A stretch of DNA of 64,000 nucleotides from Chrysogorgia sp. JL179-B06 (Eukaryota > Cnidaria > Anthozoa > Scleralcyonacea > Chrysogorgiidae): NCBI GenBank assembly GCA_035772405.1, contig JAYKKM010000472.1:561001-625000 (forward strand). Direction: 5' to 3'. Positions within the stretch are counted from its first letter, which is position 1, and every line of letters begins with the position of its first letter. The translations under genes were made by a program, and so were the position numbers. Positions 1-64,000 of this stretch are shown one piece after another. A model generated the notes under the pieces. That model worked only from the letters and a program-made list of their open reading frames with translations. It was not told where the DNA came from and did no database searches.

Positions 1-287
1 TGCTGCATGGCTCGATACCCTAACAGTTGCCCAGGGCCTTCCATTTCTTCCCTTACAGCGTTCTCAACGTCTTCGATTTCAGTATCGTATCTTACGTACT
101 TCATATTGAAAAACGCCAGTCTCCTCTTAAGAGTACCTAAGGACCAGGCATACTGGGGGTCTCGTCCTACAAAATCCAAAAGTTCTTTCCTCGATAAATT
201 TCTCAAAACATATTTTTCTAGATAATTTTTTAACTCTTCATCGTGTTCCCATCCGAATTTCGTATGCGAGCTGCCATTGCCGCCATG
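1..287 (-). CDS. Integrase-type protein fragment, runs off left edge
   Basis: An open frame reads leftward off the window edge from a TAA stop at 288-290. The translation carries the motifs FGWEHDEELKNYL, RKELLDFVGRDPQYAW, LKRRLAFF and, near the edge, GPGQLLGYRAMQ. I recognise this as the N-terminal helix-turn-helix part that precedes the rve/DDE core in integrase core domain proteins scattered through fish and cnidarian genomes. There is no ATG at the front of the frame, so translation probably enters by a splice acceptor (a CAG lies just inside the frame) or the piece is a relic. The catalytic core would lie outside the window. The family call is from memory of conserved motifs; the open frame is what the sequence shows. 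Confidence 0.5.
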
Positions 288-290
288 TTA

Positions 291-1004
291 ATATTTGTTA
301 ACAGCGCGCTGACCAAATGTATCGCGGGCTATGAGACCGATGGGCTTCATGTAATATTTTGTTTCGAGATTTGATGAACCAGGCCAGCTGTCTCATAGCA
401 TATCAAAACGAATTTGAATTATTATTTAAATGTGTTCATGTTTTGTAGTTTCTCGCTAAAAAATTTCTGATTTTCTATTTGTTTTTTTAGGTTTTAATTT
501 TAATTTATTATTTTTAGTTTATTTTTGTATTATTAATTTCCTTTATTTTTTTCTTATTAGTGTTTTTAAATTGTTTTATTATTATTTAGCAATTTTCTGA
601 ATATATTTTACATTTTCCGTATTTTATTTAGAATTAATGGCAATTCACAATTGTTTTGCTATGAGCCTGACGGGTCACCATAGTAGATCCAAGATCCTGC
701 TGTACGCTTTGGTTATTTTTTACTCCTTCCCCTACTTCTCTTCCAAAATACTCTTGGCTCTGTTGTCCTTCACTAGTAAATACCAACGCTTCCACTGACC
801 TTTTCACGGAGTAATTGTCGCAAATACGCAAACTTTGACAGCCTCGATATTCGTTTTATCGATCGTCTCTCTGAATTGTTCCCATAATCTCGGCCAATCT
901 TTGTCCCATTAAACTTTGTGATGAGCAGTTCGGTTTGACCGGCGCTGTTGTTTCTTGTTTACTATTTTGTGCCTCTCGATTCGCTTTTGCCACACAAAGC
1001 TCGG
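291..1004. other. AT-rich stretch with short minus-strand ORFs only
   Basis: The stretch is T-rich from 470 to 630. Short open frames occur on the minus strand (634-831, and 856-1101, which crosses the insertion point of the element that follows). If that insertion is removed, the minus-strand frame at 856-1004 joins the reading before 1467-1500, so a minus-strand exon may have been interrupted here. No domain is recognisable. Confidence 0.3.
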
Positions 1005-1012
1005 TTTGGAAC

Positions 1013-1458
1013 CAGGTGTGGCGCCAGGAATTCCCCGACGCAAGGGCTACGGTCCCCGACAGAGGGCTAACAGGTAGTGGTAATTCTTCTAAGGGGTCCA
1101 TTTTGGGGGCAGTTTTGGGGCAGTTTTAACAAAAAAACTAAAATAAAAAACAGTGAAAATCATGATTGTATAGTCAGTATTTCCTTATTGTATACGAAAC
1201 TCTAACAATAATATTCACGCAAAAACTAGATGACAGTGAGCGCGCTAAACAACAAAGGTGAAAGTTGATAACCTTTGACGTTGTTTAGCGAAACGTTTGT
1301 TAATGCGTAAAAAAACTTTTATGATTCTAAGAAAACAAAATGAACTTTTTTGTGTTTTTTCTTCTTTTTCTTTTCTCTTTCAGTTCGTTCCTCGACGAAT
1401 TGTTAATTTTTCCCCGACAGGGGGCTAAGGGGCTGCAGCCCATCTGGCGCCACCCCTG
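1013..1458. mobile_element. Non-autonomous hAT element (446 bp)
   Basis: The ends are imperfect inverted repeats, left CAGGTGTGGCGCCAG and right CTGGCGCCACCCCTG. An identical 8-bp direct repeat, TTTGGAAC, flanks the element at 1005-1012 and 1459-1466. CAGG-type termini with an 8-bp target duplication are the hallmark of hAT transposons. There is no long ORF inside, so the copy depends on a transposase supplied elsewhere. Internally, 1238-1287 holds a hairpin with arms CGCTAAACAAC / GTTGTTTAGCG. Both subterminal regions also share a CCCCGACAG-type motif. Confidence 0.8.
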
Positions 1459-1466
1459 TTTGGAAC

Positions 1467-2353
1467 TTTAATTGTCTTGAAGAGTTGTCTTCTCTGTCTT
1501 TTATTATCTTCTTTTTACTCTATGTCGAGCCACGATTGAATAAGAGCAAGGTCCTGATCTGCCTTGCTTATCTTCTATTTTTAAGTTCCAGGTGATCGTC
1601 TCGTCAAGATCGACGTCGTTGTGTGCTATTTTAAAAGCTTCTACTTCTTGCCTACTACTGTCTGTTTCGTACACTAAAGACTTGAGTGCTTGCTGGTGTC
1701 TCATCAATCTCTCGCTGTTGTGTAAGCTTCCCTTCGATTTTCGCGACCGAAACATCCATATTATTCCATCGTTTTAACTTTTGATAAAGGTGCCAGGTAT
1801 TGCAAACGCTTTCTTTCTTGCTTGCCTAAGCTTTGCCACAATTTTATGGTCAGCTTCACCCTCAAACACAAGAGTAGGTGGTTGCTTTTCCTCCTCGAGA
1901 GGAAAGCCATTTATTATCATGGACATCAAAACGCTGAAGAATTAATACACAGGCACTTCCACCGAGGTCTCATTCTCAAACTTGATGCTAAATAGTGAAT
2001 AGAACCTGGTATATGGTCTTTTATAAATTGGCACAACACATCATTGGCAAAATCACTCTGCAGCCTGTTGCCATACACACAGAAACAAGGACTCTGTTAT
2101 TGTTGCATCCAATACTTGTCATCCAATAACATTCTGCTTTGAACCTAAGAAAATGCAAGAAAACCGTTTGTGGCATGCCCGATACAACTGAAAATTTGGT
2201 ATCACTACTGGATATGAAAAAAAAATCAGGCTTGAGCCTACAGCTACATCAATGTTAAGATCAGTCCAGTATACTTTGTCTTTCATTGGTTGATACCCTT
2301 GCAAATATTGCGGGAAAGAAACAAAGTCGGAGAACGATAGTTGGAAACGGAAC
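1467..2353. other. No confident gene; one possible minus-strand exon
   Basis: A minus-strand frame at 1504-1755 encodes 83 residues rich in charged side chains. It might be an exon together with the frame on the other side of the hAT insertion. Nothing resembles a known domain. The remainder is AT-rich without repeats that I can define. Confidence 0.25.
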
Positions 2354-2827
2354 ATGGGACTGCAGTTGGAGAACACTCCACAACATATCCTGACTGGAAG
2401 TGAACAACAAGGTAGTGAAGCATCCGAAAATCCACCTGAAACGACCCAGACAACGTTACCAAATGAGGAAATAGAACACGGGACCACTGTGGAGAACACT
2501 CCAGAATACATCCTCACTGGAAGTGAACAGGAAGATAGTGAAGCACCCGAAAACCCACCTGAAACGGCCCAAATGGCAGCTCGCCGGAGTACACCGAACA
2601 CCAGTGACTCTTACTACTCCAATCTTAAAAACTCAGTATCAACAGTACAAGCAGCACAATTTAGCCCCAACGTTTCCACCACACTTTCCACACCACAATG
2701 GGTGAATAGTCAACCGCTTCCATGGTATATCCCACCACACTTTTTCATACCTCAATGGATGAATAACCAACATCGGACCAATGTTGTACCCATGTTGAAA
2801 CCCGAACCATATGTGGATTCGTTTTAA
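2354..2827 (+). CDS. Hypothetical protein with an internal duplication (157 aa)
   Basis: The frame opens with ATG and runs 157 codons. Its first half is a tandem duplication of about 47 residues: the motifs ENTPQHILTGSEQ and ENTPEYILTGSEQ, each followed by SEASENPPET or SEAPENPPET. The second half is rich in Pro, Gln, Trp and Asn and ends in VDSF. It is likely disordered and has no signal peptide or membrane segment. The underlying DNA is also duplicated (about 135 bp per unit), so the long ORF may partly be a by-product of the repeat. It lies upstream of the PIF/Harbinger transposase exons and could be an accessory or terminal exon of that element, but nothing shows this directly. Confidence 0.3.
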   Translation: MGLQLENTPQHILTGSEQQGSEASENPPETTQTTLPNEEIEHGTTVENTPEYILTGSEQEDSEAPENPPETAQMAARRSTPNTSDSYYSNLKNSVSTVQAAQFSPNVSTTLSTPQWVNSQPLPWYIPPHFFIPQWMNNQHRTNVVPMLKPEPYVDSF

Positions 2828-3475
2828 TTTAAACTTTAGTTGGATATAGATACTTTTTAAAGTATATTTAACAATGTTTTATTGATATTTTTCGACTGCA
2901 ATCGAAAACTGTAGTATCCTACAAAACTTGTGCAAACACAAGAGCTCATACCGTACTAATATGTGATAATGTAGAGAATACAGAAAAGATGACAAAGGTG
3001 TTCACCTGGCCAGTCAACACTGAATAGCTCTGGTTTTTTGTAGAAAAGATAAATGCACACATACGGTATGTTAGACTAATGTATTTAGGGAGTAAACAAA
3101 ACCCTCTTAGCTCTAATTGTCAGGAGACATTTTATTTAGAAGGGGAGTGCGTGACGCAGTAATTAAGAGCAGAGGTAATCACGCACGGCATGACAATCGC
3201 CAAGTATTTTCTTGGGAATAGTACTGCGAGATGTTCTGACAGAGAGAACTTCTAGAGTATAAGCAAGTGAAGAGAAAGATTATGATATTAAAGATTGTTG
3301 AAACAGAACCGAAGTGTAGTCATTTCACTTTAATAGTCTGTGGGTAACATTCACTCTATAATAAAGAAATCTGTCATGGTTTTTAAAATGTCTTTAACAT
3401 TTGCAGTTCGAACCGCTTGGTTAACCAGAGTCCTGGTGATTATAGGTGCTCTACTGTATCTGAAATAGCCTCCAC
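2828..3475. other. Intergenic, nothing recognised
   Basis: AT-rich with short poly-T runs. Beyond short stop-laden frames I see no domain, repeat or terminal structure here. Confidence 0.3.
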
Positions 3476-4058
3476 CATGAGACACCAAATGGGCTGATTG
3501 GCAACATGTTTGGTCCAGTAGGTATGTCTCTTTTTGCTCTGGTTTCTTGAATTATTTGTTATTGTATTAATATGTGATATAATTCTCTAAAAATATTTTG
3601 ATACATTAACTGCTATGCATACCTATATTGCTTTTATTGTTTTAATAAAAAGGATAAAATGAGGATATAAATTCTTACTATTGTTCATGATTTCCTTTTG
3701 ACAGAGGGTAAGAGACATGATGCAGGAATGTTGGCAGACTCCCAACTTTTGAACTCCCTGGAGCATTTTGCCTTCTCCCCAGCTGGTGATCCTGCATATT
3801 CATTGAGGATTCATTTGCAAGCACCCTTCAGAGATGCTAGGCTAACACTTCCCATGCAATTGTTCAACAAATCCATGAGCTGTGTACGGGTGTCAGTGGA
3901 GTGGTCATTTGGTGATATTGTTAGGTCTTTTAAATTTCTTGATTTCAAGAATAATTTGAAACTAGGTCTAAGTACTGTTGGCAAGATGTATATAGTTTGC
4001 TCCATTATTCAAAATGCATTAACCTGTATGTATGGAAATCAGACATCTGGATATTTTG
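3476..4058 (+). pseudogene. PIF/Harbinger transposase, 3' exons interrupted by a Penelope insertion
   Basis: An exon ending at 3521 encodes TPNGLIGNMFGPV and stops at a GTATGT donor. The next exon starts after the TTGACAG acceptor at about 3703, and joining them completes a Glu codon to give PVEGKRHDAGML. The following sequence reads ADSQLLNSLEHF, LRIHLQAPFRDARL, SVEWSFGDIV and MYIVCSIIQNALTC. These are the C-terminal motifs of the DDE_Tnp_4 (PIF/Harbinger-type) nuclease; VEWxFG supplies the last acidic residue. The block usually found between PAGDP and YSLRIHL (a GDPAY-type motif) appears partly collapsed, which argues for a decayed copy. The final codons lie at 7119-7156, after the inserted retroelement. 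Confidence 0.75.
4043..4058. repeat. 16-bp target-site duplication, left copy
   Basis: ACATCTGGATATTTTG here is repeated exactly at 7103-7118, at the other side of the Penelope-like element. It falls inside the Harbinger transposase frame, encoding part of the sequence TSGYF, so the retroelement inserted into an existing transposase gene. Confidence 0.8.
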
Positions 4059-4838
4059 CAAAGTGAAAAGGTGGTAAACTGCCAAGAATTTAGTGACGAG
4101 ATACTGACGTTTCGAGCGGAGCCCTTCATCAGAGTAAGACGAGATGAAATAAAATAAATAGGGCTTATATATATATGCCAAAAGGGTGTCACAGGTAGAA
4201 AGTAGCCAATCAAATGCACAGGAAATAAACTAACTAATAATTAATGAGATGGGAAAAGTTAAGTCATTTACTATTTTTACAGTCGATCAATAAGCAGACT
4301 GAGGGGGTGCGAGAAATGACAGGTCCAATATTCAAGGGGATTAGGCGATAATAATAGAAACAAAGACTTGAAAACGAATGAGCATAAGCTAATAATAAAA
4401 AGTTCATAAGCTAATAATAAAAAGTTCCAAGCAAAATAAAATGACAAAAAACTTTTACGAAATTAAATAAAAGAAAAACGTTCGTTAAGACCAAGAGGAT
4501 ATGTGGTGCCAAGTTTAAAAATGAGACGCTTCTCTTGCCGCTTGCGGTTATCGTTGCCACCGGAAATGGGAAGGATGGCACAGACTTTAATGTCTGAAAC
4601 CAAATGGTTGGAGCTGTTGAAATGGCGGGCTACAGGTTTGTCACCATCATTGATCCTCACGGAACGAAGATGTTCAGCAAACCTGTCTGAAAGGCGTCGC
4701 CCAGTTTCACCGATGTAGATTTTAGGGCATTTATCGCAAGAAATGCAATAAATTATGTTGGTGGACGTGCATGAAAAAGCATGACGGATTGTGTGGTCGA
4801 ATTTGGGGGCAGTAATAACTGTAATAGGATTGCCGAAA
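4059..4838 (-). repeat. Left inverted arm of the Penelope-like element
   Basis: This is the reverse complement of 6286-7058. It contains in antisense the C-terminal GIY-YIG coding stretch (IYCISCDKCPKIYIGETGR, with Arg-Arg where the right copy has Ala-Arg-Cys) and the 3' untranslated sequence. A doubled segment (AGTTCATAAGCTAATAATAA) is shared by both arms. Confidence 0.85.
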
Positions 4839-6653
4839 TGCCGAAATGACGTTGTCATAAAACCTGCGGACAAAGGTGGCGTTGTAGTTGTCTGGAGAGC
4901 GGACTTGTATCGACAAGAGGCTCTTCGTCAACTCAGCGACACCTTTTATACTAAGTTGAATTCCGATCCCACTCAATCTCACCAAAAATCCGTCAAAACT
5001 ACCATCAAGAATTTCATCCAAGCTGGTGAATTGCCTGCCTCTGCATCTAACCTTATATTAACAACCCCCAGAACGCCTGTCATATATTTCCTACCTAAAA
5101 TCCATAAACCTAACAATCCTGGCAGGCCGATTGTTTCCGCTTGTAGTTGCCCCACCGAGCTCGTTTCCAGTTTTCTAGACAACGTTATGTATCCTTTGGT
5201 TAAGAAGTTGCCTTCTTATATCAAAGATACTAAACATACCTTGCAAATTTTCGACCAGTTACGTTTCAGTAGTTCCGATAAATTTATTTTCACGATGGAC
5301 GTTAAGTCCTTATACACCGTCATTCCCCATTGTGATGGCCTTGAAGCTCTGAAGTTTTTCTTTGATCAGCGCACTAATTTAGAACCCTCCACAACCACGT
5401 TACTCCGCTTAGCAGAACTAGTGCTTACCCTTAACAATTTTTCGTTTGATGGTGAACATTATCAACAAATAAGTGGTGTTGCGATGGGCACCAAAATGGG
5501 TCCAAGCTATGCTAACTTATTTGTTGGTTATGTTGAAAAACAGATCTTTGAACAATACACGGGTCCCTTGCCTGATTTTTTCGGCATATTTATCGATGAC
5601 TGTTTAGGAACAGCGTCATGTTCACGTGTCCTTTTAGAGCAGTTCATCAACTTTGTTGATGATTTTCATCCTGCTCTGAAGTTCACGTGGGAAATCAGCG
5701 AGACCTCTGTGTCGTTCCTTGATATTTTAATTTCGATTAATGGTGAGTCGCTGAAAACGTCGGTCTCGTACAAGCCTACTGACTCCCATAGTTATCTTCT
5801 ATTTTCATCCTCTCATCCCAACCACACTAAGCAATCCATCCCTTACTGTCAATTCTTGCGTCTTCGCCGCTTATGTAGCGACGACCAAGATTTTCAAACC
5901 AAATCAATAGAAATGAGATCTTTTTTTGTCCAACGTGGTTATCCTACCAACCTTTTAGACCTAGTCGTTCAGAAAGCTTTTCTCGTCCCCCGTTTAGACG
6001 CCCTTGAACAATCTTTGGAACGAGTTTCAAACAATAAAATTCCTTTAGTTCTAACATTTCATCCTTTCAATTTTAAAGTTAAAAATATTATTAATCGGAA
6101 TTTTCACATTTTACAAAATGATCCTGAGACGTCAGCAATTTTCACCGACAAGCCTTTGGTATCTTTTCGCCGTAATAAAAACATTCGTGACTCCTTAGTA
6201 CATAGTGCCCTTAAACAAAATACCTCGGCACCAGCGGGAACATTTTCTTGCGGCCATTCCCGCTGTAACACATGCCCTTTTCTCAATCCCACTACAGTTA
6301 TTACTGCCCCCAAATTCGACCACACAATCCGTCATGATTTTTCATGCACGTCCACCAACATAATTTATTGCATTTCTTGCGATAAATGCCCTAAAATCTA
6401 CATCGGTGAAACTGCGCGATGCCTTTCAGACAGGTTTGCTGAACATCTTCGTTCCGTGAGGATCAATGATGGTGACAAACCTGTAGCCTGCCATTTCAAC
6501 AGCTCCAACCATTTGGTTTCAGACATTAAAGTCTGTGCCATCCTTCCCATTTCCGGTGGCAACGATAACCGCAAGTGGCAAGAGAAGCGTCTCATTTTTA
6601 AACTTGGCACCACATATCCTCTTGGTCTTAACGAACGTTTTTCTTTTATTTAA
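4791..6653 (+). CDS. Penelope-type reverse transcriptase with GIY-YIG endonuclease
   Basis: The open frame starts with GTG inside the inverted arm, so the natural N-terminus is missing; homology begins near 4853 with VIKPADKGGVVVVW. RT motifs follow in order: FLPKIHKPNNPGRPIVS, FTMDVKSLYTVIP (first Asp), GVAMGTKMGPSYANLF, and FGIFIDDCLG with the catalytic IDD. The C-terminal part (from about residue 500) has the Cys-rich linker CGHSRCNTCPF and the endonuclease core IIYCISCDKCPKIYIGET, with SDRFAEHLRS and DKPVACHFN. This is the standard Penelope-like domain order. The frame is uninterrupted through the stop at 6651-6653. The element copies its RNA and inserts by target priming; here it could be active only if the missing 5' part is not needed. 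Confidence 0.85.
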   Translation: MWSNLGAVITVIGLPKCRNDVVIKPADKGGVVVVWRADLYRQEALRQLSDTFYTKLNSDPTQSHQKSVKTTIKNFIQAGELPASASNLILTTPRTPVIYFLPKIHKPNNPGRPIVSACSCPTELVSSFLDNVMYPLVKKLPSYIKDTKHTLQIFDQLRFSSSDKFIFTMDVKSLYTVIPHCDGLEALKFFFDQRTNLEPSTTTLLRLAELVLTLNNFSFDGEHYQQISGVAMGTKMGPSYANLFVGYVEKQIFEQYTGPLPDFFGIFIDDCLGTASCSRVLLEQFINFVDDFHPALKFTWEISETSVSFLDILISINGESLKTSVSYKPTDSHSYLLFSSSHPNHTKQSIPYCQFLRLRRLCSDDQDFQTKSIEMRSFFVQRGYPTNLLDLVVQKAFLVPRLDALEQSLERVSNNKIPLVLTFHPFNFKVKNIINRNFHILQNDPETSAIFTDKPLVSFRRNKNIRDSLVHSALKQNTSAPAGTFSCGHSRCNTCPFLNPTTVITAPKFDHTIRHDFSCTSTNIIYCISCDKCPKIYIGETARCLSDRFAEHLRSVRINDGDKPVACHFNSSNHLVSDIKVCAILPISGGNDNRKWQEKRLIFKLGTTYPLGLNERFSFI

Positions 6654-7058
6654 TTTCGTAAAAGTTTTTTGTCATTTTATTTTGCTTGGAACTTTTTATT
6701 ATTAGCTTATGAACTTTTTATTATTAGCTTATGCTCATTCGTTTTCAAGTCTTTGTTTCTATTATTATCGCCTAATCCCCTTGAATATTGGACCTGTCAT
6801 TTCTCCCACCCCCTCAGTCTGCTTATTGATCGACTGTAAAAATAGTAAATGACTTAACTTTTCCCATCTCATTAATTATTAGTTAGTTTATTTCCTGTGC
6901 ATTTGATTGGCTACTTTCTACCTGTGACACCCTTTTGGCATATATATATAAGCCCTATTTATTTTATTTCATCTCGTCTTACTCTGATGAAGGGCTCCGC
7001 TCGAAACGTCAGTATCTCGTCACTAAATTCTTGGCAGTTTACCACCTTTTCACTTTGC
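6286..7058 (+). repeat. Right inverted arm of the Penelope-like element
   Basis: This is the sense copy of the arm: the last 120 codons of the endonuclease domain, the stop codon, and about 400 bp of AT-rich 3' sequence ending in CTTGGCAGTTTACCACC. It is followed by about 44 bp of single-copy element sequence before the target duplication. Confidence 0.8.
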
Positions 7059-7102
7059 TATATATTCAAAACACTGTCTACGTAGCACTCTACTTTTTTA
7101 CT

Positions 7103-7118
7103 ACATCTGGATATTTTG
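7103..7118. repeat. 16-bp target-site duplication, right copy
   Basis: Identical to 4043-4058. It closes the Penelope-like insertion and reopens the Harbinger transposase frame. Confidence 0.8.
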
Positions 7119-7156
7119 GTATGCAACCCCCTACAATTCAGGAATACTTTTCTTGA
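7119..7156 (+). pseudogene. Last codons of the interrupted Harbinger transposase
   Basis: Continuing the frame across the target duplication gives SGYFGMQPPTIQEYFS and a stop at 7154-7156. This C-terminal tail is typical of the transposase family seen at 3704-4058 and confirms that the two pieces were one exon before the Penelope insertion. Confidence 0.65.
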
Positions 7157-7661
7157 TTTTATTTAAGTGTTTGATTAGTTTTAAGAACAGGGTAATCCCT
7201 TATAAAATATGACATTAATGGATGATTATAGTCATTCACAATAACATTTCAAACTTCAATATTTTTTCATTTCAGAAATTATAATAATTAAGGCAGGGCA
7301 ATTATAGAATACCCGTTTCAAACTGCATTTAAAGGCAGAAATACAAACCAGGTTGCTCTAAAATCTCTTTTAATATAATGTCGAAGGTTTATATTGTGTG
7401 TACTTGTTAATTGTTATCAAATTGAAAGGGGTTTTTTAAAGAACGAAGCAATTATATATGATGAACTTTCCATAGTCTGACCCTTAATATATATGCAAAA
7501 GTGGACAGGCATGCATTCTATAATTATACCATTAATGCAAAAACACTTAAATATGTGTAAAAATACTTGTATATGTGTAATAACTATTTGGAAGAAGATA
7601 GTTTTTGTGGGTACCGCGGTCAGCGGTACCCATATAGTCATGGCGTTGAGGTGGCTAGGTA
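7157..7661. other. Intergenic; short dyad only
   Basis: No gene. A perfect dyad GGTACCGC-GGTCA-GCGGTACC lies near 7611-7631, just outside the TIR element that begins at 7662. I could not define the right end of the Harbinger element. Confidence 0.3.
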
Positions 7662-7691
7662 AACATAGGTGCATTTGGTCTGCGCATGCGC

Positions 7692-9035
7692 TAGCTATTG
7701 TAAGCAACGAGCAAAATGGCGGATTTGGAAGAATGTGCTGCTCCAGTGCTCCTGAGTTTAAACAGGTTTAACGACGTTTTTTTACTGCCCGATCTCCATC
7801 AATTTTTCTGGATCATCAAGAGGTAAGGCTAATTCAGTATTTTATGTCGTTAAAATTTCGAAACTGGCTGTAAATATTGTGTTCGGGCCTGTCGGAGTAT
7901 TCCTCCTAAACGTTCATCAATTTCGTACAATTCAGGACTCTTTAAAATAAGATTTTTCTCACGTATGAGATGCAACTTTAATGATTCCTGTTAACTAACC
8001 GTACTTTAAGTGTTTGTTTTGATGTTTTATATGCAGCAAGGATGATCAGATCCTTTAGTGTTTAATTATTTATGTAATTATGTCCTTTGGTAGACCATTT
8101 TGAAACCCTTATTTCTCCTCAGTCCTACAGTAGTTAACCGATTCATGCTGGAATCACAGATTAAAACCGCTTTTAACCATTTTGAACTGAAGAAACAAAC
8201 TTGGGAAGTGGGGTAGCATATTTTAAATGCAAATAAGAGCTCTGCTTTTTGTCATGCCATCGTGTTTGTTCTGGCACTGTCTGAACTTGAATACTTGATA
8301 AACACATATAAAATGTATGTTAGCTACTGCTAGTATAAATTTTTGTATTATGAGCAAAATCTCAAAATCGGCTCCTAGGAACCAAACTATTTTTTCCACA
8401 GTACTTCTACTGTGTCTAAGCTTTGTTTTAGTTATATTAGAAGTGCTGGCAAAATTGGCAAAAGTATCTGATTAATCATTTGAAAGTGATTAGGAATCGC
8501 CCTATAGATACAGAGGTTGCTATAGTTAGTGGGTACCAAAACATGTATTTTTGGGTACCAAAACATGTATTTTTTTAGTAATGTGAATTATTATATATAC
8601 AACTAATTATACTGAAATTCACATATAGACCATTTTATATAAAATTAATAAAAATTTCATATAAATCCACTTGGTGAATATTGATAAAATGTAATTTGAT
8701 CTATATTTTAGGTTCTTAAAAAACACTGAAAGTTTTGAAGAGGTAATACAATGTACAAAATATACATTTTCTTGAAAACTGTTCCTAGGAACCGGATAAT
8801 TTTTTTATGTTTTTCTTTACTCTATGCTTAACACACACGTGTACTTCACATATCTAGGAAAATTGGCTAAAATTACAGTTTAGGCAAAATAGTAATTGGT
8901 TTTGGTTAAAGACATTTAGTATGAATTTTAAGCCTTATTTTGAACATATGAAGAAGCACATATATACTCTTGCTTCATTCAACATAATATGTCTATTTTC
9001 ATTATAAATTGTTATTACAAATTGAATAAGGATCT
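7692..9035. other. Non-coding interior of the TIR element
   Basis: No ORF worth reporting. A 22-bp tandem duplication (GGGTACCAAAACATGTATTT units) lies at 8530-8575. Polypyrimidine and poly-T tracts are common. Confidence 0.3.
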
Positions 9036-9330
9036 TAGCAATTATGCTCCTGTCAACGTTTACCTCCAGGGGTTAGGGGGTGCGGCAAACCACAAAGATT
9101 TGACAAACGCCCTTCGTCCAGAATTTGACATTGAATTGAATTTGACATTGAATTTGACATGGAAAATAGCTCATTACCTATGGATTTTTGGTATTAATAA
9201 TCATTTGATGCAGTATCTTGTACCCAGGGTAGGGAATTTGACTGAGTGTCATTAACAAATTTCAAACCCCCCGGGGTTTGCCCACCTCCCCTACCCTGGG
9301 AGTTAACATTGATAGGTGCATTACACTAAC
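9036..9330. repeat. MITE-like inverted-repeat element nested in the TIR element
   Basis: The left part (CTCCAGGGGTTAGGGGG then GCGGCAAACC) and right part (GGTTTGCCCACCTCC then CCTACCCTGGGAG) are imperfect inverted repeats of about 45 bp. Direct repeats of TTTGACATTGAA occupy the middle. The outer sequence TAATGCACC resembles the outer end of the MITE at 24732-24997, suggesting one family. Confidence 0.45.
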
Positions 9331-9514
9331 CTTGATATTTTACAACATATTCTGGAGTTTAAGTGAAGAAAGGTTTGCAAACTCTAGTGAAGCATTCCAG
9401 TCTCTCTTTAAAATTAGTTCAACAATAAAACAAAACAGTTCCAAATTGTTTATACTTTGCACCACCAGGATGATGGCTTCTTCGATATGTTGCCGCATAT
9501 TGTAAGTTTTCCTA

Positions 9515-10423
9515 CTACTGCATATTCGCTAGATTACGTTCAGTGTCTAAGGCCTCTTTGTTGAGGTTTTTCAGCATGAAAAATCTTGATTGGTCTTGTT
9601 GCAGAAAGTTATTAACTTGGCTCAGGGCAAAACATATAATATAAATAATGTTGACAGTAATCTTTTTGTTTTGTTCATTCCTCCTTGTAGATCTCCTGGG
9701 TGTTGTAATGGAGGCACGGATGTTATCAAATATTGTTGTCGCTCCCGAAGAAACGCAAAATTGTCTAAATTGGTCTGGGTCATAAATGCAGCGCTGTTTT
9801 TTAACACGAAAAGCTTCATGCATACTCCGGCTTAAGTGTACTATTTCGTCTTTCAAATCGGTTCCTAAAAACACAAATATACCTGTATTAACTATAGCTA
9901 TAACAATAATATTTTGTGCTATGTTACATGCTGTTGTACAAATAACTAACTTTGTTTTAATTCACGAATCTGTTGTTTCATTTCTGCCAGTTTTTTGTTT
10001 TTTTCTGCATCTCTCTGGTCATTCATGTCTGGGGTATCTGGTTCTGGGGTCTCTTCTGAAATACGCTCCAGTCTTGAAATTTTGCATTGTGTTGGTCTGC
10101 CTGAATTCTTCAACGCGCTGTCCCAAGGAAATGTTTACAATTATATCACTTAGTATGCAGTGGCAAGAATGGTGAAATAGAACAGAATATAAATAGTATT
10201 TTGTACTTTTAAGAAGAAAAAGTTTTAGGAAATAAAAATGTAGAATATCCCACTCACCTGTTGTGCCAGTCCCGGCTTTCTTCCACTTATTAATCGCCAT
10301 GTAGCACGCTTTATAAAGATATCCATTTCGGCTGTTTTTCGGCACTTTAAAAACGCTTTCAAAAAACGACTCGTAACTCTCGGACAAAAGGAATTTATTT
10401 CCTACTTGGCTTTTTTTTTGCAT
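9515..10423 (-). CDS. Spliced gene inside the TIR element, unknown function
   Basis: The first exon (10423 to 10258) starts with ATG, encodes MQKKSQVGNKFLLSE onward with the phrase YLYKACYMAINKWKKAGTG, and ends at a CAG/GTGAGT donor. The second exon begins after a CAG acceptor near 10110, keeps the frame, and encodes a charged coiled-coil segment (ISRLERISEETPEPD, EKNKKLAEMKQQIRE). A third part (about 9845 to 9515) encodes TDLKDEIVHLSRS, DPDQFRQFCVSSGA, RRNEQNKK and an aliphatic helix ending TERNLANMQ. I recall this last block (FCxxxGAxxIF, NKKxxVxIIY) as a repeated, function-unknown family in cnidarian genomes, always near transposons. Exon borders are my reading of GT/AG signals and frame continuity. 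The gene may be the element's own cargo or a passenger. Confidence 0.45.
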
Positions 10424-10654
10424 ATGCAGCAGCCTTTTTCAATGCGGAAGTATGCTATGTGAATTTGAACAACCAAAAACAAAATTAGAACGCATTTTGG
10501 TGTTGCAATTATCGAAAAACAAATTCTTGTAGTCATCTTGTTTTAAAGGGTTCAACTTTCGCGGTAAAATTTAAGCTGGCCGTGTGTTTTTGTTCGAAAG
10601 GGACTGGGCCTAAATTTGAGTTTGGCGCATGTGCAGACCAAATGCACCTATGTT

Positions 10655-11096
10655 ATCAAACATAATATCAGTAATATCATTGTCACAGTAAGTCAACAAT
10701 TCAGACTTCAGAGAACAACTTACAACTGGACATCAAATTTATACATAGTGACCATTGACCAAGCCATGTCATATGATATGAATATCGGTAAATTCGGTAT
10801 AAACAGACTAGGGCTAAAATTCCACAATCCAAATGACCAAAGGCACCAAATCTAATACTATAGCCTATAGGTACAGTCTTAGCCACAGGCTAATCAGCAT
10901 AGACACCATGACAGACTGCGTTTAGAGCCTTATTATAAATACAGTCAGGAAAACTCTCAAGATACGATCATACGAGTGCAAAAAATATGCAAATTAGTAG
11001 CCACACGTGCAGCCGGATTATATTTAGATTTATTAGATCGCGAAAACCTTCGATAAACAATATAATAAATGCCCAATTTAGTTAAATAGGTTATGT
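10655..11096. other. Intergenic
   Basis: No gene, repeat or regulatory structure that I can define. Confidence 0.3.
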
Positions 11097-11348
11097 TTAC
11101 CTTATGGCCGTGGAAGACTTATTCTTCTTGTCGTCTCGAACATACTTGGGCATGTACGATTCGGCAGCGAAATTTCTACTGAGCGTCAAGCTCGTGTTGT
11201 TGATGGCGCTCATGAGCTCCTCGAGCGAGACGTTTGGTAACGCGTCGATTCGTTGCTTTAGACCAGCATAAATATCTCGGAGATATCCCTGATCTTCATT
11301 TTCAAACGCAGAAAGTACGGTTTCGTATGAAACACTTCCCGCAGACAT
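11097..11348 (-). CDS. First exon of an unrecognised, probably cellular gene
   Basis: The exon starts with ATG at 11348 and encodes 80-odd residues: MSAGSVSYETVLSAFENED, then YAGLKQRIDALPNVSLEELM, then FAAESYMPKYVRDDKKNK. It ends at a good donor (AAG/GTAAAC) near 11098, so the gene continues to the left on the minus strand, but I could not find the next exon. The sequence has balanced composition, no repeats and no similarity to the transposons around it, which makes it the best candidate for a host gene in this part of the window. It is predicted to be helical and soluble, with no signal peptide. Confidence 0.45.
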   Translation of the reverse strand: MSAGSVSYETVLSAFENEDQGYLRDIYAGLKQRIDALPNVSLEELMSAINNTSLTLSRNFAAESYMPKYVRDDKKNKSSTAIR

Positions 11349-13493
11349 AGCACTATAGCAGTGTGCTCTGATAATCTGATTTACTCTGACAAGTCGGAAA
11401 TTGAACCTTCGTAGTCAAGCTTCGATCAGAAAGGCCGTAGTAATATTATGCTGAAGCATATACCCCATGCTGCGATAAGTCATGTCATGACTAACCAAAA
11501 AAATACAGCCAATGACTATTCAGATATTTTTCGAATTAGCCAATCATATAGCTTGTTTATGAGCCCCTGACCGCTCAAAGCCGGTCAGAACTCCCCGGAA
11601 AGTGGTCAACATTGACTGTGGACCAATCAAATAGCTAGATTCGGCAACAAGTTAGTCACTGCTCACGCGTAAGACCGCTGGTTTGACTAAGCTATATTGC
11701 TTTGGGAAAAGTCAGCGCTGAACGAAATTTGACACCTGGAATAATTAATTACTGGACCGCGATTTGAATATAATTAACCGAGTTAATTTATGACTATGCC
11801 TAGATCCGCCCCTGGTTGTATTGCGTTGCAGTGGTTGATTACCTTAGCTCTAAAAAATCTTCTGGGATTTTCTAGTTTGCTTTGGGTGGGCCCATACCCC
11901 GGTTCTCAAACACCTGATAATTTTGCAACGTAAAATTTACTGTAAATTGTGAGATTTGGTTCTTTGTTTTTGCGTAAAATTTGAGCCGTGCTTGTGTAAA
12001 ATTAGGTAGAAACGTTAGCTCAGAATGTGGAAAATCGCGTTTCAGAGGTTCTTGATTTCAAAATTTTCAGGGGGAGCATGCCCCCTAATCCCACTATAAG
12101 TATCGCGTCTTCGGAGCGAACTACTTCACAGATTTCACCGTTTCAACCCCTACTTTCAAACTCGTTCCACCAGCACCGATTGACGCACCCTGTTATGCTG
12201 AGGATTACATCGTCCATGAAGAAGAGGTTGCTGTCTGTTCCGGGCTAATAGACCCCTCGGAACCAAACTGGAGGGAGGCAGCATGAGCTGAGTTGCTGGG
12301 GGAAGATGTCGAAGTTCAGTCTTGCCCAGATGATGTATCGACAGAGCCAGATTATGATTTTGACAAATAAATAAAACAGCCATCCATGAAGTCTCTTACA
12401 GAGGCAATGGAACTGGTGGAGAAGTTGCTAAACTTTGCTAAATGTGGAATTCTATGATTCTTGAAACAAAGTGTTTTCGCGACAATTTATATATATCAGT
12501 GTTTTTACGTTTGTAGTTTCAATAACGCATGGTACATTTATAAACAACATTTTTTATATAATACATTGTGTGTAACAGTTGTCATAACCCATCAAGCACG
12601 ATCTATTTGAAATAAAATTACAGTTCTGCCATGGCTTATGTTAATTTTGATAAATTCCTATTAAGCGGCCACTAGTAGGTAACACCCCCCCCCCCCATCC
12701 ACCGCCACAAAAGGTTCCGCCGCACGCTGATTGATCGAAAAACGTTTATAGAACCAAAACTCAAACAAACCAAATTTGAATCTCATGCGATTCCTAAATA
12801 GCCATTTTCTATTGTTGGGAATGCAAGAATAAACAAGAATTAATTATAGACTCAGACAAACATGAGTACTGACCTCATTACCGCGCTTCGCTATTATCGT
12901 TCATGGTAATTTGTTGCAACACGATCTCTTCCCAAATTTAAGGCTATACCTTAATTGTCAAGAAGGCCTCAAATTAAGGTATGGGCTTAATTTTGATGGT
13001 TCCTAATGCCTGTTCTCTCAGGCTAATAGGCTAATTTACTATGCCCGCGAACTCGGGAAAAATGGCGTAGCGTCAGTAGCGTGTATCCATATTTTGTTCG
13101 CTCTGTTTCAATGCTTTTCATTGATTTGCATTATTCATCGGTATGAGTACTGGGCAAAATTACAATGGTAAGGGTTCTAATCTCTCTAATGAGCAGGTGG
13201 TTTATTACGTTCCTTCTCTGACAGTCAAGCGTACAGACTGTGCCTTCGAAATTTGTTTAAAGCTGTTGACGTTCTGACGTACTGAAACCATGATTTGGTT
13301 TATATATTCAGGTAAGCAAAAGAGAAAGCGAAAAGTCAAAGAACCTCAAAGTTTGAAAGAAATTGATGAACTTCTTGATAAAGCCCTGAAAGAAGCTCAA
13401 ACTTTGTTCCCCAGTAGCAAGACCAAGAAAAGTAAAAAACTATTGGCCATTTTTGCTATAGCTCTAATGCGCTTGCATTTCACGCACAAAACC
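11349..13493. other. Long stretch without a supported gene
   Basis: Short ORFs occur (for example 12027-12248) but resemble translated repeat sequence. A poly-C run lies at 12687-12697. A Lys-rich frame at 13290-13496 (motif KQKRKRKVKEPQSLKEIDELL) could be an exon ending near the next MITE, but no splice partners are evident. Confidence 0.3.
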
Positions 13494-13496
13494 TAA

Positions 13497-13613
13497 GGCC
13501 CGTTTTAGACGTCGAACTTCACATGTGCCGAACTCAATGTAAATGGGCGTAATCTATTGTTTAAGCTAATTTGCGTTGAGTTCGGTACGTGAAGTTCAAG
13601 TCTAAACCGGGCC
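13497..13613. repeat. MITE, 117 bp, TAA target duplication
   Basis: The element begins GGCCCGTTTTAGAC and ends TCTAAACCGGGCC. The arms extend about 45 bp inward (TCGAACTTCAC / GTGAAGTTCAAG). TAA flanks both sides (13494-13496 and 13614-13616). A 3-bp TAA duplication fits PIF/Harbinger-type MITEs. Confidence 0.7.
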
Positions 13614-13616
13614 TAA

Positions 13617-15492
13617 ACAGCAGTAAGTACCATAAAGCGTTGACATACAACAATAAATATAGAACGGACAACTGAAGACCAATAACAAGAAATTTACGCT
13701 GTCGCTTTTTCATATTGCAGTCATATTACATATACGATTTCCCCTTCACTTACGATCTACAATAAGTGCTATGCAGTGTTGCAGCACTTCACTTCCTCAT
13801 AGAAATTACTAGTTAAATATTTAATAAATTGGTAACATGCTTACTTCTATGAATCTAAGGGTCAGCCAAAACAAGTTTTTGAAAAGAAATTAGAGATTGC
13901 ATGCTGAATTTACGAAAGTGGTAATTATCAGATTAGGTGTGGAAAATTAGGTGTTATGATGCAGAATGTAAATGATGTTTGGGTTTGCACTACATGTACC
14001 CCACCTGGAACACCAAAAGCTCGTATGTACTACAGTGTAAATGCATTCAATTCTTGTATGTTGTTAATTGTTTATAGTCAGGCCCCTATCACCTTATCAC
14101 TTACAATATGTCATATTTCTACATGTATTTTATAGTCGCCATAAGAATATGGAACAAGGGAAAATTAAAGAAAATTGAAGGATTTATTGCACAACACTGT
14201 ATGGAATGAGTTTAACCAAGCTGTTTCATCTCTTACGAATGAATGCATTGGTGAAGTATGTATCTATATTTATTCCATCTTTGAATTACTATATACCTAA
14301 CATTTCTATCTTTCTCTCCTTTGATTCTTATCAGATAAAATATGCTACAATTGTGGCCTAAGGGGCCACAGAACAGATCGACAGAACGCAGAAAAGGACA
14401 AGTTGGGGGCAAAAAAATTCTATATCAACTTTAGATGGTAAATAATCCAGCTCTTTCGCAATCGTATTCATAATTTACATCCTGTTTCCAATAGGTTTAA
14501 ACGATTTTTCCTAAAATATTTTGTTTTCAGGACCATGCAACAATCACCAACGAAAATCACAAACAAAAAAATTCGATAATTATCAAATACATTTTTACAC
14601 ATCTTAAAATAATTTTGTACAATTAATAAAACCTTTAAAAAATTGTGCAAGTCTTGTTTTGTTGAGGGAGTTTCATATTGTGAATGGTCACTCTGAAGAG
14701 ATTGTCTACTGAACAAATTACAATTTGCATGAAAGATGAACAACAGTTCGAATAAATGGTATAGAATTGTACCAATCTCGTATCCAGACCCAAGCATCCG
14801 CGGCCGCACGGGAAATAACCAGAAAGTAGGTATTTTGGGGCATGCGCAGTTACAATTTTGTACCCAGGCTTACTTTGTAGCTACCACACGGTTGTAAAAT
14901 TTCGAACTCGATTCAGCAGAGAACTTGTTTAAAATATATAATTTTATTTCACAAATTCGTAATTTACTATGGCAGGAATAGATGAGCATTGCCTGCTGGA
15001 TGATGTCATAACGTTTACATTGGGAAAAATGGCTTGACCATCAAGTCTCATGGCTCAGCATCACAGCAAAGAGATGCCATTTTATCAAAGCAATAAAATA
15101 TCCCTAAGAGGTGCTTGCTGTGCTTAATAATTGGTTTTGGTAAATCGCTTATATTTCAAATTTTGCCTTCCATGTTCCATTTTCTTGATAGAAAAACATT
15201 GGCGTCATCCGTTATTAATTTTCAATTATCTTGAGAAGTCTTTCCTGAAGAAGCAATTGCTTGTGCAGTTGTGCAGAAAACAGATTGTTCACTCGATATC
15301 ATACTCAATAGTCAATACCCATGTTATGAACAACAAAGAACTCTGAAATAAGTTGTAAAGAGCAATAGTGTAATTCGTTTTTTGTTTGTAACCAGATCGA
15401 CTCAGGGGCAAAACTCGCCATATTTCGTGGTGGGGTGCCCTGCAGCTCCGGAGGTAAAATTTACCGAAACGTATAAATGGAAGCCTGCCTCC
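13617..15492. other. Long stretch without a supported gene
   Basis: Only short ORFs. The frame 14468-14809 on the minus strand is low-complexity and Phe/Leu/Asn-rich, typical of AT-rich non-coding DNA. I see no domain, tRNA or repeat structure. Confidence 0.3.
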
Positions 15493-15497
15493 GGCTC

Positions 15498-15617
15498 CAT
15501 ACACACGGAAACGTTTTCCTGCGTTTTTGTGTTGTTTCAAGTAATTAACTGTTGTTCTCGATTCCCTTGAGAACAGTAAACAATAGAAAAACGCAGGAAA
15601 ACGTTTCCGTGTGTATG
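15498..15617. repeat. Palindromic MITE, about 120 bp
   Basis: Arms of about 38 bp (CATACACACGGAAACG... and ...CGTTTCCGTGTGTATG) flank a short spacer that holds a second smaller dyad (GTTCTC/GAGAAC). GGCTC occurs on both sides and may be a target duplication, though the right border is blurred by a G run. Confidence 0.6.
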
Positions 15618-15754
15618 GGGGCTCAATCTACATGCATTTGAACTAAATTCCTATTATCAGTTTGGTATGTGATGGCAAACTGGCAATATATAGAGTTAAA
15701 ATAGATATTAATTTATAGCAATACCACGAAACCTGCGCCTTTCCGGTTTCCTAA

Positions 15755-16130
15755 TAGTGAGGTGGTACACCTCATAGTGGAAGAAAGCATCAAATTTGGC
15801 ACAGACCCTTGTCTTGGTAGTGGAAGCAATTTTAGAAGGGGTGCCATAAAATCGGACGTCAGGGGGGGTGAGAAATTAATGAAATATAATACGGGGGGTG
15901 TTACCACCTTAGCTTTTTGAAAACATAAAACTGGGATTTATTAGCAAATTATACACATATCATTTGACTGATAGTTGAGAAAATACTGAGAAACAATTTA
16001 AAATAATCGCAGATCAGGGGGGTCTTCTAATAATGTATTCAACTCGAGAAGTATAACATACATAACGCTGCTTGCATTTTTTAATGTACAAATCAATAAA
16101 TTATAAAAATTAAACAGTAAACATATATAT
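15755..16130. repeat. Left TIR of the nuclease-bearing transposon
   Basis: Reverse complement of 21210-21590 with scattered differences. It includes the stretch GAAGAAAGCATCAAATTTGG and a G-rich run near 15866. Confidence 0.7.
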
Positions 16131-16247
16131 CGTAATTTCAAGAATATATATATATGATGATTCCACGAAACTGACTTTTGACATCAAAATAATGTGTAGT
16201 ATATATACAAACAAAAAGCAAAAGTAATGACCTCGTGCTTCCTTAAG

Positions 16248-16538
16248 TTAGCTGCTGTTATTGTTACATTCCCCAGAGCATTGGCAAAGATCTGTACATG
16301 GGAGATTGGCTTTTGAGCATTTACATCTGCTTCTGCACCCTTTTTGACAACCACACTTAATCAGTTCTGCGCATGCTTTTGCAGCTTCAGGAATGGTCGT
16401 CCACACCGGTATCCAAGCGTTATTTACATCAGTCCAACCCCAACCCTCTGGTGAAGGAACCATTTGGATAGATTGCAGGCTTTTGGTCCAGATGCTGCTT
16501 TGGTAAATTGTTCTTAAAATATGTTGCAATAATGCATC
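16248..16538 (-). pseudogene. Terminal exon of the transposon gene: Cys-rich (CXC-like) tail
   Basis: The exon begins after an ATAG acceptor at 16539-16540 and reads DALLQHILRTIYQSS, SPEGWGWTDVNNAWIPVW, then CAELIKCGCQKGC and CKCSKANLPCTDLCQC to the stop. The joined frame with the upstream exon (ENIPPTQ then DALLQH) is clean across a 122-bp intron (16539-16660). The ten or so Cys residues in CGC, CKC and CQC groups resemble a CRC/CXC zinc-binding module, likely for DNA binding. This exon itself has no break. Confidence 0.65.
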
Positions 16539-16660
16539 CTATGAAATTTTTGTTTTAAAAATACGTAAAATAAGTTAAAAGATTACGAAAGCATTTAATC
16601 TGAATCCTTTGTTTATTTTCAAATAAATATGTTCGTCAATTGGTACCTAAATTGTCTTAC

Positions 16661-17776
16661 CTGTGTAGGAGGAATGTTTTCCAGCGTTCTGACCTTCTTG
16701 GTGAAAAGTTCTTGTCTTGCTTCATTAACGGACAATAGGTTGCTAGTCCTATCGTAAATCACTACTGTGAATCTTTCCAATGTCTTTAACTCCGAGTCCT
16801 GTAACCCCAACGACTGAAATGTGTTATTTCGCAAATGCAGGAATGCTTCGGTGACTGCCGGATACGATTTCCATGCTTCCCAAGCTGACTTTTTACCTTT
16901 TCCAAAGAAGCAAGATGTTGTGTCACATCCAGTGAATGCGTGGAAGATGGGCAGTGCTTGCGATGTATCGGGTGAGAGCGAAGAACAAATGGCATTAACA
17001 CTGATATATTCAAAGTGTTTTCCCATACCAAACGCCAGCCAGATCTCTGTTGAGGAATGTAAAGAGATCAGCTCATTAAGAACACCAACTAGTATTACAA
17101 TTACATCTGTATCGACTGTACGAATGAGCAGTCTAGCTGCCCCATGTTCGAGGGAATGCAATACGTGCACAGCAATTCGTGTGTCAGCCTCTTCATGGTC
17201 ACATCTCCCCATGTCGATATCAGGCCTTCCACTTGAAACAACACTTTCATCTAACGTTGCAATGACTTGCTTTTCAGCAGAAAACCGAAAAGCACAAATC
17301 TTTTGGGTCAAAAATGAAAACAGTTCCTTCTTATTATCGTCAACTTGAAGAAAGTCTTTCCAGTGTGAAGGTAACTTTGTTTCTCCTGACACCTTCTTTC
17401 TCTTCCCTTTCCCTCTTTTCTTCCTGGCCGATCCCTTGATGCTCTTTTCTTTGTATGTGTCCCATACAACATCCAAACGATTTGTTGATTGCAGTTGACT
17501 TACAAGGAATGGGATGAAGACGTTATCAGCATAATTATTGAAAGTACAGGCACTTGAAGTGGGAAGGGAATGGACAATAGCTGCTCCATCGATGATCTTG
17601 CAATCATAAGACGTTGGTGTATCAGGCTGTTGCGATGGCTTGATGAACTGGAGGAGGTCAGACTTTTTACCAAGTCTTAGGTTTCCAAACTCTGATAGCG
17701 ATTGTGGATATGGTTGGTTTTCATGCATGAAAAATTCTTCTAAATCTCCACTCCGATGCTGTGCAGCAACATACAA
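16661..17776 (-). pseudogene. PIN/FEN1-like nuclease domain of the transposon gene
   Basis: The frame encodes a Lys-rich linker (ARKKRGKGKRKKVSG) followed by the motifs CDHEEADTRIAVH, RTVDTDVIVILVG and IFHAFTGCDTTSCFFGKGKK. This order (EEADTR, DTDV, TGCD then GKGK) matches, to my reading, the acidic centres and helical arch/H3TH region of FEN1/XPG-type PIN nucleases. It then runs through YPAVTEAFLHL and ERFTVVIYDRTSNL to VNEARQELF and ends at a CAG/GTAAGA donor (16659-16661). The family is abundant in cnidarian and fish genomes as uncharacterised proteins. The assignment is by motif, not by search. Upstream (17777-17985) the coding sequence continues in another frame, so there is at least a 1-nt indel near 17850. 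Confidence 0.55.
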
Positions 17777-17985
17777 GCGGCTGAAAAGATTACAGTCACT
17801 TCTCAGTGCTTTTACACGCTGTTGTGATTTAGTTTTAGGCTTTTCATTCTGCGCTTGAACAATGGCGGTGAATTCTTCTTGATAGTCTCATGTATTAACA
17901 CTGTCCTTTCTTCAATAACTTTCTTTACGTAGGCTGCGTACTGTTGTTGTCCAGAAAGCTCAAGGTTGTTTAGTGATACAACTAC

Positions 17986-19572
17986 TTATTGAGAAGCACA
18001 GTCACCAGTCTCAATGTTCACTAGGTCTTCTGAATATTCGTCGATAGGATTTCGCCACGTTTGAATCGTGCTTGTGAGGTTTTGCACATGTGATTGGAAA
18101 GCTTTCTGTGCTGAAAGACCATGTTCATGGTGCTTTGACAATTTGCCATCATTAGGGTCCTCATCATATAAATACTGATTTTCAAACTCATTTACGATAC
18201 GTGCGAATTCTGGGCCAGAAACCATCCACCTTCGAAATGCAACAGGATTTTCGGTCAACCCCACTGCTCCTACGGATCCTTTTACAATGGCGTTGTTTTG
18301 TTCGTAGGCTTGATCAATAGGTATGCAGGAGAATGGTTTTCTTGTCTTACCGATTACCCAGTATTTCTGCATTTCTTCTTTGATAGCTGCAGGCAAGGAT
18401 TTCATATCCCTTATGTGAATTGGTATCCACCGAGCATAATTGGTATGATCCAGTGCAAAGAACCATGCAACAAGGGATTCCAAGACTTCGACGTAGAGTG
18501 AAAACTTCATTTCGCGATGAGATCGGACGAAAATCAGTATCAGCGTCTGTATTCTGAGTACTATATCCCAGAAATGAAAGGTAGGGCTCTTCTCTTTCAT
18601 CATCGCTTTCCATCTTTGAAAATCATCTTCATCGTGCTCTGGACTTGCCGTTTTGAGGAACGCCTGTTTCTGAAGCTTGGAAAGGGCTACCACAGTAACT
18701 TGGTGGGCATATCTTGTCCGCGTTAGGTGTGTCACACGCAGAATAGAATTGGCCTTTCCGGATGTGGAGATACCCGATTCGGTTAATGCAGATGTCCATC
18801 CAGAATCTTCTAGCAGATCGCCACATACCCTCCAGAGCGCCATCTCAAGATGAAGTCCTCCAAACATAACAACGTGTTTGCTTTCTCCATGCGTTAAGGG
18901 CCAGTTCCATTGAACGAATTTTGCCAGAGAAAATAATGGTTGATCGAAGGCGGTGACCGGAATCTGTCCAGGGTTTAAGAACTCCGTTGCTCTACGTTGA
19001 ACATCCATTCCATGCTTTATCATCGCCAGGGAGGTAGATTTTTCTTCAAACAGGGGAAGCAATCCAGAAATAACTGGATGTGGGATGTGTAGATCAGCAG
19101 AAGATCCATGATAACTGGACCAAGAAACCACATCGTTTTCGGCAAGATCTTTCTCCGGAATTCTAGCTACATGTTGAACCCAGCATTCTTCTTGACTGAT
19201 AGCTCCTTTTAATTTTCCACAAAAGGATCCACGGTATGACGTTTCAGAAACAGTTAGTTCGCTAGTTTTTGCGCCAGCTGCGGGGACCACAGCATAACTC
19301 TCCAGTAGATTAAACTGCTTTTTGGAATTCTCCATCGCGAGTGTTATGGAGGACCTCGAAGCACCTAATGTCAATGCACTAGGGAATTGAAACAAACTTA
19401 TTCCTGTACCATGGAATGATCCTGCTGCACTGGTTGAGGAAGGATTATGGTCAATATTGTCAAGGGCAACAACAGTGAAAAGACCATGACGTAAATTTAG
19501 AGGGCAAACAACTCCGTCCTCTTGGAAACGACTGCAAACCGCTGAAGCTATTCCGTTGGTTAGATCATCCAC
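17986..19572 (-). pseudogene. Central part of the transposon gene
   Basis: This is 528 codons in one frame, in register with the N-terminal piece at 19660-20655, the two being separated only by a TAG at 19660-19662. Recognisable motifs are VALDNIDHNPSSTSA, GTGISLFQFP, VVMFGGLHLEMALWR, ALDHTNYARWIPIHIRDM and DQAYEQNNAIVKGSVGAVGL. I know these as the conserved core of the same cnidarian/fish family. The acidic and His positions in LDNIDHN and FGGLHLE are candidates for a metal site. The frame ends in TAA at 17986-17988, and the following bases (encoding ELSGQQQYAAYVKKV) still look coding, so this stop is a defect. Confidence 0.6.
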
Positions 19573-19659
19573 CCTATCATATGAAACACTCAGACCTAGG
19601 TTGTATAGCTGATTGATTATTTTTTTGCTTCTTGTTTGGGAGTAAATACTTAAGCCAAC

Positions 19660-20818
19660 CTACAGTGGCAGTGGGGGTTCCCGTTTCAGTGAGTGGCGAA
19701 CTTTCGAACTGCTAGAGAGGATTTTCTTTGAATTGAATGCAATAAGCTGCGATATTGTAAGCAGAGCCTGCGAATCCGCTGCGTTTTCTTGAGCTATATT
19801 AGTTCCACCAATTAGCATTGATACTAGAACTTTAAGACTCGAAGTGACAGAGTTGGATTGGCAATTGGGTGGAAATTCTCCATTGAAGTGGAATAGACTT
19901 TCTTCATTAAATATATCGCGTCTTACAATTTTTGCTGCTTTAGCCAATATAAGTGTGTCAGATTCGTAATCTTTTTTTTCTACTTCATCTCTAAGTAGGG
20001 AAGCCATTCCTTCTTTAAAAACTAGCAATGTATTTTTGCCATCAGTTTGTTCTTGAAGTTTCCCACAGAAATTTATTAATACACGATTCTTGAAACGAGT
20101 CTTATTTATCGACTTTTCAATGCCAAAATCTATTAGACGATTTACATAAAGCTGATGAAGTTCAGAAAGGGTAAAAATGTATTTCCCGTCATCCATGCAA
20201 CAGCTTTCCATAAAACAGACCAACTCAGCAAATGCCCTTGCCTCGTTGAGTTGATCTTCGTTATTTGATTGGCTGGTTGCCATTTTGCGAAGAAATGCTC
20301 TGTGACGATTGGTAAGGTTTGTCATGCATCTTTTGTGGTATTTTGCCTCAATCGCAATCATATCTCCACCTGCTATGCGGGTCAACAAAGACGAATTGTT
20401 AAGATCTTTGGCAATTTTTCGCACTCTTGCATCCACTTCCAGAGTCGTAACGTCGTGTAGTTCGCCCCCTTGCTCACAGAATACACATGACTCTTCACTT
20501 AAAATTTTCCTTTTAACTCGCCGGGGCTGCTCTTCTCCAACAGCACAATTTTTCCTTTTATTTCTCACACGTTCAAGCTTTGAAGTTGAAAATTTTAAAT
20601 GACATGACTTATGCCCTTGATCTAACAAATAACTCTGGTGACACTTCTGGCCCAAAATTCACATTAACCGGAAGAGAGTTAAGCTCCTTAAATTCGTCTA
20701 AATTTTGGAGAAATACCGAGTAAATATTTAAGCAGTGATCTTTCTGAAGACTGTCTACTGGACACTTCAACGGCTCTTCCTTATAACTCCCACAAATTAC
20801 ACAGGAGCTCCAGTCCAT
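19660..20818 (-). pseudogene. N-terminal part of the transposon gene, zinc-finger-like
   Basis: The start is the ATG at 20818 (MDWSSCVICGSYKEEPLKC). After about 60 codons the frame shifts near 20640-20655 and resumes as CHQSYLLDQGHKSCHLKF, SCVFCEQGGELHDV and AKYHKRCMTNL. CxxC pairs and the HKSC / YHKRC motifs suggest two treble-clef-like zinc modules. The Lys/Arg stretch RVKRK is a possible nuclear signal. The frame ends in TAG at 19660-19662 and coding continues in the same frame beyond it. Taken with the downstream pieces, the intact family member would be one protein of well over 1,000 residues. Confidence 0.55.
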
Positions 20819-21209
20819 CGTTACTAAATAAAACATTTATCCGACTATTACGAGCTAGCCAAGTTTTTTTTGCACTGGTTTATGTGATAAAAACATTGTA
20901 AACACTTACCGAAAGCACACGATAGTATTAAAACTTCGATCCAACGATAAACAAACTTCATTTAGCCATGAGAATACGTTGACACTATGCAAACAAACAA
21001 CATTGCAAACATGGCAGAAGAGGAATTATGAACAGCTGCCGAAAAAGAAGCCATGTTTTTATGAAAAATGCCTGGTACAAGTTTACAGCTGACCAATCAA
21101 TCATCTTCACATTCTGCATTTACTTTTTCTAAAAGTTTGAAAACAGGTCAGTGTTCGTTGGCAATGTGCAGACAGACAAGGCAATAAACTACGATATTTA
21201 TGTTTACTG

Positions 21210-21590
21210 TAGTGTTAAGGCTTTTAGAATTTTTATAATTCACTGATTTGTACATTAAAAACAAGCAAGCGACGTTATGTATGTTATACCTCTTGAGCTG
21301 AATACCATTATTAGAAGACCCCCCCTGATCTGCGATTATTTTAAATTGTTTCTCAGTCAAATGTTATGTGTATAATTTGCTAATAAATCCCAGTCTTACA
21401 ATGTTTTCAAAAAGCTAAGGTAGTAACACCCCCGTATTATATTTCATTAATCCCCCCCCCCTGACGTCCGGTTTTGTGGCACCCCTTCTAAAATTGCTTC
21501 CACTACCAAGACAAGGGTCTGTGCCAAATTTGATGCTTTCTTCCACTATGTAACGATATGACCTTAAAAGCGCCTTACACCACCTCACTA
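21210..21590. repeat. Right TIR of the nuclease-bearing transposon
   Basis: Inverted copy of 15755-16130. It keeps the 21-bp segment absent from the left end and is followed by the TAA duplication. Confidence 0.7.
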
Positions 21591-21831
21591 TAAAGCACAG
21601 TACGCATGAACATACATAATTGATCATTGATCGTGTATAAAACTGATAAAAGTATAATCGACATCATTATTTTTTCTGGAAGCAGAGGCATTTAAAGTTG
21701 GGGAGCTAAAGTCAACAAACAGGTAATCGTAAACCGCATTTTTAGTGGGGTCCCCCGGAACACAATTTTTTTTAGTATTTTGGGCGGTGTCACCCCACAC
21801 ACACACACACCTTAAGTTTCGCCCCTGGATC

Positions 21832-22005
21832 GACTGTCCTGATATCTGCAGAGTTATACATTTTGGTCTTCCACAAACCATGGAGGAATATTTCCAAGAA
21901 ACAGGCAGAGCTGGAAATCCTGTTGAAGCTATTGTTTATTACAATTTGCATGACATCAGTAAATCGAAAAAGACCATGCAAGATGTTGAGGAATGGGCTG
22001 ATTAG
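21832..22005 (+). pseudogene. RecQ-type helicase fragment
   Basis: The translation IDCPDICRVIHFGLPQ, MEEYFQETGRAGNP and IVYYNLHDISKSKK matches helicase motifs V and VI of the RecQ family (QETGRAGR normally; here the final Arg position is Asn). It is an isolated exon-length piece. No other helicase exon lies within the window, and a (CA) microsatellite sits just upstream. RecQ-like fragments of this kind are often parts of transposon-borne helicases in cnidarians, or retrogene debris. Confidence 0.6.
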
Positions 22006-22054
22006 CTTAACAAAGTTCTTATCATGGCTACAGTACTATAGACAGCCAAAATGA

Positions 22055-22800
22055 TATTTCACAGCAGAACTGGCTTAGTTTGGCTGTAAGAAGAGCATAA
22101 AGTTAATTTAAATTCTCTTTTTGTACAGGAAAGGTTTTCATGACACAACTCAGCCTGGTTAGCTGGGATAGCCCATATATATTAGGGATAGTCATATAAA
22201 GTCCCTTAATAGTTATAATATATAGTTTGCTTTTAAAAAAGGCAATGATATTTATGGTTGACACTCAACCAAAATCCATTCATAGAACAAAAAACTGACC
22301 CATAACTAGAATTAACTGTTCATTTAAGGCATGAACATTGTTTGCATTTGAATTGTCTTTTTTTAGTTATCCATAAATTATTGTCAGGTATATTTTATAA
22401 AAATTTTGGGGCAATAGAAATAGTCTATTACTATAAGTAACATCATGACATGAGGGAAATTAATGTTTAAATGTCCTTTAATTCTCCTTAGGCTTGAGGA
22501 CATTTATAATCACTAATTTCCTAACATGTTATCATAATTACCAACAAAGTATTGTGATTGTTTTGTTGTTTTTTAATTTATGGTGTTTTTTTACGAGGCT
22601 ATGGTGTTTTTACGAGGCTGATTATCGTCTACTGGTACTAATTAAAGGAAAACATAAGACATACGTGTTAACCAATATAGCAATGAATCGACATTCAATA
22701 ACATGCGATATAGTCCAGATTGGTTAATTGCCATGTCGATTGTTATAAATTGTATTGCGAATTAATTGTATGTTAGGTTCTTCAAATCAGCAATCGAATA
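22055..22800. other. Intergenic
   Basis: AT-rich. A short duplication of TTTTTACGAGGCT occurs near 22586-22620. No gene. Confidence 0.3.
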
Positions 22801-24520
22801 GTGAAGGTTGTCCGTGGTCCAGAATATGTCAAACCCGTTTGAGTATGAGATGCATACGCTGCCATGGCTTCATTTACAAGAAGGAACTGTATCGGCATGT
22901 TGCAACTTGTCCGTTTGGGGAAGTCGGGAAAGAAGTTCGAACACCCACGAAGAATGCGGTATGCGTGTGGTTTACTATTGGCAATTTGGCACCGAATAAA
23001 ATCTCGTCAGACTCTTTCTGACTATGTTTTAATGAGGTTATGACATAACCAAGTTTAACAACAAGGAAACCGGGTTGCATCACAAGATGGCAGGAACTGG
23101 GGGAAGCCTGATAGGACTGGTTTGGTAAGTAGAGGTGCACGTAGTTGTTAACCACGGATGAAGAGTGATAAATATAGTTTGGTAGCAAGAAGTGATGAAA
23201 TCATCCGGCTGTATGGATCATCACTGGTGAACAAACATGGGAAGGACAAGGCGAGTTATATTTCTCACCACATGCGAAGCACGGAGATTAAGCCAAGCTC
23301 CATCATTATGTCTAAAGGACGTTATAGCTCCACACAAGTTTGATATGCTTGTTGAAGCGACAAAGAACGTTAGCGGGTTTCAAGATGATGTCGACAACCA
23401 TTTATCGCAATACAAGGCACCTTCCACGGCACTGAAAATTGGCTACGCGATAAAAAAGCTGCCTACATTATTCGAGGCCAGGCGCTAAGGAGCCGGGATT
23501 CGTCTCTAAAACAAGATGTGGATGACTATGTCAAATTACACGAGCAGGAGTGGGCCCAAAAGATTTCAAGAAAAGCTCTGAATTCCTTGGCTTTCGGCAA
23601 ACACAATAAACCGGAGTGTCTCTCAATTACAGAAGACTTAATGAAATTGAGGGAATACCAGCTGCAAAAAATCGAATAACTTCGACAGCGTTTAGAAATA
23701 TGCCCACAGCAAGAAGTGTGGAGAGAACTTGCCATTATATGTTTGTCAAAGATGATCATCTTTAACAAACGAAGATCCGGGGAAGCCTCAAGACTACAGC
23801 TCGATATTCATAATTCCAGGCCGGATTGGAGCATCAGCCACAAGAGAAAGAGCTTTGTAAAAGGTAACAAATATCTTAAAAAATAGTTATTAATTAAGAA
23901 AAATATTAAAGATAATTTATTTACTTTACGCTTTAGGCTCCTATGCGATATAGGATAGACCAAAAACAGTAGTTTGCTTGCATCTTTGGGTGTAATATTT
24001 TTCTGTTAAATTGCTCGTCAGAATTTCTCTTTTGTACTGTATTAAATAATACTTAATATAAAATAAGCAATATAAAATAAATATGAAATAATAACGATAA
24101 GTACCTACCTGAAATGAACGGGTTGAAATGATTGGCTGGGGTTTCTTTGTACTCCGTTCTTTTGTTTTTATCTCCAGAGGTTATAAAAGAAGGCAATAGA
24201 AGTGATAAATAAAACCCAAAAAGAGGGAAAGTGCACCCCAAGAAGCAATTCGTTTTCGCGGTAAATAACGGGGCCTCACTCCAAAACATTAGAGGCAACG
24301 ATGCAATGAACAAAGTAATGGTGTGGAACTGAAAGAGCCAAAACAGATTACATCTACAACAATGCGAAAATACCTGGCCACAGTCTCTCAGATGGTGGAC
24401 ATGAACAAGTCTGAACTGGGCTGGCTAGCGAAGCACCTGGGCCACGACATTGAAATCCATCAAGAATTATACCGGCTGCAAAAGAGTACGAGATGGCCCT
24501 GGTGGGAAATCTACTAGTTG
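22801..24520 (+). pseudogene. Decayed Crypton-like tyrosine recombinase gene
   Basis: Pieces lie in order but in shifting frames: CIRCHGFIYKKELYRHVATC (zinc-finger-like, 22850-22910), DEIIRLYGSSLVNKHG (23173-23220), LKDVIAPHKFDMLVEATKNV and PSTALKIGYAIKKL (23310-23465), EWAQKISRKALNSLAFGKH and LSITEDLMKLREYQL (23550-23670), WRELAIICLSKMIIFNKRR (23720-23775), and finally ITSTTMRKYLATVSQMV with LAKHLGHDIEIHQELYRL (24346-24480). The last block carries the R...LGH...H...Y spacing of tyrosine recombinases. The whole matches a family that I know from cnidarians as Crypton-like. Stops and frameshifts, plus an apparent gap near 23870-24240, make it a relic. Confidence 0.55.
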
Positions 24521-24731
24521 CTGTGGACAAAGGGAAGGCTAACTAGTTTAAAGGACGATACATAAGGGATATTAGCCTTAACGTTAATTATAATTTTCGA
24601 TCTTACGTGCATACATTGTTTTTCTATTAAATCTTTTGAGGTGATGTTTAGATAAAAAGGTCATTTTTGACTGAGTAGCACTACAATATATTTTTATTTC
24701 GTTTAGCCTTATAGCATTTAAGGTGCTGTTA

Positions 24732-24997
24732 TGCACTAGTCAATTGAAACTGCGACCCCTAGGATAGGGCGGGGAATTTAACATTTTTACAGTGTTAAAT
24801 ATTGGTCAATTAATTGACTTCATAACCTTCACAATTTGCTTCAGTCATTGGGAAATTTTAAAGTACTGGGGCCATAGGGGCGGGAACTTTAACAGCCAAT
24901 ATTCCACCAATAGCAGGTAAAATACCAATATTTAACACTGTAAAAATGTTAAAATCCCCACAGTCCCGGGGGTCCGTAGTTTCAATTGACTAGTGCA
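24732..24997. repeat. MITE with TTA target duplication
   Basis: The ends TGCACTAGTCAATTGAAACT and AGTTTCAATTGACTAGTGCA are perfect inverted repeats. TTA flanks both sides (24729-24731 and 24998-25000). Inner arms (TTTACAGTGTTAAATATTGG and its complement) make most of the element palindromic. Confidence 0.75.
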
Positions 24998-25286
24998 TTA
25001 CACTAATATTACAAAATATGATAGTTTTGGGAGTTTATACTCCTTTCAATTTGAATATGTCAAATTTGTCCAAGGGAAATCTCGGTAGGTCATTCAAGGC
25101 AACCTCGTACCCAGGGCATTTTGCCTCCATGGCGGAAGGTCGGCGAAAATGGCCCTGGGATCGGCTGGTCCATTCTATAATGCGATTGGCTTGTCATAAA
25201 ACTCAATTAATTCAGCCGAGTATAATTTATTCATATAAATCTGAGTGCTTTACAGCAAATTAGAAGTGATAGCTTTCGCTAAATTG

Positions 25287-26966
25287 GAATGAATGAAACC
25301 TTTATTTCGACAGGGTTGTCCAATCAGTGGTGAAAACCACTGTTATCAACTGGAGCCCTGTATATGCTATTTTACGAAATACAAATAAATATCAAGTCTA
25401 TTTAAACTTACAATGTTAGATAAACAATGACCTAAAAGTCCTAAAACTATGTTACATTAAATATATACTATAAGTACTATACGATAAAATCAGATATGTT
25501 TATTATAAACCACACAGTCATTATAATAAAAATATTTATTTGCCTGTTCAGTTCTTAGCCCGAGGTAAATGTAAATTATTACTTTGCCTTGTGACTCGAC
25601 TATGTACTTCACCATTAAAAGAGAAATAGTTTAAAAATAATTGAGGACACCGTCCTTGAATACATTTGTTCACTAGTTTAAGAACGTTTTTATCTCTCCT
25701 ACTTTGGAGAGAAGGCCACTTCATCATTTCCATAGCTCTGTCACTATCGGGTATTCTCGTTACAATTCTGGCGGCACGTCGTTGCAATTTTTCCAAATTC
25801 TTGGCATTTCCTGATCCGCAACAATTCCACACAGTGTCACAATATTCAAGGATAGGCCGAACAAAGGATACATATACAATGTTTGCACAATAAGGTGTTA
25901 AGTCGTTTCTGATTTACCCCGACATCCCTACTCTTTTGCCAGCCTTGGATAGAATGGATTTAACATGAGATTTCCAGGTAATATATTCATCAAAAAGAAC
26001 CCCAATATATCTGAATTGTGTCACACGCTCAATGGAACGACCGTTAATCGTGATATTAAATTCACTTGCACGAGCGAGCCTTGCATAAGTCCCAAATAAT
26101 ATTGATTCCGTTTTTTATGTATTGAGAAACAAACCTAAATATCGTATAGTGAAGAGGAGCGTTTGATAGCGAACCAACATTCGAACAAGATAGCGAACCA
26201 GGTTCCCATTAGATCGAGATCATCGTTTAACTTCTCCTGAATTACTGAGTCAGCGAAGAATAGAACAGTATCGTCTGCGTACATTAGTATGCTGCAGTTA
26301 CGTACAACATTTGGCAGGTCATTAACATTTCGAACAAATAACATTGGGCCAAGTATTGAGCCTTGCGGGACACCAGATATAATAAGCTCGGGTTCGGAAA
26401 ACACACCTTGATAACCAACACTTTGAATTCTTTGATGTAAATAATTCTCAAACCAAGCATACTCCTGGTTCCCAATTCCTAAAGCGGAGAGTTTATTTAG
26501 TAACAGATGGTGATCTATGCTGTCGAACGCTTTCCGAAAATCAATAAATACTGCCCCTGTTAGCTGTCTTTGTTCGATGTGTCTCCGAATGGTGTCAGCA
26601 AAACGAGAGAGCTGCAAATTCTGTTGAGTGATCTTTTCGAAATCCACATTGATAAAGGCTTAGAATATTATGTTCCCTTAGGTAATCACCAACTTGCTTG
26701 TGAACGGCTCTCTCTAACAACTTTGAGACCGTGGGGAGGATGGAAATCGGTCTATAGTTATCTAGGTCCTCGGTCTTGCCTTTCTTGAATAAGGGAATTA
26801 CATGTGCGGATTTCCAGTCATCTGGTACTCGACCCTGCCGTAAGGAAGCATTGATGATGATTGTCAGTGGTGTGGCAAAAATGTCTGCAGTACCCTTTAA
26901 TAGACGTGGTGGAATATTGTCCAGACCAGCTGCCTTTCCAGTTTTCAGTCCACGGAGTTGTTTTAA
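25287..26966 (-). mobile_element. CR1/L2-like LINE, 3' part
   Basis: On the minus strand the reading gives LKTGKAAGLDNIPPRLL, DNYRPISILPTVSKL-type sequence, GAVFIDFRKAFDSIDHHLL (RT motif A), ISGVPQGSILGPMLF (motif B) and LMYADDTVLFF (motif C, YADD). The thumb and C-terminal region includes LQRRAARIVTRIP and SRRDKNVLKLVNKC. The ORF is broken by several stops. The 3' end is marked by CTGTCGAAATAAAGG and the repeat-like CATTCATTC. The 5' side is cut by the Kolobok insertion at the TTAA 26963-26966 and continues for about 47 bp at 32357-32403. No endonuclease domain remains. Confidence 0.8.
26135..26647 (-). pseudogene. LINE reverse transcriptase core fragment
   Basis: Longest open piece of the LINE, holding RT motifs A to C (FIDFRKAFDSID, SGVPQGSILGP, YADDT). 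It is bounded by frameshifts on both sides: further RT sequence before it and the thumb domain after it (25548-25832) lie in other frames. Confidence 0.8.
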
Positions 26967-27221
26967 AGGGCATATGAAGCGTAAATTTTGTTATTCAGTT
27001 TTTTAACTACTCTGACTATAAAACGCGCTCTTTTTAGTGAAACACTTCTTTTTTCATTTCAACTTCGTTAAAGCGATGAAATTTGCCCTCAAAGTACGTC
27101 TATATTAAAATGTTCGAGCCCAACTTACGCAAGGGGCCGCATAGGAAGTTGTACCGCCATAAAGGCAAAACACAAAAACAAACTCTCTAATTCTTTTTGG
27201 TTTTGGGTACTGTTTACAAAC

Positions 27222-30200
27222 ATGCCTGGAAAGGGAGGAAAATATTGCGTTGCTGGTTTTGCTAATGCAAGATCGTGCAGAAATTCAAGTTACTCAAAAG
27301 GAATTTCGATGCATATGTTTCCTTGTGGTAATAAGCAACGTGCTGCATGGACGATGTTCGTTAGAAGGCATAGACCGGGTTGGGATCCAACATCGTCTTC
27401 TGCGTTATGTTCTGCCCATTTTCATGGCAATGATTTTACCCAACGGCTGGATATTAACGTACCCACCGCACCTGATCGCTCGCCAAGCAGTATATCCTGC
27501 AAGAGATATCTCAAGATTGGGACAATACCGACAATCGATGATTACGATATTGCTTCAAAATCCTTTCCCGTAACTACTGCACTTAACCCCACCACACCGA
27601 AACTTCCTGCTGCCAAATTCCAACGTGCAAAAAGGCAGCTTCTGCGCGAGGTATCTCAGTCGACTAAGCGGTCAAAGATTCAAGAGGAAAGCGTGGCCAT
27701 GGCAGAAAATCAAGTCCAAGATTTCTGTGCTAGTGGCGATCAAAGCGGGTTGATGGAGCGCCTTCGTCAAGACCAATCCTTTCTTCATGACGAGCAAGTT
27801 ATAATAAATGACACAAGTCAAGATAAACTTTCTGAAGAGTCAGAGGAACTGTTTACTTGTAAACGAAAATTAAAGAATGCCCAGCAAAGGTGCTCAAATT
27901 ATAGGAGGACTATCAGGCGGCTTCAAGTTCAATTGCAGGTAAAATCAAAGTCATCCTCTTCACAACCAACCATACATTCAACCTCACCTACTGAAATGGT
28001 TGATTATTTGAATGAGCTAAACGAGGTGGAATACTTGCCTGATGAGTTTAATGGTAATCTTGAAGTTGACCCCGATGAGCTTGATGACTACCTAGCAGAA
28101 GCAGATGATATGAACAGTCTGAATGATGATCCTGACTGGGGAAGATACTGTAGAGTTCAATGAAAAGAATCAAGTTAGGTACAGTACTTTAAAAACTGTA
28201 GAAATATTTTATCTTGTTTGCCTTATCCTTAATATTAATGTGTGGTCCAATCCTTATGTTTTATAGGATTGATTCTTCTGCCTTGCCTCAAGACGAACCA
28301 AAATTCCTGGTTTTTCTTTCTTGCTTGGTCTCCATCTTCTCGATGTTCTGTTTCAAGTTAGAAAAACCGAAACTTCAAGTCTCAAAATCTGGCACGATGG
28401 TCACCATAGAGCAATGTTGCAAAGAATGCGAGAAAGATGGAATACAGCATTTCAAATGGCATAGCCAGCCATTTGTATTTGGTCGATATGCTGCTGGCAA
28501 TCTGCTGTTGAGCTTTGCCATTCTTTGTGCTGGTGCAAGTGTCAGCAAAACACTCCTGGTGTTCTCCCATTTGGGACTTTGTATGTACTCGGCCCGGGCA
28601 TTTTTTGCACATCAAAGGTGGTTGCTGTTCCCAACTATAATTAACTTTTGGGAATCAACACGCTTAGGAATGATGGAAAAAGCTCGTTTGGCAAAAGAAA
28701 GTGTTTGGGCTGGTGATGGTCGATTCGACTCAATGGGCCATATACTATGATGAATGCCTCACTAGGAAAACTTATGCACTTTGGATTGTTACAGGTAATC
28801 ACCATTGTCCAATTTATGCATATTCAAAGCAATTTTTAAATGATAAGCCTCTCAACAACGGCCACTAAACTCTGTTCCGAGGTGGCCGTTGTAGAGAGGT
28901 TCAACTGTAACCCATTAAACTGCAATACCCCAATGTGCACGATTTTAATCACCAAGGGGAGAGTTGCACATTAATGGTTAATTTTTAACAAAACTATCTG
29001 CCGATGTCTCATATTAGCTCATTAAGTTGCAGTGCACCCCATTTTATTCTATTACTCTGTTTAATGTACACAATTCTACTTGGCAAGGAGAGAGTCTTGT
29101 ACACATGCTGTGGAACTCAAATTTAAACATTAGCAGGGGACCAAAAAAGCTAATCCTAATATATTTTGTACTTGAGTCTCAGATGCATATCCTACCATTG
29201 TTTAACTTCAGGCCAACGAAACTGGTTCAAGCCAAGCCATGGAACTGGAAGCTGCAAAACGTTCCTTTAAGTTCCTGACTGATTCAGGAGTGGAAGTACA
29301 AACCTTCGTATCTGACAGGCACAGAGGGATAGCAAAGTGGTTGAGAGCAGCATACCCATTGGTACAGCATTTCTATGACATATGGCATGTGTCAAAAAGC
29401 ATAACAAAAAGTTGGCCAAGTTAGCTGAAGAGAAAGGTCACAAAGGAGTTCTTAAGTGGATAAAGCCAATCAGAAATCACTTACTGGTGTGCCTGCTCCA
29501 CAAAGTCTGGCTATGAAAAGCTCATCTTGGCGAAGTGGAAATCGTATTCAAGGCACATTGCAAATCTCCACATGAACCATCCGGATCCATTGTTTGAGAA
29601 ATGTGTTCATGAAGAACTTCCAAACAGAAAATGGATAAAAATGGGTAAGAATTTACTAAGACGTTCCAAGGAGGAGCGGACAACTTCCCATTTCCTCTGT
29701 GGTGGAGGGGTGGATGTTCTCTGGAATGATGCTATGAGGCTGTTTGTACTTTTGAATTATAGGTACTGATACTTATGATAAAGTTGTGGCCATATGTGGA
29801 AAAACCCAGATGTTAAATGATGTGAGAAAGCTATCTCCTGAAGTTCAAACCAGCCACTTGGAAGCATTCCACTCCACACTTAACCAGTTCCACCCGAAGA
29901 TGACAGTCTACTCCTACACAGGGACATATTGCAGGTATGTCATACATGACATGTATATACATAATAATATACATGAAAAAATTACTGCATTCTGATTGGT
30001 TGAGAGGAGTACAATTGGTACTCCTCTCAATTTTTTCATGTATATTATTAGTTGGTAATAACACGGTTTCTCGTGCAATTTGTGTTAATACACACACTCG
30101 TGTGTTTTTCAAAATAGCTCAAATTGTGCTCACCCTATGGACCCACACAATTTTGAGATCTTTTGAAAAAAACACTCGTGTGTATTAATCCCAAATTGCA

Positions 30201-31015
30201 TTCAAAACCATGTTATTACCTTTACTAATACATGTCACATAACTTCTGTGCTATTCCAGATCTGTTACCTGGTAGTGGTACTCAATTTCTATTTTCTCCA
30301 TCTCTAGACATGTATTGGCCATTACTCACTTTAATGAGAACCTCAAAAGGGAAGCAAAGAAGACTGAAGATGGAAAAATCTACTACAGCATTCACTACCC
30401 GAAATATAAAAATGGTGATGAATTGGTCAGAACTGTTCCTGTTTCCCCCACCTACAACTATGTGGACGATTTGAGGAAATTTTTGTTTAACGATACCAAG
30501 GCAGCTATGAAACTCAAAATTATTGAGTTTTGGAAGAATGTTCCTGCTCCACTTAGCTCACAATTTAGCGATAGAGTGGACCGCCTTACTGCCATTGAAC
30601 ATTATATAAAAAGACAAGAAATTAATGTTCAATTATACCCCAGTTGTAAGTAGAGTTGCTATAAATTGAAGTTGTTTTACATATTGCTACTTTAGTATGG
30701 TTCCATTTTACACAGAGTTCTAACCCATGTAGATTATTTTACTTATGTAGGGTCTTGGGTACTTATGGTAAATTAATGCCCAACACTTTCCCCTTGATGA
30801 GTAAAATCATCTGGCATTAGACAGAGTAAAATAACAAAGTAGATCATGGAATGTCGTGGCTTAGAGGGTTAATTTCATTTTTTTTATAATATAGTGAGTG
30901 AACAAGAGCAGCTTCAGTTACGGCTTCTGGACCAGAACCTACCAATGTACAAAAGATGCGGCTCTGTAAAAAGTGCAAAAAAAACATGAAAGGTCACAAG
31001 CGTGGACAATGCTCT
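27222..31015 (+). pseudogene. THAP-domain Kolobok transposase, multi-exon, decayed
   Basis: The N-terminal THAP zinc finger starts at the ATG (CVAGFANARSC, MHMFPCGN, W, CSAHF), with a coiled-coil-like segment (LKNAQQRCSNYRRTIRRL) and an acidic stretch after it. The first long frame stops at 28161; a 1-nt shift in the G run at 28138-28141 would explain this, since the alternative frame reaches a GTACAG donor and joins an exon after the TATAG acceptor at 28264. Later blocks are YAAGNLLLSFAILCAGAS, VWAGDGRFDSMGH (first Asp region), FVSDRHRGIAKWL with FYDIWHVSKSI (second Asp), SPEVQTSHLEAFHSTLN (Glu), YPKYKNGDELVRTV and a terminal Cys-rich CKKCKKNMKGHKRGQC near 30960-31013. A second break lies near 28739. 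The C-terminal exon order is otherwise conserved. Confidence 0.75.
29945..30235. repeat. MITE inside the Kolobok transposase gene
   Basis: The terminal parts contain ACATGTATA... and ...TACATGTCA. Inner inverted arms are GGTTGAGAGGAGTAC / GTACTCCTCTCAA and AACACTCGTGTGTATTAA / TTAATACACACACTCG. The sequence ATTCTGATTGGTTGAGAG is typical of abundant cnidarian MITEs. The transposase coding sequence resumes just after it. Confidence 0.6.
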
Positions 31016-31343
31016 TAATTTTACTAAACTATTTCATACATATAGTTTTGTGTTATTGATATTATAGTGACTAGTTTATGTTATGCATGAATAAATGTAA
31101 ACTTCCCCTGACAGGGTGGGAATATAGTTCAATTGTAAACAAATATATAAAGGCTGGGTCAGTGCACAAGTTACAGTTGAAGGGACAGCTGGTGCGCCCT
31201 ACTTTGTTATTTTACTCTGTCCAACGCCAGATTGCCCAGATGGTTTTACTCATCAAGGGGAAAGTGCTGGGCGTTAACTTACCATCAGTACCCAAGATTC
31301 TCCCTCCACTACATGAGTAAAATAATCTGCATGCAAAGTTAGT

Positions 31344-31961
31344 CTACCTCTCTTCTGCTCCAGTATGTTCTGTGTTTTTATCCTTTGGAAATCTTGTTCG
31401 AATTGTTGTATACGCGCATGCAGGAAGCGGCCTTGAATTGTCAAATCCCATGAACCCAAATACCATCGATATGAAAAGTTTGTAAGCAATTGCTCTTAAG
31501 AAACTGTTTTCGTCGCTGCCAAGTTGCGTATACCTTTTACCCTGCCTTGTTCTCAACCCATTCGCTGCAACACGTAAAACTCGGGGATGCAATACAACAG
31601 CGTCAAAATCAGGATGCTCAGTAACGCATTTAACTGGTTGTTTCAGTGCTGGCTCGGATTTAAAAGCATTTTCAGCATCTATCTCATGACAGCATCTATA
31701 TTACCTTGGGCCACATAACAAATGCGCGTCGCAATGGCCACAACACCAATTCTCAATCGTTTGTATTCCTTCGTGCCGGTCTTCAATCTCCTGTAAAAGA
31801 ATGCCATCAACATCAACTTCTTCTTGTTCATTCTCGTCAGAACTTTCTGCCAATGGTTCGTGAGCATAAGGCTGGTACGACCCGGCTAATATGTATTCAA
31901 TAACTTCGCTGTTGTCTTCTTGGTCTGAAGTATCCAATCTGCTTGAAGACGAACATGACAT
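31344..31961 (-). pseudogene. P2X7 C-terminal (ballast-like) domain gene in the Kolobok element
   Basis: From the ATG at 31961 the frame reads MSCSSSSRLDTSDQEDN, YQPYAHEPLAESSDENE, then ENWCCGHCDA. After a frame disturbance near 31700 it resumes as EIDAENAFKSEPALKQPV, CVTEHPDFDAVVLHPRVL, LFISMVFGFMGFDNSR and LPACAYTTIRTRFP. The WCxCGxC-type motif, the CVTEHPxF motif and the R/PLPxC...IRxxFP ending are those of the zinc-binding ballast domain at the C-terminus of P2X7 receptors, which also occurs as a free-standing protein multiplied in cnidarian genomes. It lies antisense to the transposase but inside the TIRs, so it travels with the element. The role in transposition is unknown; DNA or target binding is a guess. 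Confidence 0.6.
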
Positions 31962-32356
31962 GCTTTCGTTTTCCGAATCCGTGGTTTATTCCCTTGCCAT
32001 TTCTGCACAAACTCAGAGAACAGATACTCCAAACAAAGCTTTAATAATTCTGAATACAGATATAGGATTGAAATCGGTAAACAAACTACAGCGCACAACT
32101 TGCAAATTACATGTAAATTTCCCTTACAGCAGATATGCTAATCGTTTGGGTACAACTTTCTACATCATCGCTTGGAACCAGGCCCTAATAACGAGTTGGG
32201 CTCAAAGCTCTTAAAATGAGAACTTTGAGGGCAAATTTCATCGCTTTAATGAAGTTGAAATAAAAAAAGAAGTGTTTCACTAAAAAGAGCGCGTTTTATA
32301 GTCATAGAGTAGTTAAAAAGCTGAATAACAAAATTTACGCTTCATATGCCCTTTAA

Positions 32357-32403
32357 TGTAAAATTCACTGGAACCTCTTTAAATTGAAACTGTCGAGATG
32401 AGG
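32357..32403 (-). mobile_element. 5'-ward remnant of the first LINE
   Basis: Removing the Kolobok element and one TTAA joins this piece to 26966. The minus-strand reading FNLKRFQ..ILHLKQLRGLKTGK then runs without a gap into the RT region, which shows that the LINE was there first. Confidence 0.6.
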
Positions 32404-33587
32404 TATTTGTTTGTTTGTAAACTTTATTTTGACAGGGTAGCCCATTCAGCCGAAGCTGGTATCCAGAGGGGCCCTGCACAACATATCACACAAAATTACA
32501 AGAAATATAATATATAACTAATAATAAGAATCTTATATACTATAATATACTCAAAAATCATGCATTCTAATAAGGCTCTTGAAAGATAGCAATGAAGTAC
32601 ATGCTTTGATACTTGGCGGTAAAGAGTTAAACAATAGTGTTCCAGAATACCTAAAACTACATTTTCCAAGACTTAACTTAGGTTTGGGGAGATGAATATC
32701 ATTTCTCCTTGTATTATATGAATGGATGCTACTGTTTCTAATAAAATATTCACTAAGATATTTTGGGACTAGGTTATGCAAACACTTGAAGACTAGAACA
32801 CATTTATTTCTTCTTCTGATTGTCTTTAAGTCAGGCCATCCCAAGATATTAAGAGCCTTGCTTGAACTGTCTCATCTCATTATGATACGAGCTGCTCGAT
32901 TTTGCAGATGCTGTAAGTTGTCGCTACACGTAACTGAAAATTCACCCCACACAGTATCTGCGTAAGTGAGAGTCGGCAGAATCAAACAGTTATACACACA
33001 CTTTGATGCCTTGAGTGTGAGACATGACCGGATTCGGGCGAGCAAACCGAGGCGCTTATTTACCTTGGTACATACTTCATCAACATGTTCCTTCCAAGTC
33101 AAATTTTCATCTAGTGTTACTCCTAGGTAATTAAATTTTGAAACCCTTTCAATGGCCTTGTTGTGCAACTTGACGTTAAAAGATGACACACTTCCAAGCT
33201 TTTGTTTCGTACCGAACAAAAGAGCCTTGGTTTTACCCTGGTTTAATACCAGCCTGTTGTCTATTAACCACTGTTCCACTCCGTTCAAATCATCTTGTAA
33301 GGTCTCTTCGATCTTGCAAAGGTCGGAATCAGAAAAATATATCATAGTGTCATCTGCATACATACTTATTTGATCATACACACTGAGGCAGATCGTTAAT
33401 GTGTAAAACAAATAACAACGGCCCCAGGATCGAACCTTGTGGCACACCATATTTCAGAGGAAGGCTGGAAGACAAATCCTTTTTATATTTCGTTCTTTGT
33501 GATCGATCTGTTGTAGATGCACTTGTCCTAATAGTGCGAGCAACGGAAACTATAGAGGCTCCAGCAGCATCTCTAAGACGCTTGACG
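32404..33587 (-). mobile_element. Second CR1/L2-like LINE, 3' part
   Basis: The 3' end resembles that of the first LINE (CCTGTCAAAATAAAGT). Minus-strand coding blocks are KYGVPQGSILGPLLF, MYADDTMIYF (YADD), LVLNQGKTKALLFG, FNYLGVTLDENLTW, LPTLTYADTVWGE and LQNRAARIIMR, then the C-terminal LKTIRRRNKCVLVFKCL. Frameshifts separate 32551-32844 from 32872-33450. RT motif A is missing, so there is an internal deletion. The 5' side is interrupted by the hAT element at 33588 and resumes at 38011. Confidence 0.8.
32872..33450 (-). pseudogene. LINE reverse transcriptase palm/thumb fragment
   Basis: Longest frame of the second LINE. It contains YADD, the NQGKTK motif and the thumb motifs FNYLGVTLDENLTW and LTYADTVWGE. 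It lacks motif A and its N-terminus, and the C-terminus continues in another frame at 32551-32844. Confidence 0.75.
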
Positions 33588-36500
33588 CAGGCCCGGATTA
33601 ACCATATGGCAGAAGCGGCATATGCCGCGGGCCCCGCGCTTCTGGGGGCCCCGCGCTTACTCTTTTCAAAATTTTTTTAACTGTTTCTGTGCTTCAGCGC
33701 GGAGCCCAAAAAGCGCGGGGGCCCAAAGACGGCAAACAGCGCTGGCCCCCAAAAAGCGAGGTCCCCCAAATTTTTAAAAAATGAGCAAAAAACTAAGTTA
33801 AAAAAGTGATGCCCCAAAATTCAAAAAAGGGGGGGCCCGAACGTATTTTGCTACCCCGTTGCAGCATTTCTACCAAGAATCGCACATGATATTAATTATG
33901 TCACTTGATACAACTCCGTGAACTCATATTACAAATATATACAACACGCTGTTTATCAACATTCGAGTGATTGATTCAACATTAAATCAAACGTAAATCG
34001 TTCTCTCTGATTCACTTAAATGTCAGTCGTTTCATCGTTGAGGAAGAAAGAACTTACTGGAACTTGGTAAGTTATACTTATAGCTTATAATTACTAGTTA
34101 TATCAAGGTCGCCAGACAGAAAAACGCGAACCAGATAGAAAAACGCGAAGATTACTGCATACATAAAGATTAGCTCTAGTCATCTAGGTAAGTCTACTTC
34201 CTAAATAGTTTATTGTGTTATATACCTAAAAATAATGGTTGTAAAAATGTTCCAAGTTGACTGTTGACAATAGTTTGTGCTATACGTTTGCATGGACGTA
34301 GATGCACTTAGGTCTTAGGCACTACACGATTACTGACAGTGACGGGATTTATTGTAATTAATTTCAGATAAAATAGAACAGCTTACAACATAATAGACAC
34401 TTGCGTATTAAATTGTGTGATATTTTATTATTTTGGACTAATCAAGGTAGAAGCGCATTTTATTATTGTGTAAACTATTAAGATAGTTTATTCTTAAAAG
34501 GCAAGTAGAAGCGCATTTTATAGTTGTGATTTCGACGGGAATCGACGGGTTCGTGAGATTAACAGCTTTATTTCAACAGCGTATTTTATAGTTGTAAGTA
34601 GTTTTATATAGACAATATAGATAGTGGACATCTAGTCAGAAGCACATTTTATTATTGTGATTTCGAACCAGCTGATTTATACGGAATCGGATCAAGTTGC
34701 ACCCCTAGTATAAAGATACACGTATTATCTCCACGGCTACCAGTATATCATAATCAGATGGGTGCAGTTTAGTGTTAACTATTTCTAGTTATAATTTATT
34801 TATTGTAAAATAGAATAGCTTACAAAATAGAAACCTGCCGCTTTAAATTGTGTGATATCGTTTACTAGACATACCTAAATACATATACCCCTGCCAGCGG
34901 TCTTCCCTGAAAATTTATGCTAGAGTTATTTTTAGGTTTGCAATTGCTATGAGTTCTAGTAGCGGTGGCCGCGACCGTGACAAAAATCGCACATATAAAT
35001 CTGGAGCAACGAAACGGAAGGCAAGCGAAGAACGAGTTGCACGGGAAAGTAAAGCCTTGAGCAAAGTGCCAAAAATATCCGAACTTTTTCCCAAGAGCAG
35101 CAGTGGCAATGCAACTGGTAGCAGCGAAGATCGCGCATAGGATTTCCAACCTCCGCAACAAGATGCAGATGCTTCTGGTGAGTCGACCACTCCGATCTCG
35201 ACAACAGTGACTGATTCTGTACCTGAGGAACCTGGTATGTTTGCTGAATCTCTAACATCAGATGATCCGTCCAGTTGTACCGATGCATATTCCAGTGATT
35301 TGGGGTTATGGCCTGCTAGTGTTTCGGACAGTATGAGGGAATACTGGGCAACAAAGGGAAGCAGCCAATGCAGAAACTCGAATGTAGATTTTAGCGCGTC
35401 TTCTACCAGATACGAGGGAGAAAATTATAGTCGGCAGTGTCAGAAAAGCTTATTCACATACACGCATCAGCTGACAAAACAGGAACATTCTCGAACCTGG
35501 CTCTGCTACTCGCCATCTGGACATTCAGTGTTCTGCTTTGCATGTAAACTGATGACCGACAGCTCAGTTTTTGCGAAGCGGGGATACAAGGACTGGAAAC
35601 GCGCTTCTCAATCAATTCCCCGTCACGAAAAAAGTGCAGTGCACCGAGAGGCCATGATTAAGCTACTCCAACGCAGTGATGCTGGCTGCCGCGTTGATGC
35701 AGAGTTGGTTAGACAGGTGAATGCGGAGCGCGAGTATTGGCGTGGGGTGCTTAAACGGATAGCAGAAACTATCCGTTACCTATCTGAGCGCGGTTTACCA
35801 TTTCGTGGTTCAGATGAGGTTATTGGATCACCCACAAACGGCAACTACTTGGGCACACTGGAATTGTTGGCCATGTTCGATCCATTCCTAGCGCAACACA
35901 TCAACAATAACGCAAACAAGGGACGGGGTCACACCACCTATCTGTCGAAGACAATTTGCGAAGAGTTTATCAATTTGCTAGCAAATCGTGTGCAAGAGTA
36001 TATCATTACGGAAGTAAAGTCTGCTTAGTATTTTTCGGTTTCAGTAGACTCAACTCCCGATATTACTCATGTTGACCAACTCACCTGCATTCTTCGGTAC
36101 GTTTTGCCATCGGGTCCTGTTGAACGATTCTTGACTTTCCTCGACATGCAAGGTCACAGTGGAAAAGAACTAGCGGAAAGCTTGCTCAAGTTCTTAAAAA
36201 CGAATGACATTGATGTTGCTAATTGCCGCGGCCAGTCGTACGACAATGCGAGCAATATGAGTGGGAAATATAATGGCATGCAGGCCATTATTCGAGAACA
36301 ATGTAACCTGGCTGAGTATGTGCCCTGTGCCGCACATTCCCTCAATCTTGTTGGTCAGTCTGCCATTGGTTGTTGCGAGCTAGCTGTTAAGTTCTTCGGT
36401 TTCGTTCAACGCCTTTACTCCTTTTTTGTTGCCTCAACCCATCGTTGGAAAATTTTGACTAATCAACTTTCAAGCCAAAGTCGACCAACAGTCAAACGCA

Positions 36501-38002
36501 TGTCTGATACTCGCTGGTCGGCACGTGCAGACGCTACGAAGGCTCTAGTTGAGGGTTATGACGAAATCAATGCTGCTTTGGAAGAAATCGCTGATGACGA
36601 TGAGGAGAAACCCGAAATTAAAGCAGAAGCTCGTGGTATGGCCTCCTATATGAACCAACTCGAAACTGGAATACTCGCAGCTTTGTGGCACCAGATCCTG
36701 CATCGTTTTCACGGCAACAGTCAAGTCCTGCAATCAGCCGACCAAGATCTCAACTCTGCAGTTGCAATCTACGAATCCCTAATCGAGTTTGTCCGTAAGC
36801 TGCGGGAAAGATTTGAAGAGTTTTGCGCCAAAGGGAAGAAGCTCAGTGAATGTGACCAGTTCGTGGACGAAGTTAGACGCGTCCGTCAACGAAATCGCCG
36901 TTACGACGAGCCAGGATCAGCGCCTGAAGTGCCACAGACTCCAGCCGACAAGTTCCGTACGGGTAGTTTCCTGGTGATAATTGATTGCCTTGACGCCGAG
37001 TTGCGGAAACGACTGGGCGCATACACTGGCATTGCTGCAAAGTTTGGTTTCCTGCGAAACCTCAAGGATCTTCCAGATGAAGAAGTGATCCAAAGTGCGA
37101 AGAGCCTCCAAGAGGCATACCCAACGGATTTAGAAGCCTGTCTGCCAGACGAATTATTACAGTTTTCTGGTTTTCTCAACACAGAATTTGCTCAAGAATC
37201 ATTAGATACAACTACATCTTCAGCTGTAGCTGCAACTTCTTCAGCCCAAGCTACGACCGACACATCCTCTGACAACGAGTCTGATGACGAATCCGTCATA
37301 TTGGTCATAACGAAAGATGATGACGACATCCATTTAAACGTGGAGTCGCTGGAAATGCGAATGTACAGACTTCTTGTGTCAAACAACCTGGAAACTGTAT
37401 TTCCAAACACGGTGATTGCATTCCGCATTTATTTAAGTTTGATGATTTCGAACTGTTCTGGTGAAAGGTCGTTTTCCAAACTCAAATTAATCAAGAGTCA
37501 GCTCCGAGCATGCATGAAACAGGAGCGACTAAATAACCTCACTCTTCTTAGCATCGAAAACAAACTTTTGCGGAAAATTGAGATGTCTTCGATTATTAAC
37601 GATTTTGCTCTTCAAAAATCGCGTAAGCATAACGTGTACAAAACATCTGCAGAATAAGACTCAAATGACAATTGTTACATGCCCATACCAATCATGTATA
37701 TGCGGATATTGTTCATATGTTCTATTTTACCATGTAAATAATCTATTTTCGTTTAGTTGTTATATGTTATTCATATAAACTTCATAAAATATCAGTTTAA
37801 ATATAATTATTTGTATTTATTGTTTCGGTGAATATGCAGGCGACTTTTCAAATTTCAACGCATGCAATACAAAATATATCGAATCTTTATTATATATTTG
37901 AGTCTTTTTGAATTCAGCGTTTAAAGTGCCTGGGGTGGGGGGGTCAAGGGGCCCCGCGCTGATAATATGCCACGGGCCCCGCGCATGGTTAATCCGGGCC
38001 TG
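33588..38002 (+). mobile_element. hAT transposon with 8-bp target duplication
   Basis: The element starts CAGGCCCGGATTAACCAT and ends ATGGTTAATCCGGGCCTG. GCTTGACG is duplicated at 33580-33587 and 38003-38010. Both subterminal regions carry GGGCCCCGCGC-type GC-rich runs that differ sharply from the AT-rich interior. It encodes a TTF-type zinc-finger hAT transposase (34949-37657). The insertion splits a LINE. The stretch 33610-34940 is non-coding, with a repeated phrase AGAAGCGCATTTTATT at 34450-34660. Confidence 0.9.
34949..37657 (+). pseudogene. hAT transposase (TTF zinc finger, DUF4371, hAT dimerisation domain)
   Basis: One reading frame spans the whole gene, interrupted only by two TAG stops, at 35138-35140 and 36026-36028. 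The N-terminal part is Ser/Lys-rich. The TTF-type zinc finger follows (SRTWLCYSPSGHSVFCFAC, with PRHEKSAVH). Next are SPTNGNYLGTLELLAMFDPFLAQH and SVSVDSTPDITHVDQL (catalytic Asp region, just after the second stop), GQSYDNASNMSGKYNG (second Asp) and CAAHSLNLVG. The C-terminal hAT dimerisation motif reads MISNCSGERSFSKLKLIKS and LLSIENKLL. The rest is open, so decay is slight. Both defects being TAG is noted as a finding. Confidence 0.85.
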
Positions 38003-38010
38003 GCTTGACG

Positions 38011-38090
38011 GCACCAATAAAATGCTTATTAAATGCAGTTGCAATAGAAACTTTATCGTTAGTATCTATGGAAAGCCATGACTGTCTTAT
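38011..38090 (-). mobile_element. 5'-ward piece of the second LINE
   Basis: Joining this to 33587 across the hAT element and one target copy gives a continuous minus-strand frame (SWLSIDTNDKVSIATAFNK followed by HFIGAVKRLRDAAG). The LINE then ends at the tandem repeat that follows. Confidence 0.65.
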
Positions 38091-38215
38091 GTGGTGCTTT
38101 CTTCTTTATATGTGGTGCTTTCTTCATTATATGTGGTGCTTTCTTCATTATATGTGGTGCACTTCTTTATACGATGGTGCACTTCTTTATACGATGGTGC
38201 ACTTCTTTATACGTA
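38085..38215. repeat. Tandem repeat, two related units of about 20-22 bp
   Basis: About four copies of TATGTGGTGCTTTCTTCAT are followed by about three copies of TATACGATGGTGCACTTCTT. The units share GGTGC and TTCTT, so one probably derives from the other. ORFs through it are periodic artefacts. Confidence 0.85.
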
Positions 38216-38308
38216 TCAAATTCTGGTCAGCGGCAAAATCGGCTCAGAATATTACTCCTATATGCTCCCAACATGAAGTATTGAACAATGTCTGTAGTCT
38301 AGTTATTC

Positions 38309-38820
38309 ATGTATTCCAAAATGTATTCTGGCCGCGTGGTCTCGAAGATCGAAAGCACCTTGGATAAACTGGGCTTGCCCGCTGTTTTTGAAAAATTCAA
38401 GCAGGAGAAAATAGACGAGAATATTGCACAATCATTAAGTGATAACGAATTGATTCGTCTTGGGATAACTACGATCGGCGACAGGATTAGATTTCGTGAT
38501 CTTTGTCGGAGGGACAATGATTCTTATTCACACGGAGCAAGTACCTCTACATCGTTACAAGTAGGCGAATCATCTCAACGTAGTCAAGCTCACAGAGAAC
38601 GTGCGCTTCCGTTTAATGTGAGGAGCACAACTACAACTAGAAGATCCCGAGAAACAAGGAAGAAAGAGGACGTGGACGACTACGTTTCTGTGCTTGTCAG
38701 ATCGATTAGCTACCAAGGTTCCATCTTCTGAAGAGAAGCAAATCTTGCAAAAAGCTGGTCTTGGCATAAAAAATCAAGTTTACAGTCGACGATGATGAAA
38801 AAGCGGTTGTAGAAAAAATT
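38309..38820 (+). pseudogene. SAM-domain protein fragment
   Basis: The 140-codon frame carries a sterile-alpha-motif-like segment, IESTLDKLGLPAVFEKFKQE, then ENIAQSLSDNELIRLGITTI and GDRIRFRDL, followed by a Ser/Arg-rich linker. After the stop the sequence keeps coding character in another frame (KQILQKAGLG, FTVDDDEKAVVEKI), so a frameshift near 38720 truncates it. Proteins of this layout are multiplied in cnidarian genomes and are probably associated with transposons; function unknown. Confidence 0.5.
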
Positions 38821-38829
38821 ACATCGGGT

Positions 38830-39370
38830 GATTGGTTATGAAGCAACATAGTAAATTTTGTGTAGTGGCATGGAAGTACAAAAACTTTAATGAGAAGGAA
38901 ACTTATTTTTACACTTTGGTCTAATTAACTATTGTATGGCAAAATATGTGGGACTATAGTACCGTCACAGAATAAAGATTTAACCAGAAGTCCAGTAGTA
39001 ATATATATATATATATATATATCAATGTGTTTGGGATTGGAACCGAGCTCTAAGCCAATCAGAATCAAGAATGATTTGAATGGACCAATCAGAGCACAGC
39101 ACAATCCCAAATTTCCAGGGGGGTTGAAACATTTTAAGGTGTGGTCACCCTGTAAAGAACGACCAGTGATCAAATCAGGGGGGATATGCAGCTGGTCGTA
39201 TACAAGAGGTTTTTTGTATAAAATTAGTCAAAAGTGGTCGCAGTCAAGAGTATATATATCACTTGGGTCGTGTTGTTGTACGACCAGTTTTATAGTCATC
39301 CCTGAGTGAAACGACCAGAGATTGAAGGTCATTCAAGGTGAATAGTGTTAAGCAAGTACTGACGTCATTT
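38830..39370. other. Non-coding; AT microsatellite
   Basis: A perfect (AT)n tract lies at 39001-39022. A recurring ACGACCAG motif appears at 39160-39315. The open frame 38932-39309 runs through the microsatellite and is not convincing. Confidence 0.35.
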
Positions 39371-39583
39371 GCTATATGGAGGGTGAAAGCTGTGATGAAC
39401 AGGAACAGGATGTTTAGTTGTAGAATTTAGTGTTCTGACCAACTGAAGATCAGTATGGAATAGTTCACCGAGAAACGTTTCTGGGTAAACTTTCCCCACT
39501 GATCATCAATTAATCGGAACACGAAATTCTACGACTAAACTTCCTGTTCCTGGTCCATCACAGCTTTCACCACTGCATATAGC
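39371..39583. repeat. Foldback inverted repeat, arms about 65 bp
   Basis: The left arm starts GCTATATGGAGGGTGAAAGC and the right arm ends GCTTTCACCACTGCATATAGC-like (last 20 bases of the arm). The arms pair over most of their length around a spacer of about 80 bp. No target duplication is clear. It is a MITE or foldback element, or a remnant. Confidence 0.6.
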
Positions 39584-40690
39584 ATCCGTGCCAGCACTTA
39601 GTCAAAGCATCATTCACACTGTGATATATATACTGACACACACACCACGTTTTTGAATAAAAAATACAAAAAATTCTATTATACATAACCATCATACCTC
39701 ACCCGATGTGATGTTATACTTACGTACCATCCAAAAAAACGCCATATTTTATTTTGGAGTCATGTTTATTGAAATAAAAATAAGCATTTTGAATTAATCA
39801 TAGAAATTTCCGCCATGGAGCTCTTACCTCGACGACATCTTATGGCCGAATGACTGATATTCCTTAGTGATGGTATTTTTAAAAAGGATCTCAAAATATT
39901 ATGAGGATATATCTCATAAAAATTATTTCGGATTCCCAAAAAAGTTTTGAGAGAGATAGAGTTTGGAGAAACCTCAAAATAATTTTAGATGAATTATCCA
40001 ATAAAAATATTAGAGGTGTAAAAGTGTTTTATTAAATTTGGAGAAAAACCAAAATAAATTTTAAGATAAAAATTATTTCGGAGTGTTGCTTCCCAAAAAA
40101 GTTTTGAGAGAGATAGAGTTTTTGAAAACCTCAAAATAATTTTAGATGAAATATCCCCAATAAAAATATTAGAGGTGTAAAAGTGTTTTATTAAATTTGG
40201 AGAAAAACCTTAAATAAATTTTAAGAGATTTGTTTAGTATATAAGCAGATGTTATTTCATATTTTATCAGTTGTGTGCGTTTTGCTCGCTTGTAAGTTGT
40301 GCTTCGGCACAAGACTCTGACATCTTCCGATGTTCTGTTTATTTATTAAACTGCATCGGTGCGCGATCAACCCGTAGTCGAATTTGCGATTCGAATGAGA
40401 TTGACTCAGGTCCATAGCGACAGTACTGGTCATCCCTTGTTCAATGAATTGCTTATTTTACGCAAGGGTTGTTCGTTAGCGTATGATGAAAGAGTTAGCT
40501 ATAGTAAAAACACACACACGATGGAGAAGTTTGGATGAATATATATTTTTACAAGGAAACAATAAAAACTACACAAATAAATTAGTAATGTCTTTGAAGG
40601 GTTTTCTTGTGGGGTATAAAACCCCTCTGTAGACTATTCCTACAAATTAAAATTAAATGTTTATTGTTTCACCAAATGTTGTACGCCTAC
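39584..40690. other. LTR-like region: tandem U3-type repeats and core promoter
   Basis: There is no ORF. Two tandem copies of an approximately 149-bp unit (39921-40070 and 40071-40217) contain AAAAAAGTTTTGAGAGAGAT and TATTAGAGGTGTAAAAGTG. They precede a TATA box, an initiator and a polyadenylation signal, in the order expected for an LTR (U3-R-U5). No matching second LTR or retroviral gene is in the window, so a solo LTR is the simplest reading. Confidence 0.35.
40238..40350 (+). promoter_or_regulatory. Core promoter with TATA, initiator and downstream poly(A) signal
   Basis: TATATAAG at 40238-40245 is followed 31 bases later by TCAGTTG (initiator, A at 40269) and then ATTAAA at 40345. A start site followed within about 80 bases by a poly(A) signal is typical of an LTR R region. 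No coding sequence follows directly. Confidence 0.45.
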
Positions 40691-40708
40691 AAATTAAAAT
40701 ATAAATAA

Positions 40709-41305
40709 TTATTGGCCCATTTTCACCATAGTGTCTGTACTTTCGTAATATATAAACGACTCACCCCGCGTGTCGACGTACCCCCACACGCGTGGATCAT
40801 CGTCTTCCTCTTCGGGCACACGCGGCTCATAGTCGTCAAAATCGAATTCCGACTCCGCAGGGACACGGAATGCCCATTCGCTCTCACCATCCTGTAACAA
40901 CAATACCCCAGGTATGGAGGCAGGATCCTCGTCCTCGATCGGGGGTGGAGGGATGGTTTCTTTCTAAGAGAAATATAAAAACATAATAAATACATGTCGC
41001 TTGTATAGTAAAAACATTTTAGCGCTATCTTACCCACATATAAAAACATAATAAATACATATCGTTTGTATAGTAAAAACATTTTAGCGCTATCTTACCT
41101 CACATTTGTCAGCGTAAAGCGGGATAGCTTCTACGTCTTCATCTTCATCTTCAAGCGGGGATGGAGGGATGGTTTCGTTCTAAGAGAAAATATAAAAAAC
41201 ATAATAATTACATTTCGCTTGTATACAGGCAGTAAAAATATTTTAGCGCTATCTTACATTGACTTCGGTCTGGATCTTCGCGTCTGACTGGGTTTGGTTT
41301 GACAT
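40709..41305 (-). CDS. Three-exon acidic protein of unknown function (127 aa)
   Basis: Exon 1 (41305-41258) starts with ATG and encodes MSNQTQSDAKIQTEVN. Exon 2 (41179-41099) encodes NETIPPSPLEDEDEDVE and on to ADKCE. Exon 3 (40963-40709) encodes KETIPPPPIEDEDPASIPG, WAFRVPAESEFDFDDYEPR and on to TMVKMGQ. All junctions are GTAAGA/TTAG and phase 0, and the joined frame is open. Exons 2 and 3 begin with related segments (N/K-ETIPP), and the introns share GATAGCGCTAAAAT, so exon plus intron were duplicated. Intron 2 (135 bp) is itself two tandem copies of a roughly 66-bp intron unit. The protein is strongly acidic, has no membrane segment, and resembles nothing I know. CCAAT boxes lie upstream (41434, 41467). 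Confidence 0.65.
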
Positions 41306-42051
41306 CTTCGTGTGTTTTTTCTTTTTGTTCGTTCTTGCTTGAAATCGTTATGGTGCGAGACACGCATACGTGATTTAATTTATAATCACGATCTACGGTC
41401 TATTACAATGGTTTACGGGTTTAACCAATCAGAGTTTCTATAATCAAACCCTCCCCCGTATCTATCCAATCAGAGTTCGTTCATTAAAGCCTTCATGTCA
41501 AAGCATTTGAATTATTATAGCTAGGGACAATACGTGTCGTTAAACGATTAGGGATGCGAATATATAATAAGCGTTTTGTTCTGATTCCTCCCCTTATGTC
41601 AAAACAGTATGATTAATAATAGGGATAATACAATGAAGCTTAAGGACGCGAAGCGTTTTGTTCTGATTCCTCCCCTTATGTCAAAACAGTTTGATATATA
41701 ATATGGTTAAGGACAATGAATTTACTTGTGGGGATTAGCGATCATTTTGTTTATGTACTTTGATAGCTACGATTTTTTAATGAGTTCTAACCTTAATTAC
41801 TTGTAGGGATTAGCGGGCATTTTGAAGAGATTAGTCCCTGTGAAATATATATTTCCCGTGTTTAAATACGTCTATTTCTAGATATTTAAACATTTTTATA
41901 CTTATTTAAGCATATTTTTATGCTTTTTGATACTTTATTTTATACTTTTCACACATTTTAGTATATATTTTAAGATACCCGTGAGCGCGATAAGGAGAAC
42001 GTGTTAATTAATTCACACATGTCAAAATAGATGATAAATGTTTTTTTAATT
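41306..42051. other. Intergenic regulatory-looking region with CCAAT boxes and direct repeats
   Basis: CCAATCAGAGTT occurs at about 41428 and 41466, upstream of the minus-strand three-exon gene. A 38-bp direct repeat is present twice (41571-41608 and 41653-41690). AT-rich sequence with short T-rich repeats (ATACTTATTT, TTTTATACTT) follows to the end of the next gene. Confidence 0.5.
41571..41690. repeat. Pair of identical 38-bp direct repeats
   Basis: Two identical copies beginning GCGTTTTGTTCTGATTCC and ending CAAAACAGT are 82 bp apart, centre to centre. Confidence 0.85.
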
Positions 42052-42381
42052 TTAACGTAATACTTCGGGATTGTTACAATACATCGTGTAAGAGTTTACA
42101 AAGAAGATATGTCTACCCAAGAGATCTTCTTGATTTTCCTGGCGATGAATCACAGCAACAATAATTCCAGCTTCGACTCCCATTCGGGTATTAAGAACAG
42201 AGGTGAGGTTAAAATCCTTTAGTATTATCCCGCGCCGGTTGTCTAACCAAATTTTATCTTCTCTCATGAAGTCCACTACATAAAAATCAGAGTCTTTGCA
42301 TGTTGTATATAGAAATTCAGAAGTGTATAACTTCACGTTATCAAGTTTAATTTCGTTTATATCTATACTTGTTGTTGCCAT
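42052..42381 (-). CDS. Hypothetical protein (109 aa), first member of a duplicated unit
   Basis: The single-exon frame starts with ATG (MATTSIDINEIKLDNVKLYT) and ends NNPEVLR. It contains YVVDFMREDKIWLDNRRG and, near the end, LLGRHIFFVNSYTMYC. The last motif is similar in shape (LxGK/RxIxF) to the ends of the two neighbouring ORFs, suggesting a common small fold. A truncated second copy of its start lies at 43085-43225, so both copies were once genes. The product is predicted soluble and is not recognised. No TAAA start motif of the nearby Polinton type is present. Confidence 0.5.
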   Translation of the reverse strand: MATTSIDINEIKLDNVKLYTSEFLYTTCKDSDFYVVDFMREDKIWLDNRRGIILKDFNLTSVLNTRMGVEAGIIVAVIHRQENQEDLLGRHIFFVNSYTMYCNNPEVLR

Positions 42382-42433
42382 CGTGTCTAATAATTAATGT
42401 TTTTAGCTAGAGATGGCTATATATACAAGGGGA

Positions 42434-42676
42434 TTAGTCTTTTACGATAAATATATATTGGTTGGTAAGATATATATTTTTACCAATCTTAGTGTGTTCG
42501 GATGAATCGAATTCGATTTTAAAATAATTGTTAACTTCATCTTTAAAGAAAAGTTCATACATCTGTTTCGGTTCGCCAGCAGGTTTGGGTATGGGTCTTG
42601 AACCCATTAACTGTAGATTTCGTTCACGAGATAGGTCTCTCAAGCTCCTCATAGATATAAATTTTGCTTGATTCAT
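42434..42676 (-). CDS. Hypothetical protein (80 aa), copy A
   Basis: MNQAKFISMRSLRDLSRERN, then GSRPIPKPAGEPKQMYELFF and HTKIGKNIYLTNQYIFIVKD to the stop. The ATG overlaps the stop of the upstream ORF (ATGA at 42673-42676). The paralogue at 43272-43514 differs at only a minority of residues and keeps the same overlap, which supports translation of both. Function unknown. Confidence 0.55.
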   Translation of the reverse strand: MNQAKFISMRSLRDLSRERNLQLMGSRPIPKPAGEPKQMYELFFKDEVNNYFKIEFDSSEHTKIGKNIYLTNQYIFIVKD

Positions 42677-42936
42677 GGTTGGGCGGGTGGAGGTTCGTCG
42701 ATTGCTATATGCACAAACTTGCCGATCAAATGTGTAAAATCGTCCGTTGAGTAGGTATATATATATTTCTCATTCCATAACAATGGCATCTTATAGATTA
42801 TTCTATCAGCACGTGCGGCGTTGGGTAACGTATCCACTTTATGACATTCAACCACTTGATATTCAATATGTGAAAAATACTTTGCTAAATCGATCAGTAT
42901 TACTAACAGAGGATTTGCTTTAGTACCCGCATTCAT
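42673..42936 (-). CDS. Hypothetical protein (87 aa), copy A
   Basis: MNAGTKANPLLVILIDLAKY, then VVECHKVDTLPNAARADRII and FTHLIGKFVHIAIDEPPP. Upstream sequence ACACTTTCAAA directly before ATG is shared with copy B. It ends in an ATGA overlap with the next ORF, implying that the two are read from one message by reinitiation, or that they are parts of one spliced gene. Function unknown. Confidence 0.55.
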   Translation of the reverse strand: MNAGTKANPLLVILIDLAKYFSHIEYQVVECHKVDTLPNAARADRIIYKMPLLWNEKYIYTYSTDDFTHLIGKFVHIAIDEPPPAQP

Positions 42937-43084
42937 TTTGAAAGTGTTCTAATAAAAATATGACTTCTAACATGTGTTTATATATCTTTCCCTGCAACGT
43001 TTTTAACCGATAAATATTTTGGAGGCAATATGTACCACATTAAGTCAACAAAAAGATTAAAGAGATTTACATGTATAATCGTCG

Positions 43085-43225
43085 GAGCGCGCGACGGTCA
43101 TCTAACCAAGTTTTATCCCGGGCATTTAACCAATCGTTATTTTGGGACATAAAATATAAAAATTCAGAGCTGTATAACTTCACGTTATTAAGTTTAATTT
43201 CGTTTATATCTATACTCGTTGCCAT
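43085..43225 (-). pseudogene. Truncated duplicate of the 109-aa ORF
   Basis: From an ATG at 43225 the sequence follows the first 45 codons of the ORF at 42052-42381 (ATSIDINEIKLNNVKLYSSE-like), then breaks down where the duplicated unit joins. This marks the boundary of the tandem duplication. Confidence 0.55.
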
Positions 43226-43271
43226 CGTGTCTAATAATTAATGTTTTTGGATGTCTATGTATACAAAGGGA

Positions 43272-43514
43272 TTAGTCTTTTACGATAAATATATTTTGGT
43301 TGGTAAGATATATATTTTTACCAATCTTAGTGTGTTCGGATGAACCGAATTCGATTTTAAAATAATTGTTATGTGCATCGTTAAAGAAAAGTTCATACAT
43401 CTGTATCGGTTCGCCAGCAGGTTTGGGTATTGGTCTTGATCCAATTAACTGTAGATTTCGTTCACGAGATAGAGCCTTCATAGATATTATATCTATAAAT
43501 GTTGCTTGATTCAT
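43272..43514 (-). CDS. Hypothetical protein (80 aa), copy B
   Basis: Paralogue of 42434-42676: MNQATFIDIISMKALSRERN, GSRPIPKPAGEPIQMYELFF, then the same IGKNIYLTNQ ending. It keeps the ATGA overlap with the upstream ORF. The differences are mainly substitutions that leave the frame open, so the copy has been under constraint or is young. Confidence 0.55.
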   Translation of the reverse strand: MNQATFIDIISMKALSRERNLQLIGSRPIPKPAGEPIQMYELFFNDAHNNYFKIEFGSSEHTKIGKNIYLTNQNIFIVKD

Positions 43515-43774
43515 GGTTGATACGGCGGAGGTTCCTCGATTGCTACATGTACAAACTGTCCGATCAAATGTGTAAAATCGTCCGATGAGTAGGTATATAT
43601 ATATTTCTCATCCCATAACAATAGCAACTTATATATTATTCTATCGGCACGTGCATTGTTGGGTAACATTTCCACTTTACGACATTCAACCACGTGATAT
43701 TCATTGTGTGAAAAATACTTTGCTAAATCGGTCAGTATTACTAACAGAGGATTTTCTTTAGTACCAGCTATCAT
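43511..43774 (-). CDS. Hypothetical protein (87 aa), copy B
   Basis: Paralogue of 42673-42936: MIAGTKENPLLVILTDLAKY, VVECRKVEMLPNNARADRII, then FTHLIGQFVHVAIEEPPP. Same start context and same ATGA overlap with the next ORF as copy A. Confidence 0.55.
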   Translation of the reverse strand: MIAGTKENPLLVILTDLAKYFSHNEYHVVECRKVEMLPNNARADRIIYKLLLLWDEKYIYTYSSDDFTHLIGQFVHVAIEEPPPYQP

Positions 43775-43949
43775 TTTGAAAGTGTTTTAATAAAATATGA
43801 CTTCTAACGTGTGTTTATATATCTTCCCCAGCAACGTTTTACCCGATAAATATTTTTGGGGAATGTGTACTTGCATTAAGTCAACAAAAAGATTAAAAAA
43901 GATTTACATGTATAATCGTCGGAGCGCGTCTTATAATATTGATTTTATC

Positions 43950-44010
43950 ATTCGACCAATGAGAATACCCCGATATTTTATTAGGGAATTAAGTTCAACC
44001 AATCAGGTTA
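43950..44010 (+). promoter_or_regulatory. CCAAT boxes upstream of the H3-tail-like gene
   Basis: CGACCAATGAG (43953-43963) and CAACCAATCAGG (43997-44008) lie about 70-120 bases before the ATG at 44077. The same CCAATCAG word precedes the gene at 41305, so the genes of this locus probably use NF-Y-type host promoters. Confidence 0.45.
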
Positions 44011-44076
44011 CGCTATTTTTTTTAACGTGTTTTTTTATAAACGTTTGTTTCCAAAATTTTTAGACACAATCTCAGC

Positions 44077-45201
44077 ATGGCCCGTGTGAAACAGACGCAT
44101 AGAAATTTGGAAAGTGGAAAAACCATTGCACGGATTGAAAGTAGGTGGAAAGATATTCCCAAAATGTTAAAACAACGCCGTCATCAGCAACAAGAATATC
44201 GTCAAATGGGACGGAATATTTCAGATGATGAACAAGCATATAGCCAAGAAATCACAAGAAAAAAGAACATCAAAATAACTAAAGACATTGCACAGTCGCC
44301 ATTAAATTTTGCTGTACCGATAACACCGTCCAGTCACGTGTCCCCTCGGCAAGCGAAGTCGTCACCACGGCAAGCAAAGCTACCCCCCCTGCAGGTAAAT
44401 TCATCGCCTCAAGAACAGGAGGGTTACATACACCCTCTACTCCTGCAAGCGAAGTATAACACGTCGCCACGGCAAGTACCGCCTCTATTATCGCAAGAAC
44501 AGTATAATATACCGCTTCAAACACCGCAAGCAAAGTATAATGCATCTCCTATTCCACCGCAAACGATCTCACCGCCACGACCCGAAGATGAATTAGATAA
44601 TTACATATACGATATGCCCATTGATTTCTTCGGTCAAATCCCTATTCCTTCTCCTGCGAATTTAATACGAATGTGTGATGAAATGGTACCCGTTCAACAA
44701 GGAAAACAATTATTACAAATTGTGGATGAATTAGCAAATGCTCTTTCCCCCACATTATCTCCTATTCCTCTTTCACCACCACCACAACTACCACCCCCAT
44801 CTAATTCACCCCACCCATTATTTCCAGTATGTGAAGAAGAGGAAGAAGAAGAAGAGGAAGACGACCGAGAAGTATTGAACGATCCGCCATTGAAGAAAAG
44901 ATGTTATAAACGTTCGTTAATATATATGAAACGTGAAAAAAAAGGCGATGAACATCATGAAGAAAAACGAATGACAATCTATTCGAATTATGATCAAGAT
45001 ATTATTTGTACACAACGCGATAAATATCGTGAGTTAGAGGGTCTCTATATTGAGAAACTATATATAAATAAACAATATTTGCAATGGCGTTCTAGAAAAT
45101 TTACGAGTGACCTTATGGAAAAACGATATATAATGGATAATAATAAGGATTTGAAACGAAAGACTGATTTAAAAAAAAAGAAACCGAAATGTATAAAATG
45201 A
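44077..45201 (+). CDS. Proline-rich basic protein with a histone H3-like N-terminal tail (374 aa)
   Basis: The first residues are MARVKQTHRNLESGKTIAR, which match the H3 tail pattern A-R-x-K-Q-T-x-R and the later G-K. The rest is not a histone. It has a basic segment (PKMLKQRRHQQQEYRQM), a long Pro/Gln/Ser region with repeats of SPRQAK, LQAKYN and SPRQ (residues about 85-170), an acidic run of about twelve Glu/Asp (near 250-265), a nuclear-signal-like PPLKKRCYKR, and a Lys-rich end KRKTDLKKKKPKC. It is mostly disordered and probably nuclear. The single exon ends before several AATAAA signals. It directly flanks the Polinton insertion. Unknown function; mimicry of the H3 tail is inference. Confidence 0.65.
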   Translation: MARVKQTHRNLESGKTIARIESRWKDIPKMLKQRRHQQQEYRQMGRNISDDEQAYSQEITRKKNIKITKDIAQSPLNFAVPITPSSHVSPRQAKSSPRQAKLPPLQVNSSPQEQEGYIHPLLLQAKYNTSPRQVPPLLSQEQYNIPLQTPQAKYNASPIPPQTISPPRPEDELDNYIYDMPIDFFGQIPIPSPANLIRMCDEMVPVQQGKQLLQIVDELANALSPTLSPIPLSPPPQLPPPSNSPHPLFPVCEEEEEEEEEDDREVLNDPPLKKRCYKRSLIYMKREKKGDEHHEEKRMTIYSNYDQDIICTQRDKYRELEGLYIEKLYINKQYLQWRSRKFTSDLMEKRYIMDNNKDLKRKTDLKKKKPKCIK

Positions 45202-45325
45202 TATTGTTCTAAATAAAAATATCAGTAATGTGAAAACATGGAGGTGTGGAATGTCATGGTAAAAGAGCTGGCATGTTTTGAAATAAAAATCAATAAAAAT
45301 ATGGAACAAAGTGTGTGGAAATGTC
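45202..45325 (+). terminator. Cluster of poly(A) signals after the 374-aa ORF
   Basis: AAATAAAAAT-type signals occur at about 45212, 45278 and 45290. They serve the upstream gene; the Polinton inserted just beyond them. Confidence 0.5.
45320..45325. repeat. 6-bp target duplication of the Polinton, left
   Basis: AATGTC here equals AATGTC at 63249-63254. A 6-bp duplication is characteristic of Polintons/Mavericks. Confidence 0.9.
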
Positions 45326-45761
45326 AGTAGTAGGAAACTGACAGTTCTGGCTATTTTTCAAAATATGCCAGCTGCCTCATCCAAGATTTCAAAACCTATT
45401 TTTAGAAAATCTGGTCCAAGATTTTCCAAAATCCAAGATGGCGCCCAAGATTTTCCAAAATCCAAGATGGCGCCCATCCAAGACTTTCCAGGAGCTGCCT
45501 CGTCCAAGATTTCAAAACCTATTTTTAGAAAATCTGGTCCAAGATTTCTCAAAATCCAAGATGGCGTCCAAGATTTTCCAAAATCTGCCTCATCGAAGAT
45601 TTCGAAACCTATTTTTAGAAAATCTGGTCCAAGATTTTCCAAAATCCAAGATGGCGTCCAAGATTTTCCAAAATCTGCCTCATCGAAGATTTCGAAGCCT
45701 ATTTTTAGAAAATCTGGTCCAAGATTTTCCGAAATCCAAGATGACTGTCATCACGTGTTTT
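45326..45761. repeat. Left TIR of the Polinton, built of sub-repeats
   Basis: The first 275 bases match the right end nearly perfectly in inverted orientation. Inside, a unit of about 88-120 bp is repeated four times, each with TTTCAAAACCTATTTTTAG (or a variant) and AAATCTGGTCCAAGATTT, plus CCAAGATGGCG words. The right TIR has three units, so the arms differ in length by copy number. Confidence 0.9.
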
Positions 45762-45960
45762 CCAAGATGCTCACCACGTGATCATCGCGTTGAGTCTCTG
45801 TAGTTAGCTTAGGAACCTCTGAGTAAGAGTCGTCTACGGTCATAGAGAGTCCTACGAACCCTCCTAGCTCTATCTCTTTGAACTTCACTCCGACTCTGAG
45901 TTGACGATCGCTCTTCTTCTTACGGTTAACAGTCTCGTTACTTGAGGTACATTGTCCCAT
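45751..45960 (-). CDS. Small protein with N-myristoylation signal (69 aa)
   Basis: The frame starts MGQCTSSNETVNRKKKSDRQ. Gly2 with Ser6 fits the MGxxxS/T rule for N-myristoylation, Cys4 is a possible palmitoylation site, and the following Lys/Arg cluster would favour a membrane surface. The rest (VGVKFKEIELGGFVGLSMTV onward, in part) looks like a small beta-rich piece, and the C-terminus overlaps the inner edge of the TIR. The start is preceded by TTTATAAAATG and is divergent from the ATPase, the two ATGs being only 12 bases apart. It has no known homologue that I can name. A membrane-anchored virion or matrix-like protein is inference. Confidence 0.6.
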   Translation of the reverse strand: MGQCTSSNETVNRKKKSDRQLRVGVKFKEIELGGFVGLSMTVDDSYSEVPKLTTETQRDDHVVSILENT

Positions 45961-45975
45961 TTTATAAATAAAATG
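45955..45975. promoter_or_regulatory. Shared divergent start region, TTTATAAATAAA
   Basis: The 12 bases between the two opposing ATGs read TTTATAAATAAA and supply the A/TAAA start-proximal motif to both genes. The motif recurs at the other gene starts of this element. Confidence 0.65.
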
Positions 45976-46563
45976 AAACCACCATTCAACATGATCATAG
46001 TCGGTCCTACCTGTTGTGGAAAAACGTACTACCTCTTGAGGACGCTAGAGAGAGAGTACAAGGAGATTTTTGATCGTATAGTCCTAATTTGCCCTACAGT
46101 CCTTTGGAATACGACTTATCTCGAGTGGAAACATTACCATGACCAAGGCTTTATAGTTCTTCCTGTTAGTCAAGACAGTGTGGATCAGTCGCTAAAAGAC
46201 GTGGTGAGTGCCTACCAAGGGACGAACACCTTAATAATTCTTGATGACTGTGCTAGTGGTCAAGACGTTAAGAGTAGAACGAGCGAGCTTGTGAAGTTAG
46301 GATTCTCAGCTAGACATTATAAGTTATCAACGATCGTCCTTACACAACAACTAACATCAATAGCTAAACCATACAGAGAGAACCTCTCCAGGATAGTCAC
46401 CTTTCACAACGTCAACAAAGCTGATGCCAAGATACTCGCGGAGAGTTATTTGAACGAGGTTTCCAAAGAGAGGATCACGGAGATCATGCAAGAGCTGAAG
46501 AGCAAAGAGCATGCTTGTCTAGAGATAGACTTACGATACCCTTGGGGATACAGAGTCGTATGA
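45973..46563 (+). CDS. Genome-packaging ATPase (A32/FtsK-HerA type)
   Basis: The protein starts MKPPFNMIIVGPTCCGKTYY, giving a Walker A (GPTCCGKT, residues 11-18) near the N-terminus as in Polinton and other double-jelly-roll virus packaging ATPases. Walker B is NTLIILDDC at about residues 93-101. A sensor-like STIVLTQQLTSI follows about 35 residues later. At 196 residues it is of the usual compact size. I chose ATG 45973 rather than the upstream ATG 45952 because the AATAAA start motif precedes it and because 45952 lies inside the opposing gene. It would drive DNA into capsids using ATP. It is followed, after 14 bases, by the next plus-strand gene. Confidence 0.9.
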   Translation: MKPPFNMIIVGPTCCGKTYYLLRTLEREYKEIFDRIVLICPTVLWNTTYLEWKHYHDQGFIVLPVSQDSVDQSLKDVVSAYQGTNTLIILDDCASGQDVKSRTSELVKLGFSARHYKLSTIVLTQQLTSIAKPYRENLSRIVTFHNVNKADAKILAESYLNEVSKERITEIMQELKSKEHACLEIDLRYPWGYRVV

Positions 46564-46577
46564 CATCATACTAATAA

Positions 46578-47006
46578 ATGGAGTACGAGGTTGAAGATAA
46601 GTCTGTCGAGATCGAGCGTAAACGTGCGGAGCTACTCGTCCTAGCGAGCGACGGAGAGATTGACAAGAGCGAAGCGTACATCAAGAAAGCGAACGAGAAA
46701 ACCGTCGAGAAGTTGTACTCTATGTACGAGGCCAAAAGATTAGAAGAGACTACGGAGTTCATGTATGAGCAATGTATTTCTAAATTCAGTGAGCTCCTCG
46801 GAGGGTTGGACGCTATAGAAAAGCCAGTAGACATGGAGAGTGAACTCAAGAACAACCCTCTTCTCAAGAGAGACTTGAAGAACATTATGCTCTGGATCGC
46901 TCCTCTGATACCGTTCGTTGGAGTGTTAACTGCTGCTATCACGGTTGGGAAACATGTGATGAGTAAGGAACCGAAGGAACCGAAGGAACCAGAGACTCAA
47001 ATATAG
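46578..47006 (+). CDS. Small helical protein with C-terminal membrane segment (142 aa)
   Basis: The start is preceded by ACTAATAA. Residues 1-100 are charged and helical (ERKRAELLVLASDGEIDKSE, AYIKKANEKTVEKLYSMYE). Then comes a hydrophobic segment IMLWIAPLIPFVGVLTAAIT (about residues 103-122) and a tail with three KEPKEPE-like repeats. It overlaps the end of the opposite-strand gene by 10 bases. Small single-span proteins are common in Polintons, and a virion or membrane role is plausible but unproven. Confidence 0.6.
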   Translation: MEYEVEDKSVEIERKRAELLVLASDGEIDKSEAYIKKANEKTVEKLYSMYEAKRLEETTEFMYEQCISKFSELLGGLDAIEKPVDMESELKNNPLLKRDLKNIMLWIAPLIPFVGVLTAAITVGKHVMSKEPKEPKEPETQI

Positions 47007-47791
47007 TATTTCCCTATAATATCAAGTATCTCCTTCACATCGAGGATCATCATGTCCTCTGTCACCAAGTCGCCTATGACCATTCTCGTCATCTCTTTTT
47101 TCTCGGCTTCTTTTTTCTCTACGATGACTTTGAATCCGTTCACGATAGGTCTAGAGTTTCTCTCTAGTCGCTCCCGTGTTTCTGTTTGAGCTTCTAAAAG
47201 GATACGACTCCTCTCGTTATCCTCTTGTTGTTTGATCCTAGTGACTCTCCAAAAGAAGTCTAGAAATTTCTTGTCACTTACTCCTTTTGGAATGAAAAAC
47301 TCCTCTCTGGTGAAGTGACAACCGTGGTACTTAAGCAAGATGAAAAGCATAAGTTGTGGGTTGAAGAAACTTCTACTGTTATCACGTTTTATAAATAACA
47401 TCTCGTAACGTTCTTTCACTTCCTTCAGCACACTCTTGTCTATCACGTTCTTAGGAACTCCAGTGACTAGATGATGGATTGTGTGAACGTGACAGTATTG
47501 TTTGCGTAACTTCAGAGTTCTAAGAGTATTTCTAATGTCATTCTTTGATGGTTCATCCGTAGCACGGCGAACGTTCTCAACCACTTCGGTGGGTACACGC
47601 GACTCGCCCGTAAATCTCAGTATGACTTCTTCAAACATGCTCATCTTGTTTTCGATCTTCTTGTTGTTCGTGTCATACTTCAAGATGATACGATCCAGTG
47701 TGTTCTCGTATTCGGCGAACACTACTTGACTGTGTTGTGCGTTGTCATTCGTTGAACTCATCTCACGCATCGCGATCTTGAAAGCTTCCAT
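46997..47791 (-). CDS. Possible VLTF3-like transcription factor (264 aa)
   Basis: The frame starts after ACATAAGAA. The central part, about residues 85-195, has the run TLRTLKLRKQYCHVHTIHHL, then GVPKNVIDKSVLKEVKERYE, FIKRDNSRSFFNPQLMLFIL and LKYHGCHFTREEF. This pattern (short basic helix, Tyr-x-His, long amphipathic helix, then an R-x-F-F/NF segment and an aliphatic helix) resembles the VLTF3-like late transcription factor domain of large DNA viruses. I rate that as suggestive only: the zinc-ribbon usually before it is not visible. The C-terminus is a charged coiled coil (ERNSRPIVNGFKVIVEKKEA). A role in reading the TAAA start motif is an attractive guess. Confidence 0.4.
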   Translation of the reverse strand: MEAFKIAMREMSSTNDNAQHSQVVFAEYENTLDRIILKYDTNNKKIENKMSMFEEVILRFTGESRVPTEVVENVRRATDEPSKNDIRNTLRTLKLRKQYCHVHTIHHLVTGVPKNVIDKSVLKEVKERYEMLFIKRDNSRSFFNPQLMLFILLKYHGCHFTREEFFIPKGVSDKKFLDFFWRVTRIKQQEDNERSRILLEAQTETRERLERNSRPIVNGFKVIVEKKEAEKKEMTRMVIGDLVTEDMMILDVKEILDIIGKYYI

Positions 47792-47829
47792 TTCTTATGT
47801 AACACTCTTGTGTTAAATAAGGTTTTGCT

Positions 47830-49056
47830 CTAGTACTGGATGCTGTTAAGATTCCCTGATGCTATGTTCAGTAGTGCGTCTGACAATATGAATATGTGAC
47901 ATATCAAGTCGGTAGTCGTGACACGTTTCGTGACCTCCAGTAGGATTCCACTCTGCGTGTTCATGATCTTCTTTCCTGACCCGTGGACTTTCTGGTCTCG
48001 CGTACTTCGCAAGTCTATTACCAATGCAAAGCTGTCTTTGAAGAACTCTCTATGAGTGACGCTCTGGTTGGCTTGACCGAACAGTCGTTCAGCTTCGGAG
48101 TAGTACCTTGACTTAGGGATCCCTTGGCTATAGACCTCGTTGGGGATACCCTCGATGGTTACTTTGACGTTGTCAATGTTCGGGTAGACAAACTCTTCAG
48201 AGTCTGTGACTGCAGCTTTTGTGAACAGCAACACGACGGCTTTCATACTTTTTCGAGGAAGGTTGATGTTCTCGTTGATCAAGGTTTCACCTTTTCCCCA
48301 CGGACTCCGTTTCATGAGTGTAGCGTGCTCGTACGGTAGTGTCTTACCAACCATGTAGAGACTTGTGATCTCACTTGCGAGGTCGACGTTGTCGATAGTC
48401 TCGTACTCGAGCTCCAAGTTTTCTAGTGAGTACCCTCCAACAGCACTACCAGACTGTGCGATCATGATATCGCTAGCTGCAGGTAGTTTGATGGCGAACT
48501 GGAGGTTGTTTGACATGTTGTACGGTGCATACAGTCCGGAGTCTCCTAGGATCTTGTCGAGAGATATTTTTTGTTTCGTGCCGAAGACACTGTAGACAAG
48601 TGCGTCGGATAGTTTTGAGACGTTTCCACTAGCAGCTCCACTATCATCTTTAGATACGAGCTTCCGTAAGTTCTCTCCAGCAACTCCGTACTCCATCATC
48701 TCCTCGCGTTCGATGGATGTCTTCCACAGGTCTTTGTAGACCGCGATGGTAGACTCACCAACGTTGTCATAGGCTACTTCACCGGCCATTTTGACTGTGA
48801 GTTGACTTTGGAGAAGTTTGGACAGGTTGTTCAGGAACCAGCTCTTCACATTCGCGTTCTTGAAGTCGAACAGAACGTGTAGACTTCCCGGGACCAGACA
48901 TGAGTCTGGCTTGAGTTTCGGGATATCAATGTAGAGTGTCTCGTTAGGGTTGGCTTTGTTAGGGTTCATTGTCACGACGTGGCGTGTGCGAGATCCCTTG
49001 ATAGTTGACATGCTAGACTTCTTCGCATGCGGAGATAGTTCTTTATTGCTACTCAT
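47830..49056 (-). CDS. Major capsid protein (double jelly-roll type)
   Basis: It has 408 residues and starts after ATATAATAA. The N-terminal region reads NPNETLYIDIPKLKPDSCLV and PGSLHVLFDFKNANVKSWFL, then NNLSKLLQSQLTVKMAGE and VAYDNVGESTIAVYKDLW. This is the conserved opening of Polinton/adintovirus hexon proteins, with the typical order PxETLYxDIPKL, LVPGSLxLxFDF and YDNxxxS...YKDLW. The later part includes LASEITSLYMVGKTLPYEH and ends near ICHIFILSDALLNIASG. Trimers would form the capsid facets. Its size is in the range for the short Polinton capsid proteins (400-600). The call is by motif; beta-strand layout was not modelled. Confidence 0.85.
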   Translation of the reverse strand: MSSNKELSPHAKKSSMSTIKGSRTRHVVTMNPNKANPNETLYIDIPKLKPDSCLVPGSLHVLFDFKNANVKSWFLNNLSKLLQSQLTVKMAGEVAYDNVGESTIAVYKDLWKTSIEREEMMEYGVAGENLRKLVSKDDSGAASGNVSKLSDALVYSVFGTKQKISLDKILGDSGLYAPYNMSNNLQFAIKLPAASDIMIAQSGSAVGGYSLENLELEYETIDNVDLASEITSLYMVGKTLPYEHATLMKRSPWGKGETLINENINLPRKSMKAVVLLFTKAAVTDSEEFVYPNIDNVKVTIEGIPNEVYSQGIPKSRYYSEAERLFGQANQSVTHREFFKDSFALVIDLRSTRDQKVHGSGKKIMNTQSGILLEVTKRVTTTDLICHIFILSDALLNIASGNLNSIQY

Positions 49057-49099
49057 TTATTATATCGTGAAAAAGTTTTCGTAACGTTCTCTTAGCGAT

Positions 49100-49627
49100 C
49101 TAAGTAGTTGTGTGACACACATCTTTATTAGCGGAGTGGACCGTGGTTTTCTTGTGTCTTGTCAGACCATCATAACTAACGACTAGACCGCACTCGCACG
49201 TGACTTTGACTCTGAGTTTCTCTCTGTTGGAGGAGTAGTAATTCCTATGACTCTCTGCGATCTTATCGCTGTTGTTGTGACGGTAGGTTTCGCGGTATCT
49301 TTTCTTGTCATACGTGCCATCCTCTTTGAAGTAACCACCGCCTTTGTTTGTGTTTAGAGTTGGTGAAAATCTCGCGATACAAGCGCCTTCGAGTTCAAGT
49401 AGTTCTCTCTTCGAGCAGGTCTCTTCTCGTAACGTTAGACTACGGACGTTCTCCCAACCACCAATCTCGACGACGCTACGATACAGTCTGTAGTGTTGTT
49501 TGATCGATGCTCTTGAGTCCTTCTTGTGCCATGCAAGGCGTTGCTTAAGAGTCTTGAACGTAGATCCAATATAGGTATCAGTGTTTACTGTGTTGTACAG
49601 TACGTATACTTTCCCGCTAGTCGTCAT
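49100..49627 (-). CDS. GIY-YIG endonuclease with C-terminal zinc finger
   Basis: From ATG 49627 the protein begins MTTSGKVYVLYNTVNTDTYI and continues GSTFKTLKQRLAWHK, the GIY-YIG core (here VYVLYN...TYIGST) with Arg in the following helix (QRLAWH). A Glu (LLELEGACIARF) and an Asn (PTLNTNKGG) sit where the family keeps metal-binding Glu and the helical Asn. The C-terminus has CECGLVVSYDGLTRHKKTTV with a final His, a C2H2-like finger. A TATAAAG lies 15 bases upstream; the ATG at 49645 lies before that motif and is less likely. The nuclease could process replication intermediates or act as a homing-type passenger. Confidence 0.85.
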   Translation of the reverse strand: MTTSGKVYVLYNTVNTDTYIGSTFKTLKQRLAWHKKDSRASIKQHYRLYRSVVEIGGWENVRSLTLREETCSKRELLELEGACIARFSPTLNTNKGGGYFKEDGTYDKKRYRETYRHNNSDKIAESHRNYYSSNREKLRVKVTCECGLVVSYDGLTRHKKTTVHSANKDVCHTTT

Positions 49628-49657
49628 CTCTACGTCTTTATACATACCTCAACTTCT

Positions 49658-50785
49658 TTAAGAACGTTTCCATTCCATCAACAGCCAGATCAAGCCGACG
49701 ACAACCACCCAAAGATTCTTGGCCAGCCAAGCTAGTCCACTCACACCTAACTTCAAGATGTTGTAGACTAGGTTAGCCAACCCCACAGCGAACGGACCTA
49801 ACTTGACGAGCATGTCTTTGACAGCCTTCGCGAATGACTTCACTGCTCCTGCTCCCTTGGTGATCGCAGTTCTCGAACCAACGATAACGGTTGTTACCAG
49901 ACCTGCGATGGCAATACCTACTGCGGATAGACTCACTAGATTTTTTTTCAACCACTCTTTCACTTTCTCAAGTCGCGTCACGTCTCTCTCTTGTTCACCA
50001 CGCGTTTCTTCGATGACACGCTGCCGTTCAAGAACGTCAACCACGATGTCTATGTCAACGGACTCTTGCGTGAGTTTCGCAGCCGTCTCAACGTCACTGT
50101 CTAGAATTCTTTCGCGAATATTCTCACCTCTCTCCGAGAACTCGTCGATAGTGAGCTGGATGGCTCCGCGATCACCGACTCTACTCTCTGGTAACATTGT
50201 GTCTGACGGGTTCAACGCACCGTTGACAACACGCTGATCCTCTTCGCCGAGTCTCTCGAACACGTCTTCCGACAGGTTTTGCTGTCGAACGTTAATCATT
50301 GGCAACTCTTTGCTAGTTTTGCTCTCACTTACTGCAGAGTCGACAAGCTTTTCGAATTGTGAGACGGCGTTTGAGTTTCTTTTTGCCATGTTTTTTGCGT
50401 ACGAACCGTCTGTATTGTTTAGAACTATCTTCTCAACAGTAGAGTATCCACCATTTTTGAGCTGCTCCCTAAAAACCACTTTTCCGTCTTTGACAGTGGT
50501 TCTGTTTCTTAATTCTATCACGCTCTCCGAGTGAGGATTAAGTTTTTGTCCGTGAGAATCTTGAACATACTTGTCTAGCTGAACGAACACGTCTTGACTA
50601 ACATCACCTCCAAAACTAGTCTCGGCGAGGAGGTGACGGTTGATATACGTGATCCTCTCAGTGACGTCGTCGGTCAGAAATCTCTGATTGAGATCGTCAA
50701 GAGTTGTGTCTAACTCTTCGTTATCCAGATTATCGTACTCCGGAAACCTTTCTTCCATCTCAAAATTGTCGTCAGCTTCTGCCAT
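49658..50785 (-). CDS. Putative virion membrane protein (375 aa)
   Basis: The ATG follows ACAAATAAA. Residues 1-265 are acidic and helical without a known fold (DNEELDTTLDDLNQRFLTDD, DIVVDVLERQRVIEETRGE). The last 100 residues are hydrophobic: NLVSLSAVGIAIAGLVTTVI, then an amphipathic stretch with Lys (AVKSFAKAVKDMLVK), then VGLANLVYNILKLGVSGLAW and LWVVVVGLIWLLMEW. Polintons commonly encode a protein with such a C-terminal membrane block. A role in membrane penetration at entry is a family-level inference. It lies directly upstream of the GIY-YIG gene on the same strand. Confidence 0.65.
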   Translation of the reverse strand: MAEADDNFEMEERFPEYDNLDNEELDTTLDDLNQRFLTDDVTERITYINRHLLAETSFGGDVSQDVFVQLDKYVQDSHGQKLNPHSESVIELRNRTTVKDGKVVFREQLKNGGYSTVEKIVLNNTDGSYAKNMAKRNSNAVSQFEKLVDSAVSESKTSKELPMINVRQQNLSEDVFERLGEEDQRVVNGALNPSDTMLPESRVGDRGAIQLTIDEFSERGENIRERILDSDVETAAKLTQESVDIDIVVDVLERQRVIEETRGEQERDVTRLEKVKEWLKKNLVSLSAVGIAIAGLVTTVIVGSRTAITKGAGAVKSFAKAVKDMLVKLGPFAVGLANLVYNILKLGVSGLAWLAKNLWVVVVGLIWLLMEWKRS

Positions 50786-51133
50786 TTTATTTGTTGAAAA
50801 AAAAGGGGCCCCTTCTCTTATTGCGACCGCTGACCATTACGTACGTGCGTCCGTCGAGGTGAAAACAAGAAAAGCCGCGAAAGTCTAAAAAAACCCGTAG
50901 GAAACACTACGAATTTTAGCTTTCTTTTAGTGATAACTTGAGTTATCACTACGTAGATAGTGTTTAGGAGTGTACACTTGTTAGACTATGTTAGGAAACT
51001 AAAACATTAACAACACACTCGTAAAATTTTTGAAAAATATATTTTTGTACAAAGACTTTTTAAAAAAAAAGTTAAGCCGCCTCTAAAGGTGAGACGGCCG
51101 AAACGTTCTGTCCAATCCGAGTCCGTGATTCGC
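50786..51133. other. Intergenic region with a perfect 10-bp palindrome
   Basis: It holds AGTGATAACT-TG-AGTTATCACT at 50929-50950 and weaker outer symmetry (AACACTAC / GTAGATAGTGTT). With the hairpin at 51463-51606 it makes 50.8-51.7 kb the only sizeable gene-poor region in the element. Confidence 0.55.
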
Positions 51134-51385
51134 TCACTGGTGGTCCGTCTCCGCTCCCGACGGCCTTCTCCACTCCGCCGGCTCCGGATTCTCTCGAAGT
51201 GCATCTTCGAACATTCCGAGTCGGCGCTCATGCTCGGCCAACTCTGCGTTGTATGTCGCTATTTCAATGTCTACTATTGCCCTTCGCGCCAGCGCCCTCT
51301 CTCTTTTTCTCAGAGTGGCAGTCCTCCCTCTCTCCTCTTTATAATGCAACTCTTTAAGTCGGTCCCTCGACACTGAGGGATCCAT
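51134..51385 (-). CDS. Possible small coiled-coil protein (83 aa)
   Basis: MDPSVSRDRLKELHYKEERG, then RTATLRKRERALARRAIVDI and YNAELAEHERRLGMFEDAL. It is highly charged and helical. It lacks the TAAA start motif that the other 20 genes of the element have (the upstream bases are CAGTCAAA), so it may not be a gene. Confidence 0.35.
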   Translation of the reverse strand: MDPSVSRDRLKELHYKEERGRTATLRKRERALARRAIVDIEIATYNAELAEHERRLGMFEDALRENPEPAEWRRPSGAETDHQ

Positions 51386-51462
51386 TTTGACTGACCGGAG
51401 AGGGCTATCAGGTTACGATGGCAACCACCTAGCGTAGAGGGGGTCTCTCGTAATGAGGTCGC

Positions 51463-51606
51463 GTGATCGCGTGACCTACTTGTCGGCACATTCCACGTTG
51501 TCAAAGGGAGAAAAAACTTTTCAAATTTTTTTTTCAAATGAAAAAAAATAATTTTTTTTTCGAAATTTCTTTGACGTCTGGGAATGTGCCGACACGCGAT
51601 CGTGAC
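51463..51606. repeat. Long imperfect inverted repeat upstream of the integrase gene end
   Basis: The left arm (GATCGCGTG...TGTCGGCACATTCC...GTCAAAG) pairs with the right arm (CTTTGAC...GGAATGTGCCGACA...CGCGATC). The arms are about 40 bp around an A/T-only loop of about 60 bases. It could be an origin, a terminator between converging units, or a remnant of a small insertion. Confidence 0.7.
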
Positions 51607-51701
51607 TTTTCAAATTTTTTTCCCCAAAAATTTTCAAAAAACTTCTTATACGTTTTCACCGTTATTTTTTATTGCGCATCTTTTTGTAATATATACTTTT
51701 T

Positions 51702-52799
51702 TCACAAATTTTCCATGTCACTCTCAGGGATCCACGAGTTATGCTTGTCGTCGTAACCAGCCCACTTGACCAGAACCATCTTTTTCTTGTTCACCGTCTT
51801 TCTTTTCAAAACTTTCTCGACGCGATACGTAGCGTCGACTGTTTTCTCAACGGCGGACATCTCCTCTTCGTAGAACGTTCCGATAACGTCTTCCCCGCTC
51901 TCATCACTAAGAACGTACACGTTCGGGTCTCCACCAACTACTTTACTCACGGAAAAGATTTCTTCGGTAAAATTTGCTTCGTACCCTTTCGTGAATATAC
52001 TTTTATACTTACTAATTCTCACTTTTTGTCCAAGCTTATACTTTGGTCGTGGAAACTCACCCAAGTCTTGACCGAAAAGTGTCATCCATACCTGACTCTC
52101 ATTAGTCTTATCGACGTCTGCTGGTTTCATGAGAACACTACTATGTTTCGTGTTGTTATAACTCTCAACGAGATCGTTCAGAACGTCTATCCACTTATAC
52201 GTTCCCTTGCTGTAGAAATACTTCCACATGCTTGTCTTCAGGGTTCTGTTGAACCTCTCGACTACGGCCGCTTTCTTGTCAGACTTTGTAGAGAAGTAAT
52301 TCACGTCGTGTTCATCTAACAAGTTTTTAACACCTACGTTGTAAAACTCTAGTCCATCGTCAAACTGTGCGAACTTTGGATATATCTCAAATCTTTCGTG
52401 AAACTGACGTAGTAACTCGTCTACGGCTTTCGTCATGTTTTTCGTGTCTTTCCGATACACAGGGATAGCGAAAGCGTAGCGACTAAGAATCTCGACACAC
52501 GTGAGTATCCAGTAGTAGCCATTGTTCTTGTTTTTGTATTTTCCCATATCGACGAGGTCGAGTTGAATTTGTTCACCAAGGTACGAGACCCATGTCTTTC
52601 GAAACTTATGTCGTCTTACTACGGGTTTATATCGTGTGTAAGTATCTTGAGCTCTCGACCACTCTTTCACGGACTTTCTACTTACGTTCAGACCTTCCGC
52701 TAGTGCTTTTTGATATAGTCTCTCCATGCTTTGGTAACCAGTCACAGGGTTATAGTACAAATCTCTTAGACCTTGCTCTGATATGATGTCATCATCCAT
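51702..52799 (-). CDS. Retroviral-type integrase with chromodomain
   Basis: It has 365 residues and starts after AAAATAAA. An N-terminal helical region precedes the rve core. Catalytic residues by position are Asp81 (GEQIQLDLVDM), Asp147 (AQFDDGLEFYN) and Glu181 (AAVVERFNRTLK), the D,D,E arrangement with 33 residues between the last two. The last 50 residues form a chromodomain: TYRVEKVLKRKTVNKKKMVL, VKWAGYDDKHNSWIPESDM, including the Trp/Tyr cage residues. It would bind the AG...CT ends and insert the element with a 6-bp stagger. The chromodomain may steer insertion to modified histones, presumably H3K9-type marks. The stop lies next to the inverted-repeat region. Confidence 0.95.
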   Translation of the reverse strand: MDDDIISEQGLRDLYYNPVTGYQSMERLYQKALAEGLNVSRKSVKEWSRAQDTYTRYKPVVRRHKFRKTWVSYLGEQIQLDLVDMGKYKNKNNGYYWILTCVEILSRYAFAIPVYRKDTKNMTKAVDELLRQFHERFEIYPKFAQFDDGLEFYNVGVKNLLDEHDVNYFSTKSDKKAAVVERFNRTLKTSMWKYFYSKGTYKWIDVLNDLVESYNNTKHSSVLMKPADVDKTNESQVWMTLFGQDLGEFPRPKYKLGQKVRISKYKSIFTKGYEANFTEEIFSVSKVVGGDPNVYVLSDESGEDVIGTFYEEEMSAVEKTVDATYRVEKVLKRKTVNKKKMVLVKWAGYDDKHNSWIPESDMENL

Positions 52800-52800
52800 T

Positions 52801-53460
52801 TTATTTTATATTAATGTCGATCAAAACACTCCCTACATCGTCTATACCGCTCACATTCGTCTTGGTATGAAAATACAAGTTACTGTACGTCCCACTACGA
52901 ACATGAATACTAGACTCAACAGTTGGGAGATGTAGTACACTACCACTTAGTGAAGACTCTGACGCGATAGGAAGAATTGTGATAATACTACTTTGTTTAC
53001 CGGACACGTCTATAGTCTCGTCTACAAGAGTGTCACAATGGATCTCTATAAATCTTAGACCTCTGTTAATATCTATCCTACCAGGACTAGTCTCCTCTCC
53101 TTTTGGTATTAGAGTTCCTGCTGGGAAACCAAGTAACTCCCCAAACTTGTATAACTTGATAGGATGTTCTGTTTCTATTGTGCACGTATGATCGTGCATG
53201 TTGTGTGTGAGGGTCAGTTTTGTAACGTCGTTCGCGACAAAATACCTCGCGAGACACTCGAACGTCCAATAACCGGTGGGTATTGTAATCTTTTGTGAGT
53301 TGTACTGAATAACATCATTATAGTCTTTAATCACATTCTTATAATCCCAAAACACGCTCACCGACTTTACAACGAGAGTTGAACTCGCTGGGAGTACCAA
53401 ACTCCTGTCTAACGTGACTGTCTTCTTGCCACTCTCGATGAACACTGTTAGTTTCTTCAT
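52801..53460 (-). CDS. Probable minor capsid (penton) protein
   Basis: It has 219 residues and starts after GATAAATAAA, one base beyond the integrase in the same direction. Motifs are LVLPASSTLVVKSVSVFWDY, KITIPTGYWTFECLARYFV, PIKLYKFGELLGFPAGTLIP and RGLRFIEIHCDTLVDETIDV, followed by KQSSIITILPIA. The sequence is beta-rich with few helices. The phrase around GLRFIEIHC...LPIA is one that I associate with the minor capsid protein of Polintons and adintoviruses. The protein would form pentons at capsid vertices. It shares a 21-base divergent start region with the plus-strand gene. Confidence 0.65.
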   Translation of the reverse strand: MKKLTVFIESGKKTVTLDRSLVLPASSTLVVKSVSVFWDYKNVIKDYNDVIQYNSQKITIPTGYWTFECLARYFVANDVTKLTLTHNMHDHTCTIETEHPIKLYKFGELLGFPAGTLIPKGEETSPGRIDINRGLRFIEIHCDTLVDETIDVSGKQSSIITILPIASESSLSGSVLHLPTVESSIHVRSGTYSNLYFHTKTNVSGIDDVGSVLIDINIK

Positions 53461-53481
53461 TTTATTTATCCTACAAATAAA
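53461..53481. promoter_or_regulatory. Shared divergent start region, TTTATTTATCC...AAATAAA
   Basis: Only 21 bases separate the opposing ATGs. They read TTTATTTATCCTACAAATAAA, so each gene has AAATAAA immediately before its ATG. This is the tidiest example of the element-wide motif. Confidence 0.7.
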
Positions 53482-54819
53482 ATGATACGTGACAAGGTAA
53501 TTAAGAATTCCGAGATCGCGATTCAGAAGGCTAAATTAGATCTTTTGAAAAAATACCCGTTCGTCACGCTGAGTAAGTTTGAATTTGATCCACAACAAGG
53601 TGATGTGACGAGAGTAGATATATACTTTCGAAATAGTGATATACTCTCGACAGACATTACCAGCACCACGTTCAAGAACGATCAAAGTATGTGGAAATGG
53701 TTACATAACAACACATCTTTCCCAAGAATATGGAACAGTGGTGGAACAGTACAAAAACTCTTGCATACAGAGAGAGCCGGCACTTCCAACGTGACGTATC
53801 CACCGTACATACTCAACTACCATGTCAACGACTTCAACATCTACGTGGACGATAAGAATTATTTTGACTCTAACCTACCCAAGATAGTGATAGACACGAA
53901 AAAGTATTATCAGGATGGACCCGAGGGGAGTATGATCAGTACAGTGTGGACATTGTCGAAGAGTTACTACCAAGCTATTGCAGCGATGTACATTGCCACG
54001 TACAGGTCTGGGGTGTCTTTACAAAACCTAACACCAAACCCTGACGTCCCGAAACAAATAACAAGTCTCATGAGATTTCATGTGTATTTCACCATGAGAA
54101 GGGTGATGTTTCGTCTTGACAAAAGCGGACCTGACATTGCAGACATTTTGAGATTGTACATTCCAGATTGGAGAGTGTTAAAAAACCATCTCCCTCTTGG
54201 CGGTAATTGGGTGAGTATTATTAGAAACTTACAAGGAGATTACAAGCGTTATTGTCCAAGAGTGAGCGATGGGATCACCGAGCTAGGTCAGGAATTATTG
54301 AACCAGTCTATAGAGGTTTACGTCTATGCGTTGCTCGGAGCGCAAGCAAAAAGCAAACAAAGCATCGTTGGATCTCGTGCTAGTGCGCGTGAGGTACAGC
54401 AAGTTTTTAGAAATATCGTAGAAGATGCAGTTGTACAATATTCACCAAGTACATGGATCAACCTCATGAACAAGGCTATCAAAGACACGCACGTTAAGTT
54501 AGACATGGCAGTCACTCCAAACACGTGGTTAATACCACGCAGCATGGTACTGTTGAAAACACCTGTTCCAGGATATAATAATTTACTGAGAGAGTCGTCA
54601 GAAACCAACATGATATTCGGATTCAATAGCGAAATTAATTTTAAAAATGTAACTAAGAAACCAAAAACACACTCGAGTGGTGGAGAGCATTTGGAAACAC
54701 TAGACACTGTGGAAAAGACATCACCCGCTTCGTCTGCGACTAGCGAGTCAGGTAACTCTAAGCTGTTTTCGATATCACTAGTGTTGCTAGGAGTGGTGTT
54801 GAGTAAGTTTGTACTATAG
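53482..54819 (+). CDS. Large unknown protein with C-terminal membrane anchor (445 aa)
   Basis: MIRDKVIKNSEIAIQKAKLD opens a mixed alpha/beta protein with no motif that I recognise. It has stretches such as SMWKWLHNNTSFPRIWNSGG and SYYQAIAAMYIATYRSGVSL. A Ser/Thr-rich linker (residues about 395-425) leads to a final hydrophobic helix LFSISLVLLGVVLSKFVL. A tail anchor suggests a surface or internal-membrane protein. It is the largest unassigned gene of the element and is followed within 5 bases by the LamG-like gene, so the two may be co-expressed. A structural or entry role is inference. Confidence 0.6.
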   Translation: MIRDKVIKNSEIAIQKAKLDLLKKYPFVTLSKFEFDPQQGDVTRVDIYFRNSDILSTDITSTTFKNDQSMWKWLHNNTSFPRIWNSGGTVQKLLHTERAGTSNVTYPPYILNYHVNDFNIYVDDKNYFDSNLPKIVIDTKKYYQDGPEGSMISTVWTLSKSYYQAIAAMYIATYRSGVSLQNLTPNPDVPKQITSLMRFHVYFTMRRVMFRLDKSGPDIADILRLYIPDWRVLKNHLPLGGNWVSIIRNLQGDYKRYCPRVSDGITELGQELLNQSIEVYVYALLGAQAKSKQSIVGSRASAREVQQVFRNIVEDAVVQYSPSTWINLMNKAIKDTHVKLDMAVTPNTWLIPRSMVLLKTPVPGYNNLLRESSETNMIFGFNSEINFKNVTKKPKTHSSGGEHLETLDTVEKTSPASSATSESGNSKLFSISLVLLGVVLSKFVL

Positions 54820-54824
54820 AATAA

Positions 54825-55610
54825 ATGAGTATATTCATTGGATACGACAAAGGTAGTGTCAAAGTAAAGAAAAAATTACCCTACGAGACTGTTTTCAACA
54901 TCAACGTGTCTAACGCGGTGATCACGAGACACACCGGTAGGACAAGAGTCACGAAAGTCAAAGATGGAGATTCTTATTTTCACCAAGACGTCTATAGTAA
55001 GAGTCCTTCGGTTGGCGACGGTTTCATTAGGAATGTGAGGTCCACGAGGATGCTTTTCGACTGTCCTAGACTCACCACGGTCAACGTGTCCATCTTCATG
55101 GTGATCAAACTACTCGCTGTACCATCCCCAGGAGGTTGGTCATATATCGTTGGTAATGATAACGGGAGCTATGACAAGTTCGTCGCGTACAACTCCGACC
55201 CAAATGACAAAATAACACTTGGTGGCGGGTGGCCTGTTGGAGAGTACAACTGTGAGTTCCCATCGAGTGTTAACTGGTTGGGGAAACACCTACTCTCGTG
55301 TCACTGGATGATGAGTGGAAGTCAGGTTCACGTGAACGACATAATGTCTTCGAACAGTGGATTCACAGCAAACAAAAAGGCTAACGGAGCCACGTTTGGC
55401 TCGATCTTTTTCAACGAGCGGTTCACCACGACAAGAATGGCTGATCCTGACCAAGGATTCAAGTCGGTCTTCTCCAGCAAGAAGGTGTCGTCCATCAACA
55501 AACCCATCTCGGGCGAGATATACGGGATGAAGATTGTGAGTGGTTTCCTAGACTCAGATGACATCTCGAGACTAAACAAGAGCATGATGTTAGAATACGA
55601 TATCGTGTGA
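54825..55610 (+). CDS. Concanavalin/LamG-like protein, candidate attachment protein (261 aa)
   Basis: The ATG follows ATAGAATAA. After a short N-terminal region the sequence shows a beta-sandwich pattern: TVNVSIFMVIKLLAVPSPGG, WSYIVGNDNGSYDKFVAYN, LLSCHWMMSGSQVHVNDIM and, at the end, GEIYGMKIVSGFLDSDDIS followed by RLNKSMMLEYDIV. The ending (G-x-I-x-x-x-x-I...L-D-x-x-x-I-x-x-L-x-x-x-L...Y) is the usual C-terminal signature of LamG-type lectin-like domains. In a virus-like element such a protein may bind glycans on the target cell. The fold call is by pattern only. Confidence 0.55.
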   Translation: MSIFIGYDKGSVKVKKKLPYETVFNINVSNAVITRHTGRTRVTKVKDGDSYFHQDVYSKSPSVGDGFIRNVRSTRMLFDCPRLTTVNVSIFMVIKLLAVPSPGGWSYIVGNDNGSYDKFVAYNSDPNDKITLGGGWPVGEYNCEFPSSVNWLGKHLLSCHWMMSGSQVHVNDIMSSNSGFTANKKANGATFGSIFFNERFTTTRMADPDQGFKSVFSSKKVSSINKPISGEIYGMKIVSGFLDSDDISRLNKSMMLEYDIV

Positions 55611-55657
55611 GAGAACTTTTTTTTTTCGTAACCAGAGATGGTTACAAAAGGTAACGT

Positions 55658-56041
55658 CTAGGATTCCAAGACCGGGTATAGCGGTGGTGCGGTAGGTAAT
55701 TTTACACCCATGGATGCTCGGACTCTATCGATAAGGAACACCTCGTCGTTCTCCTTGTCTGCCTTTTTGATAATCTTATTTTTAATTTTCGCAGACTTGA
55801 TCCTTTTCACCGTGTGTTTAATTCCTTCCGATCCGGACAGTATCGTCGCTGCACCGATAGCGACAGCCGCTGATACAGGGTTCGGAACCATTATCGATGT
55901 AACTATTCCGCTTACTAGTACGATCGCAGTTATTACTATCTTCGCGATAGCTTTCATTCTGAGTCGTGCTATCTTCTTACTCGAGACTTGCAAGTCTCTC
56001 TTCGCCGTGGAGCTTAACTCTTCTAAGTTTTGGTCATACAT
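55658..56041 (-). CDS. Membrane protein with overlapping PTAP and PPxY late-domain motif (127 aa)
   Basis: From ATG 56041, preceded by GTAATAAAGGGA, the protein begins MYDQNLEELSSTAKRDLQVS. A basic stretch leads to one or two membrane segments (AIAKIVITAIVLVSGIVTSI, then SAAVAIGAATILSG). A basic helix (KRIKSAKIKNKIIKKADKEN) follows. The last residues are KLPTAPPLYPVLES. PTAP is the Tsg101-binding and PPxY the Nedd4-type-binding late-domain motif; here they overlap (PTAPPLY) at an exposed C-terminus. The further ATG at 56080 lies before the TAAA motif and is less likely. An open frame on the other strand (55710-56105) is a shadow. Confidence 0.65.
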   Translation of the reverse strand: MYDQNLEELSSTAKRDLQVSSKKIARLRMKAIAKIVITAIVLVSGIVTSIMVPNPVSAAVAIGAATILSGSEGIKHTVKRIKSAKIKNKIIKKADKENDEVFLIDRVRASMGVKLPTAPPLYPVLES

Positions 56042-56107
56042 TCCCTTTATTACAGAGAAAAAAAGATTTGTAATGGTCAACCATTACGAAAAAATATATA
56101 TGTAAAC

Positions 56108-56332
56108 TCACTTGAACGGGTCGTCAGGAATAAGTTTCTTCTGTTGTGCATATTTTACGGCGACTGTTCCAACACTCACCGCAGCTACAAGTTTCAGTGT
56201 TCCAACGAGACTACTTGGTGCTCCGAGAGACTCTCCGAACACTTTCTTCGATGCCATGCTAATACCGACTCCGGCGGCGACGAAAAGCAAGACGTCGTAC
56301 ACTTCGTTCATGATAACTTTTCGATCAGTCAT
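56108..56332 (-). CDS. Small two-span membrane protein (74 aa)
   Basis: The ATG follows CTATAATAAAGA. It contains YDVLLFVAAGVGISMASKKV and LGAPSSLVGTLKLVAAVSVG, each hydrophobic and Gly/Ala-rich, and ends with KLIPDDPFK. Holin-like or scaffold roles cannot be separated on sequence. Confidence 0.55.
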   Translation of the reverse strand: MTDRKVIMNEVYDVLLFVAAGVGISMASKKVFGESLGAPSSLVGTLKLVAAVSVGTVAVKYAQQKKLIPDDPFK

Positions 56333-56346
56333 TCTTTATTATAGCA

Positions 56347-56652
56347 TTAGTCAAAAGACTCTATGGTGGACTTGTCCTCAGGTTTGTCCTGAGACTTGTC
56401 TTGAGGTTTGTCCTGAGGTTTGTCCTGAGACTTGTCTTGTTTGTATGCGAAATATAGTGCACCAACACCCGTGATAGCACCAATAGTTCCGATAACGTAT
56501 CCGAAACTAATACTACTACTCTGCTCGCAGTCATCTTGACGCTCGCGAGCCTTCTTCTCTTTCGCAGCCTTACTAATCTCGGCGAGCTTCTTACCCGCTG
56601 CCACGCGTCTGGGATCTTTTATTTTCGTCGGGTTGTCGTTCGTTATTTCCAT
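56347..56652 (-). CDS. Single-span protein with basic helix and DKPQDK tail (101 aa)
   Basis: It starts after TATAGATAAAG. The N-terminal half has DPRRVAAGKKLAEISKAAKE followed by KKARERQ, a basic helix that I recall as a recurring motif (xxPxRVxAGKKLAExxKxxKE) in Polinton-type elements. One membrane helix follows (ISFGYVIGTIGAITGVGALY). The tail is a degenerate repeat of DKPQ/DKSQ. It could hold DNA or nucleoprotein at a membrane. Confidence 0.6.
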   Translation of the reverse strand: MEITNDNPTKIKDPRRVAAGKKLAEISKAAKEKKARERQDDCEQSSSISFGYVIGTIGAITGVGALYFAYKQDKSQDKPQDKPQDKSQDKPEDKSTIESFD

Positions 56653-56654
56653 CT

Positions 56655-56915
56655 TTATCTATAGGTTATCTCAAAGCTACTCAAAGCTACTCAAAGCTAC
56701 TCACAGGTCATCTCAAAGCTACTCACAGGTCATCTCAAAGCTACTCACAGGTCATCTCAAAGCTACTCAAAGCTACTCACAGGTCATCTCAAAGCTACTC
56801 GCAGGTCATCTCAAAGCTACTCACAGGTCATCTCAAAGCTACTCACAGGTCATCTCAAAGCTACTCACAGGTCATCTCAAAGCTACTCACAGGTCATCTC
56901 AAAGCTACTCGCAGG
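56655..56915. repeat. Minisatellite, unit about 22 bp (CTACTCACAGGTCATCTCAAAG)
   Basis: About eleven copies of TCATCTCAAAGCTACTCACAGG occur, with shorter ACTCAAAGCT units at two places and a few A/G changes. It lies between two minus-strand genes. The 159-codon ORF through it is a repeat artefact. The spacing is too short and regular for CRISPR. Confidence 0.9.
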
Positions 56916-56918
56916 TAA

Positions 56919-57161
56919 CTACTTCTTTCTACCAGTCATCTCGCCACCATGTTGACTTTTGTAATACTTGTTCTCAGTCTCCAGGATACTTATTTTCCTT
57001 TCACGAAACTCTGCATGACCCTCTAGTCTCACAATCTTTTTCTCAAGATCGAGAACTTTACTTGCATAATTCTCTAGTTTCACAATCTTTTTCTCGAGAT
57101 CGAGAACTTTAATTGCGTAATCCTCTAGATATGATTGTCGCGAGCACACTCCTGCAAACAT
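56919..57161 (-). CDS. Small coiled-coil protein with internal repeats (80 aa)
   Basis: The ATG follows TTATAATAA. Two tandem copies of about 21 residues (YAIKVLDLEKKIVKLENYA, SKVLDLEKKIVRLEGHA) make a leucine-zipper-like heptad pattern. The tail reads RKISILETENKYYKSQHGG. The DNA is repeated as well (about 63-bp unit). It may oligomerise, for example as a fibre shaft or scaffold; no homologue known to me. Confidence 0.55.
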   Translation of the reverse strand: MFAGVCSRQSYLEDYAIKVLDLEKKIVKLENYASKVLDLEKKIVRLEGHAEFRERKISILETENKYYKSQHGGEMTGRKK

Positions 57162-57227
57162 TTATTATAACAGTAAAACAAGTTCAAGTTTAACTAGAAC
57201 GTAGTTTAGAATATACTGTAATAAAGA

Positions 57228-57557
57228 ATGGTACTGATCACAAAGCAAGAGTTTCTTGACGTAGTAGAACTCGTGTGGGATGTAAGTGTGACAGGTGTTG
57301 AAAGTACAATAAGTACTCTCGAAGACTACATCGAAGAAGACGCTGAAGATGTAGACGAAGAAGAATTCTACGACTCTCATATCGGAAATGGAATAACACA
57401 ACATACACTACATGACTTAATGGAGGAATGGGATAATGGACTTTGTTCTATTAAAACTATTGTCGAGTTTCTCGACAACTATGTAGAGAGCGACGACTTT
57501 ATACGAATGCAAGCTGTTGAGTGGACAATGGAGTATAACGAGAGTATGATAAAATAA
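57228..57557 (+). CDS. Small acidic protein (109 aa)
   Basis: It starts after CTGTAATAAAGA. MVLITKQEFLDVVELVWDVS, then EDYIEEDAEDVDEEEFYD and IKTIVEFLDNYVESDDFI. It is very acidic and mostly helical, with no membrane segment. DNA mimicry or partner binding is possible. The next gene follows 4 bases after its stop. Confidence 0.55.
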   Translation: MVLITKQEFLDVVELVWDVSVTGVESTISTLEDYIEEDAEDVDEEEFYDSHIGNGITQHTLHDLMEEWDNGLCSIKTIVEFLDNYVESDDFIRMQAVEWTMEYNESMIK

Positions 57558-57561
57558 AGAC

Positions 57562-57963
57562 ATGACGACTATGATGGCAGGAGGATTGTTCAACGCACTC
57601 GCGTTCGCAGGTGCTGGTTTCCTATTCAAAAGTTTAGATGGAAACAAGTATGGTAAGGAGATGAAACGTCATAATCTTGCCATAGAAAAACTCACACAAG
57701 AGAAAGAAAAGTGGAACGAAGAAGAGGTCAAACACAGAGACAAACTTGCAAGACTACAACTTGCTTTGTCGGACGCTAACCGTAACATAGATAATACGAA
57801 CGCAGCTCTTGACTTACTCTCCGCAACATTTCGCAAAGAACCACAACTTCGCGACTACTACACCCCGTCGTCGGAGATGCAAGATTACCTAACGATGACA
57901 GAGGGAGCGATGTACCTGAGCACAGGATGGGTTGGTTACAAGGCGTTGACATACTTCATATAA
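57562..57963 (+). CDS. Conserved Polinton-associated protein with coiled coil (133 aa)
   Basis: The ATG follows AAAATAAAGAC. The N-terminus MMAGGLFNALAFAGAGFLFK is hydrophobic and Gly/Ala-rich, followed by RHNLAIEKLTQEKEKWNEEE and VKHRDKLARLQLALSDAN, a coiled coil. The layout (short hydrophobic GGLxNALAFxGxxFLF plus a RHxLAxExLxxxxxxW helix) matches a family that I remember repeatedly from cnidarian Polinton-like elements. Function unknown; a membrane-linked structural role is plausible. Confidence 0.65.
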   Translation: MTTMMAGGLFNALAFAGAGFLFKSLDGNKYGKEMKRHNLAIEKLTQEKEKWNEEEVKHRDKLARLQLALSDANRNIDNTNAALDLLSATFRKEPQLRDYYTPSSEMQDYLTMTEGAMYLSTGWVGYKALTYFI

Positions 57964-58163
57964 AACCGATAGTCACTCACTCGTAGATCGAAACTTGGAG
58001 AAAAAAAAAAATAAAAATACAAAGACGTGAGTAGTGCTTGCAGATAGTTCTCCTAGATAAAAAGAACGCATACTCTTCTAAGTTATAACCGCGTTCCCAA
58101 ACAGTAGTGTTCGGAAACTAGCAAACCGAGCGGATATAAAGAGAACACTATAGTACAATAAAG
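57964..58163. other. 200-bp gap, no gene
   Basis: AT-rich with an A run at 58001-58013 and a weak symmetry (AACAGTAGTGTTCGGAAAC). It precedes the plus-strand cluster that leads to the polymerase. Confidence 0.4.
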
Positions 58164-58490
58164 ATGGTCTTCTACACGCTGAAAGAACTAAAAGCACTCG
58201 CTAAAGAACAGAAAGTCAAGATTGGATCAAACACGAAGAAGTCTAACTACCTCAAGCTACTTGGATTGGAGTCCGAAGAGCCTACGAGGTTCGGACATTG
58301 CCAGAGCAAGAAGCCAGCTCAAAAGATCGTGACGACGAACAACACCACCGGAGAAGAGACGACCTTCAGTAGCATCTTCGAGACCGCTAGCCACTTCGGC
58401 TTGTTTGCAGGCTCAATCACCTGGAGGATTAAGAAACATCGTGGGCTGTGTAGAGACAGGATAGTCTATACGTTTAGGAAGGTCGAGTGA
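58164..58490 (+). CDS. Small DNA-binding protein with SAP-like and NUMOD-like segments (108 aa)
   Basis: It starts after TACAATAAAG. Residues 1-35 (YTLKELKALAKEQKVKIGSN, KSNYLKLLG) fit a SAP-type helix-extended loop-helix. Residues 55-95 (VTTNNTTGEETTFSSIFETA, SHFGLFAGSITWRIKKHRG) fit the nuclease-associated modular DNA-binding repeat (NUMOD1-like helix-turn-helix) found in GIY-YIG and HNH homing enzymes. It could be a separate DNA-binding subunit for the GIY-YIG nuclease of this element, or a regulator. Confidence 0.55.
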   Translation: MVFYTLKELKALAKEQKVKIGSNTKKSNYLKLLGLESEEPTRFGHCQSKKPAQKIVTTNNTTGEETTFSSIFETASHFGLFAGSITWRIKKHRGLCRDRIVYTFRKVE

Positions 58491-58578
58491 AGTCGCCCGC
58501 GACCTAACCTGAGACGGGTTAGGCCATTGCTAATCAAACTTAAGTTTAAAGGGATGGCATGTCGTCTAATAAAGAGGT

Positions 58579-60732
58579 ATGAGGAAGACGACATTGAACG
58601 ACATCTCCGACTGGATGAAGCAGATAGACGAGTCCGCCAAGATAACTCCGACTTCGAATAAGACTACTCCAGCCCCACCCAAGAAAACTCCAGCCCCACC
58701 CAAGAAGACTCCTGCCCCAAAGATCCCGACCCCAGACAGGAAGACACCTAAGACAACCATAGGTAGCGTCTCAGACTGGATGAACCAAATAAAGAGCAAG
58801 GTGGTCGAGTGGTATGACTACTTCTTCAAGCAAGACCTAGAAATATCAGTCAGCGAGTCAACCCTACGAGGGTTCTCGGAGACATATACAATAGTAACAC
58901 CGCCAAAGGTAGACCCTAAGACCTTCCTAGCAGACGCCAGAGCACTAGTACTAGACCTTTGGAAGGGTGAGGTCACAACGAGAAAGGGGGTGAAGACAAA
59001 ACTCATCCTAGAGTGTACTATGGTCAGATCGACCGACGTCGGGCCTGTCGAGGCGGTCGCAATGTTCCACTCCCTCGTAGGCATCGTGTTACCTGGGACT
59101 GACATGGATGAGCTATACGACGCGTCCGTCGGAAAGATCCTAGAGACCGTCGCAACCTACTTGAAGAGAGGTAGCGGGTGGCGAATCCTGAGCGTCGCTA
59201 AGTTAGACATACACATCGACACCTACAAGCCGATAAGCGCGTCGTCGTACATCCCCACGCCAAAAGCTCTAGCTGCCAAGAAAGCCATCGTCAACGTCCA
59301 AAACAAAACAGACAACGAGTGTTTCAAGTGGTCCGTCACGGCCGCTAGATCGTTGAGACAGAAGAACTTGGAAAAGACGAGCAAGAGCCTTCTGACAGAG
59401 TCTAAGAAATTCGACTGGAGCGGGATCTCATTCCCAACACCGCTATCTAACATCAAGAGGTTCACTACGAACAACGACATCAACATCAACGTGTTCGCCT
59501 ATGAGGAGAAGACCGGTGTCTATCCACTTCTCGTCGGAGGCAACTCGAACGACACTGTCAACCTGTTGTTCATCACCGAACAGAGTAAGGACGGGAAGGT
59601 CAACTCGCACTACGCCTGGATCAAGAACATGAGCCGCTTACTGTCTAGCACTAAGAGCAAACATGACGGTGCGATCTTCTTTTGCTATCGCTGTATGAAC
59701 AGCTTCACCTCAAAGGTTATCTTAGGCAAGCATGAAGAGCACTGCTCACGAGTGGACAGTATCAAGACCGAGATGCCTGAAGAGGGGAGCACTACAAAAT
59801 TCAGAAACGTCTACAAGACACAAGACGTTCCATTCGTGGTCTATGCTGACTTCGAGAGTTTCATAGAACCTATCAATGGATGTGTGAACGACCTAAAATG
59901 CAGCTCAACAACACAGTACCAGCACCACACCCCGTCTGGGTTCTGCTTCCACTTGAAGTGCTTTGACGATAACCTGCATTGGGAAGAGCCAAACCTATAC
60001 ACAGGCGAGAACGCGGGCGAGAAGTTTGTCTTGGAGGTAGAGAGAGTTGTCAAGAACATCTATGAGAAATTTAAAGTCGCGAAAGAGATAGTCTACAGAC
60101 CAGAAGACAAACAAGTCCACGAGAGTAGTGAGACGTGTTGGTTGTGTGGCAAGGACTGGAGTCAAAAGACTAAGAAAGACAACCCAGATAAGAAAGTCAG
60201 AGACCATTGTCATCTCACTGGTAAGTACCGCGGAGCCGCGCATAGCAGTTGTAACTTAAAATACAAGCTCCCGAAGTTCGTACCTGTCATATTCCATAAC
60301 CTCTCCGGGTACGACGCACACTTGTTCGTAAAGAACCTTAGCGTCACGGAGGGTGACGTCAAGTGTATCCCAAACAACGAAGAGAAATACATCTCGTTCA
60401 GCAAGGACATCGTGGTGGATCACGAGATAGACAACGATGGTAAGGAGAGACTCGTCAAAAGAGAGATCAGGTTCCTCGACAGTCTTAAGTTCATGCCATC
60501 TAGCCTGGAAAAGTTGGTCAACAACCTAGACGAAGAAGACCTCGTCTCAACCAAGAGAGTGTTTGGCAGTGACTCCAAACTAGTCTCTCAAAAGGGTGTG
60601 TATCCTTACGAACACATGACAGGACCAGCGTCTCTTGACGAGACTCAACTACCACCTATAGAGAAGTTCCACTCTATTCTTAATAACACTGACCTCTCCG
60701 AAGATGACTACCGACACGCCATGACGAGATGA
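58579..60732 (+). CDS. Protein-primed DNA polymerase B, N-terminal part (terminal region, HNH-like insert, exonuclease)
   Basis: It starts ATG after CTAATAAAGAGGT. A Pro/Lys repeat (APPKKTPAPPKK) is near residue 35. The exonuclease I motif FVVYADFESF has Asp424 and Glu426. A zinc/HNH-like insert (CWLCGKDW from residue 520; RDHCHLTGKYRGAAHSSCN near 540-560) precedes exonuclease II, FHNLSGYDAHL (Asn574, Tyr578, Asp579). The first 350 residues hold a possible terminal-protein or primase-like region. The frame ends in a TGA created by an 8-bp tandem duplication (ATGACGAG at 60721-60728 and 60729-60736); the polymerase continues in another frame. It is therefore one gene broken by a frameshift, not two natural genes. 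The reading is otherwise clean. Confidence 0.9.
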   Translation: MRKTTLNDISDWMKQIDESAKITPTSNKTTPAPPKKTPAPPKKTPAPKIPTPDRKTPKTTIGSVSDWMNQIKSKVVEWYDYFFKQDLEISVSESTLRGFSETYTIVTPPKVDPKTFLADARALVLDLWKGEVTTRKGVKTKLILECTMVRSTDVGPVEAVAMFHSLVGIVLPGTDMDELYDASVGKILETVATYLKRGSGWRILSVAKLDIHIDTYKPISASSYIPTPKALAAKKAIVNVQNKTDNECFKWSVTAARSLRQKNLEKTSKSLLTESKKFDWSGISFPTPLSNIKRFTTNNDININVFAYEEKTGVYPLLVGGNSNDTVNLLFITEQSKDGKVNSHYAWIKNMSRLLSSTKSKHDGAIFFCYRCMNSFTSKVILGKHEEHCSRVDSIKTEMPEEGSTTKFRNVYKTQDVPFVVYADFESFIEPINGCVNDLKCSSTTQYQHHTPSGFCFHLKCFDDNLHWEEPNLYTGENAGEKFVLEVERVVKNIYEKFKVAKEIVYRPEDKQVHESSETCWLCGKDWSQKTKKDNPDKKVRDHCHLTGKYRGAAHSSCNLKYKLPKFVPVIFHNLSGYDAHLFVKNLSVTEGDVKCIPNNEEKYISFSKDIVVDHEIDNDGKERLVKREIRFLDSLKFMPSSLEKLVNNLDEEDLVSTKRVFGSDSKLVSQKGVYPYEHMTGPASLDETQLPPIEKFHSILNNTDLSEDDYRHAMTR

Positions 60733-60736
60733 CGAG
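60721..60736. repeat. 8-bp tandem duplication that breaks the polymerase frame
   Basis: ATGACGAG occurs twice head to tail. Eight extra bases shift the frame and create the stop at 60730-60732. The sequence on either side is polymerase-like without a gap, so a single copy would be in frame. Confidence 0.85.
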
Positions 60737-62279
60737 CATGCGTGAGTACCACGACTTGTATCTGAAGACAGACGTGATGCTGTTGGAGGACGTCTTCGAG
60801 AACTTTAGAAAGACGTGCAAGACCCACTACGAGTTAGACCCGGCGTTCTACTACACGGCACCCGGGTTGGCTTTCGACGCGCTGCTCAAGACTACCGGAG
60901 CGGAACTCGAACTACTAACAGACGTAGACATGCTGTTGATGGTCGAGAAAGGTATTCGTGGCGGAGTCAGCACCATCATGAAGAGACACGCCGTGGCTAA
61001 CAACAAGCATATGGACTACATCAACGGCGCAGAGCGAACCGGAGACTCACTGCACGACAAGTCTAAGCCTAGCACGTACCTACCTTACCTTGACGCAAAC
61101 AATCTCTACGGTTGGGCAATGAGCATGCCACTGCCAACGCACAGGTTTAAGTGGATGACTGAAGACCAGCTTGCCAACCGGCAAGACATGCCATGCATTC
61201 TGGAGGTGGACTTAGAGTACCCAGAGGAACTCCACGACCAACACAACGACTACCCACTAGCACCGGAGAGAGTCATGGTCAACGGGATAGAGAAACTCAT
61301 CCCGAACTTGAGTAACAAGACTAAGTACGTACTCCACAAGAAGAACCTCGAACAATACCTCAGACTAGGATTAAGACTCACGAAGATCCACAGAGGGATA
61401 ACATTCCTCGAGAGTGCATGGATGAAACCTTACATCGCTCTCAACACGCGACTTAGAACCATAGCCAAGAACGAGTTTGAGAAAGACTTCTTCAAGCTAA
61501 TGAACAATAGCGTGTTCGGGAAGACCATGGAGAACATTCGTAACAGGGTTGACATCCAGCTAGTCACCACAGAGGAGAAGATGCGAAAGCTAGTAGCCAA
61601 GCCTAACTATCACCACCGGACGATCTTTGACGAGAGTCTGACGGCTGTACACATGAGGAGAACTAGAGTCAAGTTTGACAAACCAGTCTATCTAGGGATG
61701 TCTATCCTTGACCTAAGCAAGACGCTCATGTACAAGTTCCACTACGACTATATTAAACCTAAGTACGGAGATAGGGCAACGTTGCTATTCACGGACACGG
61801 ACAGTCTCATGTACGAGATTTCTACAGACGACTTCTACAAGGACATCAGCGAAGACGTCGAGAAAGAGTTTGACACTTCAGCTTACGGGAAGGACCACCC
61901 TAGCTGTATTCCAATAGGCCAAAACAAGAAGGTGCTTGGGATGATGAAGGACGAGAACCACGGCGAGCAAGTCCTAGAATTCGTCGGACTGAGAGCCAAG
62001 CTTTACGCTCTCAGGACGTTACGTGGTGACCAAAAGAAGTGCAAGGGGGTCAAGAAGGGAGTGGTCGACAGAGATATCAAGTTCTCAGACTACAAGACAT
62101 GTCTGCTCAGAAAGACACCCGTACTCAAGACCATGAACGTGTTCAGATCTCACGGACACGAGATCTACACGGAGGCTGTCAACAAGAAAGCCCTAAGTAG
62201 CGACGACGACAAGCGACTCATCCTACCTGACGGGGTCTACACTCTAGCCCTAGGTCACTACAAACTAGGAAGCTTCTAG
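60729..62279 (+). CDS. Protein-primed DNA polymerase B, C-terminal part (exonuclease III and polymerase)
   Basis: It continues the polymerase after the duplication. Exonuclease III is YHDLYLKTDVMLLEDVF. Polymerase motif A is YLPYLDANNLYGWAMSMPL (Asp122), motif B is LMNNSVFGKTMENIRNR (around residues 257-271), and motif C is LLFTDTDSLMYEI (Asp356, Asp358). All catalytic residues are present, so apart from the frame break the enzyme looks intact. The apparent ATG at 60729 is a by-product of the duplication. The order and sizes match Polinton pPolB proteins of about 1,200-1,250 residues. It would replicate the linear genome by protein priming at the TIRs. Confidence 0.95.
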   Translation: MTSMREYHDLYLKTDVMLLEDVFENFRKTCKTHYELDPAFYYTAPGLAFDALLKTTGAELELLTDVDMLLMVEKGIRGGVSTIMKRHAVANNKHMDYINGAERTGDSLHDKSKPSTYLPYLDANNLYGWAMSMPLPTHRFKWMTEDQLANRQDMPCILEVDLEYPEELHDQHNDYPLAPERVMVNGIEKLIPNLSNKTKYVLHKKNLEQYLRLGLRLTKIHRGITFLESAWMKPYIALNTRLRTIAKNEFEKDFFKLMNNSVFGKTMENIRNRVDIQLVTTEEKMRKLVAKPNYHHRTIFDESLTAVHMRRTRVKFDKPVYLGMSILDLSKTLMYKFHYDYIKPKYGDRATLLFTDTDSLMYEISTDDFYKDISEDVEKEFDTSAYGKDHPSCIPIGQNKKVLGMMKDENHGEQVLEFVGLRAKLYALRTLRGDQKKCKGVKKGVVDRDIKFSDYKTCLLRKTPVLKTMNVFRSHGHEIYTEAVNKKALSSDDDKRLILPDGVYTLALGHYKLGSF

Positions 62280-62318
62280 GACGATATAGAGAGAGCTCAT
62301 ACATGTATAAAGAAAGAG

Positions 62319-62876
62319 ATGACCAGACTTACGATAGACTTCGTATGGACACACACACTGCAAGACGAGATGACAAAACCCAAGATTAACAAGGTGACCA
62401 CGATCAGAGCAAGACTAAGCAGGCGCTTGAGTGAGTACATCGGTAACCCTATCGTGAGAGTCACGTATACACGCGAGTCTGTGGAGCGCGCGGTGGCGTT
62501 CATAACGTCGATACCAAACCGTAGCTATAGTTTGTCACACGCGCTAGGACCTCTCTTCACGATGCTAATGGAGGTCGACGTGCAACTGACAAACACCACG
62601 TGGTACACTGCCGAACAAGTAGGGCGTGCAATCCGGTCGTTCAAGGCACTCGACAAACATCTTGGTAATCACCACGTGACACAACTCTCAAGACAAGCGA
62701 CGACCAACTACAGGAACTACTTGATCACCGTGGCGTGTCGGTTAAGACAGGCAATCGACAGGGTGTTGCGCAACGTGGAGCAAGGAGACTTCGGAATGGA
62801 GGACGTCTACGAAAATCTGAGAATAGACTATTGGAAAACGTTGGACGCCATCTTGGAACACGCAGCGAACACGTGA
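62319..62876 (+). CDS. Unknown helical protein at the right end (185 aa)
   Basis: It starts after CATGTATAAAGAAAGAG. MTRLTIDFVWTHTLQDEMTK, then RARLSRRLSEYIGNPIVRV and GRAIRSFKALDKHLGNHHV. It is rich in Arg and Thr, all-helical by appearance, and has no membrane segment. Its stop lies at the inner border of the right TIR. It follows the polymerase on the same strand by about 40 bases and may be a replication accessory or DNA-binding protein. Confidence 0.55.
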   Translation: MTRLTIDFVWTHTLQDEMTKPKINKVTTIRARLSRRLSEYIGNPIVRVTYTRESVERAVAFITSIPNRSYSLSHALGPLFTMLMEVDVQLTNTTWYTAEQVGRAIRSFKALDKHLGNHHVTQLSRQATTNYRNYLITVACRLRQAIDRVLRNVEQGDFGMEDVYENLRIDYWKTLDAILEHAANT

Positions 62877-63248
62877 CAGTCATCTTGGATTTCGGAAAAT
62901 GTTGGACGCCATCTTGGATTTTGGAAAATCTTGGATCAGATTTTCTAAAAATAGGTTTTGAAATCTTGGACGAGGCAGCTGGCATACTTTGAAAAATCTT
63001 GGATGGGCGCCATCTTGGATTTTGAGAAATCTTGGACCAGATTTTCTAAAAATAGGTTTTGAAATCTTGGATGAGGCAGCTCCTGGAAAATCTTGGATGG
63101 GCGCCATCTTGGATTTTGGAAAATCTTGGGCGCCATCTTGGATTTTGGAAAATCTTGGACCAGATTTTCTAAAAATAGGTTTTGAAATCTTGGATGAGGC
63201 AGCTGGCATATTTTGAAAAATAGCCAGAACTGTCAGTTTCCTACTACT
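62869..63248. repeat. Right TIR of the Polinton
   Basis: Inverted counterpart of 45326-45761. It has three sub-repeat units with AAAATCTTGGATTTTGG and GATTTTCTAAAAATAGG. The outermost 275 bases are nearly identical to the left arm, and the inner part differs in unit number and order. Confidence 0.9.
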
Positions 63249-63254
63249 AATGTC
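63249..63254. repeat. 6-bp target duplication of the Polinton, right
   Basis: AATGTC, equal to 45320-45325. Confidence 0.9.
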
Positions 63255-63301
63255 TTGACGAACATGAGAATTTATTTAAAAATATTATAGCCCATTTAAA
63301 A

Positions 63302-63565
63302 ATGCCACGTGAGCTTTTAGATGTCTATAATCGTATGGATCGCCATGAAATTGGACAAATAATAGCATTTTTTGCTTTAATCCTGTGTTTTTTTAGATAT
63401 AAACACATTGATAATGAGGAATATTATATCAAACTATTTGTACGTCAAACAATTTTAGATTTTAGAAATTCACATCTTAAATTCATTTTATTCCCTCATG
63501 ATAAAAAACACACGTCGTGGTTTGGGTTGTGGAATATATTCTTTGAATTTTTTAAATTAGTCTAA
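63302..63565 (+). CDS. Hypothetical protein flanking the Polinton (87 aa)
   Basis: MPRELLDVYNRMDRHEIGQI, then IAFFALILCFFRYKHIDNEE and KHTSWFGLWNIFFEFFKLV. The sequence before ATG is CATTTAAAA. It overlaps the end of the opposite-strand ORF by 9 bases. It belongs to the same compact AT-rich locus as 40.7-45.3 kb, now split by the Polinton. Unrecognised; could be a small soluble or peripheral membrane protein. Confidence 0.45.
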   Translation: MPRELLDVYNRMDRHEIGQIIAFFALILCFFRYKHIDNEEYYIKLFVRQTILDFRNSHLKFILFPHDKKHTSWFGLWNIFFEFFKLV

Positions 63566-64000
63566 ATACAATTTTTCAATACTCTGTATTATAATGTCAG
63601 GATCTTCAAAGTTAATATTATATGATTCTATAATACTCTTAATAATAAAAGTAGTTGATGTACTGGTATTAGATGTAATCCTTACCCTTATAGAAAAATT
63701 ATATATTATATCCATATGCGGGGGGTAATATTGTAAACTAAGCGGGCGATTATTTTGTATAATACTATTATTTTTAACTTGATCTGAAAACAAACTGACT
63801 TTAAACTTATGGGGTTTACTTGTCTTATAGAATAATTTAAACCAATAAGAGTATTTCTGACAATTTTTATAACAACAGGTACAGGGGGGGGTTTTCATAT
63901 GCATCAGCTTAACAATCTTATCGAGATTAAAAGTATAAACCCTATCGTTACTAGTTTTAAGTTTTGATATAGGGTTATGATTTTCGCAAAAGAAAATAAA
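63557..64000 (-). CDS. Cys-rich hypothetical protein, runs off right edge
   Basis: The frame is open from the window edge to a stop at 63557-63559. Near the edge it reads FFCENHNPISKLKTSNDRVY, TFNLDKIVKLMHMKTPPCTC and CYKNCQKYSYWFKLF. The C-E-N-H and C-T-C-C-Y-K-N-C groups may form a zinc site. An internal ATG exists at 63904, but the frame upstream is coding-like, so the start is outside the window. The C-terminal half is Ser/Thr/Ile-rich. Not recognised. Confidence 0.5.
   Translation of the reverse strand, partial: FIFFCENHNPISKLKTSNDRVYTFNLDKIVKLMHMKTPPCTCCYKNCQKYSYWFKLFYKTSKPHKFKVSLFSDQVKNNSIIQNNRPLSLQYYPPHMDIIYNFSIRVRITSNTSTSTTFIIKSIIESYNINFEDPDIIIQSIEKLYLD

What the first reader, a model, noticed from the sequence alone, without database searches (positions are those of the whole stretch)
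45955..62321. Element-wide start-codon-proximal TAAA motif, a candidate Polinton-specific promoter
Twenty gene starts on both strands have A/TAAA or ATAAG within about 0-15 bases of ATG: 45960(-), 45973, 46578, 47791(-), 49056(-), 49627(-), 50785(-), 52799(-), 53460(-), 53482, 54825, 56041(-), 56332(-), 56652(-), 57161(-), 57228, 57562, 58164, 58579, 62319. Typical forms are AATAAAATG, ATAATAAATG, AATAAAGAATG. Flanking genes outside the TIRs (42381, 42936, 44077, 63302) lack the AATAAA form. Late promoters of several large cytoplasmic DNA viruses also place a TAAA-type core at the ATG. This may mean very short leaders and dedicated transcription.
Basis: partly seen in the sequence, partly recalled or inferred. 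Interest (0 to 1): 0.85.

Follow-up and report, generated by a model that had tools for sequence, protein, structure and literature searches.

The report
Poxvirus-like gene punctuation in Polintons
A virus-like mobile element with many relatives in what looks like an animal genome marks almost every gene start with the same short AATAAA signal, ends several genes with a hairpin, and carries a relative of a poxvirus late-gene switch, which suggests that it is transcribed by large-DNA-virus rules rather than from ordinary host-type promoters.

Summary
All 20 named ATGs have ATAA[AG] within 15 nt, 15 of them AATAAA; for ORFs of 80 aa or more it is 17 of 20 starts against 7 of 464 other ATGs in the element. 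The element is an integrated Polinton: 245-nt terminal inverted repeats, 6-bp target duplication. In stretches of 60 relatives plus the window, 165 of 184 distinct orthologous start regions keep the motif. A more AT-rich virus-like element, which the Polinton appears to have split, has it at 0 of 16 starts, with TATA boxes before 12 of 16.

Two more features fit: a VLTF3-like protein (E 6.4e-9), and palindromic hairpins after several genes (77 of 88 strong palindromes lie in the 16% that is intergenic, 9 of them being paired start motifs), with stems at two genes that change sequence yet stay paired. Both recall Nucleocytoviricota signals.

Best reading: AATAAA-ATG is a late-type initiator promoter giving very short leaders, probably VLTF3-assisted. 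Transcript starts, transcript ends and the polymerase (host Pol II or a helper virus's) are untested.

The parts
45326..63248 (.). whole integrated Polinton
   Evidence: terminal inverted repeats 45326-45570 and 63004-63248, 245 nt, 99% complementary; ends AGTAGTAGGAAACTG / CAGTTTCCTACTACT
45320..45325 (.). left copy of 6-bp target site duplication AATGTC
63249..63254 (.). right copy of 6-bp target site duplication AATGTC
45961..45965 (-). ATAAA before the 69-aa ORF at 45960(-); may be a by-product of the symmetric start of 45973
45967..45972 (+). AATAAA at start of A32-like ATPase gene (45973)
   Evidence: motif at 15 of 16 distinct orthologous starts
46573..46578 (+). AATAAATG start of 142-aa ORF (46578)
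   Evidence: only 4 distinct orthologous starts could be placed, 1 of 4 with the motif
47794..47798 (-). ATAAG variant at start of VLTF3-like gene (47791)
   Evidence: same-layout copy L072 has AATAAAAAAATG
49056..49061 (-). AATAAATG start of 408-aa conserved ORF (49056)
   Evidence: 18 of 18 distinct orthologous starts, 14 of them as ATAAATG
49637..49641 (-). ATAAA before ATG 49627 of the GIY-YIG ORF
   Evidence: 5 of 14 distinct orthologous starts within 15 nt, 5 of the 9 misses have ATAAA ending 11-15 nt before the ATG
50786..50791 (-). AATAAAATG start of 375-aa ORF (50785)
   Evidence: 12 of 12 distinct orthologous starts
52800..52805 (-). AATAAAATG start of integrase gene (52799)
   Evidence: 15 of 16 distinct orthologous starts
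53461..53466 (-). AATAAAATG start of 219-aa ORF (53460), divergent with 53482
   Evidence: 26 of 26 distinct orthologous starts
53476..53481 (+). AATAAAATG start of 445-aa ORF (53482)
   Evidence: 12 of 15 distinct orthologous starts
54820..54825 (+). AATAAATG start of 261-aa ORF (54825)
   Evidence: 13 of 14 distinct orthologous starts
56046..56051 (-). AATAAAGGGAATG start of 127-aa ORF (56041)
   Evidence: 14 of 14 distinct orthologous starts
56335..56340 (-). AATAAAGAATG start of 74-aa ORF (56332)
56654..56658 (-). ATAAAGATG start of 101-aa ORF (56652)
   Evidence: 13 of 14 distinct orthologous starts
57161..57166 (-). AATAAATG start of 80-aa ORF (57161), divergent with 57228
   Evidence: 8 of 8 distinct orthologous starts
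57220..57225 (+). AATAAAGAATG start of 109-aa ORF (57228)
   Evidence: 2 of 2, window included
57553..57558 (+). AATAAAGACATG start of 133-aa ORF (57562)
   Evidence: 7 of 7, window included
58157..58162 (+). AATAAAGATG start of 108-aa ORF (58164)
   Evidence: no relative read
58568..58573 (+). AATAAAGAGGTATG start of polymerase-region ORF (58579)
   Evidence: no relative's start read
62307..62311 (+). ATAAA before 185-aa ORF (62319)
   Evidence: no relative read
46997..47791 (-). VLTF3-like late transcription factor, 264 aa
   Evidence: Pox_VLTF3 PF04947 E 6.4e-9, 36.2 bits, curated cut-off 25; 24 matched stretches in the genome, 0 of 14 control genomes
45973..46563 (+). A32-like packaging ATPase
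   Evidence: PF04665 E 1.4e-15
51702..52799 (-). integrase with chromodomain
   Evidence: Chromo E 1.2e-10; rve E 1.7e-6, 28.7 bits, below its cut-off of 32.6
47830..49056 (-). conserved ORF (81-92% identical to 10 other copies), candidate capsid protein
   Evidence: identity as capsid is inference: no Pfam or convincing PDB match, structure model failed
58579..62279 (+). polymerase region, read as two overlapping ORFs (58579-60732, 60729-62279)
   Evidence: Endonuclease VII domain E 3.3e-5; no DNA polymerase Pfam match at E 0.1; FTDTDS motif in the second ORF read by eye
47800..47815 (.). hairpin TAACAC-4-GTGTTA after the 408-aa ORF
   Evidence: orthologous stems up to 13 bp
55628..55645 (.). 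hairpin GTAACCA-4-TGGTTAC between convergent genes ending at 55610 and 55658
56070..56087 (.). hairpin GTAATGGT-2-ACCATTAC downstream of the 56332(-) ORF
58503..58523 (.). hairpin CCTAACC-7-GGTTAGG after the 108-aa ORF

Best explanation
The AATAAA motif, ending from one base inside to about 9 nt before the ATG, is the promoter core of this group of Polintons: a late-type initiator in which transcription begins at or within the A-run, so messages have almost no 5' leader. It is read with the help of the element's own VLTF3-like factor. Several transcripts are ended at palindromic hairpins just past the stop codon, one symmetric hairpin serving both genes where genes converge. Shown here: the motif, its position, its conservation in relatives, its absence from a more AT-rich virus-like element around it, the VLTF3-like gene, and hairpins that at two genes change sequence but stay paired. 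Inferred: that the motif is the start site, that the VLTF3-like protein acts on it, and that hairpins form mRNA ends. Open: which polymerase is used; none was recognised among the ORFs scanned, so it should be host Pol II or that of a co-infecting large DNA virus.
For: Enrichment 17 of 20 against 7 of 464. Conservation at 165 of 184 distinct orthologous starts, 159 of 166 without the two genes whose starts are poorly placed, while DNA upstream of the motif has few informative positions and several of the proteins differ by 30-50%. Commonest form at the 408-aa gene is ATAAATG, i.e. TAAATG (14 of 18), like the poxvirus late TAAAT(G/A) core that overlaps the start of transcription and leaves no leader (PMC5294985, passages). 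Present at divergent first genes, so not a relic of an upstream gene (53460/53482, 57161/57228). TATA[AT]A at 25-95 nt in only 2 of 18 genes, near background. VLTF3-like protein in the element and in relatives; its own gene carries the motif in 9 of 11 relatives read. Palindromes: 77 of 88 in the intergenic 16% of sequence, P 8e-50, 9 of the 77 being opposed start motifs; mean longest stem after the 408-aa ORF 9.3 against 5.1 shuffled, after the 127-aa ORF 10.2 against 5.0; 7 different arms at the 408-aa ORF and 6 at GIY-YIG, differing in bases as well as in length.
Against: No transcript data. The T-rich upstream block of poxvirus late promoters is weak here: A+T 0.72 at -16 to -9 against 0.61 at -40 to -26, gene-weighted, with no excess of T over A. 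No RNA polymerase, capping enzyme, RNase III or poly(A) polymerase among the 19 element ORFs scanned, so borrowed machinery must accept these signals. Hairpins are not universal: no excess after the 142-, 101-, 219- or 445-aa ORFs and only a small one after the 375-aa ORF and the ATPase; in the window copy alone the best of 18 tests has p 0.04, which does not survive that many tests. At the 127-aa ORF the 6 arms are mostly length variants of one sequence. In relatives with the CxxC motif the Pox_VLTF3 matches are below the Pfam cut-off: 3 of 10 ORFs scanned at E 8e-4 to 0.03, the other 7 with none at E 1, though 5 of those 7 align with a matching one. Copies are related, so 184 starts are not 184 independent events.
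Confidence: 0.66

Rival explanations
1. Helper-virus model: the Polintons are animal counterparts of virophages. Their start motif and 3' hairpins are those of a large cytoplasmic DNA virus whose RNA polymerase transcribes them during co-infection; the VLTF3-like factor biases that polymerase towards the Polinton.
For: Start motif, hairpins and VLTF3 are all of Nucleocytoviricota type. Type 4 mavirus-like elements share the TCTA late promoter of the giant virus CroV (PMC8547959, passages). The genome also holds more typical VLTF3 fragments in probably decayed surroundings (L069 E 6e-28, L071 E 2.2e-15).
Against: No helper identified; the search for NCLDV capsid genes in this genome did not complete. 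No virophage of an animal is known to me, nor a virophage with its own VLTF3 (recalled).
Confidence: 0.27
2. Translation context: the A-rich stretch is only a favourable ribosome start context of the host.
For: A-rich contexts before ATG are common in eukaryotes (recalled).
Against: A pattern with an internal T, ATAA[AG], is present at 165 of 184 starts with spacing from -1 to 9 nt, whereas a ribosome context should be fixed to the ATG. The virus-like element around the Polinton has it at 0 of 16 starts and ORFs of 130 aa or more elsewhere in the window at 0 of 16. Host genes as such were not examined.
Confidence: 0.07
3. AATAAA is the poly(A) signal of the gene upstream, packed against the next ATG.
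For: It is the canonical hexamer, and in tandem pairs a hexamer (AATAAA or ATTAAA) follows the upstream stop within 100 nt (14 of 16 after the 408-aa ORF, 11 of 14 after the 445-aa ORF; 1 of 15 after the ATPase). A double role is not excluded.
Against: It stands at divergent first genes with no upstream gene on that strand. It is rare at the convergent ends examined: 0 of 14 after the 127-aa ORF and 2 of 14 after the 261-aa ORF, where most copies have hairpins instead.
Confidence: 0.05
4. It is a host TATA box.
For: AT-rich and TATA-like in several genes.
Against: A TATA box at 0-10 nt from the ATG would start transcripts about 25-30 nt downstream (recalled spacing), inside the ORF. The virus-like element around the Polinton shows a host-type arrangement: TATA[AT]A 35-48 nt before 7 of 16 ATGs and 25-95 nt before 12 of 16, against a background of 23-37% of such windows; two of the seven are tandem duplicates.
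Confidence: 0.03
5. Chance from AT content.
For: The element is about 55% A+T.
Against: 7 of 464 other ATGs; no excess in the more AT-rich element around it, 0 of 16 starts with 39 of 409 of all ATGs there; conservation in relatives.
Confidence: 0.01

Closest known systems
Poxvirus late promoter (TAAAT initiator, vaccinia virus; PMC5294985, passages read)
   Same: TAAATG at the start codon, presumed little or no leader, linked to VLTF3; compact genome
   Different: Poxvirus has its own RNA polymerase and a T-rich upstream block; here no polymerase was recognised and the upstream block is weak; AATAAA with a gap before the ATG is also common
Mimiviridae / Marseilleviridae 3' 'hairpin rule' (PMC4402537, PMC5413956; passages read)
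   Same: Palindromes without a conserved sequence, strongly intergenic and tied to stop codons
   Different: RNase III and viral poly(A) polymerase not found among the element ORFs scanned; 3' ends not measured; not at all genes
Adintovirus-like VLTF3-bearing elements of Amoebidium (PMC11244446; passages read)
   Same: Integrated Polinton-related element with VLTF3, capsid genes and PolB in a relative of animals
   Different: About 30 kb, with Dam methyltransferase; start motif or hairpins are not mentioned in the passages seen
Meldviruses with poxvirus-like virion genes, e.g. Meld23486 (PMC11071296; section 16 and a legend read)
   Same: Polinton-type PolB and integrase joined to large-DNA-virus-type genes
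   Different: The terms VLTF, late transcription and promoter do not occur in that main text; the capsid relation of our element is untested
Mavirus-type virophages / EMALEs (PMC8547959; passages read)
   Same: Integrated Polinton-related elements with one promoter motif before many genes
   Different: Type 4 motif TCTA is that of the helper CroV; our motif is AATAAA, the element carries a VLTF3-like gene, and no helper is known

Membership tests
Polinton/Maverick | long terminal inverted repeats | tested here: met
   245 nt, 99% complementary
Polinton/Maverick | 6-bp target site duplication | tested here: met
   AATGTC on both sides; 6 bp as the Polinton standard is recalled
Polinton/Maverick | rve integrase | tested here: met
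   Chromo over its cut-off; rve E 1.7e-6 but below its curated cut-off
Polinton/Maverick | A32-like packaging ATPase | tested here: met
   PF04665 E 1.4e-15
Polinton/Maverick | protein-primed DNA polymerase B | tested here: inconclusive
   no Pfam polymerase match at E 0.1 in either ORF; DTDS motif read by eye
Polinton/Maverick | double jelly-roll major capsid protein | tested here: inconclusive
   no convincing PDB sequence match; structure model pLDDT 28
Polinton/Maverick | adenovirus-type protease | tested here: not met
   no match in the 19 element ORFs scanned; PF00770 0 matches from 106 candidates in the genome, but nothing rang in the tool's controls either, so absence is not shown. Not present in all Polintons (recalled)
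Poxvirus-type late transcription | TAAAT core at the ATG | tested here: met
   as TAAATG or AATAAA close to the ATG
Poxvirus-type late transcription | T-rich block about 20 bp, 5-7 bp spacer | tested here: inconclusive
   weak A+T excess, no excess of T over A when genes are weighted equally
Poxvirus-type late transcription | VLTF3 | tested here: met
   PF04947 over cut-off in the window's element
Poxvirus-type late transcription | virus-encoded RNA polymerase | tested here: not met
   none among the 19 element ORFs scanned in Pfam
Poxvirus-type late transcription | transcription start within the motif | not testable with these tools
   no transcript data
Hairpin-rule 3' ends | palindromes enriched after stop codons, sequence not conserved | tested here: met
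   for the 408-, 127-, 261-, 80-aa and GIY-YIG ORFs, not for the 142-, 101-, 219- and 445-aa ORFs
Hairpin-rule 3' ends | RNase III and poly(A) polymerase of the virus | tested here: not met
   none among the 19 element ORFs scanned in Pfam
Hairpin-rule 3' ends | cleavage and polyadenylation in the hairpin | not testable with these tools
   no transcript data
Virophage | dependence on a giant-virus helper | not tested
   the search for NCLDV capsid genes in the genome did not complete
Adintovirus | hexon recognisable by BLASTp and OTU-bearing PolB (definition in PMC11071296) | not tested
   no adintovirus reference sequences were held

The most novel reading that the evidence does not exclude
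These are animal virophages: Polintons that copy both transcription punctuation marks of a large cytoplasmic DNA virus, TAAA-type starts and hairpin ends, carry a VLTF3-like factor, and are expressed by that helper's RNA polymerase, so that the many copies in this genome act as, or descend from, an antiviral reserve.
Probability: 0.22. Interest if true: 0.95.

Novelty: new variant of a known kind. Interest (0 to 1): 0.8.

Why it matters
How Polintons are transcribed is, as far as I know, largely uncharted, and the links between Polintons, virophages and giant viruses are argued mainly from gene content. A Polinton group with a conserved start motif, hairpin ends and a VLTF3-like factor gives that debate a testable transcriptional handle: either a VLTF3-like protein can steer a cellular polymerase, or animals have virophage-like elements with an unknown helper. 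The many relatives in one genome suit comparative and transcript tests.

Tried and rejected
Looked for relatives in IMG/VR with the 408-aa ORF, the VLTF3-like protein, the ATPase and the second polymerase ORF, and with alignment A2: none confirmed. The VLTF3-like protein against 5.8 billion proteins: 337 candidates, none at E 0.001. AlphaFold on single sequences of the 408-aa ORF and the VLTF3-like protein was useless (pLDDT 28 and 38), so the capsid reading and the VLTF3 fold are untested by structure. NCBIfam gave nothing of use. Adenain in the genome: no match, so no classical adintovirus was at hand as a control; the AT-rich element around the Polinton served instead. Poly(A)-signal, TATA, ribosome-context and chance readings were weighed and set low (see rivals).

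I first thought VLTF3 in a Polinton-related element unreported, since PMC11253617 says homologues were not detectable outside Nucleocytoviricota (passages); PMC11244446 then showed it in adintovirus-like elements of Amoebidium (passages), so that is not claimed as new. For a start motif or 3' hairpins in Polintons I saw nothing in the listings of searches 17 (20 of 107 listed), 47, 112 and 128; these listings give titles and abstract beginnings, and most subscription papers are not in that library. Papers opened only by a search for terms, with no statement on such signals or on VLTF3 in Polintons in the passages shown: PMC8715426, PMC12220804, PMC4642659 (none of the terms present), PMC12721341, PMC12945077, PMC12638062, PMC6905037. 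Of the 24 papers that hold both 'polinton' and 'VLTF3' (20 listed) I opened five: PMC11253617, PMC12945077, PMC12638062, PMC11244446, PMC6905037.

Results that cut against a simple story: the window copy alone gives no strong hairpin statistics; the T-rich upstream block is weak; hairpins are missing at several genes; motif-anchored profiles make ATAA invariant by construction, so only the leading A and the flanks are informative there.

Full report
What is there. The finding lies in a complete-looking Polinton at 45326-63248, bounded by 245-nt inverted repeats that are 99% complementary and by a 6-bp duplication AATGTC at 45320-45325 and 63249-63254. It encodes an A32-like ATPase, a chromodomain integrase, a GIY-YIG protein, a VLTF3-like protein, a polymerase region read as two ORFs with an Endonuclease VII domain, and other ORFs without a clear Pfam match (19 element ORFs scanned). 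The window belongs to a 781-Mb assembly in 522 contigs. THAP, SAM-like and retroelement ORFs around it fit an animal, but the species was not identified.

The observation. All 20 ATGs named have ATAA[AG] within 15 nt, 15 of them AATAAA. For 20 ORFs of at least 80 aa the motif lies within 12 nt of 17 starts against 7 of 464 other ATGs on both strands of the element (P 4e-23), AATAAA at 14 of 20 against 3 of 464. That list follows the rule except that the antisense ORF 55710(+) was replaced by hand by 56041(-); itself, with ATAAA required wholly upstream of the ATG, it was 11 of 20 against 6 of 464 within 12 nt, because forms that share the A of ATG were not counted. Outside the element ORFs of 130 aa or more have it in 0 of 16 cases, of 80 aa or more in 2 of 52.

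Conservation. The genome holds many relatives: the 219-aa ORF at 52801-53460 has 150 scored matches out of 4012 first-look candidates, 66-100% identical, 148 of 150 without stops. I fetched parts of 60 copies, found orthologues of the window's genes by BLAST, took the ATG nearest to the aligned start, and dropped 41 rows (39 with an unplaced start, one without ATG, one too short). Of 184 distinct upstream regions, the window's included, 165 have ATAA[AG] within 15 nt: 26 of 26 for the 219-aa ORF, 18 of 18 for the 408-aa ORF, 12 of 12 for the 375-aa ORF, 14 of 14 for the 127-aa ORF, 15 of 16 each for the integrase and the ATPase. The 19 misses are 9 of 14 for GIY-YIG (5 of the 9 have ATAAA slightly further up), 3 of 4 for the 142-aa ORF, where an ATG inside the ORF was taken (most of its rows were dropped as unplaced), 3 of 15 for the 445-aa ORF and 1 each for the ATPase, integrase, 261- and 101-aa ORFs. 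As background, 410 of 6081 of all ATGs in those loci, gene starts included, have it. Anchored on the motif, 138 distinct sequences show a leading A (1.3 bits) and little else before it; ATAA itself is fixed by the anchoring. Copies are related, so these counts are not independent events; but several of the proteins differ by 30-50% and the DNA before the motif has few informative positions.

A control in the same place. The Polinton appears to sit inside another virus-like element, AT-rich (23-35% GC in L073, up to 40% in the left flank) with densely packed ORFs, among them a SET-domain protein and a short basic protein. That the two flanks are one element is inferred from composition and ORF style. 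Its starts have the motif in 0 of 16 cases, where 39 of 409 of all ATGs there have it, and neither L073 nor window 41501-45325 has a palindrome with a stem of 9 (the rest of the window, 1-38000, has 0.1 per kb). Instead TATA[AT]A lies 25-95 nt upstream of 12 of 16 starts against a background of 23-37% of windows; the Polinton has it at 2 of 18 against 4%. Some of the 16 are tandem duplicates. So two virus-like elements in one genome seem to use different start signals.

The factor. The ORF at 46997-47791 matches Pox_VLTF3 at E 6.4e-9, over its cut-off. In the genome the family has 24 matched stretches at E 0.001 or better from 41 candidates, some of them with stops and two in one place, and none in 14 control genomes. 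A copy with the window's layout scores 1.6e-12 (L072), another 4.1e-18 with an N-terminal CxxC motif (L070), and fragments in probably decayed surroundings 6e-28 and 2.2e-15 (L069, L071). In relatives the place beside the 142-aa ORF often holds a different-looking protein with a CxxC motif. Of ten ORFs scanned from that place, three match Pox_VLTF3 weakly (E 8e-4, 0.018, 0.026, all below the cut-off) and seven not at E 1; five of those seven align with a matching one. A profile of seven of these proteins finds the window's protein over the same stretch (7.4 bits, E 1.5e-4 in a search of one sequence), while hhalign gives a probability of only 7%. I read them as diverged VLTF3-like proteins, with moderate confidence. 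Of 11 VLTF3-like starts read, 9 have the motif.

The ends. Several genes are followed by palindromes. In the window GTAACCA/TGGTTAC lies between two convergent genes, with others after the 108-, 408- and 74-aa ORFs; alone these are weak (best of 18 tests p 0.04). In relatives they are strong: mean longest perfect stem after the 408-aa ORF 9.3 against 5.1 in shuffles (16 distinct regions), after the 127-aa ORF 10.2 against 5.0 (14), the 261-aa ORF 7.9 against 4.9 (14), GIY-YIG 6.9 against 4.8 (13), the 80-aa ORF 6.8 against 4.7 (13); small excess after the 375-aa ORF (5.6 against 4.5, 14) and the ATPase (5.5 against 4.6, 15); none after the 142-, 101-, 219- and 445-aa ORFs; the 133-aa ORF and integrase had one region each, without a hairpin. 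The 127- and 261-aa ORFs converge, so they share one hairpin and are not separate evidence. Stems of 8 or more follow the 408-aa ORF in 13 of 19 copies with 7 different arms, GIY-YIG in 8 of 15 with 6 arms, the 127-aa ORF in 15 of 17 with 6 arms. At the first two the arms differ in bases on both sides, so pairing is kept while sequence changes; at the third they are mostly length variants. In all, 77 of 88 distinct palindromes (stem 9 or more, loop 2-9) lie in 34.5 kb of intergenic sequence and 11 in 184.6 kb of coding sequence (P 8e-50, which printed 60 of the 77). Of the 11 between divergent genes, 9 are just the two opposed start motifs and should not be read as ends.

How it may work. The start motif resembles the TAAAT(G/A) core of poxvirus late promoters, which overlaps the transcription start and leaves no leader (PMC5294985, passages). 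The palindromes resemble the hairpins at which Mimiviridae transcripts are cut and polyadenylated (PMC4402537, passages) and which Marseilleviridae share, there validated on one transcript (PMC5413956, passages). With a VLTF3-like gene in the same element, the simplest account is one transcription programme of Nucleocytoviricota type: initiation at AATAAA helped by the VLTF3-like factor, and hairpin-marked 3' ends. The polymerase is the gap: none of the 19 element ORFs scanned looks like one. Either the factor steers host Pol II, or a helper virus provides the enzyme, as suggested for mavirus-like elements of type 4 that share CroV's TCTA promoter (PMC8547959, passages).

Novelty. VLTF3 in a Polinton-related element has a precedent in Amoebidium (PMC11244446, passages), and Polinton-type replication genes joined to poxvirus-like virion genes were reported as meldviruses (PMC11071296, section 16 and a legend). 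I saw no report of a start motif or hairpin ends in Polintons in the listings of searches of an open-licence library; this is limited evidence. I call it a new variant of a known kind.

Noticed in passing
window 42052-45319 and 63255-64000; L073 1-7000: The Polinton appears to be inserted in a second, AT-rich virus-like element (23-40% GC) with densely packed ORFs, a SET-domain protein (PF00856 E 8.8e-6) and a short basic protein; many of its starts have TATA boxes upstream.
   Followed up: partly
window 44077-45201(+): 374-aa ORF just left of the Polinton begins MARVKQTHR, which recalls the histone H3 tail MARTKQTAR (recalled, not tested); with a SET-domain gene nearby it could be a histone mimic, or chance.
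   Followed up: no
window 42434-42936 and 43272-43774: Tandem duplication of a pair of small ORFs (80 and 87 aa) in the flanking element, seen in the translations.
   Followed up: no
L069 (G000:C196:1829686-1830054 and 1831522-1831746) and L071: Very typical VLTF3 fragments (E 6e-28, 2.2e-15) in surroundings without long viral ORFs, possibly from old large-DNA-virus insertions.
   Followed up: partly
window 58579-62279: Polymerase region is read as two overlapping ORFs in this copy (58579-60732 and 60729-62279); described only.
   Followed up: no
window 45973-49056 against L029-L048: Gene order differs: in relatives where they are labelled the 408-aa ORF, ATPase and 142-aa ORF run in one direction; in the window and L072 the ATPase and 142-aa ORF run against the 408-aa ORF and the VLTF3-like gene.
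   Followed up: partly
window 56653-56918: Tandem array of a unit containing CTCAAAGCTACTC between two element genes, seen by eye, not measured.
   Followed up: no
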